Below are positions 1 through 64,000 of a stretch of DNA of 64,000 nt, piece by piece. Position 1 is the stretch's first letter. Each line of letters starts with the position of its first letter. This stretch comes from Chitinophaga pinensis (GTDB lineage Bacteria; Bacteroidota; Bacteroidia; B-17B0; Aurantibacillaceae): assembly GCA_945860225.1 (NCBI GenBank), contig CAMAPT010000018.1:1-64000 (forward strand), given 5' to 3'. The notes under the pieces were generated by a model, which ran no database searches, was not told where the DNA came from, and was given only the letters and a program-made list of their open reading frames with translations. The position numbers were made by a program, and so were the translations under genes.

Positions 1-2
1 GT

Positions 3-89
3 TATAAACTACCTTTTCTTGCTTTATCGACATCAATCTTATTGCTGGCAGGTTGTTCTCCAACAGAGCCTACTTCTTCTTCAGACTGA
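3..89 (+). CDS. 3' part of a very short lipoprotein ORF (left edge)
   Basis: An open frame enters from the left edge and ends at TGA 87-89. It reads as a lipoprotein signal peptide: a Lys, a hydrophobic stretch, the lipobox Leu-Ala-Gly-Cys, then Ser/Thr/Pro-rich residues (SPTEPTSSSD) and a stop. The start codon lies outside the window. The mature part would be only about 11 residues, so this is either a tiny lipoprotein or the 5' remnant of a longer gene. After the stop, another frame stays open to about 170 and reads RPFYKLFLRNPP, which could be a frameshifted continuation. No function can be assigned. Confidence 0.35.
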   Translation, partial: YKLPFLALSTSILLLAGCSPTEPTSSSD

Positions 90-206
90 CGAGGCCATTT
101 TACAAATTATTTTTGAGAAATCCACCAACCATTTTTCAGTACATTACCATTTAGCCTAATATTTTAAACCGATCCTTTTAAAAATGAAGCATTTAGCTTT
201 AACGCT

Positions 207-242
207 CAATAAAAAATCCACTTAATAGTGGATTTTTTATTG
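207..242. terminator. Bidirectional intrinsic terminator downstream of ftsH
   Basis: A perfect 16-bp stem (207-222 with 227-242) around the loop TAAT, with A-tract and T-tract arms, so it has a U-run in both directions. It lies about 60 bp beyond the ftsH stop on the minus strand and also faces the fragment entering from the left. Confidence 0.75.
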
Positions 243-300
243 AGGAATATATCATAAATATTAATGTTCCTTATTTGATAATCATTAAATGTTATAGCTA

Positions 301-2439
301 TTAAGCAATTTGATTATCGTTAGCATTACTAGGGTTAGTTACTATAACTGTTTTTTCTTTTTCTTCTGCAACATACTTTTCAAAAGGTCGTTTACCAAAA
401 ATAGCTTCTAAATCCTCCTTAAAGATAACTTCCTTATCTAACAATTGTTCAGCTAATTGAGTTAATTTAGCTTTGTTGGCAATTAAAATTGCCTTGGTCC
501 TTGCATAGGCAATATCTATCATTTTTTTGACCTCTTCATCAATAATTTTAGCAGTATTTTCACTGTACGGTTTATTTAAACTATATTCATTTTGACCTGT
601 GCTATCGTAATAACTTACATTTCCAATCTTTTCATTTAATCCATAATATACAATGCTAGCATAGGCTTGTCGAGTTATTTTTTCTAAATCGCTTAAAGCC
701 CCCGTGGAAATTTTCCCGAAAATAACTTCTTCGGCTGCTCTTCCGCCCAAAGTGGCACACATTTCATCGACAATTTGCTCGGTCGTTGTAATTTGGCGCT
801 CCTCAGGCAAGTACCATGCGGCCCCCAAAGAACGACCTCTAGGAACAATTGTTACCTTAATTAAAGGAGATGCATGCTCGCACATCCAACTCACGGTAGC
901 ATGACCGGCCTCGTGAAAGGCAATCACTCGTTTTTCGGCAGGTGTAATAATTTTATTTTTCTTTTCAAGACCTGCGATAATTCTGTCAACAGCATCTAAA
1001 AAATCTTGTTTATTGACTTGTTTTTTATTGGCGCGAGCTGCTATTAATGCCGCCTCATTACAAATATTTGCAATGTCTGCACCACTAAACCCTGGCGTTT
1101 GTTTGGCCAAAAATTCAATATCAACAGAATCGTCAGTTTTAATTTTTTTCAAATGAACTTTAAATATTTCTTGGCGTTCAATTACATCTGGCATGTCAAC
1201 ATAAATTTGTCTATCAAAACGTCCGGCACGCATTAATGCTCGATCTAATATATCAGCCCTGTTGGTAGCAGCTAAAATAATAACACCGCTATTAGTTCCA
1301 AAGCCATCCATCTCTGTTAATAGCTGATTTAATGTGTTTTCTCTTTCATCATTTCCTCCAGCCGCTGCATTTTTGCCACGAGCTCGTCCAATGGCATCTA
1401 TTTCATCTATGAAAATAATACAAGGAGCTTTTTCTTTAGCTTGTTTAAATAAATCTCTAACACGAGAAGCTCCAACTCCAACAAACATCTCAACGAAATC
1501 GGAACCAGATAATGAGAAAAAAGGCACTTTGGCTTCACCAGCAACTGCTTTTGCTAATAAAGTTTTACCTGTTCCCGGAGGCCCAACTAATAAAGCTCCT
1601 TTTGGAATTTTCGCTCCTAAATCTGTGTATTTTTTAGGGTTTTTTAAGAAATCAACAATTTCCATAATTTCAATCTTCGCGCCATCTAATCCTGCAACAT
1701 CGTTAAATGTTACATTAACATTTGAATCTTTATCAAAAAGAACAGCCTTCGATTTTCCGATATTGAAAATTTGCCCCGCTCCTCCAGCTCCACCTCCGCC
1801 CATACGACGCATCATTACTATCCAAAGAACTACCATAATGGCAATTGGTAACATCCATCCCAAATGATCACTCCATTCTGTTCTATCTTCTCTTGACGGA
1901 GAAACACGAAGGTATACAGGTATATTGGCATTGTTTTGAACTGAACGAACTTGTTCTAAAAAATCCTTAACATCAGGTATAGATATTTTGAAGTGAGGTC
2001 CCGGAACGTTTTTAGGTTCTGCAAAATACGGTGTCATTTTTCCGGATTTATCAATCACCGAATAACGTGGTAATTTTAAACTATCCTGATTAATTTTTAT
2101 TTCGGCAAATTTTTCGTTAACAATCACAATTTCTCTTACATCGCCTTTAGCTAGCATGTTTTGTTCAAATTGAGTTTGTCCAATTTCGTAAATTCTTCCT
2201 TCAAATTCTTGACCAAAGAACACGAATCCCAAAAGTCCTACAATAACTAAACCGTATATCCAGTAAAAACTATTACCACCATTATTCCCATTGTTATTAG
2301 AACCTCCAAAAGGATTAGATGCTTTTTTTCCAAAGCGATCCTTCATTTTTTCAAATTGTTTTTTTCTTTCCTCTTCAGGAGAAGAAACCGGAGTGGGTTC
2401 GGTGTTTTCCTGTATATTTTCTTTTTGTTCGTCGCTCAT
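301..2439 (-). CDS. ftsH: ATP-dependent zinc metalloprotease FtsH
   Basis: Membrane-bound AAA+ protease that degrades unassembled membrane proteins and regulatory proteins. Visible domains in order: a charged, Asn/Gly-rich cytoplasmic N-terminus (1-57), TM1 at about 58-76, a periplasmic FtsH-ext domain, TM2 at about 192-210 followed by a Gly-rich linker, and an AAA module with Walker A GPPGTGKT (286-293), Walker B IIFIDE (341-346) and an SRH ending in RAGRFDR. The M41 protease follows with zinc motif HEAGH (509-513). At 712 aa it is slightly longer than E. coli FtsH because of the N-terminal extension, as is common in Bacteroidota. It lies 37 bp downstream of rsfS on the same strand, the usual rsfS-ftsH pair. 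Transcription probably ends at the hairpin at 207-242. Confidence 0.97.
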
Positions 2440-2476
2440 AATTCAATTGTTAACTTATGGTTGATATGTTTGTTTT

Positions 2477-3022
2477 TTAGTCAGCGATATTGGTTACTTG
2501 ACCATCTGCCCATAGTCCTTCGATATTGTAAAATTCTCGTGTTGTTTTCATGAAAACGTGAGCTACAATGTTCACATAATCAATAAGAATCCATTCAGCA
2601 TTTTGATACCCTTCGCTGTGATATGGCTTTTCTCCAGTGTTTTTAATAACCGATTCTTCTAAAGAATCAGCAATCGCATGAACGTGGGTTGAACTGTCAG
2701 CATCACAAATTATAAAGTAGTCGGCTATCCTGTTCTCTAATTCAGAAATGTTAATAATGGTGATATTTTTTGCTTTTTTATCTTTCATTCCCTCTACTAT
2801 AGAATCAAGTAAACTAGTAGTTTGCTCTTTTGTAGCGGATTTTCTAGGACGTTTAGCGCCACTAGTGATTTTCTTTTTATTTTCGGTATTAGCAATACGA
2901 TTGGCTTCTTTTTGCGCTTCTTCTTTTTCAGTGAGAGGTTTTTTTGCAACTTTTTTAGGGGATGCTTTTTTTACTGAACTCGCTTTCTTCGTTGCACTTT
3001 TTTTTACAGGTATTTTTGACAT
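2477..3022 (-). CDS. rsfS: Ribosome silencing factor RsfS (Iojap family) with basic N-terminal extension
   Basis: RsfS binds ribosomal protein L14 on the 50S subunit and blocks joining to the 30S subunit when nutrients are short. The C-terminal ~115 residues carry the RsfS fold, with the typical stretches NITIINISELENRIADYFII, a Thr-His-Val helix and a terminal EGLWADG. The first ~65 residues are an unusual Lys/Ala/Ser-rich tail (KKSATKKASSVKKASPKK and similar) that is absent from the roughly 105-aa proteobacterial proteins. The gene is divergent from birA and is the first gene of an rsfS-ftsH transcription unit. A minus-strand TAAATTTG (3077-3084) fits its -7 element. Confidence 0.93.
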   Translation of the reverse strand: MSKIPVKKSATKKASSVKKASPKKVAKKPLTEKEEAQKEANRIANTENKKKITSGAKRPRKSATKEQTTSLLDSIVEGMKDKKAKNITIINISELENRIADYFIICDADSSTHVHAIADSLEESVIKNTGEKPYHSEGYQNAEWILIDYVNIVAHVFMKTTREFYNIEGLWADGQVTNIAD

Positions 3023-3031
3023 ATTTTTTTA

Positions 3032-3061
3032 TTGCTATTGCTATTCCGTTTTTTACTTTTG
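3032..3061 (+). promoter_or_regulatory. Bacteroidota-type promoter of birA
   Basis: TTG at 3032-3034 and TACTTTTG at 3054-3061 match the Bacteroidota primary-sigma consensus TTG-N19-TAnnTTTG exactly. Transcription is predicted near 3067, about 30 nt before the birA ATG. Confidence 0.6.
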
Positions 3062-3076
3062 TTTACTTATGAAAAA

Positions 3077-3084
3077 CAAATTTA
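3077..3084 (-). promoter_or_regulatory. -7 element of the rsfS-ftsH promoter
   Basis: Read on the minus strand this is TAAATTTG, an exact TAnnTTTG element. The predicted start is near 3070, only a few bases from the predicted divergent birA start. No clear TTG is seen at the expected -33 position. Confidence 0.45.
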
Positions 3085-3098
3085 ACCTTTTTGACTAA

Positions 3099-3866
3099 AT
3101 GGAAACATTGTTTATTGGAAAGAACTTGCTTTTTTTACACGAAGTAGAAAGCACCAATACTTATGCCATAGACTTGTTAAGAAGTGTTAATGTGATTGAG
3201 GGTACAATTATCTACGCTAATCATCAAACAAAAGGTAAAGGTCAGAGAGGGGCTTCTTGGCGCAGTGAAATAGGGCAAAACATTACGGCCTCTTACATTT
3301 TAAAACCTCACTTTTTAAATCAAAAAGATACCTTTTATTTGAGTAAAATAAGTGCGTTGGCAGTTTATGACGCATTGACGGATATTCTTTTAGATAGTCA
3401 TTATGACATAAAAATTAAATGGCCTAATGACATATTAATCAATCGTCATAAAATAGCCGGTATTTTAATTGAAAACACCTTTAGTGCTTCCTCGTTGCAA
3501 TATGCTGTTATAGGAATAGGAATAAACATTAATCAGGTTAATTTTGAGGATATTAACTATTTAGTAACTTCCTTGAAACTTCTTACAAAAATGAATTTTG
3601 AGAAAGAGTATGTTTTAAAATTAGTATCTCTAAAATTAGAAAAATGGTATTTAAAGTTGAAAAATCAACAACTTGAATTTATTGATAATCATTATAAAAA
3701 AGCTTTATATGGGATGGATGAGAAACAAATGTTTAAAAATAGAGATTCAATTGAGTTCGAAGGCGAAATTATTGGAGTTAATCAAAATGGGAAATTGCGA
3801 ATGAAATTAAATGATTTAAAAATTAGGGAGTTTGACATTAAAGAAATTACATTTTTAATTCCTTAA
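3099..3866 (+). CDS. birA: Biotin--[acetyl-CoA-carboxylase] ligase
   Basis: Activates biotin to biotinyl-5'-AMP and transfers it to the biotin carboxyl carrier protein, a step needed for fatty acid synthesis. The biotin/ATP loop is KGKGQRGASW (45-54, family GRGRxGRxW). The catalytic core segment KWPNDILI...KIAGILIE is at about 107-125, and a small C-terminal SH3-like part follows. At 255 aa it is a monofunctional group I ligase lacking the N-terminal DNA-binding domain of E. coli BirA, so it should not act as a repressor. It is divergent from rsfS, 76 bp apart. Confidence 0.95.
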   Translation: METLFIGKNLLFLHEVESTNTYAIDLLRSVNVIEGTIIYANHQTKGKGQRGASWRSEIGQNITASYILKPHFLNQKDTFYLSKISALAVYDALTDILLDSHYDIKIKWPNDILINRHKIAGILIENTFSASSLQYAVIGIGININQVNFEDINYLVTSLKLLTKMNFEKEYVLKLVSLKLEKWYLKLKNQQLEFIDNHYKKALYGMDEKQMFKNRDSIEFEGEIIGVNQNGKLRMKLNDLKIREFDIKEITFLIP

Positions 3867-3867
3867 C

Positions 3868-3907
3868 TTTTTGAAAAAAAATAGTTCGATTTATTTTTTT
3901 CAAAAAG
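3868..3907 (+). terminator. AT-rich hairpin after birA
   Basis: CTTTTTGAAAAAA (from 3868) pairs with its complement ending at 3907. This is a 13-bp, mostly A-T stem just after the birA stop. It has low stability but is well placed as a weak terminator. Confidence 0.35.
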
Positions 3908-3942
3908 GATTTATACTTTTACGTTAGTTATTAGCATCTTAA

Positions 3943-4008
3943 TATGAAATAGCCATGTGCTGCGCGCACAAACACAAATGAAGATACATGGCGTATACCA
4001 TATGACAA
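3943..4008 (+). repeat. Leader repeat copy A (type 1) upstream of thyA
   Basis: A 66-bp unit beginning TATGAAATAGCCATGTGC and ending ATACCATATGACAA. It shares about 90% identity with copy D, and the similarity continues through the following ~22 bp to the thyA start codon. It contains the inverted repeat GCCATGT...ACATGGC, the small hairpin GTGC-TGCGC-GCAC, and ATGG...CCAT at the 3' end. A promoter-like TACTTTTA (3914-3921, one mismatch to TAnnTTTG) lies just upstream, so the repeat is probably transcribed as part of the thyA leader. Confidence 0.85.
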
Positions 4009-4032
4009 CTAAAAAGCAATGAAAATCTACAT

Positions 4033-4827
4033 ATGAAACAATATCACGATTTAATGAATCACGTTTTACAAAATGGCGTGAAAAAAGAAGATAGAACAGG
4101 GACAGGTACGATCAGTGTTTTTGGATATCAGATGCGTTACAATTTAGCTGACGGATTTCCTTTGTTGACCACCAAAAAATTACATACTAAATCTATTATA
4201 CACGAATTATTGTGGTTTTTAAAAGGAGATACTAATATCAAGTATTTAAAAGAACATGGTGTTAATATTTGGGACGAATGGGCAGATGAAAACGGGGACT
4301 TAGGACCAGTTTATGGCTACCAATGGAGAAATTGGCCTACACCAAATGGAGAACACATTGATCAAATTTCTCAAGTAGTAGAAATGATAAAAAAGAATCC
4401 GGATTCTAGAAGATTAATTGTAAGCGCATGGAATGTGGCCGACATTAATCAAATGAAATTACCGCCTTGTCATGCTTTTTTTCAATTTTATGTTGCTGAT
4501 AGCAAATTAAGTTGCCAATTATACCAAAGGAGTGCAGATATTTTCCTTGGTGTTCCGTTTAACATAGCCTCTTATGCTTTATTAACGATGATGATAGCAC
4601 AGGTGTGCGGGTTGAAAGTAGGTGATTTTGTTCATACTTTAGGAGATGCTCACTTATACTCTAATCATATCGAACAGGCTAAGTTACAATTAACTAGAGA
4701 TTTACGTTCTTTGCCGACAATGAAAATAAATCCGAAAGTAACTTCTATATTTGATTTCAAATTCGAGGATTTTTCTTTAGAAAATTATAACCCACATCCT
4801 CATATTAAAGCAGAAGTAGCAGTATAA
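4033..4827 (+). CDS. thyA: Thymidylate synthase
   Basis: Converts dUMP to dTMP using methylene-tetrahydrofolate as carbon donor and reductant. At 264 aa it has the same length as E. coli ThyA. The catalytic Cys is C146 in [10 protein letters not shown], the phosphate-binding Arg residues are in DSRRLIV, and the dUMP-binding segment [20 protein letters not shown] follows. The ATG lies exactly one repeat period (89 bp) after the start of leader repeat A, and the sequence around it (ATATGAAA) matches the start of the repeat. No folA lies next to it. Confidence 0.97.
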
Positions 4828-4863
4828 AATGACAATATTTTTTTTCAGTATTTAGAATACAAT

Positions 4864-4871
4864 TAACTTTG
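4864..4871 (+). promoter_or_regulatory. -7 element of the frr promoter
   Basis: TAACTTTG matches TAnnTTTG and lies 15 bp before the frr ATG. TTTTC about 22 bp upstream is a poor -33 element. Confidence 0.5.
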
Positions 4872-4885
4872 CATAAATTAGAATT

Positions 4886-5446
4886 ATGAATGATATAAAA
4901 TCAATATTAGAACAAGCAAGAATACAAATGGAGAAAACAATTTCTCATTTGGAAACTGAGTTAGCAAAAATAAGAGCAGGAAAAGCAAATCCGGCCATGT
5001 TGGATAGTGTGCATGTTGATTATTATGGTGCTCGGACTATTTTGAGCAATGTAGCTAGCGTAAATACCCAAGATTCAAGAACTATTTTGATTCAGCCTTG
5101 GGAAAAATCAATGTTAACACCTATAGAAAAAGCCATTCAGGCAGCAAATTTGGGATTCAATCCTCAAAATGATGGCGCATTAATTCGCATTATTGTTCCA
5201 CCTTTAACAGAAGAACGACGTAAAGATTTAGTTAAAACCTCTAAATCATGTGGTGAAGATGCTAAAGTAGGGTTGAGAACAATTCGTAAAGATTCAATTG
5301 ATAAAATTAAAGCCTTACAAAAAGCTGGATTACCTGAAGATGAGGCAAAAAGTGGTGAAGCAAAAATGCAAATTTTAGTGGATGAATTTTCAGTAAAATG
5401 TGAAAAACACTTAGAACAAAAAGAAAAAGAAATTTTGACTGTATAA
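4886..5446 (+). CDS. frr: Ribosome recycling factor
   Basis: Works with EF-G to split post-termination 70S complexes. At 186 aa it has the standard family length. The three-helix-bundle part carries the family landmarks LAKIRAGKANPAMLD and RTILIQPWEKSMLTPIEKAI, then LTEERRKDLVK and a C-terminal helix ending in a Lys/Glu-rich segment. It has its own TAnnTTTG-type element upstream and ends before a very strong terminator shared with glmS. pyrH, its frequent partner, is not adjacent. Confidence 0.97.
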   Translation: MNDIKSILEQARIQMEKTISHLETELAKIRAGKANPAMLDSVHVDYYGARTILSNVASVNTQDSRTILIQPWEKSMLTPIEKAIQAANLGFNPQNDGALIRIIVPPLTEERRKDLVKTSKSCGEDAKVGLRTIRKDSIDKIKALQKAGLPEDEAKSGEAKMQILVDEFSVKCEKHLEQKEKEILTV

Positions 5447-5486
5447 CTTTTTGTTTTTGAAATTTATTCGATTTAAAAAAATAATT

Positions 5487-5530
5487 AAAAACTCAAAACC
5501 TCGATAGAAATATCGAGGTTTTGAGTTTTT
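5487..5530. terminator. Shared bidirectional terminator between frr and glmS
   Basis: A perfect 20-bp stem (5487-5506 with 5511-5530) capped by a GAAA tetraloop with an A/T tract on each side. It serves the convergent frr (+) and glmS (-). Confidence 0.88.
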
Positions 5531-5563
5531 ATAAATATATGTTAACTGTCTTTTTTATGTTTT

Positions 5564-7411
5564 TTATTCAACAGTAACGCTTTTGGCTAGATTTCTCGGT
5601 TGATCTACATTGCAACCTCTCATGACAGCAATGTGGTATGACAATAATTGTAAAGGAACAACGGAAAGCAAAGGCACCAATGACTCATCTGTTTCAGGAA
5701 TTTCAATAGTATAATCTGCCATAGATTTTACATCTTGGTCTCCCGAGGTAACAACGGCTATTATTTGACCTTTTCGAGCTTTTACCTCTTGAATGTTACT
5801 AACTACTTTTTCATAATTAGCGCCTTTAGTTGCAATAACAAAAACAGGCATAGCCTCGTCAATTAAAGCTATTGGACCATGTTTCATTTCGGCAGCAGGA
5901 TAGCCTTCTGCATGAATATATGAAATTTCTTTTAATTTAAGAGCTCCTTCAAGTGCAACTGGAAAAGAATATCCTCGCCCTAAATATAATGCATTAGAGG
6001 CGTCTTTGTATTTTGCAGCAATTTTTTTGATCGACTCATTTAATGCCAATACTTTTTCTACTTGACTTGGTATGGTTTCAATTTCATAAAGTAATTGTCT
6101 ATAACGACTTTCGCCCATGCTTCCTTTTAATTTTGCCACATGTAAAGCCATTAAAGTTAAAACAGTTACTTGAGCAGTAAAGGCTTTGGTAGATGCTACA
6201 CCTATTTCAGGCCCTGCATGAGTATAAGATCCGGCATGAGTTGCTCTTGCTATAGAAGAACCAACTACATTACATACTCCAAAAATAATAGCGCCTTTTG
6301 TTTTAGCTAGTTCAATGGCAGCTAAGGTGTCAGCTGTTTCTCCGCTTTGAGAAATAGCTATAACGATGTCGTCCGGATAAATAATAGGATTTCTATATCT
6401 AAATTCAGAGGCGTATTCTACTTCAACCGGAACACGAGCATATTCTTCAAATAAGTATTCTGCAACCATACCTGCATGCCATGAAGTACCACATGCTATT
6501 ATGATTATACGTTTTGCATTAATAAATTTAGTTTCGTATTCTTCAATTCCTCCCATTTTCAAATGACCTGTTTCAGAATTTAATCTTCCTCTCATACTAT
6601 CAAAAATAGAACGAGGTTGTTCATAAATTTCTTTCAACATAAAATGGTCATAACCACCTTTTTCAATCGCTTCTAATTCTAATTCTAATTCCTGAACATA
6701 GGGTGTTATTTCTTTATCACGGATTGTTCGTATTTTCAGGTCTTCTCCTCTTTTAATTATTGCTATATGTTCATCTTCAATGTAAACAACGTTTTTTGTG
6801 TATTCTACAATAGGAGATGCATCTGAAGCAATGAAAAATTCATCTTTTCCCACTCCAATAACCATTGGACTTCCTTTTTTTGCAGCGATCAGGGTATCTG
6901 GGTCATTTTTATCAAGTACAACAATAGCATACGCTCCATTTACTTGTTTTAAGGCATCCATTACCGCATACCCTAATTTCATTCCTTTTTCATGACGACG
7001 TATTTCTTCAATTAAGTGAATTAAAACTTCTGTATCTGTTTGAGAAACAAATACATGGCCTCTTTTTTGCAATCCTTCCTTAATAGAAGCGTAATTCTCT
7101 ATGATACCATTATGAATAATAACCAAATCTTTCGTTTGAGAATAATGAGGATGAGAATTGACATCACTTGGTTCTCCATGAGTTGCCCAACGAGTATGTC
7201 CAATACCTATATTTCCTGATTTATCTTTATCTAAACTGAAATCTAGTAAATCAGAAACTTTTCCTTTTTTCTTGTAAACATTTAATTTTCCTTCGGAAGA
7301 AATCATCGCAACCCCCGCACTGTCATATCCTCGGTATTCTAATCTTTGTAATCCCTTAATTAAAACCGGAAACGCGTCGCGATGACCAATATATCCTACA
7401 ATTCCACACAT
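5564..7411 (-). CDS. glmS: Glutamine--fructose-6-phosphate aminotransferase (isomerizing)
   Basis: Makes glucosamine-6-phosphate from fructose-6-phosphate and glutamine, the first step toward UDP-GlcNAc for peptidoglycan and polysaccharide. The N-terminal class II glutamine amidotransferase starts with the nucleophile Cys2 (MCGIVGYIG). It also has RGYDSAG, HTRWATHG and HNGIIENY. Two SIS isomerase domains follow (ACGTSWHAG, SQSGETADTLAA, LGRGYSFPVALEGALKLKE), and the end is NLAKSVTVE. At 615 aa it is full length. No glmS ribozyme is expected in this phylum, and none is visible in the short upstream region. Confidence 0.97.
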   Translation of the reverse strand: MCGIVGYIGHRDAFPVLIKGLQRLEYRGYDSAGVAMISSEGKLNVYKKKGKVSDLLDFSLDKDKSGNIGIGHTRWATHGEPSDVNSHPHYSQTKDLVIIHNGIIENYASIKEGLQKRGHVFVSQTDTEVLIHLIEEIRRHEKGMKLGYAVMDALKQVNGAYAIVVLDKNDPDTLIAAKKGSPMVIGVGKDEFFIASDASPIVEYTKNVVYIEDEHIAIIKRGEDLKIRTIRDKEITPYVQELELELEAIEKGGYDHFMLKEIYEQPRSIFDSMRGRLNSETGHLKMGGIEEYETKFINAKRIIIIACGTSWHAGMVAEYLFEEYARVPVEVEYASEFRYRNPIIYPDDIVIAISQSGETADTLAAIELAKTKGAIIFGVCNVVGSSIARATHAGSYTHAGPEIGVASTKAFTAQVTVLTLMALHVAKLKGSMGESRYRQLLYEIETIPSQVEKVLALNESIKKIAAKYKDASNALYLGRGYSFPVALEGALKLKEISYIHAEGYPAAEMKHGPIALIDEAMPVFVIATKGANYEKVVSNIQEVKARKGQIIAVVTSGDQDVKSMADYTIEIPETDESLVPLLSVVPLQLLSYHIAVMRGCNVDQPRNLAKSVTVE

Positions 7412-7491
7412 AATAATTCAATATAAAAAACTAGGCTAATATAACGCTTTTTTATTGAAAATGAGTGGTTAAATAGGTCTTAAATCAGGAT

Positions 7492-8400
7492 TTAACTCAG
7501 TGAAAATGATTTTAAAGCTTCGGAAAGAGTAGGGTATTGAAACACAAAATTGGAATTAAGTAATTTTTGATCACTAATTCGAGAGCCCTTGAGCAGTATG
7601 TTGGCCATTTCTCCAAATATTAAATGAAGCATAAATTCCGGAACACTAGGCATAAAAAATGGTTTTGATAAACTTTCTGCTAATTTTTCAGAAAATTCTC
7701 TATTAGTTACATGGTCTGGAGCAACAGCATTGTATAATCCTGATAATTTAGGATTAAACAGTGCTTGATGAAAAATGGACACCAAATCGTCTAAATGTAT
7801 CCAAGGCATGTATTGTAAACCGCTGCCCGTAGGAGATCCCAAACCTAATTTGAAAATTGGTAATAGTTTAGCTAAGGCTCCTCCTTTATAGCTCAATACG
7901 ATGCCTATTCTTAAAATACATTTTTTTTGAGTTAAATGCTCTATCTCTTCATAGGATTTCTCCCAATGTAAGCAACTGTATGTTAAAAAATCATCATTTC
8001 CCAAATCTGTTTCTGAAAATATTTTGTTGGAGGTAATCATACCATATATCCCAATAGCACTAGCACCAACAAAAGATTTGAGTTGTATTTGTTTTTTTTT
8101 AACTACACTCGTAATGAGTGCCATACTATTTACTCGCGAATCAATAATTTCTTTTTTACGTGCCTCTGTCCAACGAGAATCGGCTATTCCTGCTCCTGCT
8201 AAATGAATAATATGTTCAACATTGTCAAATGCTGATTCGTCAATCTTTTGAGATTTAACGTCCCAAAAAAAAGATTTAATTTTTGATAAACTTTTTGGAT
8301 TCCTAGATAATATCCGGACTTCATGTCCCTCTGAGATCAAACGATTACTCAACGCTTTTCCGACTAAACCTGTTCCGCCTGTGATTAAAATAATTGCCAT
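7492..8400 (-). CDS. TIGR01777-family NAD(P)-binding epimerase-like protein
   Basis: An atypical short-chain dehydrogenase of the YfcH/SulA-like TIGR01777 family. The N-terminal dinucleotide motif is ITGGTGLVGKAL, followed by LAGAGI, ASAIGIYG and a PWIHLDDLV segment. The C-terminal DUF1731-like part has AVAPDHVTNREFSEKLA. At 302 aa it is typical. The physiological substrate of this family is not known. It is divergent from the ferredoxin gene at 8453, 52 bp away. Confidence 0.9.
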   Translation of the reverse strand: MAIILITGGTGLVGKALSNRLISEGHEVRILSRNPKSLSKIKSFFWDVKSQKIDESAFDNVEHIIHLAGAGIADSRWTEARKKEIIDSRVNSMALITSVVKKKQIQLKSFVGASAIGIYGMITSNKIFSETDLGNDDFLTYSCLHWEKSYEEIEHLTQKKCILRIGIVLSYKGGALAKLLPIFKLGLGSPTGSGLQYMPWIHLDDLVSIFHQALFNPKLSGLYNAVAPDHVTNREFSEKLAESLSKPFFMPSVPEFMLHLIFGEMANILLKGSRISDQKLLNSNFVFQYPTLSEALKSFSLS

Positions 8401-8423
8401 ACCATTAAGTTACAAATTAGATG

Positions 8424-8431
8424 TAGATTTG
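8424..8431 (+). promoter_or_regulatory. -7 element upstream of the ferredoxin gene
   Basis: TAGATTTG fits TAnnTTTG. Its position supports the ATG at 8453 rather than the farther upstream ATG at 8381, which overlaps the divergent gene. Confidence 0.45.
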
Positions 8432-8452
8432 TTCAATGATAAATGTTTCTAT

Positions 8453-8767
8453 ATGACACCTATTTTCGACATACATATATTTGTTTGCACTAATCAACGC
8501 ACAGGAACAGAACGTTTAAGTTGTGGAGAATCTCATGGATTAGAATTAGTCGCAGAATTTAAAAAATTGGTTAAAGATTTAAATATTGGGTTGAAAATTC
8601 GTGCAAATAAGAGTGGGTGTTTGGGAATTTGTGATTTTGGACCTACGGTTGCTATTTATCCGGAAGGTGTTTTTTATGTTGGTGTAAAAAAACAAGATGT
8701 TAAAGAAATTATAGATTCTCATATTTTAAATAAAACACCTGTTGAACGATTATTATTTCAAAAATGA
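8453..8767 (+). CDS. Thioredoxin-like [2Fe-2S] ferredoxin
   Basis: A 104-aa protein resembling Shethna-type/NuoE-like thioredoxin-fold ferredoxins. It has cysteines in FVCTNQR, LSCGES and the pair SGCLGIC, then the typical GPTVAIYPEGVFYVGV strand. It is presumably an electron carrier; the partner is unknown. I chose the ATG at 8453 because it starts just before the first beta strand (TPIFDIHIFVCT), whereas the longer frame overlaps the divergent gene. It overlaps the next ORF by 4 bp (ATGA), indicating translational coupling. Confidence 0.85.
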   Translation: MTPIFDIHIFVCTNQRTGTERLSCGESHGLELVAEFKKLVKDLNIGLKIRANKSGCLGICDFGPTVAIYPEGVFYVGVKKQDVKEIIDSHILNKTPVERLLFQK

Positions 8768-9108
8768 AGTTAGATAATTTTCATTATCTCGAAAAGCCGG
8801 ATTTATTTGAAAATTTTAAAATTCAAATTACGAAAGATTTTGAATTGTGCGGTTTTTTGGAATATGCTCCGAAATTAAGAACAAATGATTTAAATCACGT
8901 TTATGAGGAAATATTGAAGTCTGTTCATCAGTTGGGAAAAAGAAGTTCATCAAATTTGATGAATTTACTGTATAGAATTGATTTATCAGAACTTCAAATT
9001 AAGCAAATGAATCAAACTGAACCAGAAAAATCATTTGAAGCAATCATAACGATAGCTATTATTAAAAGAATTTTACAGAAAGTTGTATTTAAACATTTGT
9101 ATTCTTAA
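8764..9108 (+). CDS. Hypothetical protein coupled to the ferredoxin
   Basis: I do not recognise this 114-aa soluble protein. It has no signal peptide or membrane segment. It is acidic/basic mixed and mostly predicted helical, with one Cys near residue 29. Its start overlaps the ferredoxin stop (ATGA), so the two are almost certainly made together and this may be a partner or maturation factor. It is convergent with the minus-strand gene at 9112, with 3 bp between the stops and no terminator. Confidence 0.75.
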   Translation: MKLDNFHYLEKPDLFENFKIQITKDFELCGFLEYAPKLRTNDLNHVYEEILKSVHQLGKRSSSNLMNLLYRIDLSELQIKQMNQTEPEKSFEAIITIAIIKRILQKVVFKHLYS

Positions 9109-9111
9109 CGA

Positions 9112-9855
9112 TTATAGGAATGAAGGATTATCCCATTTTGTGTCATTTAATCCTTTTCTGAGACTAACAATATAGTAAGTGAAAATAGCAGACAAAAAAA
9201 CAATGCACCAAAAAAAGTAAGCCATTCTAATCATTGAAAAATAATCTATATTAGGCTTTGTTGTAATAAAATTAGTTGGAGTGATAATGGTGAGTATGGC
9301 AGATATTACTAAAATTACCCCAAAAAGTATTTCTACATTTCTATAAGGTAAGGCGAACCATTTTTTGTAATTTGAATATTCATTGCCCCATTGATTAATG
9401 AAATAATATTCTCCATCGCCAATATCTGCAAATAAAGCATGCTGCATTTTCGGGAATTTCGTTTTAAAACTAGAAGCATCAGAAACTATTTTGAAAACGA
9501 TTGGTTTGTTGGTTTCGATTTCAAAAGCACTACATTTAATTTTAACATCATAAGGTAGTTCTGCTTTGTGAAATTTTGATTCTAAAAAACGTAAGTTATA
9601 TTTAATACAAACAAACCGAATATCTTCAATAGAAAATATTCGGTTTAAGTCTAATGTTTTGGAAAGAGTACTGGCCGTCGATATGTTGTGGTTATTTAAA
9701 TAAATTGGATAGTAATCATCTTCTTTGGCATTACTACCTTGTAAAATAGAATAAGCTTCTCTTAACAAATGTGATTGATGTAACTCATTGTTTTTTTCTT
9801 TTTGAAATTGTATTTCATTCAAGATGTTCATATTCTTTGTGCTTTTTGAAATCAA
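9112..9855 (-). CDS. Hypothetical membrane-anchored protein
   Basis: Not recognised. 247 aa: a soluble N-terminal ~170 residues, including a stretch reading HALFADIGDGEYYFINQWGN, followed by two membrane segments (about residues 173-190 and 208-227) and a short C-terminal tail ending in WDNPSFL. The ATG codon at 9831 gives MNILNEI and is an equally possible start. It lies about 60 bp downstream of the metallo-beta-lactamase/rhodanese gene on the same strand and may be co-transcribed with it. No catalytic motif is visible. Confidence 0.75.
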   Translation of the reverse strand: MISKSTKNMNILNEIQFQKEKNNELHQSHLLREAYSILQGSNAKEDDYYPIYLNNHNISTASTLSKTLDLNRIFSIEDIRFVCIKYNLRFLESKFHKAELPYDVKIKCSAFEIETNKPIVFKIVSDASSFKTKFPKMQHALFADIGDGEYYFINQWGNEYSNYKKWFALPYRNVEILFGVILVISAILTIITPTNFITTKPNIDYFSMIRMAYFFWCIVFLSAIFTYYIVSLRKGLNDTKWDNPSFL

Positions 9856-9918
9856 AGTGCATACAAATCTTTATTAAAAACAATTATAATTTAAATAGGT
9901 TTAATAATCGTTTACTTT

Positions 9919-11334
9919 TTATAAACCTTGTAATTTACTTTGACATACAAAATCTGTTTTGGGAATTTCTGTTTCAGAGATCGCTTTAAAACCACCTTCA
10001 ATTTCTTTGAAACTATGAATTCCTCGCGCTTTTAAAATACTTGCAGCTATCATGCTTCTGTACCCACCGGCACAATGAAGATAAAAAGGTTTTTCTTTAT
10101 TTAGTCCGATAAACCAATTATTAATCTGATCTAAAGGTTTACTAAAAGCATTGTCAATGTGTTCTGCCCTATATTCATTTTCTTTTCTTACATCAATCAC
10201 GAAATCTTTTTTCACATCTAATTCTGCAGCAAATTGAGTTGCTAGGATTCTATTTACTGTATCGAACTCATTTTCGGATTTTTTCCAATTTTCAAAACTT
10301 CCCGCTAAGTAACCAATAACATTATCGAACCCAACTCTACTTAAACGCATGATAGTTTCTTTTTCTTTTCCTAATTCTGTAATTAATAAAATAGGTTGTT
10401 TCACATCTTTAATAAGGGATCCAACCCAAGGGGCAAAATCTCCATTTATACCTATGTTGATTGAACGAGGAACAAATCCCTTTGCAAAATCTGAAGCGCC
10501 TCTCGTATCCAATAATATAGCATCTGTAATTTCAGCAACTGTTTTAAATTCCTCAATAGTTAATGGTTTCATAGCATTATGTAGAATTGTATCAAAACTT
10601 TCATAACCTTTTTTATTCATGGCCACATTCATTCCAAAATAACTAGGAGGCGGCAAGAGCCCGTCTGTAACAGATTTTATAAATAATTCTTTGTTTGGTT
10701 GGTTTAATGCATAATTTACCTTTTTTTGATTCCCCAATGTATCAACCGTTTCTTTCATCATGTTTTTACCACATGCACTTCCTGCACCATGAGCAGGATA
10801 TACAATAATATCGTCAGATAAAGGCATTATTTTGCTGGTTAATGATTCATATAGCAAACCCGCTAGTTCATCTTGTGTCATGGAAGCTGATTTTTGCGCT
10901 AAATCGGGTCGTCCTACATCTCCTAAAAACAAGGTATCTCCGCTAAATAAAGCGTAGTCTTTACCGGTTTCATCTTTTAATAAAAAACAAGAGCTTTCTA
11001 ATGTATGTCCCGGTGTATGTAATACCTTAATTGTAATGTTTCCTAATTTAAATTCTTCGCCGTCTTCTGCAATGATTGCATTAAATTCGGGGTTGGCTGT
11101 CGGTCCGTAAACAATAGGAGCATTAGTACTTTTACTTAAATCTAAATGTCCGGAAACAAAGTCAGCATGAAAATGCGTTTCGAATATATATTTAATGTTT
11201 ACACAATCTTTTTGTGCCCTCTCTAAATAAGGTTGGATTTCACGAAGCGGATCTATAATTGCAGCTTCTCCGCTAGAAACAATGTAATAAGCTCCCTGTG
11301 CTAAGCATCCTGTATAAATTTGTTCAATTTTCAT
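9919..11334 (-). CDS. Metallo-beta-lactamase / double-rhodanese fusion (persulfide dioxygenase-like)
   Basis: A 471-aa fusion that probably acts in sulfide or persulfide oxidation. The N-terminal domain is an ETHE1/BlsB-type metallohydrolase with ETHFHADFVSGH, HTPGHT, FSGDTLFLGDVGRPDL and VYPAHGAGS. Two rhodanese domains follow. The first (about 265-350) lacks a cysteine at the active-site loop, where it reads ITELGKEKE. The second has the complete loop HCAGGYRS. This is the common CstB-like arrangement in Bacteroidota. The gene is preceded by repeat B in its leader. The family uses a non-haem iron and glutathione or low-molecular-weight persulfides; the actual substrate here is inferred. Confidence 0.88.
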   Translation of the reverse strand: MKIEQIYTGCLAQGAYYIVSSGEAAIIDPLREIQPYLERAQKDCVNIKYIFETHFHADFVSGHLDLSKSTNAPIVYGPTANPEFNAIIAEDGEEFKLGNITIKVLHTPGHTLESSCFLLKDETGKDYALFSGDTLFLGDVGRPDLAQKSASMTQDELAGLLYESLTSKIMPLSDDIIVYPAHGAGSACGKNMMKETVDTLGNQKKVNYALNQPNKELFIKSVTDGLLPPPSYFGMNVAMNKKGYESFDTILHNAMKPLTIEEFKTVAEITDAILLDTRGASDFAKGFVPRSINIGINGDFAPWVGSLIKDVKQPILLITELGKEKETIMRLSRVGFDNVIGYLAGSFENWKKSENEFDTVNRILATQFAAELDVKKDFVIDVRKENEYRAEHIDNAFSKPLDQINNWFIGLNKEKPFYLHCAGGYRSMIAASILKARGIHSFKEIEGGFKAISETEIPKTDFVCQSKLQGL

Positions 11335-11357
11335 TTCTTTGAGTTTTTGTCTTTTTA

Positions 11358-11376
11358 CTTTATATATGGTAAAACC
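11358..11376 (-). repeat. Partial leader-repeat unit next to the MBL/rhodanese start
   Basis: Read on the minus strand, GGTTTTACCATATATAAAG followed by TAAAAAGACAAA matches the 3' third of the type 2 repeat unit (GGTTATACCATATGACAAATAAAAAACAAA). It lies between full copy B and the ATGAAA start, where a second tandem unit would be expected. Confidence 0.45.
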
Positions 11377-11397
11377 GATTTTGTCTTTGTTTTTTAA

Positions 11398-11462
11398 TTA
11401 CCAAATGGTATACTATGTTTAGTCATCTGTGTTTGTGTAGGTTACAACATGGCTATTTCATA
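11398..11462 (-). repeat. Leader repeat copy B (type 2) upstream of the MBL/rhodanese gene
   Basis: On the minus strand this reads TATGAAATAGCCATGTTG...ACACAAACACAGATGACTAAACATAGTATACCATTTGG. It matches copies C and F and has the same sense orientation relative to its gene as all other copies. The 5' hairpin and mini-ORF are altered (ATG TTG TAA), so this copy appears degraded in its middle. Confidence 0.78.
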
Positions 11463-11499
11463 ATATTATGCTGCTATTTAATATCTTATTTCATTTTAT

Positions 11500-11507
11500 C
11501 AAAATTA
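11500..11507 (-). promoter_or_regulatory. -7 element for the MBL/rhodanese gene
   Basis: On the minus strand TAATTTTG, an exact TAnnTTTG. It would place the transcription start near 11494, giving a ~160-nt leader that contains repeat B. No TTG is seen at the usual distance. Confidence 0.4.
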
Positions 11508-11718
11508 TGAAATATTCATTTACTTATTAGTTTATTTCAATTACTCGTCATTGATTGTTTAATTTAACATGGTTTGAAAAAACACTTTAATTTGTTATTT
11601 TCTTATTCAACGATATCAAATAAAAAATAGTTCTGATTTTTTACACATTCATTAAGAATAGTGATTGATTAAATAATTTCGAAACACAATTTGAGCTATA
11701 TTTTGTATTTTTACCTAC

Positions 11719-12294
11719 ATGATAGCCATTAACCATACTCTTATTTCAGAAGATTTATTTGATAAAAAATTCGTTTGTGATTTAAATGCTTGCAAAGGCG
11801 AGTGCTGTGTAGCAGGAGATAGTGGTGCGCCACTTGATAAAAAAGAATTGAAACTATTGGATAAGATTTATCCGACAGTAAAACCTTATATGAATGAAAA
11901 AGGCATTTCGGCTGTAGAAAAAAATGGCCCTTACGTTTTGGATGAAGATGGAGATTATACCACAACATTAGTGAGTGAAGGCGCAGAATGTGCTTTTGTT
12001 TTTTTTGATGATAAAAATATAGCTAAATGTGCCATTGAACAAGCTTACTTGGATGGAAAAATTGATTGGAAAAAGCCGATTTCATGTCATTTATATCCTA
12101 TACGAATCAATGAATATAAAGAATATGATGCAGTCAATTATCATCATTGGCATATTTGTAAACCAGCATGTGAGTGTGGTCAACAATTAAATGTTCCGGT
12201 TTTTAAATTTTTAAAGGAGCCGCTTATCAGAAAATATGGAGAAAATTGGTATAAAGAACTCGAATCAGTTTATTCAGCTTATACAAATAAATGA
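11719..12294 (+). CDS. DUF3109 family cysteine-rich protein
   Basis: A 191-aa protein of the DUF3109 / YkgJ-like family, thought to bind zinc or an iron-sulfur cluster. It has a Cys-rich N-terminal stretch CDLNACKGECCVAGDSGAPL, then a Cys in GAECAF, one in AKCAIEQAYLDGKI, and the CHLYPIRI segment followed by HHWHICKPACECG. The function is unknown. TATTTTTA (11706-11713) just before the ATG may be a -7 element, which would give a near-leaderless transcript. It is convergent with the DUF1343 gene, 8 bp apart, without a terminator. Confidence 0.9.
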   Translation: MIAINHTLISEDLFDKKFVCDLNACKGECCVAGDSGAPLDKKELKLLDKIYPTVKPYMNEKGISAVEKNGPYVLDEDGDYTTTLVSEGAECAFVFFDDKNIAKCAIEQAYLDGKIDWKKPISCHLYPIRINEYKEYDAVNYHHWHICKPACECGQQLNVPVFKFLKEPLIRKYGENWYKELESVYSAYTNK

Positions 12295-12302
12295 AACTAA
12301 AT

Positions 12303-13487
12303 TTAAAAATCTTTATAAATTAAATATTTCTTTCTGATTACTTTAAACGCTTCAAGAGAAGCTTGCCACGATTGGCGAATATCTTTTTCAGATATTTTGG
12401 AAATTATTTGTTGTTTTAAATCATCATTGCCGGCATGGTAATTAAAATTTCGGTCAAAAAACATAGATTGTTTATCATTGGCTTTTTCATAAAATAAAGC
12501 TAACCAATTAATATTGATGGATTTTGTTTGAAGCTGTTGCTGAAATAAAGGTCTGAAGTCAATGCCGAAACACAGGCTATCTTGGTATTTAGGTTTTTTA
12601 GATATAGCATTAGAACCCGGCATGAATTTAAATTCGAATGAAGTTGTATAAGGTGTTCCGGAAATTTGAAATGGGTAATTGGTTCCTCGCCCCATACTTA
12701 AAATTGTTCCTTCAAAAAGCCCTAAACTAGGATATAATAAAATAGCGGTATCATTAGGTAAATTAGGAGATGGTTTAACTGGTAATCCTGAAATAAATTT
12801 TGACCGATTATAGTTTTTAAGGGGTATAACGGTTAATTTACAAGTTAAAGAATCTTTTAACCATTTTTCTCCATTTACCATTTTTGCATACTCGCCACAA
12901 GTCATTCCGTAAACTAAAGGCACTTGATGCAGACCTAGGAATGATTTATATTTATCAATCATTTTTGGTCCATCAATGTAATACCCATTAGGGTTAGGTC
13001 TATCTAAAATGATTAAATCTTTTTTGTTTTCGGCACAAGCCTCCATCAAGTATGTCATTGTTGAAATATAAGTGTAAAATCTTACGCCTACATCCTGAAT
13101 ATCGAATACAATAATATCAATACCTTTTAAATCTTCTGTTGTAGGTTTTTTATGAGAACCGTACAATGAAATTACAGGAATACCGGTAATAGGATCTTTG
13201 CCACTTTTTACTTTTTCGCCTGCATCTGCCGTACCTCTAAAACCATGTTCAGGACCAAAAATTTTAACAATCTTAATCTTCTGTTTTAGTAAAGTATCCA
13301 CTAAATGCTTATTACCTATTATTCCAGACGCATTTGTTACAATAGCTACTTTTTTATTTTTGAGTATTGGTAAATATAATTTAGTTTGTTGCGCCCCAGT
13401 GGTAATTTCATGATAAGATTGTGAAGTGATTTGAGCCAATGAAATTAACCCGAACATAATACTTAACCAAGAATATAATAAGCGCAT
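12303..13487 (-). CDS. DUF1343 protein, NamZ-like exo-beta-N-acetylmuramidase
   Basis: Family members (NamZ) remove terminal N-acetylmuramic acid from peptidoglycan fragments during wall recycling. Family landmarks here are VAIVTNASGI, FGPEHGFRGTADAGEKV, IVFDIQDVGVRFYTYISTMTYLMEAC, ILDRPNPN and SMGRGTNYPFQ. A start at 13487 (MRLLYSWLSIMFGLISLAQ) gives a clean signal peptide; the 13-codon upstream extension is less likely. The product is therefore periplasmic or exported. It is divergent from the FtsX-type permease, about 90 bp apart. The enzymatic assignment comes from family knowledge; this protein's role is inferred. Confidence 0.9.
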   Translation of the reverse strand: MRLLYSWLSIMFGLISLAQITSQSYHEITTGAQQTKLYLPILKNKKVAIVTNASGIIGNKHLVDTLLKQKIKIVKIFGPEHGFRGTADAGEKVKSGKDPITGIPVISLYGSHKKPTTEDLKGIDIIVFDIQDVGVRFYTYISTMTYLMEACAENKKDLIILDRPNPNGYYIDGPKMIDKYKSFLGLHQVPLVYGMTCGEYAKMVNGEKWLKDSLTCKLTVIPLKNYNRSKFISGLPVKPSPNLPNDTAILLYPSLGLFEGTILSMGRGTNYPFQISGTPYTTSFEFKFMPGSNAISKKPKYQDSLCFGIDFRPLFQQQLQTKSININWLALFYEKANDKQSMFFDRNFNYHAGNDDLKQQIISKISEKDIRQSWQASLEAFKVIRKKYLIYKDF

Positions 13488-13580
13488 AAGAAAGACATAT
13501 TTATAGCGTAAATATAACAAATACAAGACTTTTTTGGTAAGAAAAACGTTGGCATAAATAATTCATTATATTTATGTCGC

Positions 13581-14852
13581 ATGAATTTTTCTAATTATAT
13601 AGCCAAACGATTACTTAATAATCAGGAATCATCGAAAAATATTTCAAGGCCTATTGTGAGAATTGGAGTAATAGGAATTGCTTTAGGCGTAGCAGTTATG
13701 ATTATTACCGTTTCTGTTATTACAGGATTTCAAAAACAAATCATTCAAAAGATCACAACGTTCACCTCTCATGCACAAATTTGTCACTATGATGAAAATC
13801 AATCAATGGAGCCAATGCCAATTGTTATTGATGAAAATCGAGTAAACGAGTTGAGAAAAATACCCAATATTAGGCATATCCAGGCCTATGCCACCAAGAA
13901 TGGAATTTTAAAAACTAAAACTGATAATGAAGGTATTGTTTTAAAAGGAGTAACTTTTGATTATGATTGGTCTCAACTAAAGTCTTATGTTGTTGAAGGT
14001 AGCGTGTTGTCTTTGTCAAAAGATTCAATTGGTAAGGATATATTCATTTCTCAATCACTAGCTAATAAATTACATCTAAAAATAAATCAAAAGCTATTGG
14101 TATATTTTATAACCAAAAAAAAATTATCAGACACTGCGTCTAGCGGAGAAAACTTCATTAGGCATGAACCCCGGGTAAAAGATTTTTATATAAAGGGCAT
14201 TTTTAATACTGGTTTTGAAGAGTTTGATAATAATTTGGTATTCGTAGATTTAAGGCAAATTCAAAAATTGAATTATTGGGAACATAATCAAGTTGCCGGT
14301 TATGAAGTTTACGTAAATGATTTTAATGTGTTAGATTCTTCATTAGAAACATTGAATGATCAATTGGGATATCTCTATAAAGTCGTTTCTGTTAAACAAT
14401 TGCAAAGTGCTATTTTTAATTGGTTAGATATGATAGATGTAAATGCGGTTATTATTATTACTTTAATGGTATTAGTAGCTGCGATAAACATGATTTCAGC
14501 CTTATTAATTTTAATTTTAGAACAAACGACATTGATAGGGATATTAAAGGCACTAGGCTTATCAAATGTTCATGTTCGGAAAATATTTTTAAATCTTTCA
14601 TTCCGATTATTAGCAAAAGGATTGTTATTTGGGAATTTAATAGGTTTGAGTTTGTGTTTTTTGCAAACGCATTTAAAAATAATTTCTTTAAACCCTGAGA
14701 CTTACTATTTAGCTAGTGTACCGATTAATTTATCGCTTTCACATATTATTGCTATCAATTTTGGCACTTTAGTCATTTGTTTATTAATGATGGTATTGCC
14801 TACTTTCTTGATTTATAAAATTACTCCTATGAGAGCTATACGCTTTAGTTAA
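13581..14852 (+). CDS. FtsX/LolE-type ABC transporter permease
   Basis: A 423-aa MacB/LolCE-like permease: one TM near residues 28-52 (IGVIGIALGVAVMIITVSVI), a large periplasmic domain (about 55-275), then three TMs in the FtsX domain (about 282-305, 328-360, 385-412). In Gram-negatives such permeases extract lipoproteins from, or work mechanically across, the inner membrane. No LolD-type ATPase lies nearby, so the partner must be encoded elsewhere. TTGG (13549) plus TATATTTA (13567-13574) may be its promoter, leaving almost no leader. Confidence 0.88.
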   Translation: MNFSNYIAKRLLNNQESSKNISRPIVRIGVIGIALGVAVMIITVSVITGFQKQIIQKITTFTSHAQICHYDENQSMEPMPIVIDENRVNELRKIPNIRHIQAYATKNGILKTKTDNEGIVLKGVTFDYDWSQLKSYVVEGSVLSLSKDSIGKDIFISQSLANKLHLKINQKLLVYFITKKKLSDTASSGENFIRHEPRVKDFYIKGIFNTGFEEFDNNLVFVDLRQIQKLNYWEHNQVAGYEVYVNDFNVLDSSLETLNDQLGYLYKVVSVKQLQSAIFNWLDMIDVNAVIIITLMVLVAAINMISALLILILEQTTLIGILKALGLSNVHVRKIFLNLSFRLLAKGLLFGNLIGLSLCFLQTHLKIISLNPETYYLASVPINLSLSHIIAINFGTLVICLLMMVLPTFLIYKITPMRAIRFS

Positions 14853-14940
14853 ATAATTGGTTGTAATAAAGTTAAAACTACATTAATTGTGTTTTTTTAA
14901 CGAAATTTTTCTTACATTCGAGCTTTAATAACGTTTACGA

Positions 14941-15699
14941 GTGAGGAAAATTCGCATCATATTTGGTTTATTAGTAGTAGTATTTGTTACTGATTTAGCT
15001 TTGGCGCAAGTCAGAAGGCCTAATATTATGATACCAAAAACTTATAAGAGAGGGTTCAAATATTTCATGTTGAGAACACCTTGGAGAGCGCAGTTAGGTT
15101 GGAGTATGGTGGATGATGATGGAAAATATGTTCCGAGTATTTCAGATTTGAAAGATGGTTTAAATGTATTTGCTGTTCCAACCAAATTATCGATAGAAAA
15201 ACAGTTGAATTATTTTTGGCATTTGGAATTGACAGGGTCTTATAATATTTTAAAGGAAGGAAAGACGGTTAACGGAGAGTTAATTTCTTCTAATCAAAGT
15301 TTTACTTGTTTTGATTTAAACACTAAATATATACCTAGTAAATCATATATGTTAGAGCCTTATGCTTTGGTTGGCTTAGGTCATACTTTGCGAACAACTT
15401 CCAAATATAAAAGCACATCTAATTTGAATCTTGGTGGGGGATTAAATATCTGGGTAGTTGACGAAGTGTTTGCCCTTAATTTTCAGGCAACAGCTAAATT
15501 TGGATTAATTGCTCCGGTGATAAAGACAGGCGCTAATTATTTTCAATACTCTGTTGGTGGAGTTTACAATTTTGCCATTAAAAACAGAAGATTGGCAGCA
15601 GCTCGTTTTCATTTAAAGAGTATTTATAATTTCAAGAAACCGGCTCGCCGTGTTAAAAAATCATATCGTTCAAGAAGCAAAGTAAAAGGAATGTTCTAG
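14941..15699 (+). CDS. Outer-membrane beta-barrel-like protein
   Basis: A 252-aa exported protein. The GTG start gives a good signal peptide (MRKIRIIFGLLVVVFVTDLALAQ). The mature part alternates in a way typical of small barrels (TKLSIEKQLNYFWHLELTGSYN, YALVGLGHTL, LNLGGGLNIWVVDEVFALNFQ) and ends in a strongly basic tail (KKPARRVKKSYRSRSKVKGMF). It probably precedes and may work with the OmpA-family gene 64 bp downstream; both have ACATTCGAGCT upstream. The specific function is unknown. The basic tail could contact peptidoglycan or lipopolysaccharide, but that is only a guess. Confidence 0.8.
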   Translation: MRKIRIIFGLLVVVFVTDLALAQVRRPNIMIPKTYKRGFKYFMLRTPWRAQLGWSMVDDDGKYVPSISDLKDGLNVFAVPTKLSIEKQLNYFWHLELTGSYNILKEGKTVNGELISSNQSFTCFDLNTKYIPSKSYMLEPYALVGLGHTLRTTSKYKSTSNLNLGGGLNIWVVDEVFALNFQATAKFGLIAPVIKTGANYFQYSVGGVYNFAIKNRRLAAARFHLKSIYNFKKPARRVKKSYRSRSKVKGMF

Positions 15700-15763
15700 A
15701 AGGTCTATTTTTAAAATTAGTTTAAAAACATTCGAGCTACTATTAAATAACAATTAGCAAAAT

Positions 15764-17269
15764 ATGAAATATACTATAATAGTTCTTTTAATTTTTTTCG
15801 GATTCTTACAAATTAATGCTCAAACTGTTTATAGTGATGAGCAGGTCATAGAAATTTCAGAGCATATCTTGAAATTAGAAAAAAGTGATTCACTTTTGCG
15901 TGCAGAATTAGCTTCTATAGATAAGTCCATGCTTGACGTTACTAAATTTAGTTCTCCTAAATTCGTTAATGTGTGTGGTAAACTTTCAGGATTTAATACT
16001 TCTAAATTTCCTATTAATGGTATAAATCTTCAACTTGTTAAAGAAAACGGAGAGATTATCATTCAAAAAACAAAAAATGACGGTGATTTTAATTTTAAAA
16101 ATATCAGTACTACCGAAAATTACACATTTAAAATCTCTGAAGAAGATTCTAAAGCTATAACAGCCGCACAAATTACTATTTCAGATTGTACGGGGAAATT
16201 AGTAACCACGATAACGAAAACATCTGCCGGTTTGTTTGAATATAAAATGCTTGATTTAGAAAAATCAAAACTAAATATATTGGCTGATGAACCTACTGAT
16301 CTGAAAACGAAGCAGCAAGCTAGTCCTATTAAGCTAATTAACGTTTGTGGTAAAATTTATGGGTTTAGTAAAGTTAAGTTTCCTATTAATGACATTAATC
16401 TGCAGTTGGTTAAAGCAGAAGGTGAAATAGTGGTTCAAAAAACCATCAATAATGGAGATTTTAATTTTAGTAATATTTTTTCTGACGAAAATTATATTTT
16501 CAAAATTTCTGAAGAGGACGCAAAATCAATCCCTGCAAAACAAATTGTGATTACAGATTGTAGTGGTAAAACACTCAATACAATTTATAAAAATGGAGAT
16601 GGATTATTTGAATACAAACCCTTAGAAATTGATAAAACTCATTTAAATATTTTGACAAACGATTTAGATCCAATAGCGAAGGTCAAATTATTAAAGGAAA
16701 ATTATAAGAAAGCTCAAGATGAGTTGGCAGTTTCTAAAAAACAATTACGTGAAATGTCCTTACTAATGACCACTCGATTTAATTCAGGCAAGGAGTCTAA
16801 AGTAGGATGCGATTCCCTGAAATTCAAGTATGATGCTTTAGAAAAAAAATATAACGATTTAACAGGAGGTACTCATCATAAAAATGATACAAGTGATGAT
16901 GAAGAAAAGCCTCATAAATCAAGTGAAAATGGAATTACTTTTAATAATATTCATTTTAAACTAAATGACGATGTGTTAGATAGAGAAGCAAAACATGCTT
17001 TAGATAAAATAGCTAAAAAACTTAGAAGAAATAAACATATTAGTTTGATGTTAGAAGGCCACACTGATAATTCAGGTAATGAGGTGACTAATCAGCTACT
17101 TTCGAATAGCAGAGCGATTGCTGTGAGAAAATATTTAATTTCGAAAGGTGTAAATTCTATTCGTTTAATGTGTAAAGGATTTAGTTCTTTTCAACCCATT
17201 TCCAGCAACGATACAGAAGAAGGACAAAAACAAAATCGTCGCGTAGAATTCAAAGTGATTCAACAATAA
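15764..17269 (+). CDS. OmpA-family peptidoglycan-binding protein with a duplicated N-terminal module
   Basis: 501 aa with a signal peptide (1-20, ending NAQ). Two copies of a ~110-aa module follow (about 66-174 and 190-298), each running VNVCGK...FPIN-INLQLVK...GDFNF-NI...ISDCTGK...LFEYK. This looks like a carboxypeptidase-regulatory/beta-sandwich domain. A coiled-coil linker (305-370), a charged spacer, and a C-terminal OmpA domain (about 390-500) complete it, with LEGHTDNSGN, the Asn/Arg residues of NSRAIAVRKYL and NRRVEF binding peptidoglycan. Its role is tethering the outer membrane to the wall. It is followed by a strong terminator. Confidence 0.92.
   Translation: MKYTIIVLLIFFGFLQINAQTVYSDEQVIEISEHILKLEKSDSLLRAELASIDKSMLDVTKFSSPKFVNVCGKLSGFNTSKFPINGINLQLVKENGEIIIQKTKNDGDFNFKNISTTENYTFKISEEDSKAITAAQITISDCTGKLVTTITKTSAGLFEYKMLDLEKSKLNILADEPTDLKTKQQASPIKLINVCGKIYGFSKVKFPINDINLQLVKAEGEIVVQKTINNGDFNFSNIFSDENYIFKISEEDAKSIPAKQIVITDCSGKTLNTIYKNGDGLFEYKPLEIDKTHLNILTNDLDPIAKVKLLKENYKKAQDELAVSKKQLREMSLLMTTRFNSGKESKVGCDSLKFKYDALEKKYNDLTGGTHHKNDTSDDEEKPHKSSENGITFNNIHFKLNDDVLDREAKHALDKIAKKLRRNKHISLMLEGHTDNSGNEVTNQLLSNSRAIAVRKYLISKGVNSIRLMCKGFSSFQPISSNDTEEGQKQNRRVEFKVIQQ
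15953..16657 (+). repeat. Tandem duplication inside the OmpA-family gene
   Basis: Two in-frame modules about 372 bp apart (the CGK motif is at residues 71-73 and 195-197). They share about two thirds of their amino acids, so this is an old duplication, not an assembly artefact. Confidence 0.85.
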
Positions 17270-17292
17270 ATTTTCACAAAATTGTAACCAAT

Positions 17293-17326
17293 AAAAAAGC
17301 TCCAATTTTAAAATTGGAGCTTTTTT
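17293..17326. terminator. Bidirectional terminator between the OmpA-family and DUF3467 genes
   Basis: A perfect 34-bp palindrome with arms AAAAAAGCTCCAATTTT and its complement, between two convergent genes. Confidence 0.88.
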
Positions 17327-17344
17327 TGTGAGTGAGAAGTAAAA

Positions 17345-17656
17345 TTACGCTTGAGCTGTTGGCCCACCAAAATTCAGCGGCATCGCATTCATTTCACTAT
17401 CTTTTATTTTACCGTTCATTTGTTCGAAACGTTGTAAATTATCACCTAATGCTTTCATTAATCTTTTGGCATGTTGAGGTGTTAAAACAATACGCGATTT
17501 AACTTTCGCTTTTGGCGTGCCAGGCATTACTTTTATAAAATCAACCACAAATTCTGTAGGTGAATGAGTAATGATGGCTAAATTCGAATAAATACCCTCT
17601 GCAATTTCTTCAGAAAGTTCAATGTTTAATTGATTTTCAGTTTCTTGATTTTCCAT
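17345..17656 (-). CDS. DUF3467 domain protein
   Basis: A 103-aa cytoplasmic protein. The DUF3467 landmarks are EGIYSNLAIITHSPTEFVVDFIKVMPG, AKVKSRIVLTPQHAKRLMKAL and a final NFGG. The family is widespread and uncharacterised; its fold is thought to resemble a small beta sheet with a helix. I chose the ATG at 17656 (MENQETEN) because the upstream extension has no family similarity. It is about 115 bp from htpG, on the same strand. Confidence 0.88.
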   Translation of the reverse strand: MENQETENQLNIELSEEIAEGIYSNLAIITHSPTEFVVDFIKVMPGTPKAKVKSRIVLTPQHAKRLMKALGDNLQRFEQMNGKIKDSEMNAMPLNFGGPTAQA

Positions 17657-17773
17657 GTTTTTATTATTGTAATTAATTATTGTTGTGTAAACTTTATAAA
17701 AGTTTAAAATCATATCGGTACTTTGTATTTCTCGATATGATTTTATTAAAACTATTAAGGGATTTTAAACTGA

Positions 17774-19666
17774 TTAGTTGATTAATTCAACAGAACGTTT
17801 TACAAATTTAGTTAACTCTTCACCTTTTAATAAACCTTGAGATAATAAGGCTAAATCTGCGGCTTGTTTAGCTAATTGACTTTGTTTTGAAGAGTCTGTT
17901 TCACTTAAAATACGGCCGATTAATGGATGATTTGAGTTGACAACTAAATTATACATATCAGGCATAGAGCCATAAAAACTCATACCTCCACCCATTGCTT
18001 GCATATCTTTCATACGACGCATAAACTCTGGGCGAGTAATTAACATCGGAGAATCTGTTTCACTTAAACTTTCGAAGATAACAGTGTATGTTTCTTTAGC
18101 AATAACACTTTCAACAATAGGTTTGAGCTTGTTTTGCTCTTCTTCAGTTAATTTACTGATTTGATTATCGTCTTTTTTAATTAATTTCTCAACCGTATCG
18201 CTGTCTACACGTACGAATTGAATGTCTTTTAATTTTGTTTCCAAATGATTAATATAGTGAGCGTCTAAAGGTGAGTCCATTAATAAGACGTCGTAACCTC
18301 TGTTTTTCGCAGCATCTATATAGGTATATTGCTCATCGGCATTAGTTGCGTATAAGTAAACAACTTTTTTATCCTTGTCTGTTTGATTCGCTTTTACATG
18401 ATTTTCATAATCTTCGAATGTGAATGATTTACCGTCAGTGTTTTTTACTAAAGCAAATTTGACTGCTTTTTCATAAAACTTTTCATCGCTAATCATTCCA
18501 TATTGAACAAATATTTTGATGTCATCCCATTTTGTTTCAAAATCTGTACGTTCTTTTTTGAAAATCTCTTCTAATTTATCAGCTACTTTTTTGGTAATAT
18601 GTGAGGAAATTTTTTTCACATTACCATCTGCTTGTAAATAACTACGGCTTACATTTAATGGAATATCCGGACTATCAATTACTCCACGTAACATCGTTAA
18701 AAAGTCAGGAACTATATTTTCTACATTATCTGTAACAAATACCTGATTGCTATATAATTGAATACGATCTTTAGGAGCTTCGAACTTATTAGATAATTTA
18801 GGGAAATATAAAATACCAGTTAAGTTAAAAGGATAATCTACATTTAAGTGAATGTGGAATAATGGTTCTTCAAATTGCATTGGGTATAACTCGCGGTAGA
18901 ACGATTTGTAATCTTCGTCTTTCAAGTCTGCTGGTTTTTTTACCCAAGCCGGATTAGGATTATTAATGATATTATCAACTTCAACTTCTGTTTGTTTTTC
19001 TTCGCCTTTATCGTCTTTTTCTCCTGAGTTAATCCAATCTTTTTTGGTTCCAAATTTTATCTCTACTGGTAAAAACTTACAGTATTTTTTCAGTAAGCCT
19101 TCAATTTTAGAGTTTTCTAAAAACTCTTCGCTGTCATCAGCAATGTGCAATACAATGTTTGTTCCGCGTTCTGTTTTATTGCTAATTTCTTCAATTTGGT
19201 ATTCAGGGCTGCCATCGCATTCCCAACGAACAGCTTTCGCACCTTCTTTATACGATAAAGAATAAATTTCTACTTTTTTAGCCACCATAAAGGCAGAGTA
19301 AAAACCTAATCCAAAATGACCAATAACAACATTTTTGTCAACTTTATCTTTGTATTTGTTTACAAATTCTTCAGCGCCACTGAAAGCAATTTGGGTAATA
19401 TATTTTTCAATTTCATCTTTGGTCATCCCAATACCTTTGTCTTTAATGGTAATGGTTTTGGCAGATTTATCAAGAGCAACTTCAATTTTTAAATCGCCTA
19501 AATCGCCTTTTGCTTCACCCATTGATGTCAAAGCCTTTAACTTTTGAGTAGCATCAGTAGCATTACTTACTAACTCACGTAAAAAAATCTCGTGATCGCT
19601 GTAAAGGAATTTTTTGATAATCGGGAAAATGTTTTCTGTTTGTACATTAATTTTTCCAGTGCTCAT
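17774..19666 (-). CDS. htpG: Molecular chaperone HtpG (Hsp90)
   Basis: The bacterial Hsp90 chaperone. The N-terminal GHKL ATPase domain carries the ATP-binding helices ELVSNATDA, KDKGIGM and GHFGLGFYSAF. The middle domain has the conserved PLNVSRSYLQ, and a C-terminal dimerisation domain ends in the DLALL...LLKG region. At 630 aa it has typical bacterial length, without the charged eukaryotic linker, although there is a short acidic insert near residues 215-230 (EKDDKGEEKQTEVE). A TGACA-AAA-TGACA direct repeat lies ~80 bp upstream. Confidence 0.97.
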   Translation of the reverse strand: MSTGKINVQTENIFPIIKKFLYSDHEIFLRELVSNATDATQKLKALTSMGEAKGDLGDLKIEVALDKSAKTITIKDKGIGMTKDEIEKYITQIAFSGAEEFVNKYKDKVDKNVVIGHFGLGFYSAFMVAKKVEIYSLSYKEGAKAVRWECDGSPEYQIEEISNKTERGTNIVLHIADDSEEFLENSKIEGLLKKYCKFLPVEIKFGTKKDWINSGEKDDKGEEKQTEVEVDNIINNPNPAWVKKPADLKDEDYKSFYRELYPMQFEEPLFHIHLNVDYPFNLTGILYFPKLSNKFEAPKDRIQLYSNQVFVTDNVENIVPDFLTMLRGVIDSPDIPLNVSRSYLQADGNVKKISSHITKKVADKLEEIFKKERTDFETKWDDIKIFVQYGMISDEKFYEKAVKFALVKNTDGKSFTFEDYENHVKANQTDKDKKVVYLYATNADEQYTYIDAAKNRGYDVLLMDSPLDAHYINHLETKLKDIQFVRVDSDTVEKLIKKDDNQISKLTEEEQNKLKPIVESVIAKETYTVIFESLSETDSPMLITRPEFMRRMKDMQAMGGGMSFYGSMPDMYNLVVNSNHPLIGRILSETDSSKQSQLAKQAADLALLSQGLLKGEELTKFVKRSVELIN

Positions 19667-19746
19667 GTTTTTAAACTGTATTAAGTGATTTTAATTAATT
19701 TTTTTGTGCTTATTTGTAGTCAAAGTTTATACCAATGCAATTGATA

Positions 19747-19759
19747 TGACAAAATGACA
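19747..19759. promoter_or_regulatory. Direct repeat TGACA-AAA-TGACA upstream of htpG
   Basis: Two TGACA pentamers spaced 8 bp apart (start to start), about 80 bp before the htpG start and beyond a near-consensus TAAACTTTG (minus strand). It could be a heat-shock operator. There is no direct evidence. Confidence 0.25.
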
Positions 19760-19830
19760 ATGGTTTTTTAGGAATTGAGTATGAAATATTAAGGACAAAG
19801 TTCTAAAAATTAAGAACTATACTAAAACAA

Positions 19831-19856
19831 AAAAACCTCTTTATTAAGAGGTTTTT
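19831..19856 (-). terminator. Terminator of tRNA-Gln
   Basis: A 10-bp stem (19831-19840 with 19847-19856) followed on the minus strand by a T-run, immediately 3' of the tRNA. Confidence 0.8.
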
Positions 19857-19858
19857 AG

Positions 19859-19931
19859 TTGTCCGACTAGGGCTCGAACCTAGACTCTACTGAACCAAAA
19901 TCAGTCGTGTTGCCAGTTACACCATCGGACA
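19859..19931 (-). tRNA. tRNA-Gln (anticodon UUG)
   Basis: A 73-nt cloverleaf on the minus strand. The acceptor stem TGTCCGA pairs perfectly with TCGGACA, leaving discriminator A. The anticodon stem ACTGA/TCAGT holds loop TTTTGGT with anticodon TTG, and the T arm is CTAGG-TTCGAGC-CCTAG. CCA is not encoded, so it must be added enzymatically. A unique U1-A72 pair is normal for tRNA-Gln. Confidence 0.95.
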
Positions 19932-19969
19932 ATTTGAACTTGTATAGCTTGTATAAATTAGTTCGGGCA

Positions 19970-19998
19970 CAAAAGTAATGTTTTTTTTTTATTTACAA
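19970..19998 (-). promoter_or_regulatory. Promoter of tRNA-Gln
   Basis: On the minus strand, TTG (19996-19998) and TACTTTTG (19970-19977) are separated by 18 nt. This is a near-perfect Bacteroidota housekeeping promoter ending ~39 bp before the tRNA. Confidence 0.6.
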
Positions 19999-20080
19999 AA
20001 AAAACATAAAAAAATCTTTCATTATTTTTAAGTGCAATTTTTAGTTAAATTCGCAACTTATCTGTTTTTAAAATAAAAAT

Positions 20081-23000
20081 ATGCAGTTTAGAAAATTAAA
20101 CAACCTTATTGGCTGGATTGTATTCGCCATTGCTACTTTCACTTATGTATCTACAATTGAACCTACTGCCAGTTTTTGGGATTGTGGAGAATATATTGCG
20201 TGTGCTTTTAAATTAGAGGTGGGACATCCTCCAGGGGCACCATTTTTTTTATTAGTTGGCAGATTCTTTGCTTTGTTAGCGGGCGGCGATCCTGCCATGG
20301 CTGGTAAAATGATTAATATTATGTCTGCTTTATGTAGTTCTTTTACAATTTTATTTTTGTTTTGGAGTATTACTCGTATTGGAATAAAAGCTATTATTAA
20401 AGCAGGCGAAGAATTTATTTCTTCCAAGCAATGGGCGGTTATAGGAGCTGGTATAGTAGGGGCTTTGGCGTATACATTTTCAGATTCTTTTTGGTTTTCG
20501 GCAGTGGAAGGTGAGGTATATGCGATGTCATCTTTTTTCACAGCATTGGTATTTTGGGCTATTTTAAAATGGGAAGAAGAAGATTCGGAAAATCCAATAA
20601 GCGCCATGAGATGGTTGGTAGTTATTGCTTATTTAATGGGCTTATCTATCGGGGTTCACTTATTAAACTTATTAGTGATTCCAGCAATTTGTTATATCTA
20701 TTACTTTAAAAAATACAAATTCGAATGGAAATCATTCTTTATTACAGGGATTATTTCATTGATTTTATTAGGAGGAATTCAAAATATTATGATTCCTAAG
20801 ATTGTAAAATTTGCTGCTGACTATGAAATATTTTTTGTCAACAAATTAGGTATGGGCTTTAATATAGGCTCTATTTTTTATTTTGCTATTATGTTTACTG
20901 CATTAACGGGTTTAATACTTTACACCGTTAAAAAGAAAGAATCATATTATAAAATCGGATTTTATACTGCTATCGTTTTTGTTATCATCGCTACTATATC
21001 AGCCAATGGAATAGGAGCTATGTTTACAAGAGTTTTAGTATTGGGAGGATTATTGTATGGAATTAATTACTTAAAATCAAAAAACATCAATACTCTAAAT
21101 GTCATTTTGGTTAGTTTTACAACACTTATTATTGGTTACTCTTCGTTTTTTATTTTAATTATTCGTTCGCAGGCTAATACACCTATGGATGAAAATGATC
21201 CGGAGAATGCCATAACGATGTTGTCTTATCTAAATCGCGAACAATATGGTGATTGGCCTTTAATTTATGGTCAGTATTATAATGCTCCAACAGACAATGC
21301 TAATTTTAAAGATGGCGAACCTGTTTACGCTAAGGACGAAGCTTCAGGGAAATATAAAATAGTTGACGATAGAAAAAAATCGGTTCCGTCTTATCAAAAA
21401 GAATATTGTACTCCTTTTCCAAGAATGTGGAGTCAGCAAGGTAATCATGAGGCGGCATATCGTTATTGGGGAGATGTACAAAGTCACCACAAAACAAAAG
21501 CTGTATTAAATGAACAAAATGGCCAAATGGAAGAGGTACAAATACCTAATTTCATGGCTAATATCACCTATTTTATTAATTATCAGCTTAAGTATATGTA
21601 CTTGCGCTATTTTGCTTGGAATTTTATTGGTCGTCAAAATGACATTCAAGGATTAAATGGTAATCCATTAGAAGGAAACTGGAAAACAGGTGTAAAAGCA
21701 TTGGATGATACATTTTTAGATTCTGATACATCTTACGTTCCACATTCTGCTTCTGGTAATATGGCTAATAACTCATTCTTTGCTTTGCCATTTATTTTAG
21801 GGTTGTTAGGTTTTTATTTTCATGTTAAAAACAATAAAAACGATATGTGGGTTGTAACATTGTTATTTATACTTAATGGATTTGCTGTTGTATTTTATTT
21901 AAATCAATACCCTTATCAGCCTCGTGAGCGTGATTATGCCTATGTCGCTTCTTTTTATGCTTTTGCAATTTTTATTGGTTTAGGCGTGTTATTTCTTTTT
22001 GATTTTTTGAGCAAAAAGGTGAATGTAAAAATGGCATCTGTTACAGCGACTATTATAGGTTTAATTATTCCGGTTATTATGGCAGCAGAAGGTTGGGATG
22101 ATCATGATCGTTCGAAAAGAACCATGAGTAGAGATTTTGCTGTAAATTACCTGAATTCATGCGCACCTAATGCCATTTTATTTACTAATGGAGATAATGA
22201 TACCTTCCCTCTTTGGTATGCCCAAGAGGTTGAGGGGATTAGAACGGATGTTCGCGTTGTTAATTTAAGTTTATTACAAACTGATTGGTATATCAATCAA
22301 ATGCGCCGTGCTGCTTATGAGTCTGCTCCCGTTCCATTTACTATCCCTGCCGAGAAATATGTTCAAAGTAAACGAGAGGTTGTTTATATTATGGATAAAG
22401 GAGCTGGTCCAATGAGTTTGAAAAAAGCGATTGACTTTGTTGTATCCGACGATATTGAAAATAAATTAGATTACGGTAATAGTCCGTTAGATTACGTGCC
22501 TTCTAAATCTTTTTATGTACCGGTAGATTCTGCCGCTGTTATGAAAGAAAAAGTTATTTCAGTAAAAGATACTGCTCGTTTAGCTAAAACAATTAAATGG
22601 AGTATTAATCGTCAATATTTGACCAAAAATGATTTAATGGTATTAGATTTAATTGCACACAATAATTGGAAACGTCCGATTTATTTTGCTGTAACAACAG
22701 GATCCGAAGCTTATTTAGGACTAGAAGAGTATTTTCAGTTAGAAGGGTTAGCTTACCGATTAGTGCCAATTAAAAACTCAGAAAATGAGATGAGTCAAGG
22801 AGGCAGGGTTCATACAGATATAATGTATGATAATATTATGAATAAATTTTCATGGGGAGGGTTAGATAAAAAAGGGGTGAGTTTAGATGAAAACTGTACG
22901 CGAATGGCATCTAACATGAGATTGCAAATGGCTACACTAGCAGGAGCATTAATAAATAAAGGTCAGAAACAAAAAGCAGAAAAAGTATTAGACGTATGTC

Positions 23001-23350
23001 TTGAAAAAATGCCTGATGAAAATGTAAGATACGAATCTACGCTTTACACAATTATTGCAGGATATTATCAAATTGGTAATATGAAAAAAGCGATTTCATT
23101 ATCATCTAAATTATTTGACATTTATGAAAATGATTTAAAAGTGTATAAAGCTCAAAAAAGTATACATAGAGTCGCATTTAATAGAGAAATGGAACAAGCT
23201 AAGGAGGTTATGAGGCGTTTGGTGATGTTGGCTGAACAATTTAATCAGGAAGCTCATGCTAAGGATTTGATGAAGCGATTGACGGCTAACATTCCTATGG
23301 AAGAATTAGTACCTCAGGAAAATGAACAATCAGCAAAAGCAGTTCAATAA
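20081..23350 (+). CDS. DUF2723 polytopic membrane protein (GT117-type)
   Basis: A 1089-aa membrane protein of the Bacteroidota DUF2723 family, classed with GT-C-like O-mannosyltransferases (GT117). The N-terminal signature is PTASFWDCGEYIACAFKLEVGHPPGAPFFLLVGRFFALL, with the acidic residue in the first periplasmic loop expected to be catalytic. About a dozen TM segments extend to ~residue 670 with further conserved YPYQPRERDYAY and FTNGDNDTFPLWYAQE. The C-terminal ~200 residues are a helical TPR-like region. It likely glycosylates periplasmic or surface proteins; the substrate is unknown. TAAATTCG (20046-20053) may be the -7 element. Long intergenic regions containing tRNAs flank it, so it is monocistronic. 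Confidence 0.9.
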   Translation: MQFRKLNNLIGWIVFAIATFTYVSTIEPTASFWDCGEYIACAFKLEVGHPPGAPFFLLVGRFFALLAGGDPAMAGKMINIMSALCSSFTILFLFWSITRIGIKAIIKAGEEFISSKQWAVIGAGIVGALAYTFSDSFWFSAVEGEVYAMSSFFTALVFWAILKWEEEDSENPISAMRWLVVIAYLMGLSIGVHLLNLLVIPAICYIYYFKKYKFEWKSFFITGIISLILLGGIQNIMIPKIVKFAADYEIFFVNKLGMGFNIGSIFYFAIMFTALTGLILYTVKKKESYYKIGFYTAIVFVIIATISANGIGAMFTRVLVLGGLLYGINYLKSKNINTLNVILVSFTTLIIGYSSFFILIIRSQANTPMDENDPENAITMLSYLNREQYGDWPLIYGQYYNAPTDNANFKDGEPVYAKDEASGKYKIVDDRKKSVPSYQKEYCTPFPRMWSQQGNHEAAYRYWGDVQSHHKTKAVLNEQNGQMEEVQIPNFMANITYFINYQLKYMYLRYFAWNFIGRQNDIQGLNGNPLEGNWKTGVKALDDTFLDSDTSYVPHSASGNMANNSFFALPFILGLLGFYFHVKNNKNDMWVVTLLFILNGFAVVFYLNQYPYQPRERDYAYVASFYAFAIFIGLGVLFLFDFLSKKVNVKMASVTATIIGLIIPVIMAAEGWDDHDRSKRTMSRDFAVNYLNSCAPNAILFTNGDNDTFPLWYAQEVEGIRTDVRVVNLSLLQTDWYINQMRRAAYESAPVPFTIPAEKYVQSKREVVYIMDKGAGPMSLKKAIDFVVSDDIENKLDYGNSPLDYVPSKSFYVPVDSAAVMKEKVISVKDTARLAKTIKWSINRQYLTKNDLMVLDLIAHNNWKRPIYFAVTTGSEAYLGLEEYFQLEGLAYRLVPIKNSENEMSQGGRVHTDIMYDNIMNKFSWGGLDKKGVSLDENCTRMASNMRLQMATLAGALINKGQKQKAEKVLDVCLEKMPDENVRYESTLYTIIAGYYQIGNMKKAISLSSKLFDIYENDLKVYKAQKSIHRVAFNREMEQAKEVMRRLVMLAEQFNQEAHAKDLMKRLTANIPMEELVPQENEQSAKAVQ

Positions 23351-23370
23351 AGACAAAATGTCGTAATTAC

Positions 23371-23406
23371 AAACGAGACCTTTTTAATTTTAAGAAGGTC
23401 TCGTTT
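23371..23406 (+). terminator. Terminator after the DUF2723 gene
   Basis: A 12-bp stem (AAACGAGACCTT, 23371-23382, with 23395-23406) followed by a T-run, 21 bp past the stop codon. Confidence 0.85.
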
Positions 23407-23409
23407 TTG

Positions 23410-23612
23410 TTTTAAGAAAAAACGACGGTAATTATTTATAAGAAACTTTAATAGGATTCTATAATATCATTGATAATGATATTTTTAAAATCGGTATTAT
23501 TGGTTCTATTTTGAAGTAAAATGCCGTGTTTTCTGGAGGAAAAAGTTCGAAAGTGAAAATTAAATGCTTTGATATAGCTAATCACCCAAAAATACGGGGA
23601 GTATAGAGGTCA
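23410..23612. other. Non-coding stretch between the DUF2723 terminator and the tRNA-Leu terminator
   Basis: About 200 bp of AT-rich sequence inside the 504-bp gap before prs. The only structure seen is an 8-bp inverted repeat with a 3-nt spacer, ATATCATT-GAT-AATGATAT (23464-23482). No ORF or recognisable RNA gene is present. Confidence 0.5.
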
Positions 23613-23613
23613 T

Positions 23614-23644
23614 AAAAAAAGGGAGCAAAATTTGCTCCCTTTTT
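23614..23644. terminator. Terminator of tRNA-Leu
   Basis: GGGAGCAAA-A-TTTGCTCCC flanked by an A-run and a T-run, 8 bp from the 3' end of the tRNA. It works in either direction. Confidence 0.8.
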
Positions 23645-23651
23645 GTAATCG

Positions 23652-23731
23652 TACCCAGCGCCGGACTCGAACCGGCACGGTTTCCCACAGGTGTTTGAGA
23701 CCAGCGCGTCTACCAATTCCGCCAGCTGGGC
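23652..23731 (-). tRNA. tRNA-Leu (anticodon CAA)
   Basis: An 80-nt class II tRNA on the minus strand. The acceptor GCCCAGC pairs with GCTGGGT, making the first pair a G-U wobble. The D arm contains AATTGGTAGAC, the anticodon loop is CTCAAAC with anticodon CAA, and the short variable arm is TGGGAAACCGT. The T arm is GCCGG-TTCGAGT-CCGGC. The anticodon stem CTGGT/ACCTG contains one U-U mismatch. CCA is not encoded. Confidence 0.93.
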
Positions 23732-23761
23732 GTATTAACTTTACTTAAAATTAAAGTCGTG

Positions 23762-23790
23762 CAAATGTAATGAGATTTTTAAATAAACAA
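23762..23790 (-). promoter_or_regulatory. Promoter of tRNA-Leu
   Basis: On the minus strand TTG (23788-23790) and TACATTTG (23762-23769) are 18 nt apart, the same layout as the tRNA-Gln promoter, ending ~31 bp before the tRNA. Confidence 0.6.
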
Positions 23791-23829
23791 AAAAAAAATA
23801 AAAAATAGTGAATAAACCATCAAAATTGG

Positions 23830-23837
23830 TAAATTTG
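23830..23837 (+). promoter_or_regulatory. -7 element of the prs promoter
   Basis: TAAATTTG, an exact TAnnTTTG, 17 bp before the prs ATG. No clear TTG is seen upstream. Confidence 0.5.
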
Positions 23838-23854
23838 TCATCCCGCGCTTAAAA

Positions 23855-24787
23855 ATGGAAACAGACGTTAGATTATTTTCAGGCAGTGTTACTAAAACGC
23901 TAGCAGAACAAATTGCCAATTCCTATGGAAAAAAATTAGGCAATATATCCCACTACAGATTTAGTGATGGTGAAATACAAGTATCTTATGAAGAAAGTAT
24001 ACGTGGACAAAGTGTTTTTGTGATACAATCTACCACGCCACCCGCTGATAATCTTATGGAATTATTGATTATGATTGATGCAGCAAAGCGTGCTTCTGCT
24101 AAAGAAATCATCGCCGTTATTCCTTATTTTGGGTATGCTCGTCAAGATCGGAAAGATCAACCGCGAGTAGCTATAGGTGCTAAATTGGTCGCGGATATGT
24201 TAGCAGTTGCTGGTGCCACTAGAGTTATGACGATGGACCTGCATGCCGATCAAATACAAGGTTTTTTTGATATTCCTGTTGATCATTTGTATGCATCCTC
24301 TATTTTCTTGCCGTACATTCAGGGGTTGGAATTACCAAATTTGACGATTGCTGCACCTGATATGGGAGGTAGTAAACGTGCTAATGCTTACGCAAAGCAT
24401 CTAAAAGCTGAAATAGTTATTTGCTATAAACAAAGAACTAAAGCAAACGTTGTAGATCATATGACGGCTATTGGTGAAATAGAAGGAAGAAATATTGTTT
24501 TGTTAGATGATTTAGTAGATACAGGTGGTACTTTATGTAAAGCTGCTGATATGATGATGGAGAGAGGGGCTTTAAGTGTAAGAGCTGTCTGTTCTCATGC
24601 GCTATTATCTGGTAAAGCATACGAAAATATACAAAATTCAAAATTAACAGAACTGATTGTAACAGATACTGTGCCTCTTAAACAACAATGTGAAAAGATA
24701 AAAGTATTATCTGTTGCAGATTTATTTGCTAAGGTTATTCATAGTGTGCAACATTATGAATCTATTAGCAGTAATTTTATTATGTAA
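23855..24787 (+). CDS. prs: Ribose-phosphate pyrophosphokinase
   Basis: Makes PRPP from ribose-5-phosphate and ATP for nucleotide, His and Trp synthesis. Class I enzyme: RFSDGEIQVSYEESIRG and QSTTPPADNLMELL near the N-terminus, YFGYARQDRKDQPR, the divalent-cation/ATP region MDLHADQIQGFFDIPVDHLYA, and the PRPP-binding loop VLLDDLVDTGGTL. At 310 aa it is full length. It is followed after 82 bp by rplY, a common pairing in bacteria. Confidence 0.97.
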   Translation: METDVRLFSGSVTKTLAEQIANSYGKKLGNISHYRFSDGEIQVSYEESIRGQSVFVIQSTTPPADNLMELLIMIDAAKRASAKEIIAVIPYFGYARQDRKDQPRVAIGAKLVADMLAVAGATRVMTMDLHADQIQGFFDIPVDHLYASSIFLPYIQGLELPNLTIAAPDMGGSKRANAYAKHLKAEIVICYKQRTKANVVDHMTAIGEIEGRNIVLLDDLVDTGGTLCKAADMMMERGALSVRAVCSHALLSGKAYENIQNSKLTELIVTDTVPLKQQCEKIKVLSVADLFAKVIHSVQHYESISSNFIM

Positions 24788-24869
24788 AATCAACTCGCAT
24801 ACTTTTAATAAAAACGATGTTTGAAAAATGAAGCGAGCATTTTAAAAACGTCAACATAAAAACAAAAAA

Positions 24870-25451
24870 ATGAAATCAGTACAATTGAGCGGTTCGGTTA
24901 GACCGAACGTAGGAAAAGTTGATGCAAAGGCAATCAGAGCAAAAGGACATGTGCCATGTGTAATTTATGGAGGAACAGAACAAGTTCATTTCCATGCAGA
25001 TGAGCGTGCTTTTAATCCAATTATTTTTACTCCAAATGCCCATATCGTTGAAATTAATTTGGATGGAAAAGTTTATAAAACAGTTTTACAAGAAGCGCAA
25101 TATCATAAAATTAATGATAAATTGATTCATGCTGACTTTTTGGAAATTGTTGAAGGAAAACCTGTAACAGCGAATATTCCTGTAGTATTAGAAGGTCAAT
25201 CGGAAGGTGTAAAAAAAGGTGGTAAATTAGTTTTGAAAATGCGTAAGTTGAAAGTTCGCGGTATTGCAGCTCAATTACCAGACGTTATTCAATTGAATAT
25301 TTCTAAATTAGATATTGGAAATTCAATTGCAGTTGGTGATATTGCTGTTGAAGGCGCTACTTTATTAAATGCGAAAAACGTTTCTGTTGTTTCTGTTGTA
25401 ACAACTCGTGCGGTAGCTGCTGAAACAAATGCGGCACCATCTAAAAAATAA
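24870..25451 (+). CDS. rplY: Large ribosomal subunit protein bL25 (Ctc form)
   Basis: Binds 5S rRNA. The N-terminal L25 domain (about 1-90) has the GHVPCVIYGG turn and LDGKVYKTVLQEAQYHKI...HADFLEI. A C-terminal TL5/Ctc domain follows (PVVLEGQSEGVKKGGKLVLKMRKLKVR), so this is the long 193-aa form. It is probably co-transcribed with prs. The usual downstream pth is absent; instead two stacked terminators follow. Confidence 0.95.
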   Translation: MKSVQLSGSVRPNVGKVDAKAIRAKGHVPCVIYGGTEQVHFHADERAFNPIIFTPNAHIVEINLDGKVYKTVLQEAQYHKINDKLIHADFLEIVEGKPVTANIPVVLEGQSEGVKKGGKLVLKMRKLKVRGIAAQLPDVIQLNISKLDIGNSIAVGDIAVEGATLLNAKNVSVVSVVTTRAVAAETNAAPSKK

Positions 25452-25470
25452 ATTTAAATTTTAAATTTAA

Positions 25471-25507
25471 TAAAAAAACCTCTTTCGAAATGATAGAGGT
25501 TTTTTTA
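25471..25507 (+). terminator. Terminator after rplY
   Basis: A 13-bp stem (TAAAAAAACCTCT, 25471-25483, with 25495-25507) followed by T residues. Confidence 0.82.
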
Positions 25508-25534
25508 TTGAAATAATTGTCTTGTTTTTTGTGT

Positions 25535-25582
25535 TAAAAGCGAAACGAGGTTATTTATTAAATAACCTCGTTTCGCTTTTAA
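25535..25582. terminator. Long bidirectional terminator downstream of the sigma factor gene
   Basis: A very long perfect stem with arms containing AAAAGCGAAACGAGGTTATT and its complement around a tiny AT loop. It lies 14 bp past the sigma factor stop on the minus strand and backs up the rplY terminator. Confidence 0.85.
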
Positions 25583-25596
25583 ATTTATGAAAATGA

Positions 25597-26460
25597 TTAA
25601 CCTAAATATTGTTGAAGCAATTTACTTCTAGAGCTATGGCGTAAGCGACGAATAGCTTTCTCTTTAATTTGACGAACACGCTCACGAGTTAAATCAAATT
25701 TGTCACCAATTTCTTCTAATGTTAAACCGTGATTTAATCCTATACCAAAAAATAATTTCACAACATCTCTTTCTCTTTCTGTTAAGGTGGATAGAGCTCT
25801 GTCAATTTCTTTTGAAAGTGATTCCATAATCAAGCCTGAATCGGCTTTCAAAGAATCATGATTAACTAATACATCTAACAACGAACTTTCTTCTCCATTT
25901 GCAAAAGGTGCATCCATACTAACATGACGGCCAGAAACCTTCATCGTATCAGAAACTTTATCAATTGGTAAATCTAATAATTCAGCAATTTCATCAGCGC
26001 TAGGTTCACGTTCATATTCTTGCTCTAGTTTGGAATAAGCCTTATTTATTTTATTTAAAGAACCAACTTGATTTAAAGGTAAACGAACAATACGTGATTG
26101 TTCAGCTAATGCTTGTAAAATGGATTGACGAATCCACCACACAGCATAGGATATAAATTTGAAACCACGAGTTTCGTCAAAACGGCGCGCCGCTTTAATT
26201 AGCCCTAAATTACCTTCATTAATTAAATCCGGTAAGCTTAAGCCTTGATTTTGATATTGCTTTGCTACGGAAACAACGAAACGTAAGTTGGCACGAGTTA
26301 ACTTTTCTAAAGCTTCTTGATTACCATCTTTTATTTTTTTTGCTAAAACAACTTCCTCTTCTGCAGTAATTAATTCTTCTCTACCAATTTCTTGAAGGTA
26401 TTTATCCAGGGATGCACTTTCACGATTGGTAATTGATTTCGTTATTTTTAGCTGTCTCAT
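25597..26460 (-). CDS. rpoD: Primary sigma factor RpoD/SigA (Bacteroidota type)
   Basis: A 287-aa housekeeping sigma-70. It lacks region 1.1 and the non-conserved insert, as is usual for Bacteroidota. Region 1.2 is at [12 protein letters not shown]. Region 2 has [40 protein letters not shown] and the -10 recognition helix [10 protein letters not shown]. Region 3 and region 4.2 follow ([28 protein letters not shown]). It would recognise the TTG/TAnnTTTG promoters seen throughout the window, including its own at 26488-26518. It lies downstream of htrA on the same strand, 146 bp apart. Confidence 0.96.
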
Positions 26461-26487
26461 AGTATGATAGATGGTTTAATAAGCCGA

Positions 26488-26518
26488 CAAATATATGAAA
26501 AAAAGACGTTTTTCCCAA
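26488..26518 (-). promoter_or_regulatory. Promoter of the primary sigma factor gene
   Basis: On the minus strand TTG (26516-26518), 20 nt, TATATTTG (26488-26495). The start is predicted near 26482, giving a ~22-nt leader. Confidence 0.6.
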
Positions 26519-26606
26519 TTTTTTATCGTGTTGATTATTAGATGATTATGTAATTGTTAAATTTTATATTAGTTAATTTGAGCGTTTTTTTTATAGATGT
26601 GGGTTT

Positions 26607-28076
26607 TTATAATCCAAATCCGTAATAAGCCCTTATACCGTTTGGATACATGCCTTCAATTAAAATGCCACCTGTTTTGGTTTCAAGCATGGATTCTATT
26701 TCTTTAATCGTAGAAATTTTCTTTTTGTCAATCGATGTGATTATAAATCCTTCTTTGATACCTGCATTCGATAATTTTCCTGGTTGTAATTTCCGGATTT
26801 TTATACCCGTATTAATATGGTATCTTATTTTATCTTCGCTATTTAATTCTTCGAATTCTGCGCCTAGTGAATTTATGGATGCATGATAAACCTCAGGTTT
26901 TTTGATAATACCGAGGCTGTTTTCTTTGTTTTTTAAAATGACCGGCAGTACAATTTCTTTTTCATTTCTAACAATAGTTACATAAATTTTGTCGCTAGGT
27001 CTATACTTCCCAATTTGTTCTAATAGTTCAGATGTGCTTGTAACTGTCACATTTTCAATTTTCGTTACAATATCACCAATTTTAATTCCAGCTTCCTCTC
27101 CTGCGCCTTTTTCTGTTAAACCATTAATGTAAACTCCTTTGAGTTGTTTGATTCGTTTTTCTTCTGCAAATTTTGCATTGATGTCATGAATACTTAACCC
27201 TATAAAAGCACGTTGTACGTTACCAAATTGAACTAAATCAGCTACCACTTTTTTTACAATGTTTACAGGAATAGCAAATGAATAGCCTTGATATGAACCA
27301 TTGTTAGAAGCAATAGCTGTGTTAATGCCAACTAAATCTCCGTTTGTATTTACTAAAGCTCCACCGCTATTTCCGGGATTAACCGCTGCATCTGTTTGAA
27401 TAAATGATTCAATGGGTGCTAAATTACCACTTTGTGTAGTATGCTCTAAGATGTTGATATTTCTGCCTTTTGCACTTACAATTCCTGCAGTTACAGTCGA
27501 ATTTAAATTGAAAGGATTTCCGACGGCTAAAACCCATTCTCCAATTCTAACATCATCAGAATTTCCATAATTTATGAAAGGTAATTTAGTTTCTTTGATT
27601 TGTAATAAGGCTAAATCTGTGTTAGGGTCAACTCCAATAACTTCAGCATCATACATTCTTTTATCGTTTAGAATCACTTCTATTTTAGAGGCATCATTTA
27701 TCACGTGATTATTTGTAACAATGTAGCCATCTTGGCTGATAATAACACCACTACCACTGCCTAGCATTAAATTAGGTTGACGTTGTCTTCCTCCAAAAAA
27801 CCAATCTTGAAATGGATCATAGGTTAAATTGTTTTTTTGTTCAACAATGGTTTTTATATGCACAACGGCATTTAGCGATTTTTCTGCAGAAACCACAAAG
27901 TCTGGAGCATTAGTTATTCCTGTTTGTGAATTGTAACTAGTAAATTTGGCAGGAACTGAATAAGGATTATAACTAGCATCAGAAAAATAACTGCTGTTGT
28001 TGAAATAGTAATTACCGATTAGGGCAAATGTGCCGCCTAAAGCGCCAATACACAATGATGAGAATAATTTTTTCAT
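26607..28076 (-). CDS. htrA: Periplasmic serine protease DegP/HtrA
   Basis: Envelope quality-control protease. It has an N-terminal hydrophobic signal/anchor (1-25). The trypsin-like domain has catalytic triad His124 (TNNHVIN), Asp154 (NTDLALLQ) and Ser237 (GNSGGAL). Two PDZ-like regions follow, the first at about 285-380 and a weaker one at about 415-485 containing LQPGKLSNAGIKEGFIITSIDKK. 489 aa is normal. A minus-strand TAATTTTG (28127-28134) is the probable -7 element. Confidence 0.95.
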   Translation of the reverse strand: MKKLFSSLCIGALGGTFALIGNYYFNNSSYFSDASYNPYSVPAKFTSYNSQTGITNAPDFVVSAEKSLNAVVHIKTIVEQKNNLTYDPFQDWFFGGRQRQPNLMLGSGSGVIISQDGYIVTNNHVINDASKIEVILNDKRMYDAEVIGVDPNTDLALLQIKETKLPFINYGNSDDVRIGEWVLAVGNPFNLNSTVTAGIVSAKGRNINILEHTTQSGNLAPIESFIQTDAAVNPGNSGGALVNTNGDLVGINTAIASNNGSYQGYSFAIPVNIVKKVVADLVQFGNVQRAFIGLSIHDINAKFAEEKRIKQLKGVYINGLTEKGAGEEAGIKIGDIVTKIENVTVTSTSELLEQIGKYRPSDKIYVTIVRNEKEIVLPVILKNKENSLGIIKKPEVYHASINSLGAEFEELNSEDKIRYHINTGIKIRKLQPGKLSNAGIKEGFIITSIDKKKISTIKEIESMLETKTGGILIEGMYPNGIRAYYGFGL

Positions 28077-28126
28077 GATTTACTGAATTAAAAACGATTA
28101 AACTTTAAATTCATAGATTGATAACG

Positions 28127-28134
28127 CAAAATTA
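28127..28134 (-). promoter_or_regulatory. -7 element of htrA
   Basis: TAATTTTG on the minus strand, about 50 bp before the ATG; no good -33 element is visible. Confidence 0.4.
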
Positions 28135-28229
28135 AATGAGAAGTTATGTTTGATATAGTCTTTTAACAATACTTAACGGCGGTTAATTTTATCTATCAGA
28201 TTAAAAAATGTGTTAAAACAAGATGACTT

Positions 28230-28255
28230 TTTTTACTCAAAACTTTGAGTAAAAA
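28230..28255. other. 12-bp inverted repeat in the htrA / 28304 divergent region
   Basis: TTTTTACTCAAA, spacer AC, then its perfect complement. It lies between divergent genes, so it is more likely an operator or leader hairpin than a terminator. Confidence 0.45.
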
Positions 28256-28303
28256 GTTGAAAACAGTTTAGAAAATATATGTAATTTTAATGACTAGCCG
28301 GTC

Positions 28304-28927
28304 ATGAGATTTAAATATAAAATACCACCTTTTGTTTTTGGAGTGTCCATTGGGTTGCTTGTCGGAGTAGCTTTTTTTATATTCAAAATTGATGATTATT
28401 TAAAAAAAATTAATAAGCCTAATATTGATAATATCAAAATTGTCGAACAATCTGTTTCTTCGTCAAACGACAATAGGAATTCTAAACATCAACTAAAAAA
28501 GTCTTTAAATATTAAAAAATCACCTCATGTTAATTATGACGAGATCGATCATTTATTAAATGATGACGGAATGAATATTGCTCAAGAAGAGTTATTATCA
28601 GTTAAAAATATAAAGGTTATAAATTTAGATGAGCAACCTAAACGAGATACATTAATGGGCCAGTTAGCAGGAATCTCAAAAAGTGATTACCCTAATTTGT
28701 TTTTTGTTGAATTTTGGAAGACACCTTTAAATTCTAAAGGTTATCGAATGACTCGTAATAGAGTAATTCTCTATGGACTTTCTGATTTTAGTAGCATAAC
28801 TATTTATTAGGTTGATGAAAATTATTATTTGAAAAATGACGATGTCGTTTATAAAATTTCGTCAGGTACTGAATTTAAACCAATGGAATTGGTTCAGGAT
28901 TCTGATTTATTAGCTAAAATAAACTAA
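28304..28927 (+). pseudogene. Membrane-anchored protein gene interrupted by an in-frame TAG
   Basis: The frame opens at ATG 28304 and stops at TAG 28808-28810 after 168 codons. The same frame then continues without interruption for 38 codons to TAA 28925-28927, four bases before dapF. The extension reads like real protein (VDENYYLKNDDVVYKISSG...[12 protein letters not shown]) and fits on from NRVILYGLSDFSSITIY. One C-to-T change (CAG to TAG) would explain it. The product has one N-terminal TM (about residues 10-27) and a charged periplasmic domain; I do not recognise the family. A truncated 168-aa protein may still be made, or the amber may be read through. Confidence 0.65.
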
Positions 28928-28931
28928 CCTA

Positions 28932-29735
28932 ATGATGCAACAAATTGAGTGTTATAAATATCAAGGAACAGGTAATGATTTTGTATTGATAGATAATCGT
29001 TTAAAAAATATTTTACTCACTTCTGATGAAATTAAATGGTTATGCGACAGACGTTTTGGTATAGGTGCTGATGGCTTAATGTTATTAGAATCTGAAATAG
29101 GATTTGATTTCAAAATGTTATATTATAATAGTGATGGTAAAGAAGGTTCTATGTGCGGTAATGGAGGCAGGTGCATAACCGCTTTTGCGAAAAAGTTAGG
29201 TATTATTTCCACTGAAGCAAAATTTTTAGCGGTAGATGGAATTCATCACGCAAAAATTACTCAAGATGTTGTAGAACTCAAAATGAATGATGTGAGGGAG
29301 GTAGAAAAAGGAACCGATTTTTTTTATCTGAATACAGGTTCTCCGCACTATGTGAAAATGGTGAGCAATTTGGAATGTTTTGATGTTGTGGGAGAAGGCA
29401 AAAAAATTAGATTCAATAGTCGTTTTTTTGAAGAGGGAACTAATGTCAATTTTATTGAAAAAATCGATAATGAATTATTTGTTCGTACCTATGAAAGAGG
29501 AGTAGAAAATGAAACCTTGTCTTGTGGAACCGGAGTAACAGCGGCGGCTATTGTGGCGGGATTAACTAGTCAGAGCAATGATAAAAATAATTGTAGAATT
29601 AAGACTTTAGGTGGGAATTTAAATGTGACCTTTGACCGAGTTTTACAACACACATTCTATAATATTTGGCTACAAGGTGCGGCTAATTTTGTTTTTAAAA
29701 CGTATATTAATTTGCCATTTGAAAATAACTCATAA
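28932..29735 (+). CDS. dapF: Diaminopimelate epimerase
   Basis: Converts LL- to meso-diaminopimelate for lysine and peptidoglycan. The two catalytic cysteines lie in MCGNGGRC and [11 protein letters not shown]. The family start [14 protein letters not shown] and the GADGLMLLE segment are present. 267 aa is typical. Two adjacent ATGs make the start uncertain by one residue. It is directly downstream of the interrupted gene and probably in the same operon. Confidence 0.96.
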
Positions 29736-29788
29736 ATTTTCAGACACATCATCGCATTTCAGTTTAACTATATTGTGTAATTCATTTT

Positions 29789-31195
29789 TTAACTGAGATG
29801 AATAAGTTTGTTTTTATGAGGGATTACAATATCTAGGAACCCTTCCTTGATTAGTTTTTCTTTAAAAATTATTTTCGCATTTGTATCACCATGAACAAGA
29901 AATATGGTTTTTACTTTCTTTTTGTTTTGACAAGATAAAAAATGAATGATTTCTGAATAATCAGCATGAGCGCTATAGGAATCAATCGTTGCTATTTCAG
30001 CTTTTACGTCATAAAATTCATCTAATATTTTTACGTTTTTTTTACCGTTTTTAATTTGCCCACCTAATGAATTTGTTGTACAATAGCCAACAATTAAAAT
30101 GGTGTGTTTCGAGTCAGAAATATAATGGATTAAATGATGTTTTATTCTCCCTCCATCCATCATTCCTGAAGCTGCGATAATGATACATGGTTCTTTTTGA
30201 TTATTTAAAGCTTTTGAATCTTCTTTGTCAATTATATATTTTAAATTTTCAAACCCAAACGGATCTGCATCTTTCGAAAGATATTGATTAAACGATTCAT
30301 TAAAACAATTTATATGTTCTCTCATAATATTTGTAATACCTGCCGATAATGGACTATCAACATATATATTAATATTTGGAAGCATATTTTTATTTTTTAG
30401 TTTATTAAGAATAAATACAAGTTCTTGTGTTCGACCAAGGCTAAATGCCGGAATAATTAATTTGCCTTTTTTTTCGATACAGGTTTTTCTGATAATATTT
30501 AAAAGTTGTAAATCAGAATCAGGAGAATTGTTATGAAGTCTGTCTCCATAGGTAGATTCACAAATAATATAATCAGCCTGAGGAAAGGGCTGAGGATTTT
30601 TCAGAATGATATCATTGTATTTCCCAATGTCTCCTGTATAAGTTAAGCGAGTTAATTTACCAGTACCATTATTGAATTTGAGATTAACAGCAGCGCTTCC
30701 TAAAATATGACCAACATCTGTGAAAGTAAAAGACACCTGATCATTTAGCTGAAATTCTTGATTATAAGGTATTGTTTTTAAATGCTTTAAGCAGCGTTCT
30801 ACATCATGGTAGGTATAAAGTGGTTCAAGAGGTTTTTGGTTCAATAATTCACGTTCTTTATTGATGTATTCAATATCAAATTCATGAATATTGGCACTAT
30901 CAAATAACAATAGCTCTACAACTTTTCGTGTGGGAGGTGTACAATATATGAATCCCAAAAAACCTTGTTTAACTAAGAGCGGAAGATTACCTGAGTGATC
31001 AATATGTGCATGAGATAATAACACCACATTTATTGCCGAGGGATTGACGTTTAAATGACGATTTAAAATGTCTGTTTCTTGCCCTAAACCTTGGTATAAA
31101 CCACAATCAAGCAGAATAGAAAAATTGTTTTCTGTTTCAATTAAATGCATACTTCCGGTAACGGTTTCAGTTGCACCTATGAACTTTAATTTCAT
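29789..31195 (-). CDS. Beta-CASP metallo-beta-lactamase ribonuclease (CPSF/YSH1-like)
   Basis: A 468-aa RNA-processing exonuclease-like protein. The metallo-beta-lactamase motif is SHAHIDHSGNLP, with further zinc ligands in DVGHILGSAAV and TGDIG. The beta-CASP part has CESTYGDR, IPAFSLGRTQEL, DSPLSAGIT and ASGMMDGGR, and the C-terminal motifs are SYSAHADYSE and VHGD. Related bacterial enzymes act as 5'-3' RNA exo- or endonucleases; the substrate is unknown. It is divergent from the universal stress protein gene. Confidence 0.93.
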   Translation of the reverse strand: MKLKFIGATETVTGSMHLIETENNFSILLDCGLYQGLGQETDILNRHLNVNPSAINVVLLSHAHIDHSGNLPLLVKQGFLGFIYCTPPTRKVVELLLFDSANIHEFDIEYINKERELLNQKPLEPLYTYHDVERCLKHLKTIPYNQEFQLNDQVSFTFTDVGHILGSAAVNLKFNNGTGKLTRLTYTGDIGKYNDIILKNPQPFPQADYIICESTYGDRLHNNSPDSDLQLLNIIRKTCIEKKGKLIIPAFSLGRTQELVFILNKLKNKNMLPNINIYVDSPLSAGITNIMREHINCFNESFNQYLSKDADPFGFENLKYIIDKEDSKALNNQKEPCIIIAASGMMDGGRIKHHLIHYISDSKHTILIVGYCTTNSLGGQIKNGKKNVKILDEFYDVKAEIATIDSYSAHADYSEIIHFLSCQNKKKVKTIFLVHGDTNAKIIFKEKLIKEGFLDIVIPHKNKLIHLS

Positions 31196-31252
31196 TTGGC
31201 AAAATTAAGTCTTAATGAAAATTATTTGCTGATATATATCACATTAAAAATT

Positions 31253-31265
31253 GATTGTAGCAATC
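31253..31265. promoter_or_regulatory. Small palindrome at about -41 of the universal stress protein gene
   Basis: GATTG-TAG-CAATC, a 5-bp inverted repeat centred 41 bp before the predicted start set by TAGTTTTG. The position suits an activator, but the sequence does not match the FNR box. Confidence 0.25.
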
Positions 31266-31286
31266 TGCATTTTAAGTTGCTAATTA

Positions 31287-31294
31287 TAGTTTTG
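31287..31294 (+). promoter_or_regulatory. -7 element of the universal stress protein gene
   Basis: TAGTTTTG, exact TAnnTTTG, 28 bp before the chosen ATG at 31322. It supports this start over the longer frame. Confidence 0.5.
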
Positions 31295-31321
31295 TCGAAA
31301 CTTGTTAAAGCTATGTGTTAT

Positions 31322-32176
31322 ATGAAAACACTATTAATTCCAATTGATTTTTCAGAAATATCCGACAATGCTTTATTATACGGGGTGAGATTGGCAAATG
31401 CGTTGTCGGCCAATATAATCCTATTACATGTAAACCCTTTGCCAGTTTATAATAGTGAATATAACACATTAACTTTTTCAATAATAGATGCGTTGGAAAC
31501 CAGTTTATTGCAATTAAAAGAAAAAGCAGAAAGATTAAAATCAACTCAATTTTTAAAAGGTTCTGTAACTTATTTTGTAGAGACAGGAGATTTAAAGTCA
31601 CATGTCATCCAGTATAACAAACAATATAACGTTGATTTAATTGTTATGGGAATTACGGAGCATGATACGAAGTTTACACAAACACTTTTCGGCAGTAATG
31701 CGGTTTCTCTATCAAAAGAGAGCAAAGTGCCTATATTGATAATTCCTAAAGGTTATACCTACAAAAACATTCAAACTATTGCGTATGCTTGTGAGTATGA
31801 TAGTAAATCTGTTTCTGGTAACTATCTGACAACTGTTAAACAGCTCTGTCATTTATTTGATGCAAACTTAAATATTCTTCATGTTATTCCTGAAAATCAT
31901 TTAATAAATGAAATAGAGGCGGAATTGGATTTACATATAGAAAAAACAATGGAGCAAACGCCTCATAAAACGTATATTTTACTAGAAGATAGTGCGAGTG
32001 AAGCAGTGATAGATTTTGTTCGTTCACACGATGTTGATATTATCTTATTACAGCCTAAACATCATTCTTATTGGCATCGTATTTTTCATACAAGCACTAC
32101 TAAAGAGGTTGCTTTTGAAAGTCCGGTTCCTATACTTTGTATGGAAGATGGGGCAAAATTATCTAATAGATGGTAA
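31322..32176 (+). CDS. Tandem universal stress protein (UspA family)
   Basis: 284 aa with two Usp domains (about 1-148 and 155-284). The first starts KTLLIPIDFSEISDNALLYGV and has the ATP-binding GITEH...FGSNAVSLSKESKVPILIIP. The second is more divergent, with no clear GxxG loop. Usp proteins respond to energy and oxygen limitation. The ATG at 31322 is chosen because the first beta strand starts there. It overlaps the start of the low-oxygen respiration module and is 3 bp from the DUF1003 gene. Confidence 0.9.
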   Translation: MKTLLIPIDFSEISDNALLYGVRLANALSANIILLHVNPLPVYNSEYNTLTFSIIDALETSLLQLKEKAERLKSTQFLKGSVTYFVETGDLKSHVIQYNKQYNVDLIVMGITEHDTKFTQTLFGSNAVSLSKESKVPILIIPKGYTYKNIQTIAYACEYDSKSVSGNYLTTVKQLCHLFDANLNILHVIPENHLINEIEAELDLHIEKTMEQTPHKTYILLEDSASEAVIDFVRSHDVDIILLQPKHHSYWHRIFHTSTTKEVAFESPVPILCMEDGAKLSNRW

Positions 32177-32179
32177 ATA

Positions 32180-32890
32180 ATGGAGGTTACGTGTTCTATT
32201 AGTCATCAAAAATATGATGCCTCTTTATGCCATCGGTTAGATACATTATCTGAACCTGTAAGAAATTTATTACTGATAGATTATCCTTATTTGCTTGATG
32301 ATAGCTTGGTGTCTCAAGATCAAATTATCATTTATCGAAAAAAATATCTTAATCAATTAATATTAAGTGAATACGGAGAAGTTGATGTGTTAGAAAAAAA
32401 AGTAGTGGATGCTATTGCAAAAAACGAAATTTTATCTGAAAACATCGAAACTGATTTAAATGAACATATAAGCTTTGGAGAAAAAATGGCCGATTATATA
32501 GCCTTATTTGGAGGCAGTTGGGGATTTATTATTTGGTTTTTTGTATTCATTTTTATTTGGATTTTAATCAATCTGATTGCTAATGCCCAATTAGTCTTTG
32601 ACCCATATCCGTTTATTTTATTGAACCTAATTTTATCATGTTTAGCATCTATTCAGGCCCCTATCATTATGATGAGTCAAAATAGGCAAGAACACAAAGA
32701 TAGGAGCCGTAATGTAAATGACTATAAAGTTAATTTGAAAGCAGAACTTGAAATTCAATTATTACATGAGAAAATAGATCATTTAATGGTTCATCAAAAC
32801 AAAAAACTTCTTGAAATACAACAGATACAAGTTGATTTGTTTGATGACATATTGAAACAAGTTTACTCGAAAAAACAAAATATACCATGA
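32180..32890 (+). CDS. DUF1003 membrane protein
   Basis: 236 aa. The N-terminal ~90 residues are soluble with a Cys in TCSISHQKYDASLCHRLD. Two TM segments follow (about 110-134 and 142-163: FGGSWGFIIWFFVFIFIWILIN and DPYPFILLNLILSCLASIQAPIIMMSQNRQ), the DUF1003 signature. A C-terminal coiled coil completes it. The family function is unknown. It lies 3 bp from the stress protein gene, so the two are co-transcribed. Confidence 0.9.
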   Translation: MEVTCSISHQKYDASLCHRLDTLSEPVRNLLLIDYPYLLDDSLVSQDQIIIYRKKYLNQLILSEYGEVDVLEKKVVDAIAKNEILSENIETDLNEHISFGEKMADYIALFGGSWGFIIWFFVFIFIWILINLIANAQLVFDPYPFILLNLILSCLASIQAPIIMMSQNRQEHKDRSRNVNDYKVNLKAELEIQLLHEKIDHLMVHQNKKLLEIQQIQVDLFDDILKQVYSKKQNIP

Positions 32891-32970
32891 TAAACCAATT
32901 GCTTTGTCATGGGTGAAACAATTGTATCATAAAATTAAACGCGAAGAATTATTGTTTGCCCATAAACCAT

Positions 32971-32984
32971 TTGACCTTAATCAT
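32971..32984 (+). promoter_or_regulatory. Weaker FNR-like half-site pair upstream of ccoI
   Basis: TTGAC-CTTA-ATCAT has the FNR consensus TTGAT-N4-ATCAA with one mismatch per half. It is centred at about -64 of the predicted ccoI start. Confidence 0.35.
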
Positions 32985-32992
32985 CTCTAAAC

Positions 32993-33006
32993 ATGATAAT
33001 TATCAT
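32993..33006 (+). promoter_or_regulatory. FNR/Crp-type box at about -42 of the ccoI promoter
   Basis: ATGAT-AATT-ATCAT carries the FNR core TGAT-N4-ATCA and is extended to a perfect 16-bp palindrome (32992-33007). Its centre is 42.5 bp before the start predicted from the adjacent -7 box, the classic class II activator position. The genes downstream are the cbb3 oxidase set, a typical FNR/FixK target. The regulator itself is not in the window. Confidence 0.6.
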
Positions 33007-33008
33007 GC

Positions 33009-33036
33009 TTGGAATTATTGTATAAAATTACGTTTG
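33009..33036 (+). promoter_or_regulatory. Promoter of the ccoI-ccoS-ccoNO operon
   Basis: TTG (33009-33011), 17 nt, TACGTTTG (33029-33036). Transcription would begin at or just after the GTG start (33041), implying a leaderless transcript or a later start. Confidence 0.55.
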
Positions 33037-33040
33037 CTAT

Positions 33041-35452
33041 GTGAAAGTAGCAGACATAAATAAGACTAAAATCACTTGCTATCACTGCGGTGAGTTTGTT
33101 AAAGATTCAGGATTTCAGATTGATTCGAAATCGTTTTGTTGTAGAGGTTGTCAAACCGTTTATGAAATTATCAATAAAAACGATTTATGTTCTTACTATA
33201 CTATTGAAAATTCACCGGGAATCAATCAAAAAAATACTGTTCGAAAAGGTAAGTTTGATTTTTTAGACGATCAACAAATCATAAAAAAGTTAACGCATTT
33301 TCAAGATGATTTTCAGCAACACGTTATTTTTTATTTGCCTCAAATGCATTGTAGTTCTTGCATTTGGATATTGGAGCACTTAAATAACATAAATGCGGGC
33401 ATTATCAAATCGCAGGTAAATTTTATTAAGAAAGAAGTAATAGTTATTTACGATTACCATAAAACATCTCTTAAAAAAGTAGCAGAAAACTTAACTATTA
33501 TTGGGTATGAGCCACATATTAGTTTAAATGATGTGCGAGCAGGAAAAATAAAGACATATGATACTAGTCAAATAGTAAAGCTCGGTATTGCCGGATTTTG
33601 TTTTGGTAATATTATGATGTTGAGCTTTCCTGATTATTTTTCGTTGGGTAATATCGAAGATGCTGCCTTGAAATATTGGTTTAATTATTTGAATTTAATT
33701 CTTTCTCTACCCGTTTTTTTTTATTCGGCATCTGATTTTTTTATTTCTGGTTTCAAAGGTATTCGTCAAAAATTTTTGAATATTGATGCTCCTATTGCAT
33801 TAGCTATTTTAATTACTTTTAGTAGAAGCGTTTACGAAATTATATCAGACACGGGATCTGGATATTTAGATTCTATGTCTGGTATCGTTTTTTTTATGTT
33901 AATTGGTCGATATTTTCAAAATAAGACCTATCAAACGATTTCATTTGACAGAGATTTTACATCTTATTTCCCTTTAGGAGTAGGCGTGGTAAATACTGAT
34001 GGTACTGAAAAACAAGTCTCTGTTTCAACCTTAAAAGTAGGCGATCGAATCAGAATACATAACGATGAAATTATACCTACTGATGCGATTTTGTTTTTTG
34101 GTAAAGCCACTATTGATTACAGTTTTGTAACGGGTGAATCTTTGCCCATAGAAAAATCAATTGGTGAAATTATTTATGCAGGGGGAAAGCAAACTTCTGG
34201 TGCGATAGAATTAGAAGTAGTAAAAGAAGTTTCTCAAAGTTATTTAACTCAATTATGGAACAATGACGCATTTGATGAAAAAAATGAAAACAAGCCTCGT
34301 TCTTTTATTCATCACGTAAGCCAATATTTTACATATATTTTATTCTCAATTGCTATTTCATCGGCTATTTATTGGATGGTTTATGATTCTTCAAAGGTTT
34401 GGAATACTGTTACTGCAGTATTAATTGTGGCTTGTCCTTGTGCTTTATTATTGAGCGCCACATTTACTAATGGTAATATGATTCGTATTTTAAATAAATA
34501 TCAATTATACATTAAAAACGCTTTTGTCATTGAACAATTATCTAGGATAGATACGATTGTTTTTGATAAAACAGGAACAATAACCGAACAAGGAAAAGCT
34601 GAAATCGTATTTCATGGAAACGATTTTTCTGCTGAAAAAGCTCAGTTAATTGGATCTTTAGCGAATCAATCCAATCACCCATTAAGTAAAAGTATTGCCT
34701 CCTTTTTACCATTTAGCAAAAGCTTACCTAATAAACATTATAAAGAAATAAAGGGATATGGAACAACCGCTACGATTAGTCAGCATCAGGTTAAAATGGG
34801 GTCGGCTGAATTTGTGCTACACAAAACGATTGAACATCACGGTTACGGTAGTAAAATATATGTGAGTATTGATGAAGAATTTGTAGGGTATTTTGCAGTC
34901 AAAAATGCCTATCGGAAAGGATTAGAAGATGTGATTAATTCCTTGAAATCAAAATTTGATTTAAAAATTTTATCAGGAGATAATTCATCAGAAGAGCCCT
35001 ATTTGAAATATATTTTTGGAGATAGTACAGAGCTTTTATTCAATCAAAAACCGGAAGATAAGTTGAACTATATCAAATCACTTCAGGATAAAAACAAGAA
35101 AGTATTGATGATAGGAGATGGCTTAAATGATGCAGGAGCATTAAAGCAGAGTGATGTGGGGATTGCAATCAGTGACGATACAAATAATTTCTCACCGGCT
35201 TGTGATGCTGTGTTATCAGGGCAATCATTTAAAATACTCAATGATTTAATTATGTATTGTAAAAATGAAAAAACTATCATTTATTCAAGTTTTGTATTAT
35301 CTATATTATATAATTTTATAGGTCTTTTTTATGCCGTTCAAGGCGACCTCAAGCCAGTAATCGCGGCTATATTAATGCCTTTAAGTTCTATTAGTATTGT
35401 TATACTAACAACTGGTTTAAGCTCTTTGTATGAGTTGATATTGAAAAAGTAA
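33041..35452 (+). CDS. ccoI: cbb3 oxidase-associated copper-exporting P-type ATPase (CcoI/FixI)
   Basis: Delivers copper across the inner membrane for assembly of the cbb3 CuB centre. 803 aa. An N-terminal Cys-rich domain (CYHCGEFV...SFCCRGCQTVYEII) and an HMA domain with MHCSSC precede eight TMs. Catalytic features are TGES, the metal-binding CPC in ACPCALLL, the phosphorylation site DKTGTIT, an ATP-binding domain with HPLSKSI, and GDGLNDAGAL. The GTG start lies only 5 bp after the -7 box. It is the first gene of the cco operon. Confidence 0.95.
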   Translation: MKVADINKTKITCYHCGEFVKDSGFQIDSKSFCCRGCQTVYEIINKNDLCSYYTIENSPGINQKNTVRKGKFDFLDDQQIIKKLTHFQDDFQQHVIFYLPQMHCSSCIWILEHLNNINAGIIKSQVNFIKKEVIVIYDYHKTSLKKVAENLTIIGYEPHISLNDVRAGKIKTYDTSQIVKLGIAGFCFGNIMMLSFPDYFSLGNIEDAALKYWFNYLNLILSLPVFFYSASDFFISGFKGIRQKFLNIDAPIALAILITFSRSVYEIISDTGSGYLDSMSGIVFFMLIGRYFQNKTYQTISFDRDFTSYFPLGVGVVNTDGTEKQVSVSTLKVGDRIRIHNDEIIPTDAILFFGKATIDYSFVTGESLPIEKSIGEIIYAGGKQTSGAIELEVVKEVSQSYLTQLWNNDAFDEKNENKPRSFIHHVSQYFTYILFSIAISSAIYWMVYDSSKVWNTVTAVLIVACPCALLLSATFTNGNMIRILNKYQLYIKNAFVIEQLSRIDTIVFDKTGTITEQGKAEIVFHGNDFSAEKAQLIGSLANQSNHPLSKSIASFLPFSKSLPNKHYKEIKGYGTTATISQHQVKMGSAEFVLHKTIEHHGYGSKIYVSIDEEFVGYFAVKNAYRKGLEDVINSLKSKFDLKILSGDNSSEEPYLKYIFGDSTELLFNQKPEDKLNYIKSLQDKNKKVLMIGDGLNDAGALKQSDVGIAISDDTNNFSPACDAVLSGQSFKILNDLIMYCKNEKTIIYSSFVLSILYNFIGLFYAVQGDLKPVIAAILMPLSSISIVILTTGLSSLYELILKK

Positions 35453-35530
35453 AAAGATGACAAAAGTCATTTTTTAGCTTGATTAATGTCAATAGACAAC
35501 TTTACCATAAAACTAATTTTGTTTTCGAAT

Positions 35531-35707
35531 ATGAGTGCCATTTTTATTATGATAGGAGCAAGTTTATTATTGGCTATAGGCTTTTTGGTAGCCTTTATAT
35601 GGTCTGTTAAAAATAATCAGTATGAGGATGATTATACACCGTCGGTGAGAATTTTATTTGACAATACAACCATTCAGGAAGAAAAAAATAAACACACAAA
35701 AGAATAA
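35531..35707 (+). CDS. ccoS: cbb3 oxidase assembly protein CcoS
   Basis: A small one-TM protein required for cofactor insertion into cbb3 oxidase. The ATG at 35531 gives a 58-aa product: MSAIFIMIGASLLLAIGFLVAFIWSVKNNQYEDDYTPSVRILFDN, with the family pattern of an N-terminal TM, then W-x-V-x-x-x-Q-[FY]-[DE]-D and RILFD. A start at 35486 would add 15 residues without family support. It is followed 29 bp later by ccoNO. Confidence 0.9.
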   Translation: MSAIFIMIGASLLLAIGFLVAFIWSVKNNQYEDDYTPSVRILFDNTTIQEEKNKHTKE

Positions 35708-35736
35708 GAAAATAACAATTACAAAAAACTGGTAAT

Positions 35737-37863
35737 ATGGAACTACAAAAATTTCAGTACGACAATAAGATTGTAAAAATGTTTGCCTATGCAACGATGC
35801 TTTGGGGTTTAGTTGGAATGCTTGTTGGAGTTATAGCTGCCATTCAGTTGTATCTGCCGGCAGCTAATATGTCTTTGCCCTACACGACTTTTGGTCGTCT
35901 TCGTCCGTTGCATACTAATGCTGTTATTTTTGCTTTTGTAGGTAATGGTATTTTTATGGGTGTTTATTACTCGTTACAGCGGTTATTAAAAGCACGCATG
36001 TTTAGTGACTTTTTGAGTAAAATTCATTTTTGGGGTTGGCAATTAATTATTGTATTAGCCGCGTTAACTTTAGTATTAGGAAAAACAACTGGGAAGGAAT
36101 ATGCTGAATTAGAATGGCCCATCGATATTTTAATCACACTGGTTTGGGTGGTATTTGGTTGGAATATGTTTGGAACAATTATTCGTCGTCGAGAACGTCA
36201 TTTGTATGTAGCTATTTGGTTTTACATAGCCACTTTTGTTACGGTTGCCATGTTGCATATAGTTAATTCAATTGAAATTCCGGTTTCTTTCTGGAAATCT
36301 TATTCATGGTATGCAGGGGTTCAGGATGCCCTAGTTCAATGGTGGTATGGTCATAATGCGGTAGCTTTTTTCTTAACTACTCCTTATTTAGGTTTAATGT
36401 ATTATTTCTTACCAAAAATTGCTCAGCGTCCGGTGTATTCATACCGATTATCTATCATCCATTTCTGGGCATTAATTTTCTTATACATTTGGGCAGGGCC
36501 TCACCATTTGTTATATACTTCAGTTCCTGATTGGGCGCAATCATTAGGAGTTGTATTTTCAGTAATGTTAATAGCACCATCTTGGGGAGGTATGATTAAT
36601 GGATTATTGACACTTCGTGGCGCGTGGGATAGAGTGCGTGACAATGTTGGATTGAAGTTTTTGGTGGTTGCTGTTACCGCTTATGGGATGGCCACCTTTG
36701 AGGGACCGATGTTATCACTAAAAAATGTCAATGCTATTGCTCATTTCACAGATTGGATTGTGGCTCATGTTCACGTTGGAGCTTTGGGTTGGAATGGATT
36801 TATGACCTTTGGTATATTATATTGGTTAATTCCAAGATTATTTCAAACGAAATTGTATTCTGAAAAATTAGCGAACGTTCATTTTTGGATTGGTACTTTA
36901 GGTATTGTATTATATGCAGTGCCGATGTATTGGGCAGGTTTCATGCAAAGTTCTATGTGGAAAGATTTTACACCAGAAGGCCAATTGAAATGGCAGTTCA
37001 TGGATACAGTCACAAAAATGATTCCGTTTTATATTGCACGTTCTATTGGTGGTACATTGTTTTTGGCAGGTGCCGTTATCATGACTTATAACTTGATTAA
37101 AACAATTAAGGTTGGTAATTTTCTTGAAATAGAAGAAGATCAGGCTCCGGCATTAACCGGTGAATACCATTCACATTCTCATGATCATTGGCATCGTTGG
37201 ATTGAACGTAAACCGATTCAATTAATGATAATTAGTTTAGTTGTGGTAGCTATTGGTGGGTTAATAGAATTTGTGCCGGTGTTTTTGGTTAAATCAAATA
37301 TTCCAACCATTGCAAGTGTAAAACCATATACACCTCTCGAATTACAGGGAAGAGATATTTACATAAGAGAAGGCTGTTATACATGTCATTCGCAAATGGT
37401 TCGTCCTTTTAGAAGTGAAACGGCACGTTATGGAGAATATTCTAAAGCAGGTGAATTTGTTTACGATCATCCGTTTCAGTGGGGAAGCAAACGAACAGGT
37501 CCGGATTTGGCTCGTGTAGGTGGAAAATATCCTGACAGTTGGCATTATAATCATATGCTCGATCCAACCTCGATGTCTCCTGGTTCTGTTATGCCTCAGT
37601 ATCCTTGGTTATTAGAAGATCAGTTAGATGCTAACTCAACCATTGCAAAAATAAAAGCCATGAAACGTTTGGGCGTACCTTATCCTGATAGTTATGAAAC
37701 TAGTGCCATTTCTGATATGGAAAAGCAAGCCACAGAGATTACAGCTAATTTGAAAAAAGATGGCATAGAAACTTTACCAGATAGAGAAATTGTGGCCTTA
37801 ATATCTTATTTACAGCGTTTAGGTAAGGATATTAAAGCAGAGGGATTAAAGGCAAAAAAATAA
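35737..37863 (+). CDS. ccoNO: Fused cbb3 cytochrome oxidase subunit I/II (CcoNO)
   Basis: The catalytic core of the high-affinity terminal oxidase. The CcoN part (about 1-470) has ~12 TMs with the haem and CuB histidines in RLRPLHTNAVIFAFVGN, WWYGHNAVAFFLTTPYLG, GPHHLLYTSVPDW and TDWIVAHVHVGALGWNGF. After a His-rich linker (HSHSHDHWHRW) comes CcoO, with a TM and one c-type haem site, CYTCH (about 547-551), in GCYTCHSQMVRPFRSE, and the axial Met downstream. The fusion of N and O is characteristic of Bacteroidota. 708 aa. Confidence 0.97.
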   Translation: MELQKFQYDNKIVKMFAYATMLWGLVGMLVGVIAAIQLYLPAANMSLPYTTFGRLRPLHTNAVIFAFVGNGIFMGVYYSLQRLLKARMFSDFLSKIHFWGWQLIIVLAALTLVLGKTTGKEYAELEWPIDILITLVWVVFGWNMFGTIIRRRERHLYVAIWFYIATFVTVAMLHIVNSIEIPVSFWKSYSWYAGVQDALVQWWYGHNAVAFFLTTPYLGLMYYFLPKIAQRPVYSYRLSIIHFWALIFLYIWAGPHHLLYTSVPDWAQSLGVVFSVMLIAPSWGGMINGLLTLRGAWDRVRDNVGLKFLVVAVTAYGMATFEGPMLSLKNVNAIAHFTDWIVAHVHVGALGWNGFMTFGILYWLIPRLFQTKLYSEKLANVHFWIGTLGIVLYAVPMYWAGFMQSSMWKDFTPEGQLKWQFMDTVTKMIPFYIARSIGGTLFLAGAVIMTYNLIKTIKVGNFLEIEEDQAPALTGEYHSHSHDHWHRWIERKPIQLMIISLVVVAIGGLIEFVPVFLVKSNIPTIASVKPYTPLELQGRDIYIREGCYTCHSQMVRPFRSETARYGEYSKAGEFVYDHPFQWGSKRTGPDLARVGGKYPDSWHYNHMLDPTSMSPGSVMPQYPWLLEDQLDANSTIAKIKAMKRLGVPYPDSYETSAISDMEKQATEITANLKKDGIETLPDREIVALISYLQRLGKDIKAEGLKAKK

Positions 37864-37882
37864 ATTATCAATATTATAGACT

Positions 37883-37948
37883 TAGGAAATAGCCAAGTTG
37901 CGACTAGCGCAAACACAAATGACTAAACATGGTTATATCATATGATAA
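37883..37948 (+). repeat. Leader repeat copy C (type 2), first of two upstream of ccoQ
   Basis: A 66-bp unit beginning TAGGAAATAGCCAAG and ending with ATCATATGATAA. It keeps CAAACACAAATGACTAAACATGG but has lost the first ATG and the mini-ORF frame. The next unit (D) starts 89 bp later. Confidence 0.8.
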
Positions 37949-37971
37949 GTAAAAAACAAATTATTAAGACG

Positions 37972-38037
37972 TATGAAATAGCCATGTGCTGCACCTACAA
38001 ACACAAATGAAGATACATGGCGTATAACATATGACAA
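37972..38037 (+). repeat. Leader repeat copy D (type 1), adjacent to ccoQ
   Basis: Nearly identical to copy A upstream of thyA, including the following ACTAAAAA(A/G)CAAT...AAAATCTACATATGAAA up to the ccoQ start. That extended match over ~95 bp between two unrelated genes shows recent copying or strong selection. Confidence 0.85.
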
Positions 38038-38060
38038 CTAAAAAACAATAAAATCTACAT

Positions 38061-38234
38061 ATGAAATTCAAAAATTATTTAGAAAGTATTACAGGAATTG
38101 GTATATATCCGCTTATATCTTTAATCATCTTCATTGGTTTTTTTGGTTTAGTTACTCTGTATGTTTTAAAAGGTAATAAAAAACATTTTGACAAATTGAG
38201 CCATCTTCCAATTAGTGAAAAAGAACCTATTTAA
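38061..38234 (+). CDS. ccoQ: cbb3 oxidase subunit CcoQ (FixQ)
   Basis: A 57-aa single-TM protein (MKFKNYLESITGIGIYPLISL..., TM about 14-35) that stabilises the cbb3 complex. It is recognised by its size, its one TM followed by a short charged cytoplasmic tail, and its position between ccoNO and ccoP. It was found by reading the gap. The start codon sits where the next leader-repeat unit would begin. Confidence 0.88.
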   Translation: MKFKNYLESITGIGIYPLISLIIFIGFFGLVTLYVLKGNKKHFDKLSHLPISEKEPI

Positions 38235-38242
38235 ACTCTACT

Positions 38243-38292
38243 TATGAATAGGCATGTTTAACCTTCAAATGATTAAACTATGCTTTTCATCT
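38243..38292 (+). repeat. Degenerate leader repeat copy G in the ccoQ-ccoP gap
   Basis: TATGAATAGGCATGTTTAACC...CAAATGATTAAACTATGCTTTTCAT aligns with the type 2 unit (TATGAAATAGCCATGTG...CAAATGACTAAACATGG...CATATG) with several changes. It lies 70 bp before copy E. Confidence 0.5.
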
Positions 38293-38312
38293 ACACTAAA
38301 AATGCATCTACA

Positions 38313-38378
38313 TGTTAAATAGCCATATGCTGCACGAACAAACACAAATGAAGATACATGGCGTATACCATATGACAA
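38313..38378 (+). repeat. Leader repeat copy E (type 1) in the ccoQ-ccoP gap
   Basis: Starts TGTTAAATAGCCATATGCTGC and ends ATACCATATGACAA. The 3' half (CAAACACAAATGAAGATACATGGCGTATACC) is identical to copy A. Unit F starts 87 bp later. Confidence 0.82.
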
Positions 38379-38399
38379 AAAAAACAAATAATTTAAACA

Positions 38400-38464
38400 T
38401 ATGAAATAGCCATGTGCTTTACGCACAAAACCAAATGACTAAACATGGTTATACCATATGACAA
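38400..38464 (+). repeat. Leader repeat copy F (type 2), adjacent to ccoP
   Basis: Starts TATGAAATAGCCATGTGCTTTACGCAC and ends ATACCATATGACAA. The ccoP start TATGAAT follows 88 bp after the unit start. GTGC-TTTAC-GCAC keeps the small hairpin seen in copy A with a different loop. Confidence 0.83.
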
Positions 38465-38488
38465 ATAAAAAACAAACAATTTAAACGT

Positions 38489-39676
38489 ATGAATAAACTA
38501 AATAAAATAACATCATTTGGCGTAGCTTTGCTATTTCCGTTTGTAGGGGTTTGTCAGGAACAAACTACTCAAGAAAGTGCGTCTTATTTTACAAACGCCT
38601 TGTTTTTAACATTACTAGTTACGGCCTTAGTTTTGGCAATAGTTATTGCTGCTTTTGCTTCTGTATTTAAGAATATTGCCGATAGTGATTATTTAACTAG
38701 TAAATACAAAAATGATAAAGATGATCAATCAACAACAATAAGAAATATAACGTCTGTTATTTTGTTGTTATCTTCTTTTTCAATGTTATCTCAAGAGAAG
38801 GTATCCACTGTAGTTAATGATGATGGAAGAATTGGTGGAATAGACCAGTTTACTTTCTATTTTATGATAGTCATTATTTTTATTGAAATTGTTGTATTAG
38901 GATTAATGATGTTTCAGTTTAATTTTCTGATTAAAACATATACCGTTGTTGAAGCTGAAGAAAAGACTAAAAAGGTGGATTCTCAATTATTAATGAGTTT
39001 AACTGATGCTGTTGCTATAGAAGATGAAGAGAAAATTTTGTTAGATCATGATTACGATGGTATTAAGGAATTGGATAATAATTTACCACCTTGGTGGAAA
39101 TACGGATTTTATTTAACCATTGTAGTTGCAATTATTTATTTAATTAACTATCACGTTTTGGGTACAGGTGATTTACAGGGTAAGGAATATGAAAAAGAAA
39201 TCACAAAGGCTAAATTAGAAGTAGAGGAGTATATGAAAACATCAGCAAATAATGTTGATGAGAGCACGGTTAAATTACTGACAGAATCTGCCGATATAGA
39301 AGCCGGAAAAGAAGTTTTTATTTCTAACTGTGTAGCATGTCACGGAAAATTAGGAGAAGGTTCTGTAGGACCTAATTTTGCAGATGATTATTGGATTCAT
39401 GGTGGAAGTATTCAAGAAATTTTTAAATCTATTAAATATGGTTGGGTAGAAAAGGGCATGAAATCATGGAAAGAAGATTTATCACCCATACAAATTGCAC
39501 AAGTTACATCTTATATAAAAACACTTAGGGGAACTAATCCACCAAATGCTAAAGCACCTCAGGGCGATTTATATGTGGAAGATAATGCAGTAAATTCAAA
39601 AGACACTTTAGCTTCATTAGTAGATAGTTTAAGTTTACACGCCAATTTAGATAGCTTAAATACTGGTAAAAAATAA
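38489..39676 (+). CDS. ccoP: cbb3 oxidase cytochrome c subunit CcoP
   Basis: Electron-entry subunit of the oxidase. 395 aa: a signal-like N-terminal hydrophobic stretch, TMs at about 35-58, 87-101 and 122-143, then the CcoP hallmark DGIKELDNNLPPWWKYGF with its own TM (to about 220). A single c-type haem site CVACH (281-285) follows. Proteobacterial CcoP has two haem sites, while Bacteroidota forms commonly have one with a longer N-terminus, and this protein fits that. Its stop overlaps the ccoG start by 1 bp. Confidence 0.93.
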   Translation: MNKLNKITSFGVALLFPFVGVCQEQTTQESASYFTNALFLTLLVTALVLAIVIAAFASVFKNIADSDYLTSKYKNDKDDQSTTIRNITSVILLLSSFSMLSQEKVSTVVNDDGRIGGIDQFTFYFMIVIIFIEIVVLGLMMFQFNFLIKTYTVVEAEEKTKKVDSQLLMSLTDAVAIEDEEKILLDHDYDGIKELDNNLPPWWKYGFYLTIVVAIIYLINYHVLGTGDLQGKEYEKEITKAKLEVEEYMKTSANNVDESTVKLLTESADIEAGKEVFISNCVACHGKLGEGSVGPNFADDYWIHGGSIQEIFKSIKYGWVEKGMKSWKEDLSPIQIAQVTSYIKTLRGTNPPNAKAPQGDLYVEDNAVNSKDTLASLVDSLSLHANLDSLNTGKK

Positions 39677-41103
39677 TGGATAGTCAAACCCATATACAAG
39701 ATGAAAAAAAAGACGAATCTTTTAGAGATAGTATAGCTACTATTAATGACGATGGTAAAAGGGCTTATGTATATCCCACAAAACCTTTTGGTAAGTATTA
39801 TGATTTAAGAACATACTTAACATGGATTTATTTATTGATTTTTCTCTCAGTTCCTTTTATAAAATACCATGATGAGCCGCTCTTTTTATTTAATGTTCCT
39901 GAAAAGAAATTTATATTGTTTGGTTCTATTTTCTGGGCACAAGATTTTTTCATCTTCGGATTAGGGATGCTAATTTTTATTGTTTTTATTGCTTTATTCA
40001 CCGTAGTTTTTGGAAGATTATTCTGCGGTTGGGCTTGTCCTCAAACCATTTTTATGGAAATGATTTTTCGTAAAATTGAATATTGGATTGATGGAGACGC
40101 CAACTATCAAAAAGCCTTAAAAAAAGCACCTTGGAATGCCGAAAAAATTAGGAAGCGATTATTAAAATTTTTAATATTCTATGTTTTATCATTTATAATT
40201 TCTAGCACATTACTTAGTTATGTTATTGGTTCTGATAGTGTTTTTAATATCCTTCAGCATATTAATCAGCATAAGCGAGCATTTGTTGGAATGATTTTGT
40301 TTACTACTGTTTTCTTTTTTGTGTATTGGTGGTTTAGAGAACAAGTGTGTTTAATAGTTTGTCCTTATGGCAGAATGCAGGGTGTTTTATTAGATAAAAA
40401 TTCGGTAGTAGTAGCTTATGATTATGTCCGCGGCGAAGAAAGACATCATTTTAAGAAGAATGAAATTAGAACAGGTGGAGATTGCATTGATTGTAATTTG
40501 TGTGTGAAAGTTTGCCCTACTGGCATTGATATTAGAAATGGTACCCAACTCGAATGTATTAGTTGTACGGCATGTATTGATGCTTGTGATTCTATGATGG
40601 AAAATGTTGGTTTGCCAAAAGGCTTGATTCGTTATGCTTCTGAGAATGGTGTTAAGGAAAAAATTAAATTATCTTTTACCACACGAATGAAAGCTTATTC
40701 TGTTGTGTTATTAGTGTTAATCGGTATTGAAACAACTTTACTTGTGACACGTGCTGATTACGATGCCACAGTGTTAAGAGCAAAAGGAATGTTGTACCAA
40801 GAACAACCGAATAATCAATTGAGCAATTTGTTTACGATAAAATTGGTTAATAAAACGCGTCAGGAATTACCAGTTGAGTTAAGAGTAGAAAACTTTGGTA
40901 ATTATAAATTACAGTTAATTGGCAAAGACATTAAGGTAAAACCAGAAGGCGTAACGGAAGGCGAATTTTTTGTTTATCTGAATAAACAAGATATTCATAA
41001 AAGAAGTACCCCATTAAAAATTGGTATTTATTCGGATGGAAAAAAAATAAAAACCGTAAAAACTAAATTTTTAGGTCCTATACAATTTAAGTCGCATCTC
41101 TAA
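39676..41103 (+). CDS. ccoG: Cytochrome c oxidase accessory protein CcoG (FixG/RdxA)
   Basis: A membrane iron-sulfur protein that reduces copper(II) during cbb3 biogenesis. 475 aa: TMs in the first 220 residues with FGRLFCGWACPQTIF and CLIVCPYGRMQ, then two 4Fe-4S motifs (CIDCNLCVKVCPTGID, CISCTACIDACD), a further TM near 340 and a C-terminal Ig-like FixG domain. It starts within the ccoP stop. Confidence 0.95.
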   Translation: MDSQTHIQDEKKDESFRDSIATINDDGKRAYVYPTKPFGKYYDLRTYLTWIYLLIFLSVPFIKYHDEPLFLFNVPEKKFILFGSIFWAQDFFIFGLGMLIFIVFIALFTVVFGRLFCGWACPQTIFMEMIFRKIEYWIDGDANYQKALKKAPWNAEKIRKRLLKFLIFYVLSFIISSTLLSYVIGSDSVFNILQHINQHKRAFVGMILFTTVFFFVYWWFREQVCLIVCPYGRMQGVLLDKNSVVVAYDYVRGEERHHFKKNEIRTGGDCIDCNLCVKVCPTGIDIRNGTQLECISCTACIDACDSMMENVGLPKGLIRYASENGVKEKIKLSFTTRMKAYSVVLLVLIGIETTLLVTRADYDATVLRAKGMLYQEQPNNQLSNLFTIKLVNKTRQELPVELRVENFGNYKLQLIGKDIKVKPEGVTEGEFFVYLNKQDIHKRSTPLKIGIYSDGKKIKTVKTKFLGPIQFKSHL

Positions 41104-41115
41104 AAAATAAATGAT

Positions 41116-41550
41116 ATGAACTTTGGAAAAAAAATAATGGTATTTTATATTGGTTTCGTAGGCTTAATTCTCACCTTGGTGTTCATGAGCTATGGGCAAA
41201 AAGTTGAATTAGTAAGTGCTGATTATTATGCACAAGAATTAAAATTTCAGGATAAAATTGATGCCACCAATAATGCGAAAGCCTTGTCATTTGGAATTCA
41301 TTATACAATTTCTGATAAAGTTCTATTACTGAAAATTGATTCAATGATGTTAACAAATGATTTTTCGGGAACTGTGACGTTTTTTCGCCCATCTGATTCT
41401 AGTAAAGATGTTCAGTTAAAATTTAATTTCATTAATAACAAACAAGTTATAGAAACTAAACTATTAGAACACGGGGTTTATAAAATGCAATTGAATTGGA
41501 TAAGTAATCACAAGAATTATTTTAAAGAAGAGGTTGTTTTTATTGATTAG
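41116..41550 (+). CDS. ccoH: cbb3 assembly protein CcoH (FixH)
   Basis: A 144-aa protein with one N-terminal TM (about 8-26, ending in MSYG) followed by a periplasmic beta-rich domain. The LVSADYYAQELKFQDKIDATNNA segment is typical of FixH. It links copper delivery and haem insertion. It lies 12 bp after ccoG; its stop abuts the next gene. Confidence 0.9.
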   Translation: MNFGKKIMVFYIGFVGLILTLVFMSYGQKVELVSADYYAQELKFQDKIDATNNAKALSFGIHYTISDKVLLLKIDSMMLTNDFSGTVTFFRPSDSSKDVQLKFNFINNKQVIETKLLEHGVYKMQLNWISNHKNYFKEEVVFID

Positions 41551-41552
41551 TG

Positions 41553-42305
41553 ATGGAACTTATTATTGCCGCCATATCGTTAGGACTATTAGGAAGTTTT
41601 CACTGCATAGGCATGTGTGGACCGATTGCTTTAGCATTACCTGTTCATCACTATGCACCGGTTAAAAAGCATGTAGGTATTTTTTTATATAATTTAGGTC
41701 GAATATTTACGTATACTTTTTTAGGTGTTTTATTTGGATTATTGGGTCAATCTTTTTTTATAGGTGGATTTCAGCAATTGCTTTCAATTGGTTTAGGTAT
41801 ATTGCTGTTGTTATCTATTACACTGTTTAATTTAAGAATCGGGAATAGTTTTGGTAATATTATTTTTCGTTTTATTAATTCAATTAAAAAGCAGTTAGCT
41901 TATTTATTTAATAAAAAAAAACTTCCTGGTTTATTTTTGATTGGATTGTTAAATGGGCTTTTGCCTTGTGGGTTAGTATATATCGGAATTGCCGGTTCTG
42001 TTGCTTCTGGTCATTATTTAAAGGGAGCCATGTTTATGTTTTTTTTTGGCATAGGTACTTTTTTTGTCATGTATACAGTGGCATTTTTTGGTCAATTTAT
42101 CAGTTTGAAATTTCGGAATCAAGTTCGTCAATCAATGCCTTATGTGGTTTCTCTGATGGCTGTATTATTAATTTTAAGAGGATTGAATTTAGGTATTCCA
42201 TATCTCAGTCCTGAGTTTGAAAAAGAAAAACGAAAAATTTCATGTTGCGAAAGTTCTAAGGCTAAAAGGCCATTATTAAAATGTTCTCCTAAAAAATGTC
42301 ATTAA
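41553..42305 (+). CDS. Sulfite exporter TauE/SafE family membrane protein of cco loci
   Basis: 250 aa, six TMs, with the FHCIGMCGPIALALP signature near the N-terminus and LNGLLPCGLVYIG in the middle, typical of the heavy-metal/UreH-like SafE branch that accompanies ccoGH. The C-terminal tail is Cys- and Lys-rich (SCCESSKAKRPLLKCSPKKCH), suggesting metal binding, so a role in copper supply is likely. A GTG at 41550 overlaps the ccoH stop; the next codon ATG (41553) is used here. Confidence 0.88.
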   Translation: MELIIAAISLGLLGSFHCIGMCGPIALALPVHHYAPVKKHVGIFLYNLGRIFTYTFLGVLFGLLGQSFFIGGFQQLLSIGLGILLLLSITLFNLRIGNSFGNIIFRFINSIKKQLAYLFNKKKLPGLFLIGLLNGLLPCGLVYIGIAGSVASGHYLKGAMFMFFFGIGTFFVMYTVAFFGQFISLKFRNQVRQSMPYVVSLMAVLLILRGLNLGIPYLSPEFEKEKRKISCCESSKAKRPLLKCSPKKCH

Positions 42306-42315
42306 TTATTATATT

Positions 42316-43551
42316 ATGTTCTGGGAAAAATATCCATACACGTCAATTAAACGAAAGGTATTTGAATCGTTAAGTAAAAATACTAATTATCGTACTGAAA
42401 ATATTTTAGGTATCCCTGCTACTTTTTTGGATACTGATATCTTTTATGATGATGCCCCATTTCTTAATGATGCCCCATTTTTATCAACCCTAATTGCTAA
42501 CCCTAATCATATAGGGGTGCACACGTTAGGAGATGAACATGAAGATTTTTTCTCGGGTACTCATGACATTGAAAAAGATTTAATAAAGATATGTGCTGAA
42601 GAAATATTTGGTGCGGAACCTTTTTCTTATGATGGATATGTAGCAAGCGGAGGAACAGAAGCAAACATAGAGGCGCTTTGGATATATCGAAATTTTTATT
42701 TACAAGAATATAAAGCGGATATCAAAGATATTGCCATTGTATATTCAACCGATACGCATTATTCTATTCCAAAGGCATTAAATTTATTGAATGTAAAAGG
42801 TATAGAATTACCTGTACATCCTACAACACGCGAAATTATTACCAAAGATTTTGAGCATAAAATAGAAGATGCATTAGTTCAGGGCATTAAATATTTTATC
42901 GTTAATGTCAATATGTCTACTACCATGTTTGGATCGGTAGATGATATTGGTAAAATAACTAATTTTTTAAATCTTCTTCATGTTAATTATAAATTACATG
43001 TTGATGGTGCTTATGGAGGATTCATTTATCCATTTGTTAATACTGACAACTCATTTAATTTTAAAAATAAAAATATCACTTCTTTTTCTATAGATGGGCA
43101 TAAAATGCTACAAGCACCCTATGGTACAGGTATTTTTTTAATAAGAAAGGAATACATGAAATATGTATGCACCAATGAGGCAGGTTATGTAAAAGGGAGG
43201 GATTATACTTTGTGCGGAAGCCGTTCTGGCGCCAATGCTGTGTGCGTTTGGATGATTTTGCGAATTCACGGTTCTGTTGGTTGGACAGTGAAAATGCGTC
43301 AATTAGTTGATAAAGCAGCTACAATATCCGAAACATTAAACGAATGGGGGATTAAACATTACAGGCATCCTGATCTTAATATTGTAACAATTGATGCCCA
43401 TTATATGAGTAGTGCATTAGCAAACAAATACCATTTGGTACCAGATAATCATAATGAAAAACCTAATTGGTATAAAATAGTAGTTATGCCTCATGTAAAG
43501 TCTGGAATTATTGACAATTTTCTTTCTGAATTAAAAAATGAGCAATCTTAA
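42316..43551 (+). CDS. Group II PLP-dependent amino acid decarboxylase
   Basis: 411 aa, resembling the MfnA / histidine-glutamate-tyrosine decarboxylase group. PLP motifs: SGGTEANIEALW, THYSIPKALNLL stacking on the cofactor, HVDGAYGGFI, and the Schiff-base lysine in SIDGHKM (about residue 263). The substrate (His, Tyr, Glu or Asp) cannot be read from sequence. A 6-residue direct repeat (DDAPFL-NDAPFL) is in the N-terminal region. It lies 10 bp after the SafE-like gene, inside the low-oxygen operon. Decarboxylation to an amine with proton consumption might support acid or redox balance; that is inference. Confidence 0.88.
   Translation: MFWEKYPYTSIKRKVFESLSKNTNYRTENILGIPATFLDTDIFYDDAPFLNDAPFLSTLIANPNHIGVHTLGDEHEDFFSGTHDIEKDLIKICAEEIFGAEPFSYDGYVASGGTEANIEALWIYRNFYLQEYKADIKDIAIVYSTDTHYSIPKALNLLNVKGIELPVHPTTREIITKDFEHKIEDALVQGIKYFIVNVNMSTTMFGSVDDIGKITNFLNLLHVNYKLHVDGAYGGFIYPFVNTDNSFNFKNKNITSFSIDGHKMLQAPYGTGIFLIRKEYMKYVCTNEAGYVKGRDYTLCGSRSGANAVCVWMILRIHGSVGWTVKMRQLVDKAATISETLNEWGIKHYRHPDLNIVTIDAHYMSSALANKYHLVPDNHNEKPNWYKIVVMPHVKSGIIDNFLSELKNEQS
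42449..42480 (+). repeat. 18-bp tandem duplication inside the decarboxylase gene
   Basis: ATGATGCCCCATTT occurs at 42449 and again 18 bp later, duplicating six residues in frame. The near identity indicates a recent slippage event. Confidence 0.7.
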
Positions 43552-43596
43552 AAATTAAAATTGCTTAATACTTTAAATTTTTTAGTTAAAAAAATC

Positions 43597-44343
43597 ATGA
43601 TTATTTTAATATTTTTTATTCTTCATTGGTATCTTTCTTTATTTGCTCAAACTTTTTTTCTGCATCGTTATGCTGCGCATCAAATGTTTACGATGAATCA
43701 ATTTTGGGAGAAAGTATTTTATATTTTGACATGGTTATTTCAAGGGTCTTCGTTTTTAAGTCCAAAAGCTTATGGTGTTATGCATCGACTTCATCATGCT
43801 TATGCCGATACCGAAAATGACCCGCACTCTCCCAAATATTCAAAAAATTTATTTGATATGATGTGGAAGACATTGACTGTTTATTCATCTATTTTGGATA
43901 ATACAGCTAATGTTTCGGGAAAATTCACAAAAGATGTTACTTACTGGCGATCTTTTGAAACTTTTGCAGGAAGTTGGGCCGTTCGTATATTATGGGGTAT
44001 ATTTTATTTTATTTTTTATTGGCAGTTCGCAACTTCTTGGTGGATGTTTTTATTATTACCTATTCATTTTTTAATGGGTCCTATTCATGGTGCTATTATT
44101 AATTGGTACGCGCATAAAATAGGGTATATTAATTTTAAAGTGTCGGACACGGCCAAAAATTTATTACCTATTGATATATTGATGATGGGGGAGGGTTATC
44201 ATAATAATCATCACAAATTTGGAGGAAGAGCCAATTTTGGAATTAAATGGCATGAGTTAGATCCTACGTATCCTATAATTTATTTACTAAATGCATGCCA
44301 TGTCATTCATCTTAAAAAAGATAATGATCTTAAGTATATGTAA
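43597..44343 (+). CDS. Membrane fatty acid desaturase (acyl-CoA/acyl-lipid delta-9 type)
   Basis: 248 aa, a di-iron desaturase with three histidine boxes, HRYAAH, HRLHH and HNNHH, and four TMs. It introduces a double bond using O2 and an electron donor such as ferredoxin or cytochrome b5. The ATG at 43597 precedes the first TM; a TTG start at 43561 is possible but less likely. It is in the low-oxygen operon, 45 bp after the decarboxylase gene. Confidence 0.9.
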   Translation: MIILIFFILHWYLSLFAQTFFLHRYAAHQMFTMNQFWEKVFYILTWLFQGSSFLSPKAYGVMHRLHHAYADTENDPHSPKYSKNLFDMMWKTLTVYSSILDNTANVSGKFTKDVTYWRSFETFAGSWAVRILWGIFYFIFYWQFATSWWMFLLLPIHFLMGPIHGAIINWYAHKIGYINFKVSDTAKNLLPIDILMMGEGYHNNHHKFGGRANFGIKWHELDPTYPIIYLLNACHVIHLKKDNDLKYM

Positions 44344-44377
44344 CTATTTATTCGATTATTTAATTTATTTACTAAAA

Positions 44378-45709
44378 ATGGATTTAGTTTCAAAATACAA
44401 CATTCAGGCACCTCGATATACCAGTTATCCCACCGTTCCTTATTGGGATAATTTAATGACTGAAGAAAGATGGATAAGTCATATTAAGCAAGCGTTTAAA
44501 TTGTACAATAAAGATGGTATTAGTCTTTATATTCATTTGCCTTATTGTGAAAGTTTATGTACCTATTGTGCATGTAATACACGTATTACGGTGAATCATA
44601 AGGTTGAAATTCCTTATATAGAGTCTTTATTAAAAGAATGGAAGCTTTATTTAAATCAGTTTAATGAAAAACCTTTGATTAAAGAAATTCATTTAGGTGG
44701 TGGAACTCCAACTTTTTTTTCTCCCGAAAATGTATCGTATTTATTAACATCCATCATAGGAACAGCAGATATCGCTGAAGAATATGATTTTAGTTTCGAA
44801 GGACACCCAAATAACACAACTAGCTCTCATTTAAAAGTTTTATTCGATTTAGGATTTAAAAGAGTAAGCTTTGGTATTCAAGATTTTGATGAAAAAGTTC
44901 AGGACACGATTAATCGTTACCAAACTTTTGAAGAAGTAAAAAATGTTATTCAAGAAGCAAGGTTAATTGGATATACGTCTATCAATGTTGATTTAGTTTA
45001 TGGATTACCATTTCAAACCCTTGAAACGATTCATGATACCATTACTAAAATTTGTTCATTGAAACCCGAACGAATTGCATTTTACAGCTATGCTCATGTG
45101 CCTTGGTTGAAGCCAGGTCAAAGAAAATATTCAGAAATAGATTTACCTGCTGATGCATATAAAAGAAGTTTGTATGAGACAGGTAAAAAGTTGTTTATGA
45201 AAGCCAATTATTCCGATATAGGCATGGATCATTTCGCCCTTCCTAATGATGCCTTATTTGAGGCTTTTAAAGAAGGAATACTTCATCGTAATTTTATGGG
45301 TTACACAACTAATACGACTAAATTACTGATAGGATTAGGATGCTCCTCAATTAGTGATACATGGGATGCCTTTGCTCAAAATATTAAAACGGTTGAAGAA
45401 TATCAAAAAGTAGTTAACGAAGGTCGTTTCCCAATTTTCAAAGGTCATTCTTTAACAAAAGATGATTTAGCTATAAGACAACATATACTTGATTTAATGT
45501 GTAAGCATGAAACTCCAATCAGCGTATATTTTATTAAAAACAAGAATAGATTTATCGATTTTATAAATGATGATTTACTGGAATTAAAAAATGACAAAAT
45601 TATTATCAAAGAAAACGGTAAATTGTTTTTAAGAAATATTTGTTTAGCATTTGATAAACGCTATTGGAAAAACGTTCCCAAAAATAGTACCTTTAGTACC
45701 ACAGCATGA
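44378..45709 (+). CDS. hemN: Oxygen-independent coproporphyrinogen III dehydrogenase HemN
   Basis: A radical-SAM enzyme that makes protoporphyrinogen IX without oxygen, supplying haem for the oxidase. The cluster cysteines are CESLCTYC (C57, C61, C64), followed by HLGGGTPTFF and the HemN C-terminal domain with the FMGYTTNT segment. 443 aa with the start at 44378 (MDLVSKYNIQAPRYTSYPTVPYW), the canonical N-terminus; the longer frame overlaps the desaturase gene. It overlaps the haemoglobin gene by 4 bp (ATGA). Confidence 0.94.
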   Translation: MDLVSKYNIQAPRYTSYPTVPYWDNLMTEERWISHIKQAFKLYNKDGISLYIHLPYCESLCTYCACNTRITVNHKVEIPYIESLLKEWKLYLNQFNEKPLIKEIHLGGGTPTFFSPENVSYLLTSIIGTADIAEEYDFSFEGHPNNTTSSHLKVLFDLGFKRVSFGIQDFDEKVQDTINRYQTFEEVKNVIQEARLIGYTSINVDLVYGLPFQTLETIHDTITKICSLKPERIAFYSYAHVPWLKPGQRKYSEIDLPADAYKRSLYETGKKLFMKANYSDIGMDHFALPNDALFEAFKEGILHRNFMGYTTNTTKLLIGLGCSSISDTWDAFAQNIKTVEEYQKVVNEGRFPIFKGHSLTKDDLAIRQHILDLMCKHETPISVYFIKNKNRFIDFINDDLLELKNDKIIIKENGKLFLRNICLAFDKRYWKNVPKNSTFSTTA

Positions 45710-46083
45710 AACGGGATATTGAAAATATAGAAGATATAAAACAGATGGTTGATACGTTTTATCAACGCATTCGAGAAAATGAGGTATTAGGACCAATTTT
45801 TCAGGAGCGCATCCAAAATCATTGGCAGGAACATTTGGATAAAATGTATCGATTTTGGCAAACTATTCTTTTAGGTGAACGAACCTATACAGGAGCTCCT
45901 TTTCCTCCTCATGCCAGAATGCCTATTGATGAAAGTCATTTTATTATTTGGGTGAAACATTTTACACAAACAGTTGATGAATTTTTTGAAGGCCCAAATG
46001 CCGAAGAAGCAAAAAAAAGAGCCACTTTAATGGCTGCTATTTTTAATTCAAAACTTGAATATTTTAAAAACAACAATTTATAG
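45706..46083 (+). CDS. Group III truncated haemoglobin
   Basis: 125 aa. It has the group III pattern: IKQMVDTFYQRIRENEVLGPIF, the haem pocket around HWQEHLDKMYRFWQTILLGERTYTGAPFPPHARM, and a proximal histidine in FIIWVKHF. Group III globins are thought to bind O2 or NO in microaerobic cells. It ends the low-oxygen operon, coupled to hemN by ATGA. It is convergent with the PKD protein; there is no terminator in the 45-bp gap. Confidence 0.9.
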   Translation: MKRDIENIEDIKQMVDTFYQRIRENEVLGPIFQERIQNHWQEHLDKMYRFWQTILLGERTYTGAPFPPHARMPIDESHFIIWVKHFTQTVDEFFEGPNAEEAKKRATLMAAIFNSKLEYFKNNNL

Positions 46084-46128
46084 TTTTTTGAGTGTTTACA
46101 AAGTATAAAGTTTAGGTTTCGATTATTT

Positions 46129-49100
46129 TTAGTCTTCTTTCAGTTTTATGAATTTTTTGATAAATGTTTGCTCATCAATGATGACTCTAATTATATAATT
46201 TCCTCTTGAATAGGATGTTGTTGAGAGATGAATAAAATTTAACCCTTTACTTCCCCGATAACTGCTTAAAGGGGACATGATTTGTCCGGTAGCGTTATAT
46301 ATCGAAATAGAAAAATCGACGTCTTTGTTTAATATTACCGGAATTGTAATATCTCCATCTGTAGGGTTTGGTAGAGGGTTTTGTACCGTTATTTCATCTA
46401 AATTTAAGGCATTACAAAATTGGTTATTCAGGCTATTTTGATCGATTAATCCATTTACTTTTTCAATGTATACACAAGTAATTTTATTGGTTTTATCGTT
46501 TTGATCGGCACTTCTTGAATTAAAGGTATACGTATAAATCGTATTAGGATTTAATACCCCTTTCCATATTTCTTTGATATTACCAGCATCATTGATTTGG
46601 TAATGTAAATCGATAGAATTTACTGGCACGGAACCATAGTTAGCAATATCAGCTTTCACTACTATAAAACCATCTACATCTTTTGTTGTTTGAGTATTTA
46701 GGACAGCAACATCAAGGTAGTGTTTTTGGACTGAAATAGTTTTTGTTTTTAAATTTTCACATCCTTCTTGGTTTTCTATCCATAAAGAACAGGAGTAGGT
46801 GCCTGGAGAATTGAAAGAGAGCGTAGGTGTTTGAGTAGTTATCGGTATTTTTCCGTCGAAACACCAAACATACGAACGTCCATTTGTGATGGTAGGATAA
46901 AATGTAATTAAGGAATCAATGTAGTAAAAAGCGGTTGGCTGGATGGTAAAATCAACACTTGGTAATGGTAGAATTTGAATTGTTTTAGTAACAGAATCTG
47001 TGCAGTTAAATGAATTCGTAACGGTTAATTTAATACTAAGGGAACCAGTTTGGGTAGTAGTTAGTCTAGGCTGACTGAGTGCTGAAAAAGAGGTTTGATT
47101 CATTTTCCAATCGTAGCTGGTAATGGTGCCATTTTTGGGAATCGATAGATTCACGGCAGTTACAGTATCTTTTGTGCAAAAATTTGGAACCGAAAAATTT
47201 GAAATAGGTGGTAAATAAACCATAATTGATTTTGTGGTTTTAGAAATACAGCCATTTGTTCCATTCACTGTTAATGCTACTGAATAGGTTCCAATGTTGC
47301 TATAGGTATTAGTGGCAGTTAATCCATTTGAAAAATTGTTCCCGAAATTCCATAAACGCGGTGAGGAAGTAGTGGCAATAGATTGATCTTGAAATAAGGT
47401 AGGTTGATTTAGACAGGCATTGTTATATAAAAAATCAGCACTCACCTGATCTTTTATAAAAACAGATTTAGTAATCGAATCTTTGCATCCGGCTTCGTTG
47501 GTTGCTATTAATTTAATAGAATGATTTCCGCGGTTTGCAAATAGGTGTTTGGGTGAGTTTGAAAAAGACGTATTATTTAGTCCACTAGTTGGGTCTCCAA
47601 AATCCCAACGGACAGAAGCTACGGAGTAAGAATTTGAACCTAAGCTTAAATTTATAAACACAGTACTATCCTTTTGGCAAGCTATGCCATTGGTAAAATT
47701 AACTGTTGGAGTTGGGGCTATATGTAAGGTTTTAGTAATGGTTTGTTCGCAACCTATGTTAGTTTTAACGTGTAATTGTACGTTGTAATTTCCTGTATCA
47801 GCATAGGTGTGAAAAGGGTTAGTTAAGGTAGAGGTATTCGCAGAAGATAGTGGGTCTCCAAAATTCCAGTTATGTGACTCGATGGAATTTCCCAAAGGCG
47901 GTGTAGAAGTATTAGAAAATGCAACAGCAGATTTGATGCAACCGGTTATATACGAAAAATCAGCTTTTGGTGCTTCGCCTATAATGTTAACCTGAATGGT
48001 ATCTTGTGCTACGCAATTGTTTGTATTTGTAACCGCTACAGCGTATTGCCCGGTATTAGTCACTGTAATGGCGGATGTGTTTTCTCCTGTATTCCAAGTA
48101 TAAGTTAAATTAGGTTGTAGACCTTGTTGAAGGCTTATTGAATTACCCGCGCATAGAGATATATCTGGTCCGAGTGAGGTGGTAGAGGAAAAATTATCAA
48201 TTGTTATGTGTGCAGTGTCTGAGGTTATGGAGCAGCCAAAAGAATCAGTAATTCTTACAAAATAATCACTAGGTTGGTTGATGCTTATTAACGAGTCTGT
48301 TGAACCATTAGACCATTGAAAGTTGAATAGTTGTTTAGATAGTTGTGTATTCCATGTAATTGATTGATTTTGGCAAAATGTACTATCAGCAAAATTATAT
48401 TTAGACATTGGGTTTATCTGAATATTAATTGTGTCATATGATAATTTTCCAAACACATTGGTTGCAATAACTGAGTATTGCCCTGAATTTACTACCGTGA
48501 TGCTTGGAGTTGTAGCCCCTGTATTCCATAAAAAATTTGTGAAATTATGATTGTCGTCTTTTAAAATTACATTACATGATGTTGCAATATCAGAGCCTAG
48601 ATTAATGGGTGGAGCATATTTGTCGTTTAAATACTTTTCAATGATGGTTGTTTGAATTGGAGTTAAAGCTCCATTATATATTATAAGTTCATAAAATTCT
48701 CCAGACCAAAGTCTTCCAAATGTTAATCTATCGTTACTTAAATTATTTGCAGTAACATTGCCAGCAGTAATAAGACTGATGATAGAATACTCAGGATTTA
48801 AAAAGTACGTCGTACTGTTTACAGGGTTAAAATTAACTCTTGTTACCCCCCCAATAATTTTTGGACTTGCGTTAGATGCTTCCCAAATTAAATTACCATT
48901 ACCACGATGGAAATCATATAAAGTATTGTGCCCCAAAAGAGACCTATAATTGGATGATACTAAACTATTTTCTTTTAAAACCCAAAATACAGTTCTAATG
49001 TTAGAAATTTCGTTGAAATTATAAAAGTCATCAACACCGTCAAAAAAAACACTTTTATGGTTATTTAATCCCAAAGTATTCGAAATAGCCTGTTCATTAT

Positions 49101-49296
49101 TATTTAGTTGTACTGCATGATTTTTTAATGGCGATAAATCATATAGCGTATCTGCTTTTAATGAGGAAGATAAATGAACACTATCAGACGATAACCAAAG
49201 CCTTAGTCCAGGTATAGTATCAATTTGAGAGAGCATTGGGTTAAATGATAAAAACAGTAAAAAACAAAATAATTTATGTTTAATAATCTGACTCAT
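46129..49296 (-). CDS. T9SS-exported PKD-repeat surface protein
   Basis: 1055 aa. A signal peptide (about 1-23) is followed by a concanavalin-like/LamG-type region (PGLRLWLSSDSV...SVFFDGVDDFY), then several PKD domains recognised by repeated NFGDP, YSVAVTN-like and GTYSVAL segments. A C-terminal type IX sorting domain closes it (NPLPNPTDGDITIPV...GNYIIRVIIDEQTFIKKFIKL). It is an adhesin-like or gliding-associated surface protein; the ligand is unknown. It is divergent from the polysaccharide transporter, 48 bp apart. Confidence 0.9.
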   Translation of the reverse strand: MSQIIKHKLFCFLLFLSFNPMLSQIDTIPGLRLWLSSDSVHLSSSLKADTLYDLSPLKNHAVQLNNNEQAISNTLGLNNHKSVFFDGVDDFYNFNEISNIRTVFWVLKENSLVSSNYRSLLGHNTLYDFHRGNGNLIWEASNASPKIIGGVTRVNFNPVNSTTYFLNPEYSIISLITAGNVTANNLSNDRLTFGRLWSGEFYELIIYNGALTPIQTTIIEKYLNDKYAPPINLGSDIATSCNVILKDDNHNFTNFLWNTGATTPSITVVNSGQYSVIATNVFGKLSYDTINIQINPMSKYNFADSTFCQNQSITWNTQLSKQLFNFQWSNGSTDSLISINQPSDYFVRITDSFGCSITSDTAHITIDNFSSTTSLGPDISLCAGNSISLQQGLQPNLTYTWNTGENTSAITVTNTGQYAVAVTNTNNCVAQDTIQVNIIGEAPKADFSYITGCIKSAVAFSNTSTPPLGNSIESHNWNFGDPLSSANTSTLTNPFHTYADTGNYNVQLHVKTNIGCEQTITKTLHIAPTPTVNFTNGIACQKDSTVFINLSLGSNSYSVASVRWDFGDPTSGLNNTSFSNSPKHLFANRGNHSIKLIATNEAGCKDSITKSVFIKDQVSADFLYNNACLNQPTLFQDQSIATTSSPRLWNFGNNFSNGLTATNTYSNIGTYSVALTVNGTNGCISKTTKSIMVYLPPISNFSVPNFCTKDTVTAVNLSIPKNGTITSYDWKMNQTSFSALSQPRLTTTQTGSLSIKLTVTNSFNCTDSVTKTIQILPLPSVDFTIQPTAFYYIDSLITFYPTITNGRSYVWCFDGKIPITTQTPTLSFNSPGTYSCSLWIENQEGCENLKTKTISVQKHYLDVAVLNTQTTKDVDGFIVVKADIANYGSVPVNSIDLHYQINDAGNIKEIWKGVLNPNTIYTYTFNSRSADQNDKTNKITCVYIEKVNGLIDQNSLNNQFCNALNLDEITVQNPLPNPTDGDITIPVILNKDVDFSISIYNATGQIMSPLSSYRGSKGLNFIHLSTTSYSRGNYIIRVIIDEQTFIKKFIKLKED

Positions 49297-49298
49297 TA

Positions 49299-49329
49299 AC
49301 TTATTTTTAATTATTAATTAAAAATAAGT
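49299..49329. promoter_or_regulatory. 31-bp palindrome in the divergent promoter between the PKD protein and wzm
   Basis: ACTTATTTTTAATTA at 49299-49313, a single T, then its exact complement at 49315-49329. Perfect 15-bp arms occupy most of the 48-bp gap between the two start codons. This is a good candidate operator for coordinated or switch-like control of two surface structures. Confidence 0.45.
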
Positions 49330-49344
49330 ATTTTAGTCTAATAT

Positions 49345-50169
49345 ATGTCTACTTATTTTGAAATAAAACCAAAAGGAAAATTTAGTTTTGGACTTGGTGA
49401 ATTATGGGAATACAGAGAACTGTTTTATTTTTTCACTTGGCGAGATGTTAAAGTAAAATACAAACAAACAGTTCTCGGTTTTTTGTGGGCAATTTTACAA
49501 CCTTTATTTATGACTGTTGTATTTACTCTCTTTTTAGGAGAGTCAATTTCACAAAAAACTCAATTAACGATTCCATACCCTGTATTTGCATTAAGTGGCA
49601 TGTTACTTTGGGGTATATTTAGTGGCGGTATGAGTAATGCAGCTAATAGCATGGTTAGTAATGCAAATATTATTAAAAAAATATATTTTCCTCGATTAAT
49701 AATTCCAATTTCCGCAATATTAGTTTCTTTGATAGATTTTTTTATTGCATCGATTGTTTTTTTAGTGGTTCTGTTTTTTTATAAAGTCAATATTAATTAC
49801 ATGTCTATTTTGTTTTTGCCTTTAAGTGTTATTATTACATGTTTATCAGCTATGGGGATTGGCACCACGCTTGCTGCAATGAATATTAAGTATAGAGATG
49901 TAAAATATGTTATACCGTTTTTAGTACAAGGGTTATTATTTTTAACTCCGGTGTTATATCCCGAAAACATTTCTACATATCCAGTAATAAAATTTATATT
50001 AAAATTAAATCCACTGGCGGGAGCTTTAGAGCTCATGAGAGGTATTTTTAACGGATATGAAATAAGTTTTGACACTGTATTAATTAGTTTAGCGAGTTCT
50101 ATGATTTTATTCGTAGTTGGAATTATCTATTTCAGAAAAACCGAATCTTATTTTGCTGACCTTGCCTGA
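49345..50169 (+). CDS. wzm: ABC-2 type polysaccharide export permease
   Basis: 274 aa, six TMs, of the polysaccharide/polyol-phosphate permease family: WRDVKVKYKQTVLGFLWAILQPLFM near the N-terminus and PVLYP...NPLAGALELMRG near the C-terminus. With the next gene it forms the exporter for an O-antigen or capsule chain. Its stop overlaps the ATPase start by 1 bp. Confidence 0.93.
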   Translation: MSTYFEIKPKGKFSFGLGELWEYRELFYFFTWRDVKVKYKQTVLGFLWAILQPLFMTVVFTLFLGESISQKTQLTIPYPVFALSGMLLWGIFSGGMSNAANSMVSNANIIKKIYFPRLIIPISAILVSLIDFFIASIVFLVVLFFYKVNINYMSILFLPLSVIITCLSAMGIGTTLAAMNIKYRDVKYVIPFLVQGLLFLTPVLYPENISTYPVIKFILKLNPLAGALELMRGIFNGYEISFDTVLISLASSMILFVVGIIYFRKTESYFADLA

Positions 50170-51377
50170 TGAAACCAATTTTAGAAATTCAACATATTAG
50201 TAAAAAGTTCTTGATAAATCATGAACAGCAACCTTATCTGAGTTTAAGAGACTCTCTTTCAAAGGTTTTTAAGGTAAAAAACACAACAGAAGATTTTTGG
50301 GCTTTAAATGATGTTAGTTTTATTGTAGAGCAAGGCGATACAATTGGTATTATTGGTAAAAATGGAGCCGGAAAATCAACCCTTTTAAAAATATTATCAA
50401 AAATCACTCCGCCCACATCAGGTAAAATTATTGGTCGTGGTCGCATTGCTAGTTTATTAGAGGTTGGTACTGGTTTTCATCCAGAGTTAAGTGGTCGAGA
50501 AAATGTTTTAATGAATGGATCTATTTTAGGCATGAGAAAAGCAGAAATATTGAAAAATTTTGACAATATTGTTGATTTTGCTGGAGTTTCTAAATTTATT
50601 GATACACCCTTAAAACATTATAGTAGTGGAATGCAACTTCGCTTAGCTTTTGCTGTGGCAGCTTTTTTAGAAAATGAGATTTTGATAATCGATGAAGTAC
50701 TTGCTGTTGGAGATGCTGATTTTCAGAAAAAATGCATGGGGAAAATGGAAGATGTGAGCAGAAGCGGTAGAACCATTCTTTTTGTTAGCCATAATTTAGG
50801 TGCCGTTACTCAATTATGTAAAAAAGGCGTTTATTTGCAGGGAGGTAAAATAGAAAAGATTGGAAATGCTTCAGACGTATTAAACTCTTATCTTAATTCA
50901 GAAGATAATGAAATTGGTAATAGATATATAGCTAAAAATGAAAAAAAGTCTGAATTATTTTTTCAGGAGATAGAAACTTTAAATGAAAATAATATATCTG
51001 CCTCTTCTTTTGGATTCGATGAAAATATAGTTATTAAAATTACGATAAACGGATCTAAGTTTGTTGAACGAGATACTAAAATTTCTATTACATTATTAGA
51101 TAAATTTCAAGCTCGAGTGTTTACTTCTGTGAAAGTGTTTTCTGTTTTTTTAAATAATAATAGCTTTTCAGTTATTAGCATTAAAATTCCTAAATCAATC
51201 ATCGCACCTAATTCATATTCATTTAGATATGCTATTTTTAATGATAGTGGCAAAGTATATGATTTAATTGAAAACATTACTAAAATTAAGATAATAGATA
51301 CTGGCACAGAAATGACAAAATATGAAGGGGTAGATTATGGAAGTGTAATATTAAATTGTAATTGGCAAAGTGTTTGA
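50169..51377 (+). CDS. wzt: ABC exporter ATPase with C-terminal glycan-recognition domain
   Basis: 402 aa. The nucleotide-binding domain has Walker A GKNGAGKST, signature motif HYSSGMQLRLAFA, Walker B ILIIDEVLAVGDA and switch VSHN. The C-terminal ~150 residues are a Wzt-C-like beta-sandwich, which in related systems reads the modified end of the O-chain before export. The gene at 51370 overlaps its last codons. Confidence 0.93.
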   Translation: MKPILEIQHISKKFLINHEQQPYLSLRDSLSKVFKVKNTTEDFWALNDVSFIVEQGDTIGIIGKNGAGKSTLLKILSKITPPTSGKIIGRGRIASLLEVGTGFHPELSGRENVLMNGSILGMRKAEILKNFDNIVDFAGVSKFIDTPLKHYSSGMQLRLAFAVAAFLENEILIIDEVLAVGDADFQKKCMGKMEDVSRSGRTILFVSHNLGAVTQLCKKGVYLQGGKIEKIGNASDVLNSYLNSEDNEIGNRYIAKNEKKSELFFQEIETLNENNISASSFGFDENIVIKITINGSKFVERDTKISITLLDKFQARVFTSVKVFSVFLNNNSFSVISIKIPKSIIAPNSYSFRYAIFNDSGKVYDLIENITKIKIIDTGTEMTKYEGVDYGSVILNCNWQSV

Positions 51378-51975
51378 AGTAATTAAAAGAATCCTTACTA
51401 AATTTAAAGTTATTAGGACAATGTCTAATATCGATTTTTTTATTAAGAACGGAAATGTTGTAGTTGGAGAAAATTCAAAAGTTGATGGTCTGTCAGTTAT
51501 AATAACAAATTACAAAAAAAACGAACCTTACATTATAATTGGAAGTAATTGTATGATTAACGGCAGTGTTACTATTTATAATCAAGGAGCAAAAGTAAAA
51601 ATTGGAGACCGAGTATTTATAGGACCAAATACAGATTTAATGTGTAATGATAGCATTACTATTGAATCAGATGTTATGTTGTCTTGGGGTATTACTATGA
51701 TTGATACAGATGCTCATTCTTTGAACTGGGAAGATAGAAAAAATGATGTTATTGATTGGATAAAGGGTGAAAATTTTAAAAATTGGAATGTAGTAAAGTC
51801 AAAACCTATTGTGATTCAATCAAAGTCGTGGATTGGGTTTAAGTCAATTATTTTAAAGGGGGTTACTGTTTCTTCCGGAACAATTGTAGGTGCTGGTAGC
51901 GTTGTTACAAGAAATACTGAAAAATATACTGTAGTAGCTGGAAATCCAGCTAAATGTATTAAAAAAACACATTAA
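51370..51975 (+). CDS. Left-handed beta-helix acyltransferase (WbbJ-like)
   Basis: 201 aa. Hexapeptide repeats form a LbH fold: IGSNCMINGSVTIYN, VKIGDRVFIGPNTDLMC, then the acceptor/CoA region with IVIQSKSWIGFKSIILKGVTVSSGTIVGAGSVVTRN and the terminal VVAGNPAK. It probably O-acetylates a sugar. The GTG at 51370 overlaps wzt; an ATG at 51421 (MSNIDFF) is an alternative. Confidence 0.88.
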   Translation: MFEVIKRILTKFKVIRTMSNIDFFIKNGNVVVGENSKVDGLSVIITNYKKNEPYIIIGSNCMINGSVTIYNQGAKVKIGDRVFIGPNTDLMCNDSITIESDVMLSWGITMIDTDAHSLNWEDRKNDVIDWIKGENFKNWNVVKSKPIVIQSKSWIGFKSIILKGVTVSSGTIVGAGSVVTRNTEKYTVVAGNPAKCIKKTH

Positions 51976-52775
51976 TGAAATTGAAGAATATTATACCGTA
52001 TCAGTTAAGGTTATTTAGAATAAGAATTATTTGGTTTTTTAAAAATTATAAAAGTATATATTTTGAATCGGGTATATATACTAATGAACTTCATGGTCCA
52101 GCCACATATAAAACAGATGGACTAATCACAAGTAATAATTGTGATTTTATAAATGATGAATTGTTTAAGAAAGCATATGAAAAAGCTGCTGCTACAAAAC
52201 CGTGGAATGGCTTTACTTTGCAATGGAGGACTTACATTGTTTGTTGGTTTGCTGATTATGTTAAACATTTTGAGGGAGATTTTATAGAATGCGGAGTAAA
52301 TACTGGTGCCTACTCAAGAGCTGTAATTGAGTATATTGATTTCCCTAAAACAAATAAGAAATTTTATTTATTTGATACCTTTAGTGGCCTTGATGAATCT
52401 TTAGTTACGGAATTAGAAAAAAATGCAGGAATTAATAATTATTTTGGCGTATATAAGGATGTTTACCAGCAAGTGATTGAAACTTTTAGCACCTATAATG
52501 TTCAAATTATAAAGGGTTCTGTACCTTCTACATTGTCACTGTGTAATGCGGAAAAAATTTGTTATTTGTCAATTGATATGAATTGTGTTGAACCTGAAAT
52601 AGCTGCTATTAATTATTTTTGGGATAAAATAGTTATTGGAGGCGTAATATTATTAGATGATTATGGTTTTCCTATGCATATTCATCAAAAAAATGCCTTT
52701 GATTCTTTTGCAATACAAAAAGGAATAAAAATATTATCTCTACCTACTGGTCAAGGGATAATTATAAAAAAATAG
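51975..52775 (+). CDS. TylF/MycF-like O-methyltransferase
   Basis: 266 aa, resembling macrocin O-methyltransferase TylF. The SAM-binding start is GDFIECGVNTGAYSRAVIEYI, followed by KFYLFDTFSGLDES, VQIIKGSVPSTLSL, and a metal-binding acidic segment YLSIDMNCVEPEIAAINYFWDKIVIGGVILLDDYGF. It could methylate a sugar hydroxyl, perhaps capping the glycan chain that the Wzt C-domain reads. It starts at the previous stop (1-bp overlap). Confidence 0.85.
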   Translation: MKLKNIIPYQLRLFRIRIIWFFKNYKSIYFESGIYTNELHGPATYKTDGLITSNNCDFINDELFKKAYEKAAATKPWNGFTLQWRTYIVCWFADYVKHFEGDFIECGVNTGAYSRAVIEYIDFPKTNKKFYLFDTFSGLDESLVTELEKNAGINNYFGVYKDVYQQVIETFSTYNVQIIKGSVPSTLSLCNAEKICYLSIDMNCVEPEIAAINYFWDKIVIGGVILLDDYGFPMHIHQKNAFDSFAIQKGIKILSLPTGQGIIIKK

Positions 52776-52776
52776 C

Positions 52777-53685
52777 ATGAATATTATTGTAATTGGTTCA
52801 GAAGGATTTATTGGAAGCAATTTGGTCGATTTTTTTATAAAAAAAGGCCACAATTTGGTTGGAATTGATTCTTTATTACCTAAAAATCAGGCAGCGTATA
52901 AATATATTAGGGTTTTATCCTTTAATTACAATCTTGAAGATTTAATAGGTTCATTTATACCAGATGTTTTGATATTTGCAGGTGGTAGTTCAAATGTTCA
53001 ATTATCATTAGAACAACCATATTTGGATTTTGAAGCAAATGTTACTAGTGTTTCAAAACTACTAGAATCATTAAAAAAAATAAACGCATCTTGTAAATTT
53101 ATACATTTTTCTAGCGCAGCAATCTATGGTAATCCAATTAATTTACCAATAAAAGAAGTAGACATAAAAAGGCCATTGTCACCTTATGGCTGGCATAAAT
53201 ATCAATCTGAAATTTTATGTATAGAATATCATGTTTGTTATAATATACCTACATGCAGTTTAAGGCCATTTTCCGTATATGGGCCAGGTCAAAAAAAAAT
53301 GCTATTTTGGGATTTATACCAAAAAGTAACAAACAGTTCACATAATATTGAACTATTTGGAACAGGAGATGAAACCAGGGATTTTATTTTTATAGATGAT
53401 TTGTTAAATGTTGTAGACTTAATTTTGAATAATGGTGATTTTAAGGGAGAATCATACAATATTGGAAGTGGAGCAGAAAGTAAGATAAGAGATGTTGCCA
53501 TGTTATTTGTTCAAGAGTTAAATAAGAACTTAATCTTGAATTTTAATAATTTAAAACGAGATGGTGATCCATTAAACTGGAAAGCTGATGTTTCAAAAAT
53601 CGAAAAACTTGGATTTGCAAGAAAAATGAATATTGATAATGGAATAAAAAAATACATATCATGGCTGAAAGAAAAAAAATATTAA
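52777..53685 (+). CDS. NAD-dependent sugar-nucleotide epimerase/dehydratase
   Basis: 302 aa, extended SDR. The Rossmann motif is VIGSEGFIGSNLVDFF, and the catalytic site is Ser-Ser-Ala with YGWHKYQSE (Tyr-x-x-x-Lys). It also has LRPFSVYGPGQKK and a C-terminal sugar-binding part. GalE/WbpP-like; the substrate is not determined. It ends in TAATG, overlapping the next start. Confidence 0.88.
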   Translation: MNIIVIGSEGFIGSNLVDFFIKKGHNLVGIDSLLPKNQAAYKYIRVLSFNYNLEDLIGSFIPDVLIFAGGSSNVQLSLEQPYLDFEANVTSVSKLLESLKKINASCKFIHFSSAAIYGNPINLPIKEVDIKRPLSPYGWHKYQSEILCIEYHVCYNIPTCSLRPFSVYGPGQKKMLFWDLYQKVTNSSHNIELFGTGDETRDFIFIDDLLNVVDLILNNGDFKGESYNIGSGAESKIRDVAMLFVQELNKNLILNFNNLKRDGDPLNWKADVSKIEKLGFARKMNIDNGIKKYISWLKEKKY

Positions 53686-54797
53686 TGGAGTACGTTATAG
53701 CATATAGCTATGCATCAAGTATACCTATTTATATTCAAAATTTGATAAAGGCTTTAAATTTACTAGAAGATAATAAAAAGCCCTTTATATATTTATGCTA
53801 TACATTTGATGCGCCGATAGAAGATGTTAAGATTATAAATTATCCCTATATCAAATTTGTTCCTCGTTATTCCAAGTATATTTTTGTAAGAGGAATTAAT
53901 AAATTGATAAGAGGAATTTCTGGTAGTAAAATTGATTTTATTCATTTTTTACCAAAAAAAGTAGATGCAGTTTTTCCATTTTTTGGTGCAACGAGAGGCT
54001 ATTTTGATAATGAAATAATAGAATGGATTACTGATTTTCAGCAGTTGTATTATCCTGAATTTTTTTCAAAGATAGAGTTAGAAAATTCATTAAGTAAATA
54101 TCTGCATTTATCAGAATCTAAGCAGAAATTAGTTTTAAGTAGTTATGATGCAAAAAACGATTATTTTAAATTTTACCCTAAAAATAAAAATGATATAAAA
54201 ATTCTTCGATTTACGTCTATATTACCTAATATTTCTAATTTAAAAAAAGAAGATGTTTTATCAAAGTATAATTTAGGTGCTGAATATTTTATAACTCCAA
54301 ATCAATTTTGGCCTCATAAAAATCATTTAACATTAATATATGCAATAGATATTTTAGTTAAAAGAAAAGAAATACCATTTAAGTTTGTTTTCACTGGAAA
54401 AACAAAGAGTTTTAGAGATAATGAGATTTTTTTGAAAATAGAGTCTGAAATTAATAAACGAAAATTATCTAACTTTATTGTGTTTACTGGATTTATACCT
54501 AGAGAAGATCAACTTTTACTTATGAAGAATTCCTTGGCTATAATACAACCGTCATTATTCGAAGGTTGGAGTACCTTGGTTGAAGAATCTAAAGCATTGA
54601 ATAAGCATATTATTTTATCAAATTTAGGAGTTCATTTAGAACAAATTTCGAAAAACTGCACGTTTTTTAATGCTTTGGATTCTGAAGAACTTGCTGATAT
54701 TATTGAAACATATTTATATACTGAACCAATAATTGAGGAATACAATTATGAAAATGATATAATAAAGTTTGCAAACGATATTACTAATCTATTTTAA
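53685..54797 (+). CDS. Glycosyltransferase, GT4-like (GT-B fold)
   Basis: 370 aa. The donor-binding domain carries FITPNQFWPHKNHLTLIYAI, VFTGFIPREDQLLLMKNSLAIIQPSLFEGWSTLVEESKAL, the E-x7-E pattern of retaining GT4 enzymes. The start at 53685 fits the TAATG overlap with the epimerase; a start 24 bp earlier would add MAERKKIL. It transfers a sugar in the surface glycan; specificity is unknown. Confidence 0.85.
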   Translation: MEYVIAYSYASSIPIYIQNLIKALNLLEDNKKPFIYLCYTFDAPIEDVKIINYPYIKFVPRYSKYIFVRGINKLIRGISGSKIDFIHFLPKKVDAVFPFFGATRGYFDNEIIEWITDFQQLYYPEFFSKIELENSLSKYLHLSESKQKLVLSSYDAKNDYFKFYPKNKNDIKILRFTSILPNISNLKKEDVLSKYNLGAEYFITPNQFWPHKNHLTLIYAIDILVKRKEIPFKFVFTGKTKSFRDNEIFLKIESEINKRKLSNFIVFTGFIPREDQLLLMKNSLAIIQPSLFEGWSTLVEESKALNKHIILSNLGVHLEQISKNCTFFNALDSEELADIIETYLYTEPIIEEYNYENDIIKFANDITNLF

Positions 54798-54802
54798 ACA
54801 TT

Positions 54803-55888
54803 ATGAATGTACTTTGTATTACCCCATTTTTTAGCAGAACAGGTTCAGAGATTAATTTATTAAACTTAATTAATGCTCAATCAAATAACGTTAATTTTAC
54901 GGTATATTCATCTTTTTCTAAAGGTTCATTGTGTTCTGAATTAGATAAAAATGTTAATTATTATTCACACACTAATTCTTTATTTAATAGGATTAGTAAT
55001 AAAGTTCTTGAAATTTTCTCTTCGTCGATTTACGAGTTACAATTAAATAGAATTTTAAAAAAGCATAAAATTGATGTTATTTATGTTAACACAATTATTA
55101 ATTCTCATATTATTCCATTCTTAAGAAAAACAAAAATTCCATTTGTAATTCATGTTCATGAACTTGAATCTTTTTATGAAATAGTTTCTAAAGATAATTT
55201 TAATTTCATTGTCAATCAATCCAAAGGAGTAATCGTTTGCTCAAAGCAATTAGAAGAAAAGTTTGCGGCAATATCTTCCAATAAAGTATATTATTTGCCA
55301 GAAACATTTAATTCACGAAACACAAATCTATTAGATAATTCTCAATCAAAATTTGATAAATTTACTTGGATATGTTCAGGTCAAAAGTCATATAGAAAAG
55401 GGTTTGATTTGTTTCCGAAAATTGCTAAACTGTTACCAGAAGATGATTTTATTTGGTTGGGAGGGTCTGCAAATACTGGTTTGGATTTTATGGTAGAGGA
55501 AACGATTAAGAGCGAAAATTTAAAAAATTGCAAAATACTGGGCGAGCAAAAAGATGAATATTACTCTTATTTTAATAAGGCTCATGGATTTTTATTACTT
55601 TCTAGAGAAGACCCATATCCATTAGTAATGATTGAGGCTGCTAATTTCAAACTACCAGTTGTGGGATTTAAATCAGGTGGGTTTGTTGAGTTTTGCGAAA
55701 TGTTTTCAAATACTAAATGCGTGGAAGTTGGTGATTTATCCGACCTAGTGATTAAAATGAAAGAAGTTAAAGGGAGTCATAATTTAAATTTTTCAACTTA
55801 TCCTGATTTGGTTAAATCTTATGATAGTAAAATTGTATCTGAATCTTTTATTGAAATTTTAAAATCGGTTGTTTTTCAAAAAAAATAG
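54803..55888 (+). CDS. Glycosyltransferase, GT4 family
   Basis: 361 aa. N-terminal acceptor domain with ITPFFSRTGSEINLLNLI; donor domain with FTWICSGQKSYRKGFDLFPKIAKLL and the acidic EDPYPLVMIEAANFKLPVVGFKSGG motif. Part of the surface glycan operon. The stop precedes the next start (55893) by 4 bp. Confidence 0.85.
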   Translation: MNVLCITPFFSRTGSEINLLNLINAQSNNVNFTVYSSFSKGSLCSELDKNVNYYSHTNSLFNRISNKVLEIFSSSIYELQLNRILKKHKIDVIYVNTIINSHIIPFLRKTKIPFVIHVHELESFYEIVSKDNFNFIVNQSKGVIVCSKQLEEKFAAISSNKVYYLPETFNSRNTNLLDNSQSKFDKFTWICSGQKSYRKGFDLFPKIAKLLPEDDFIWLGGSANTGLDFMVEETIKSENLKNCKILGEQKDEYYSYFNKAHGFLLLSREDPYPLVMIEAANFKLPVVGFKSGGFVEFCEMFSNTKCVEVGDLSDLVIKMKEVKGSHNLNFSTYPDLVKSYDSKIVSESFIEILKSVVFQKK

Positions 55889-55892
55889 GTTA

Positions 55893-56759
55893 ATGGATGT
55901 TTCTATCATAATATTAAATTATAATACGTTTGAGTACACTTGTCAATGTATTCAATCCGTTATTGATAATACTATAGAAGTTACTTATGAAATAATTTTA
56001 GTTGACAATGCTTCTGTTGAATGCGATGCTGATTTGTTTAAAGAAAAATTCCCTTTAATTAAATTAATTAAATCTGACAAAAATTTAGGATTTTCAAAAG
56101 GTTGTAATTTAGGTTTGACACATGCAATAGGTTCAACATTTTTATTATTAAACAGTGATGTTAAATTAATTGAAGATAGTATTTCAAAATGTTTTAATAT
56201 TATACATCAACAAATAGATGTTTTAATGGTAGGGCCAAAAACAATTGATGAGAAGGGATTGATTAGACCAATCTGCGAAGCGTTTCCAAGCATTAAAAAT
56301 GAACTTATTAAACTTTTTCGATTGACCAATTTCTTGTCAAATAATTATAAAAAGAACAATTTATTTTATAATTTCTCTAATTATAACGAAGATTTTATAA
56401 CCGATTGGCTTTATGGTTCTTTTCTTCTGTTTAAAAAAGAAGCTTTATTGATTTTTGAAAAAAATAAATTACCTGATACCTTTTTTATGTATGGAGAAGA
56501 TATGGAGTGGGCTTATTGTATACATAAAAATGGTAAAAAAGTTTTATTTACTTCCAAAACATCAATTATACATTATGGTGGTAAAAGCACTTATTTTAAT
56601 CCAAATTTGAATTTGGATATGATATTTAATAATGAAATAATTTTTTTGAGAAAATATTTCTTGAAAACTAGTTTTAAATTAATAATTATTTTAAAATCAC
56701 TTAATTATTTAACACGAGTAAATTTTAAGTCGGCACTTAAATATTTGAAAGAACTTTAA
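55893..56759 (+). CDS. Glycosyltransferase, GT2 family (rhamnosyl/galactosyl-like)
   Basis: 288 aa. GT-A fold with VSIIILNYNTFEYTCQCI, LVDNASVECDADLF, LIKSDKNLGFSKGCNLGL, then a DxD-like NSDV and the base region GEDMEWAYCIHKNGKKV. It resembles dTDP-rhamnosyl/galactofuranosyl transferases. ATG 55893 starts directly at the first beta strand. Confidence 0.87.
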   Translation: MDVSIIILNYNTFEYTCQCIQSVIDNTIEVTYEIILVDNASVECDADLFKEKFPLIKLIKSDKNLGFSKGCNLGLTHAIGSTFLLLNSDVKLIEDSISKCFNIIHQQIDVLMVGPKTIDEKGLIRPICEAFPSIKNELIKLFRLTNFLSNNYKKNNLFYNFSNYNEDFITDWLYGSFLLFKKEALLIFEKNKLPDTFFMYGEDMEWAYCIHKNGKKVLFTSKTSIIHYGGKSTYFNPNLNLDMIFNNEIIFLRKYFLKTSFKLIIILKSLNYLTRVNFKSALKYLKEL

Positions 56760-56782
56760 TGTTTTTTTTAAACATGATAATT

Positions 56783-57865
56783 ATGAAGATATTATTATTA
56801 GGAGATTTTAGTACAGTTCAACTTAATTTAAAAAAAGGATTAGAATATAGAGGGCATGATGTTACATTAATTTCACATGGTGATGGCTTTAAGAAAGTTG
56901 ATTCCGACATAAAAGTTTACACTAGACATAAAGATGAAAATAATTATATCGGTGCCTTAAAAGAAATTACTCATCAGTTGCAAATAAGTCAAAAAATTAA
57001 AAATTTTGATGTTGTTCAAACAGCCTCACATATATTTTATCACAATAGAGTAGACGGGTACTTGTTCCCGAAAATTTTTGAGAGGAATAAAAAGACAGTC
57101 TTATTAAATACTGCTTGTTCTTTACCGTACAATAATTTTGTTAAACAATTAAAATATTCCCCCTGTAAAGATTGTAAAATTTACGATTTAAAGAATGGAA
57201 TTTGTGAACATGAAAAAATAAACGCTAAATCTATAGAATTTGATAGGTACAAAAAATATAATGCAATTGTATCAACTCATTTCGAATATTATCAATCTTT
57301 TAATGAAACTATTTTTAAAAATAAAAATAAATTTATTCCCATCCCGGTTGACTTAAATCAATTTCAATTTGATAAAACTATTATTTTAGATAAAATCAAT
57401 GTTTATTATGGCGAGATAAGGAAAGGCTTCAAAGGAGGAATTTATATTGAGGAGGCGTTAGAAAAAATTCGAAATTCTCGATATTCAAAATATTTTAATA
57501 TTATAGTTTCTGAAAAATTATCATACGCTGAGTACTTAAAGGTTATCAGTTCTTGTCATGTATTAATTGATCAAGCCAGCAGTTATTCATATGGAGTAAA
57601 TGCTATTATTGGCTTGTCAAAAGGTAAAGTTGTTTTAAGTGGTGCGGAACATGAGGCAATAGAATTACTTTCTGATTTCCAAATTTCTAATCCAATTATT
57701 AATATTAAGCCTAATTCGGATGACATATATAATAAATTAATCTGGCTACTAGAAAATAAAGATAAGCTACAAGAGATTGGCTCAAAAGGTAGAGACTTCG
57801 TGAATAAATTTCATTCTTTAGATTATATTTCTGAAAAGTATGAAAATCTTTATATGTCATTATAA
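56783..57865 (+). CDS. Glycosyltransferase-like protein with a cysteine cluster
   Basis: 360 aa. Rossmann-like start MKILLLGDFSTVQLNLKKGLEYRGHDVTLIS and a C-terminal donor domain with CHVLIDQASSYSYGVNAIIGLSKGKVVLSG. The first domain contains an unusual cysteine group (CSLPYNN..., then SPCKDCKIYD...GICEHE) that may bind a metal. The stop of the previous gene overlaps an ATG at 56759 (TAATG), giving a version with 8 extra residues. No clear family beyond GT-B. Confidence 0.75.
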   Translation: MKILLLGDFSTVQLNLKKGLEYRGHDVTLISHGDGFKKVDSDIKVYTRHKDENNYIGALKEITHQLQISQKIKNFDVVQTASHIFYHNRVDGYLFPKIFERNKKTVLLNTACSLPYNNFVKQLKYSPCKDCKIYDLKNGICEHEKINAKSIEFDRYKKYNAIVSTHFEYYQSFNETIFKNKNKFIPIPVDLNQFQFDKTIILDKINVYYGEIRKGFKGGIYIEEALEKIRNSRYSKYFNIIVSEKLSYAEYLKVISSCHVLIDQASSYSYGVNAIIGLSKGKVVLSGAEHEAIELLSDFQISNPIINIKPNSDDIYNKLIWLLENKDKLQEIGSKGRDFVNKFHSLDYISEKYENLYMSL

Positions 57866-57874
57866 AATACTTAG

Positions 57875-58978
57875 ATGAAAAAAATCTTATTTTATTATCC
57901 TTCCAATAAACGAACAATTTCAATAGAATCTCTGATTATTGGCTTTAAATATCAAGGATATCAAGTGATTTTATTAACTCAATCTGATGAATCAGAATTA
58001 CATGAGCAACTTCATAAAAATGAAATTGAAACTTATACGTATGTGATAAAAAAAAATAAAGCCATCATCTACTATTTTAGGCATTTTTTATATTTAATCA
58101 AATTTTGCAAAAAAAATGATATTAATATTGTTTATTCTCATTTACAACAAGCCAATATTATTTCTGTATTTGCTCAGTTTTTTTGTTCATCAAAGTTCTA
58201 TATTTGCCGTCATCATTCATCTGTTAGTGGTTCTGAACGTAATTTTAATCAATCCTTATTTGATAAAGTAATTAATAAACTAGCTAAACTAATTATAGTT
58301 CCATCAAAAATGGTACAAAAGCAAGTTTGTGAAGTGGAAGGTGTAAACCCTAACAAAGTTAAGTTGATTTATTATGGATATGATTTTGAAAAATATCCGA
58401 AACCTAACCAAAACGAAGTAAAAAAAATTAGATTACAATTCAGTGCGAAATTACTTTTGGTTAAAGTAGCTAGGTTGGTACCTGGAAAGAGGTATAATGA
58501 ATTATTTAATGTTCTTAAAAAAATGGTTATTGATGAAAATAAAGATGTTAAATTGTTAGTAATAAGTGAAGGTCCTTTAATGGCTGAATTTAAAACCTAT
58601 ATTGATTCAAATCATTTAATAAACCATATTTTTTTACTTGGCAATGTCGAAAATGTAATTGATTATTTGGCAGCAGCAGATGTAGTACCTCTATTGTCTG
58701 AAGCTGAAGCAAGTAATAGTGTAATTAAAGAAGCAGGTTTGGTAAGCAAAACAGTGGTTGTTTGTCGTAATGTGGGCGATTTTGAAGATTATATAGAGCA
58801 ACAGATTAATGGTTATTTAATACCGAAAGATAATCCTGAACGTGATTTAGATGAAGTATTAAATTTACTTTATAATGAAAACCCTCGTTATATAGGTGAT
58901 GGTCTTAAAAAGAGTGTATTAAATACATTTTCTATTGATGCAGTAATTTCTAGTTACTATAATCTAAATAACTTTTAA
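57875..58978 (+). CDS. Glycosyltransferase, GT4 family
   Basis: 367 aa. Donor domain with LLLVKVARLVPGKRYNELFNVL, LVISEGPLMAEF, HIFLLGNVENVIDYLAAADVVPLLSEAEASNSVIKEAGLVSK, the GT4 E-x7-E arrangement. It acts within the surface-glycan operon and abuts the next gene (stop then ATG). Confidence 0.87.
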   Translation: MKKILFYYPSNKRTISIESLIIGFKYQGYQVILLTQSDESELHEQLHKNEIETYTYVIKKNKAIIYYFRHFLYLIKFCKKNDINIVYSHLQQANIISVFAQFFCSSKFYICRHHSSVSGSERNFNQSLFDKVINKLAKLIIVPSKMVQKQVCEVEGVNPNKVKLIYYGYDFEKYPKPNQNEVKKIRLQFSAKLLLVKVARLVPGKRYNELFNVLKKMVIDENKDVKLLVISEGPLMAEFKTYIDSNHLINHIFLLGNVENVIDYLAAADVVPLLSEAEASNSVIKEAGLVSKTVVVCRNVGDFEDYIEQQINGYLIPKDNPERDLDEVLNLLYNENPRYIGDGLKKSVLNTFSIDAVISSYYNLNNF

Positions 58979-59875
58979 ATGTTTTTTTCAATCATTATAC
59001 CCACCTATAATCGTGCACATTTAATTTGTAAAACATTAACAAGTGTTTTTAATCAAACAATTAAAGATTTTGAAGTAATCATTGTAGATGATGGAAGTTC
59101 AGATAATACAGGTGAAGTTGTTCGAGAATTTATCAAACAAAATAACTTAACAAACTTCTATTATTATTTCAAAGAAAATGCAGAAAGAGCAGCTGCCAGG
59201 AACTATGGAATTGAAAGATCTAAAGGACAATGGGTTACTTTTCTTGACTCTGACGATTTACTTTACAAAAATCATTTAGAATTAGCTGAGAATTTTATTT
59301 ATAGTAATCCTAAAACGTTAGTGTTTCATTCTGCTTATGAATTTAGGGATGAGAATAATCAATTACTCAAAAAAGTTACATATCCTTCCAATAGTGATTT
59401 AAATAAAATTATACTGAAAGGAAACTTTTTAAGTTGCTTTGGAATGTTTATTAAAAAAGAAATTCTAAGCAACTTAAAATTTAATGAACACCGTAATTTA
59501 AGTGGTACAGAAGACTGGTTGCTATGGCTACAATTAGCTTCTCGATACCCTGTAAAATTACAACCAATTATTACAGGAAAAATGATTCAACATTCAGGAA
59601 GAAGTGTGATGAGTTTTGATGAAAACGAATTAATCAAAAGAAAAGAAATACTCATTAATTCATTGTGTGATGATGATGTTTTTATTTCAAAGTTTGGATT
59701 ATTCTCGGTTAAGCAAATTGAAGGTCACATGCTAACCTATTTAGCTATACACTTAATTCTAATGAAAAATAAAAAATCTGGATTGTATTATTTTTTTAAT
59801 GGTATTAAAAAAAATAAAAAGGAATTTTTCACTTTTAGAACATTAGCTATCTTTAAACATTTATTATTCAGTTAA
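58979..59875 (+). CDS. Glycosyltransferase, GT2 family
   Basis: 298 aa. GT-A signature FSIIIPTYNRAHLICKTLTSVFNQTIKDFEVIIVDDGSSDNT, then ERAAARNYGIERSKGQWVTFLDSDDLL with the DSDD divalent-cation motif and GTEDWLLWLQLA as the catalytic base region. Part of the same operon. Confidence 0.9.
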   Translation: MFFSIIIPTYNRAHLICKTLTSVFNQTIKDFEVIIVDDGSSDNTGEVVREFIKQNNLTNFYYYFKENAERAAARNYGIERSKGQWVTFLDSDDLLYKNHLELAENFIYSNPKTLVFHSAYEFRDENNQLLKKVTYPSNSDLNKIILKGNFLSCFGMFIKKEILSNLKFNEHRNLSGTEDWLLWLQLASRYPVKLQPIITGKMIQHSGRSVMSFDENELIKRKEILINSLCDDDVFISKFGLFSVKQIEGHMLTYLAIHLILMKNKKSGLYYFFNGIKKNKKEFFTFRTLAIFKHLLFS

Positions 59876-59882
59876 TTTAGTT

Positions 59883-60752
59883 GTGCTTTCAAAACTAGTA
59901 AAAAAACATCACCTTTTAATTTATACGGGATTCTTTATTATCACTCTCATTCCATTAATTTTTTCAGAAATTAAAACGATAAAAGATTTAAATGTTAATT
60001 CAGAATTGTTTAGAATAGAATTGACTCAATTTAAAAATGTGAATGATTTAATGGCACACATTGATGGGATTTACACAGTTAACCATCCTGTAGATAAAAT
60101 AGATACAAGTGCCTATGTAAATATTTGTAGTGATGTCGTTAAAAAACGTTTTTATCATGGATTGGCAGAATATTCGATATTTGATAATTGGATTGCATGG
60201 TTATCAGGTAAATTGATTTGGAGCCATTTTTTGGCCATTGTGGAACCTGATGATATCTTGAAGCATTCTGCGGCTTTATGTAGCCAGCAATCTATCGTAT
60301 TTATGGATTTATTAAATAGAAAAGGAATTAAAAATAGAAATGTTGGGATTAGTTCAAAAGAAGGTAATGGTCATTTTTTAACGGAAGTTTATTATAAGAG
60401 TTCTTGGCATTTGTTCGATGTTAATAAAGAGCCTAATTGGGATAGTGTTCTTTTGGCACATCAAAGTATGGAATTCTATTTAAAAAATAAAGATAGTTTG
60501 TATAAAATTTATGATGGTAAACTAACACCAATTCAAATAAATTACCTAACAGAAACCATATATTATGGTCAATCAAATGAATTTCCTGCTAAAAATATGT
60601 TAATTTTTCATCGTTTAACGAAACTACTAACATGTTTATTACCTAATTTTTTTCTGATAATGATTTTAATTTCTCTTTTCAAACAAAAAAAAACTTCTAA
60701 ATTCTTAAGAAAATTTCTAAAGGATTTAAAACTAAAAAGAGTTAACTTTTAA
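59883..60752 (+). CDS. Membrane-anchored transglutaminase-like protein
   Basis: 289 aa with TMs near 11-29 and about 249-267. Between them lies a transglutaminase/papain-like fold with a candidate catalytic triad Cys133 (AALCSQQS), His164 (NGHFLTEVYY) and Asp179 (WHLFDVNKEPNW). The GTG start fits the hydrophobic N-terminus. The active site should face the periplasm. It could act on a protein or peptide linked to the glycan; no partner is known. It is followed 11 bp later by a large membrane protein, probably co-expressed. Confidence 0.75.
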   Translation: MLSKLVKKHHLLIYTGFFIITLIPLIFSEIKTIKDLNVNSELFRIELTQFKNVNDLMAHIDGIYTVNHPVDKIDTSAYVNICSDVVKKRFYHGLAEYSIFDNWIAWLSGKLIWSHFLAIVEPDDILKHSAALCSQQSIVFMDLLNRKGIKNRNVGISSKEGNGHFLTEVYYKSSWHLFDVNKEPNWDSVLLAHQSMEFYLKNKDSLYKIYDGKLTPIQINYLTETIYYGQSNEFPAKNMLIFHRLTKLLTCLLPNFFLIMILISLFKQKKTSKFLRKFLKDLKLKRVNF

Positions 60753-60763
60753 ATTATTTTGCA

Positions 60764-62686
60764 ATGCTTTCAGAGAGTCTTTATTTTTTCTGCTTGTTTC
60801 TGGGTAGTATTAATCTTTTTTGGATTATCGGGTTAATATTTTTGTATAACTTTAGAAAAAATTTCGTTAATCAATCCCTTTTTAATCTTTCTATTTTAAC
60901 TATTGGTGTTACAGTTGTAGTAGTTTTGATATCTTTGATAATTACGAAATTTAAAACTGTAAATCTTATTTTATTGTTGATAGCTATTTATATATTCTGC
61001 CTATATAATTTTAAAAAAAACTTAAAAATACCGACACAAATTGATGAACCTTTCAATAACGAAAAATTAATATATTTTTCTTGGAGAGAAGTAAATCTAA
61101 TATCCATATTGTTTTTTGTTATTTATTTTGTTTTATATTCTCATGGTCAATCTTCTTTTATTGGCATTCCTGTGGGAGATACAAATTTCTATACAAGAAT
61201 GTCTAGTAATTTTTTTAAATATCAAAATGAAACAAATGTTTTTTATTTTCATAGCGAACCCTATGTTGCTCCTTATCATTATTATGATATTTGGCTAAAT
61301 ACTTTTTTTAATTTATTTAATAAAAGTGCTTTGGTTAATTATGTTTTAATCACAATTCCAGTATTAACTACCCAGTGTTATTTCGGATTTAAAACTTTAA
61401 TTTCGAAGATAGTTTTCAATCAATTTGTGGTTACTTTTTTTTCTTTGTTCGGATTATTTTTTACAGGGTTGTATATAAATAATTTTTATGAAGGGAGTTA
61501 TTTAATGGATTCTTCAAATGTATTTACTAGGAATATTTTTGATTTACCTAAATTAATTCCTTTATACATCTTTTTATTGTGGGCATTATATTTCTTAATA
61601 AATGAAAAATTAAAACTTTTTTATATTTTTCTTTCTGTTGTCGTTATTTGCAATATATCTTGCGCATTAGCTGTATTCGGATGTTGTGGTCTTAGTCTAA
61701 TCTATTTTATTCTTAAAAAGCAAAAAGAAAATATTTATGTATTATTTTTTCCTGTTTTAATTCTCACCTTAATATTTCTTTTTTACCAACAATTCTCAGA
61801 TAAAAGTGAGGTAAGATTAAATAAAATGTATGATTTAGAATCATGGTTTTCTTTTCAAAAAATTAAAACTTCTATAAATATTATTGTTAAAAGTAATATA
61901 CAGTATTCGCTATTATACCTAATTGTAGTGTTGTTATTTTTATTGAATTTGAAGAAAAATATTTTACTATTTAGAAGATACAATTTTTTATTTTTTGTTT
62001 TAGTTGGTTTATATTTTAGTGGTTTAATAGGCTGGGCATTATTTAATCAGGTTATGGATTCTGTTCAGTTTTTTTCTAATATTTCTGTTTGTATTTTAAA
62101 TATTGCAAGTGTGCTTTTTATCGCATATTCCTTTAGTTTAAATTCAAAGGTAAAATTTATAACTCTTACTATTATTTTAGCATTGTGTTTTGAAAGTTTT
62201 CTAAGTCTGTTAGATAAGGTTAATCCCAGAAATCATTATGACACACATACTTTAAATTATATTAATGAAAAATTTATGCCTAAAATTAATAATCTTAAAG
62301 TTGCTTATCTAAAATCTAAAAAGTATCTGACAAATGTATTTAATACCTCGAGCGATTTTGTTATTGTAGGTTCTCAACTTTTATTATTGGATAATTTTGA
62401 ATTTGTATCATTGTCAATGTACGATTTTGATTTGTCTAAAGATTCAAACGAAAAACAATTCGAAATTCAGTCAATAAAGGCTTCTCCTTTTAATAAATAT
62501 GTTGTAATCAATAAAAAAAAATTAAACATAGAAGAATTAAAGTATCAATATATAATCGATAACAAAGTGCAACTTTTAGTAGCAACAGATGATTTAATTT
62601 TAAATACGAAAATTAAAAAATTAGTAATTGACTCTATTCATGATAAGATATCTCACGAAAAGTTTTATTTATTACATCATTTTTAG
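60764..62686 (+). CDS. Large polytopic membrane protein of the glycan locus
   Basis: 640 aa with about twelve TMs in the first ~480 residues and a soluble C-terminal domain. The first large loop contains SSFIGIPVGDTNFYTRMSSNFFKYQ...YHYYDIWLNTFFN. This is the layout of GT-C transferases, where an acidic residue in that loop is catalytic, and GDTNFY could be that site. I do not recognise the family; a polymerase- or ligase-like function is possible. Its position next to the transglutaminase-like gene suggests they work together. Confidence 0.7.
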   Translation: MLSESLYFFCLFLGSINLFWIIGLIFLYNFRKNFVNQSLFNLSILTIGVTVVVVLISLIITKFKTVNLILLLIAIYIFCLYNFKKNLKIPTQIDEPFNNEKLIYFSWREVNLISILFFVIYFVLYSHGQSSFIGIPVGDTNFYTRMSSNFFKYQNETNVFYFHSEPYVAPYHYYDIWLNTFFNLFNKSALVNYVLITIPVLTTQCYFGFKTLISKIVFNQFVVTFFSLFGLFFTGLYINNFYEGSYLMDSSNVFTRNIFDLPKLIPLYIFLLWALYFLINEKLKLFYIFLSVVVICNISCALAVFGCCGLSLIYFILKKQKENIYVLFFPVLILTLIFLFYQQFSDKSEVRLNKMYDLESWFSFQKIKTSINIIVKSNIQYSLLYLIVVLLFLLNLKKNILLFRRYNFLFFVLVGLYFSGLIGWALFNQVMDSVQFFSNISVCILNIASVLFIAYSFSLNSKVKFITLTIILALCFESFLSLLDKVNPRNHYDTHTLNYINEKFMPKINNLKVAYLKSKKYLTNVFNTSSDFVIVGSQLLLLDNFEFVSLSMYDFDLSKDSNEKQFEIQSIKASPFNKYVVINKKKLNIEELKYQYIIDNKVQLLVATDDLILNTKIKKLVIDSIHDKISHEKFYLLHHF

Positions 62687-62756
62687 TTATTGCAGTTCTC
62701 GCTAAATTTCTTAATCTATTACAATAAAAAAATATCTATAATTTAATTCTAATAAA

Positions 62757-64000
62757 ATGTGCGGTATATCAGGTTTCATTGATTTTAATCAAAGCTCATC
62801 TTTACAAGTTTTGCAAAGTATGACTGATAGTTTAAGTCATAGAGGTCCTGATGGTAGTGGTTATGAATTCATCCATAATTCCGTGTGTCAAATTGGTTTA
62901 GGCCATCGCCGTTTGTCTATTATTGATTTAAGTGAAACGGGTAAACAACCAATGTCTTATGAGAATTTTTGGATAACGTTTAATGGAGAAATTTATAATT
63001 ACCATGAGATAAAAAAAGAACTATTCGATTTAAATCATCAATTTATCGGGCATTCCGATACAGAGGTCATTTTGCATGCTTTTGCAGAGTGGGGGATGGC
63101 TTGTGTAGAAAAATTCATTGGCATGTTTGCATTGATTATTTATGATTCTAAATCAGAAACCTTACATTGTGTGCGGGATAGGGCAGGCATAAAACCATTT
63201 TTTTATTATTGGAAAGATGGTTTGTTTTTGTTCGCCTCCGAATTGAAAGCATTTCATCATCACCCACAATTTAAAAAAGAAATCAATTTAGAAGCCGTGG
63301 CGGCATTTATGCAATTTGGCAACGTGCCCACATCTCATTGTATATTTAATCATTGCTTTAAACTTAAACCCGGACATTATCTTAACTTTTCGCTTCAAAC
63401 TTCTGATTTTTCACTTCACAAGTATTGGGATGTATATGATAGTTATAATAAACCCAAATTAGATATTTCATTTGAGGAAGCTAAAAAAGAAACCGAAAAG
63501 GTGTTGCAATCAGCGGTTGATTTCAGAATGGTAGCGGATGTGCCAGTTGGTGTGTTTTTAAGTGGAGGATACGATAGCGCTTGTGTAACAGCTTTGTTGC
63601 AAAAAAACAGGGTGGAAAAATTAAAGACCTTTACCATCGCGGTACCTGATGTTGGGTTAAATGAAGCGCCTTATGCTAAGGAGGTGGCTGCTTATTTGGG
63701 CACAGAACACCATGAGTATACGTGTACACAAACCCAGGCATTAGATTTAATATCCGAATTGCCTTACTATTACGATGAACCTTTTGCGGACAGTAGCGCT
63801 ATTCCTACCACCTTGGTTTGTAAAATGGCAAAGAAACAGGTAACAGTCGCTTTGAGTGCCGATGGAGGCGATGAAATTTTTGCGGGATACAATCGGTATG
63901 ATTACATGATGAAATTTGGTAAGCGTTTAAATCAATTACCTCATTTTTCAAGAAAGACTGTGGCAGGGCTAATGGATTTGATTCCGGCAGATTCGATTCC
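62757..64000 (+). CDS. asnB: Asparagine synthetase (glutamine-hydrolysing), cut by the right edge
   Basis: 414 codons are visible and the frame is open at the window end. The N-terminal glutamine amidotransferase starts with the nucleophile Cys2 (MCGISGFIDF) and has SHRGPDGSG, LGHRRLSIIDL and FNGEIYNYHEI. The synthetase domain has the pyrophosphate loop FLSGGYDSACV and LSADGGDEIFAGYNRY. AsnB-like proteins in polysaccharide loci often amidate uronic acids or other acidic groups, so a role in glycan decoration is as likely as asparagine synthesis. Confidence 0.93.
   Translation, partial: MCGISGFIDFNQSSSLQVLQSMTDSLSHRGPDGSGYEFIHNSVCQIGLGHRRLSIIDLSETGKQPMSYENFWITFNGEIYNYHEIKKELFDLNHQFIGHSDTEVILHAFAEWGMACVEKFIGMFALIIYDSKSETLHCVRDRAGIKPFFYYWKDGLFLFASELKAFHHHPQFKKEINLEAVAAFMQFGNVPTSHCIFNHCFKLKPGHYLNFSLQTSDFSLHKYWDVYDSYNKPKLDISFEEAKKETEKVLQSAVDFRMVADVPVGVFLSGGYDSACVTALLQKNRVEKLKTFTIAVPDVGLNEAPYAKEVAAYLGTEHHEYTCTQTQALDLISELPYYYDEPFADSSAIPTTLVCKMAKKQVTVALSADGGDEIFAGYNRYDYMMKFGKRLNQLPHFSRKTVAGLMDLIPADSI

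Follow-up and report, generated by a model that had tools for sequence, protein, structure and literature searches.

An 89-bp repeat ahead of unrelated start codons in Bacteroidota, a candidate non-autonomous mobile element with guide-paired insertion at TATGAA

Why do genes as different as thyA and ccoP carry nearly the same leader, in places several times over, directly ahead of their start codons? The question is raised by the window, the 64,000-nucleotide stretch of DNA analysed here, in which a preliminary description had located six copies (A to F) and some remnants of a repeat, read as either a transcribed regulatory element or a mobile mini-element. Reading of the sequence and a profile search confirmed copies A to F in place and orientation. 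Remnant G and a second remnant were recognised by reading as degraded copies, and nhmmer listed neither. The features are as follows.

3943..4031, + strand: copy A, full 89-bp element before thyA (reading, covariance model)
3999..4004, + strand: guide-like CATATG within copy A, the complement of the CA/TATG junction at 4030-4035
4032..4037, + strand: target TATGAA of copy A; the ATG at 4033 is the thyA start codon
11376..11462, - strand: copy B, degraded, upstream of the MBL/rhodanese gene (reading, covariance model)
11335..11374, - strand: second remnant, a degraded copy that runs up to the MBL/rhodanese ATG (11334) (reading)
37883..37971, + strand: copy C, first unit of the tandem pair before 'ccoQ', with left end TAGGAA (reading, covariance model)
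37972..38059, + strand: copy D, second unit of the pair, adjoining the TATGAA of 'ccoQ' (ATG 38061) (reading, covariance model)
38243..38312, + strand: remnant G, a degraded unit that opens the ccoP array (reading)
38313..38399, + strand: copy E, in tandem with F (reading, covariance model)
38400..38487, + strand: copy F, adjoining the TATGAA of ccoP (ATG 38489) (reading, covariance model)

The window thus holds two tandem arrays, C/D and G/E/F. Copy B has no adjoining start codon; the remnant behind it does adjoin one. Pfam supported the names thyA, MBL/rhodanese and ccoP, whereas the 57-aa 'ccoQ' had no Pfam match and owes its name to place and length only. A sigma-70-type scan of 37700-38600 gave 4 sites against a shuffle mean of 5.1, that is, no excess.

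The repeat family is real, and its copies lie far above chance. In the window's own genome (G000), copy A had 46 BLAST matches, and a covariance model trained on 43 copies found 53; some copies there were identical over 66 bp, and the left-end 15-mer occurred 34 times, against 0 for the reversed control. The same model gave 42 matches in G005 and 45 in G014. Across the order, 48 of 87 genomes matched at E<=1e-5, the number of matches ranging from 1 to 49 per genome, and at this threshold 14 of the 20 genomes of the own genus carried a match. Wherever a contig stretch with the pattern was named (23 cases), it came from a Bacteroidota MAG; copy A had no match among phage and plasmid records, and the exact element pattern had none among viral contigs. 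No Rfam family covered the copies at gathering score: the sole two gathering-score matches in the window were tRNAs elsewhere, and sub-threshold matches of 37600-38700 all fell far under the cut-off.

The unit is about 89 bp long, which is also the period of the tandem copies, and runs from TATGAAATAGCC to CTACA in the layout TATGAAATAGCCATGT-(variable hairpin)-CACAAATGA…CCATATGACAACTAAAAA…CTACA. It is usually followed by a host TATGAA, the ATG of which is most often the start codon. The 66 bp first assigned to the unit stopped short of its A-rich tail of ~23 bases and of the TATGAA on the right, and the two subtypes first distinguished have become at least three, the third carrying TTTTCCGAAACAC...AAACTGGCTAAACC. 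Further variants were seen among the copies. At L016:1397-1500, L021:1397-1500 and L367, part of the palindrome was swapped for a different repeat, near TCCCGATAGCTATCGGGA; several G014 covariance-model matches also measured ~104 bp like this version, which may have multiplied. Those at L047, L051, L039, L225 and L215 had either an insert like CCTTCGATAAACTCAGGACAAGA ahead of ATGACAA or a longer loop with a CACAATTGCGAAGCACTCAACGAAACAA-like stretch. In most copies (e.g. 3943-3952), the left end reads ATG AAA TAG, a two-codon frame Met-Lys-stop, into which the gene's former leader may now lead.

We then read the insertion junctions of 119 clusters in five genomes, of which 3 at contig ends were dropped and 116 were readable. 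With a script that favoured TATGAA close to the expected end, the junction was TATGAA in 87 of 116 clusters, CATGAA in 7, TATGAC and TGTGAA in 3 each, and other hexamers in 16, whereas TATGAA stood at only ~10% of 263 unoccupied background starts. An ORF of at least 60 aa began at the junction (ATG, or GTG/TTG) in 85 of the 116 clusters, and in 23 of 38 in the own genome. The other 31 comprised 2 clusters with an ORF of 40-59 aa and 29 with neither, one of the latter (G015:C24) being also cut by a contig end. The claim that copies occur only in front of start codons therefore fits the window but does not extend to the genomes.

Even so, the copies were non-random in both position and direction. 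Those on the start side point toward the gene, in a systematic look that covered the right side, and many non-start copies share the same TATGAA junction. The motif accounts for the orientation but only partly for the position at start codons, because an excess at starts remains: insertions at TATGAA lay at ORF starts in 74 of 87 cases, compared with 65 of 139 free non-coding TATGAA sites (odds ratio 6.5, p=5e-9; genes were called by a simple ORF rule, and the figures are approximate). On the same stretches, unoccupied TATGAA was found at 65 starts, at 74 other non-coding places and at 470 places in coding sequence. The residual excess must reflect tolerance, selection or a real preference for starts.

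Comparison of orthologous sites supported the mobile half of the preliminary description, through both empty sites and unit-wise differences in copy number. Precise insertion is seen at G005:C43, where two tandem units stand ahead of ATGAAAAACTATTTC and the same place has a single TATGAA in G015 (…AAAAA|TATGAAAAAC) and TATGGA in G019 (…AATTA|TATGGAAAAT); a second element on the query used for this comparison had no orthologous flank, and one further comparison yielded no readable empty site. The window's 'ccoQ' site, with copies C and D, is likewise element-free in G015, reading …AGACC|TATGAAATTT. Element-free orthologous starts were also found for three more G005 clusters (in G000 or G015) and, in G005, for one G014 cluster, with junctions not resolved to the base. 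Copy number is polymorphic as well: at two other sites, G005 and G019 differ by 2 vs 1 and 4 vs 2 units between flanks 93-97% identical.

The left TATGAA of the unit is mainly element-borne and not a target duplication, because among 24 copies whose target hexamer is not TATGAA the left end differed from the target in 19; in the other 5 the two were equal, as duplication would give. We compared the gene-proximal with the most distal unit in 33 arrays: the proximal one led by more than 3 bits in 19 and trailed by that margin in 7, and in the other 7 it did neither. New units therefore seem to arrive mostly at the TATGAA of the gene itself.

How might such a short unit find its target? Each unit contains one palindrome, imperfect and ~60 nt long, closed by the unit's left end together with CATA from the internal CATATG. 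Its stem is kept: in a hand parse that left 4 rows unparsed and at least 4 visibly misparsed, 328 of 392 cells were paired, against a maximum of 325 in 2000 shuffles. RNAalifold did not find the palindrome; the sole consensus structure that it returned was the pairing of the internal CATATG with the complementary CA/TATG junction. In 168 of 175 copies, between 28 and 36 nt separate the first base of the guide hexamer from the target, and in 136 of these 168 the foot hexamer is CATATG.

Guide and junction covary. Changed guides occur with correspondingly changed junctions, namely CATAAG with CTTATG, CATATA with TATATG, CATATT with AATATG, CACATG with CATGTG, and CATGTG with CACATG, although other pairs do not match (e.g. 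CATATG with CTTATG or CACATG). Of 189 copies, 14 were excluded because the junction or the guide could not be read, and 2 as duplicates; in the resulting 173, Watson-Crick pairs filled 967 of 1038 cells, against a mean of 926 and a maximum of 938 in 5000 shuffles, which ignore kinship. Guide positions 5-6 pair with bases of the element itself. Counting each of the 40 distinct guide/junction types a single time gave 188 of 240, where shuffles reached 184 at most. Restricted to the four target positions, the count was 660 of 692 (shuffle maximum 657), but with the 40 types counted once each the observed 131 of 160 was reached by 13 of 5000 shuffles. A G at guide position 4 coincided with a target C in 3 of 7 copies, against 3 of 161 otherwise (p=0.0009). 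IS608 follows a comparable logic: its guide, immediately 5' of the hairpin foot, base-pairs with the target and so sets the place of insertion (PMC5934647), which lies 3' of a fixed tetranucleotide read by the guide (PMC5934647; PMC6006769).

Because guide and target covary and IS608 follows the same logic, we infer single-strand HUH-type transposition of a one-hairpin element, with the enzyme acting in trans and insertions tolerated by way of the A-rich leader. In our view, the repeat is probably a mobile DNA element of ~89 bp that is non-autonomous, with guide-paired insertion at TATGAA and single-strand movement of the HUH type. On the strand opposite the downstream gene, the order would be target TTCATA, a linker of ~27 nt, the guide-like CATATG, the imperfect palindrome and a terminal TTCATA. 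Insertion would take place directly 3' of TTCATA, which on the gene strand means before TATGAA, and would not normally duplicate the target; the target would probably be read through its pairing with CATATG at the palindrome foot, as in IS200/IS605 guides. An excision circle would carry the junction CTATTTCATA/TGTAG. Since its own end is also TATGAA, the element could insert beside itself and so form arrays with the ~89-bp period; since the ATG stays intact and the new leader is A-rich, insertions could survive even before presumably essential genes. That it belongs to a new class of minimal DNA-guided elements specialised on start codons, in which one hairpin serves as both ends, the guide reads TATG, the A-rich tail is a replacement leader that lets the host survive insertions ahead of essential genes, and the enzyme is no recognised Y1 transposase, is a tentative idea that we think possible but doubtful.

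We found no described family matching the repeat in the open-access literature. The nearest known kinds are the ends of IS200/IS605 elements together with PATEs, which are palindrome-associated derivatives of IS200/IS605, and REP/RAYT repeats; TAACTGA repeats are near in position only. Like the ends of IS608 and ISDra2, the element has a hairpin and a foot-adjacent guide that pairs with the cleavage or target site, it inserts 3' of a fixed short target that is mostly unduplicated, and its end resembles that target. Unlike them, it has one hairpin per unit and not a subterminal hairpin at each end, its target lies at start codons, and no tnpA/tnpB, autonomous relative or, in the window's genome, Y1 gene was detected. 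It shares with REP/BIME sequences and their RAYTs the small size, high copy number, palindrome, non-autonomous state and occurrence as singles and clusters, but differs in its head-to-tail arrays, its fixed target on the start-codon side, and in having no foot tag or linked RAYT; REP tags at the hairpin foot read GTAG or CGTC in the part of PMC3733652 available. In hairpin number, foot tag and linked transposase, the element departs from these families. TAACTGA repeats, as far as the available text of PMC4679880 describes them, are heptamer arrays in Beggiatoaceae, Cyanobacteria and some Bacteroidetes; they too are direct repeats closely upstream of the start codons of unrelated genes, but nothing in that text corresponds to the 89-bp unit, the palindrome or the TATGAA target.

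Searches for the enzyme bear on whether the repeat is of the REP type and was mobilised by a RAYT still present in relatives, a reading that we think unlikely. Its size, hairpin and foot guide are REP-like, judging from the accessible portion of PMC6006769, and a close RAYT occurs in G005, G008, G011 and G014, all of which bear elements. However, this RAYT is flanked by different palindromes and had no match in G000, G015 or G019, 8 of 12 element genomes of the genus had no RAYT match of that strength, and neither GTAG nor CGTC stands directly at the hairpin foot, GTAG lying at the far end of the linker. In the window's genome, which is 99.97% complete, neither PF01797, nor NF047646, nor a RAYT profile made from three relatives' RAYTs found a Y1/REP transposase at E<=0.001. 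In transposase loci spanning about 1.5 kb per side or less, no credible element was found beside 30 Y1 (PF01797) genes (best E 0.11) or RAYT-profile genes (best E 2.6), and none at E 0.1 in 30 further loci; we accordingly rejected IS200-type and RAYT genes as carriers in the loci examined. Of the 25 Y1 loci whose ORF could be read, 5 had TTCAT no more than 250 bp upstream. At L272-L275, RAYT genes are flanked by palindromes of their own, of the CACCTGTCAGGTTTTAAAACCTGACAGGTG and AAGACCCGAAAGGTTT...AAACCTTTCGGGTCT types. The association of the element with NF047646 across the order was weak, the profile having no match in 9 of 48 element-bearing genomes and 16 of 39 others (counted by eye). A search by end patterns yielded no autonomous version, as matches outside the BLAST-listed copies were degraded or variant short copies. 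The enzyme may have been lost, be absent from the assembly, reside on another replicon or be of another kind.

The repeat could instead be a portable leader RNA or regulatory element, spread and kept for regulating the genes behind it, with mobility secondary. The start excess and the kept stem fit this, as do the RNA folds of two of five copies, which clearly beat shuffles (z -3.55, -2.83), and six orthologous starts filled in two genomes, not counting one G005/G019 case that was inherited. Yet the other three sense folds gave z -1.04, -1.53 and -0.07, 29 of the 116 clusters lack an ORF of at least 40 aa, four of the six paired starts hold different subtypes by eye, and the compared loci had been fetched for holding elements. 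The downstream genes speak against a regulon, because no common function links the 15 proteins classified among roughly 85; represented are, among others, thymidylate synthase, glyceraldehyde-3-phosphate dehydrogenase, glycine cleavage P protein, ferrochelatase, FolB, an amino-acid-kinase-family protein and a pseudouridine synthase. We judge regulation as the primary role improbable. The orthologous starts of ccoP, usp-like, rhodanese and pseudouridine-synthase genes are filled in two genomes as if hit repeatedly, with different subtypes where compared by eye. Shared occupied starts were set aside as proof of selection, given these differing subtypes and the choice of loci. As a further route, insertion could proceed by way of an RNA intermediate or of a different enzyme that relies on base pairing (e.g. 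a reverse transcriptase), which would explain the sense orientation at transcribed starts, where copies point toward the gene and exceed what the motif predicts; but sense orientation already follows from the motif, and many non-start copies have the same TATGAA junction, so that we consider this route very improbable.

For the mobile, guide-paired element that we favour, the leader it brings along is plausibly workable, if not ideal. The last 30 nt before the start contained 57% A in element leaders and 43% in background leaders (85 vs 263 starts), and folding energies were about equal. To our knowledge, Bacteroidota lack Shine-Dalgarno sequences. Position -3 was C in 93% and A in 4% of element leaders, compared with A in 52% of the background, and A at -3 favours initiation in Flavobacterium johnsoniae according to the available part of PMC6847099; judged from sequence, C at -3 runs against the context favoured in Bacteroidota.

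If this reading is correct, the repeat would be a mobile element for which the start-codon region, found by base pairing, serves as a safe harbour, and in each genome dozens of genes would have had their leaders rewritten by it. It would represent a very small natural system of guided insertion, and, with one leader placed before many genes and absent in sister species, a natural experiment on start-codon choice in Bacteroidota.
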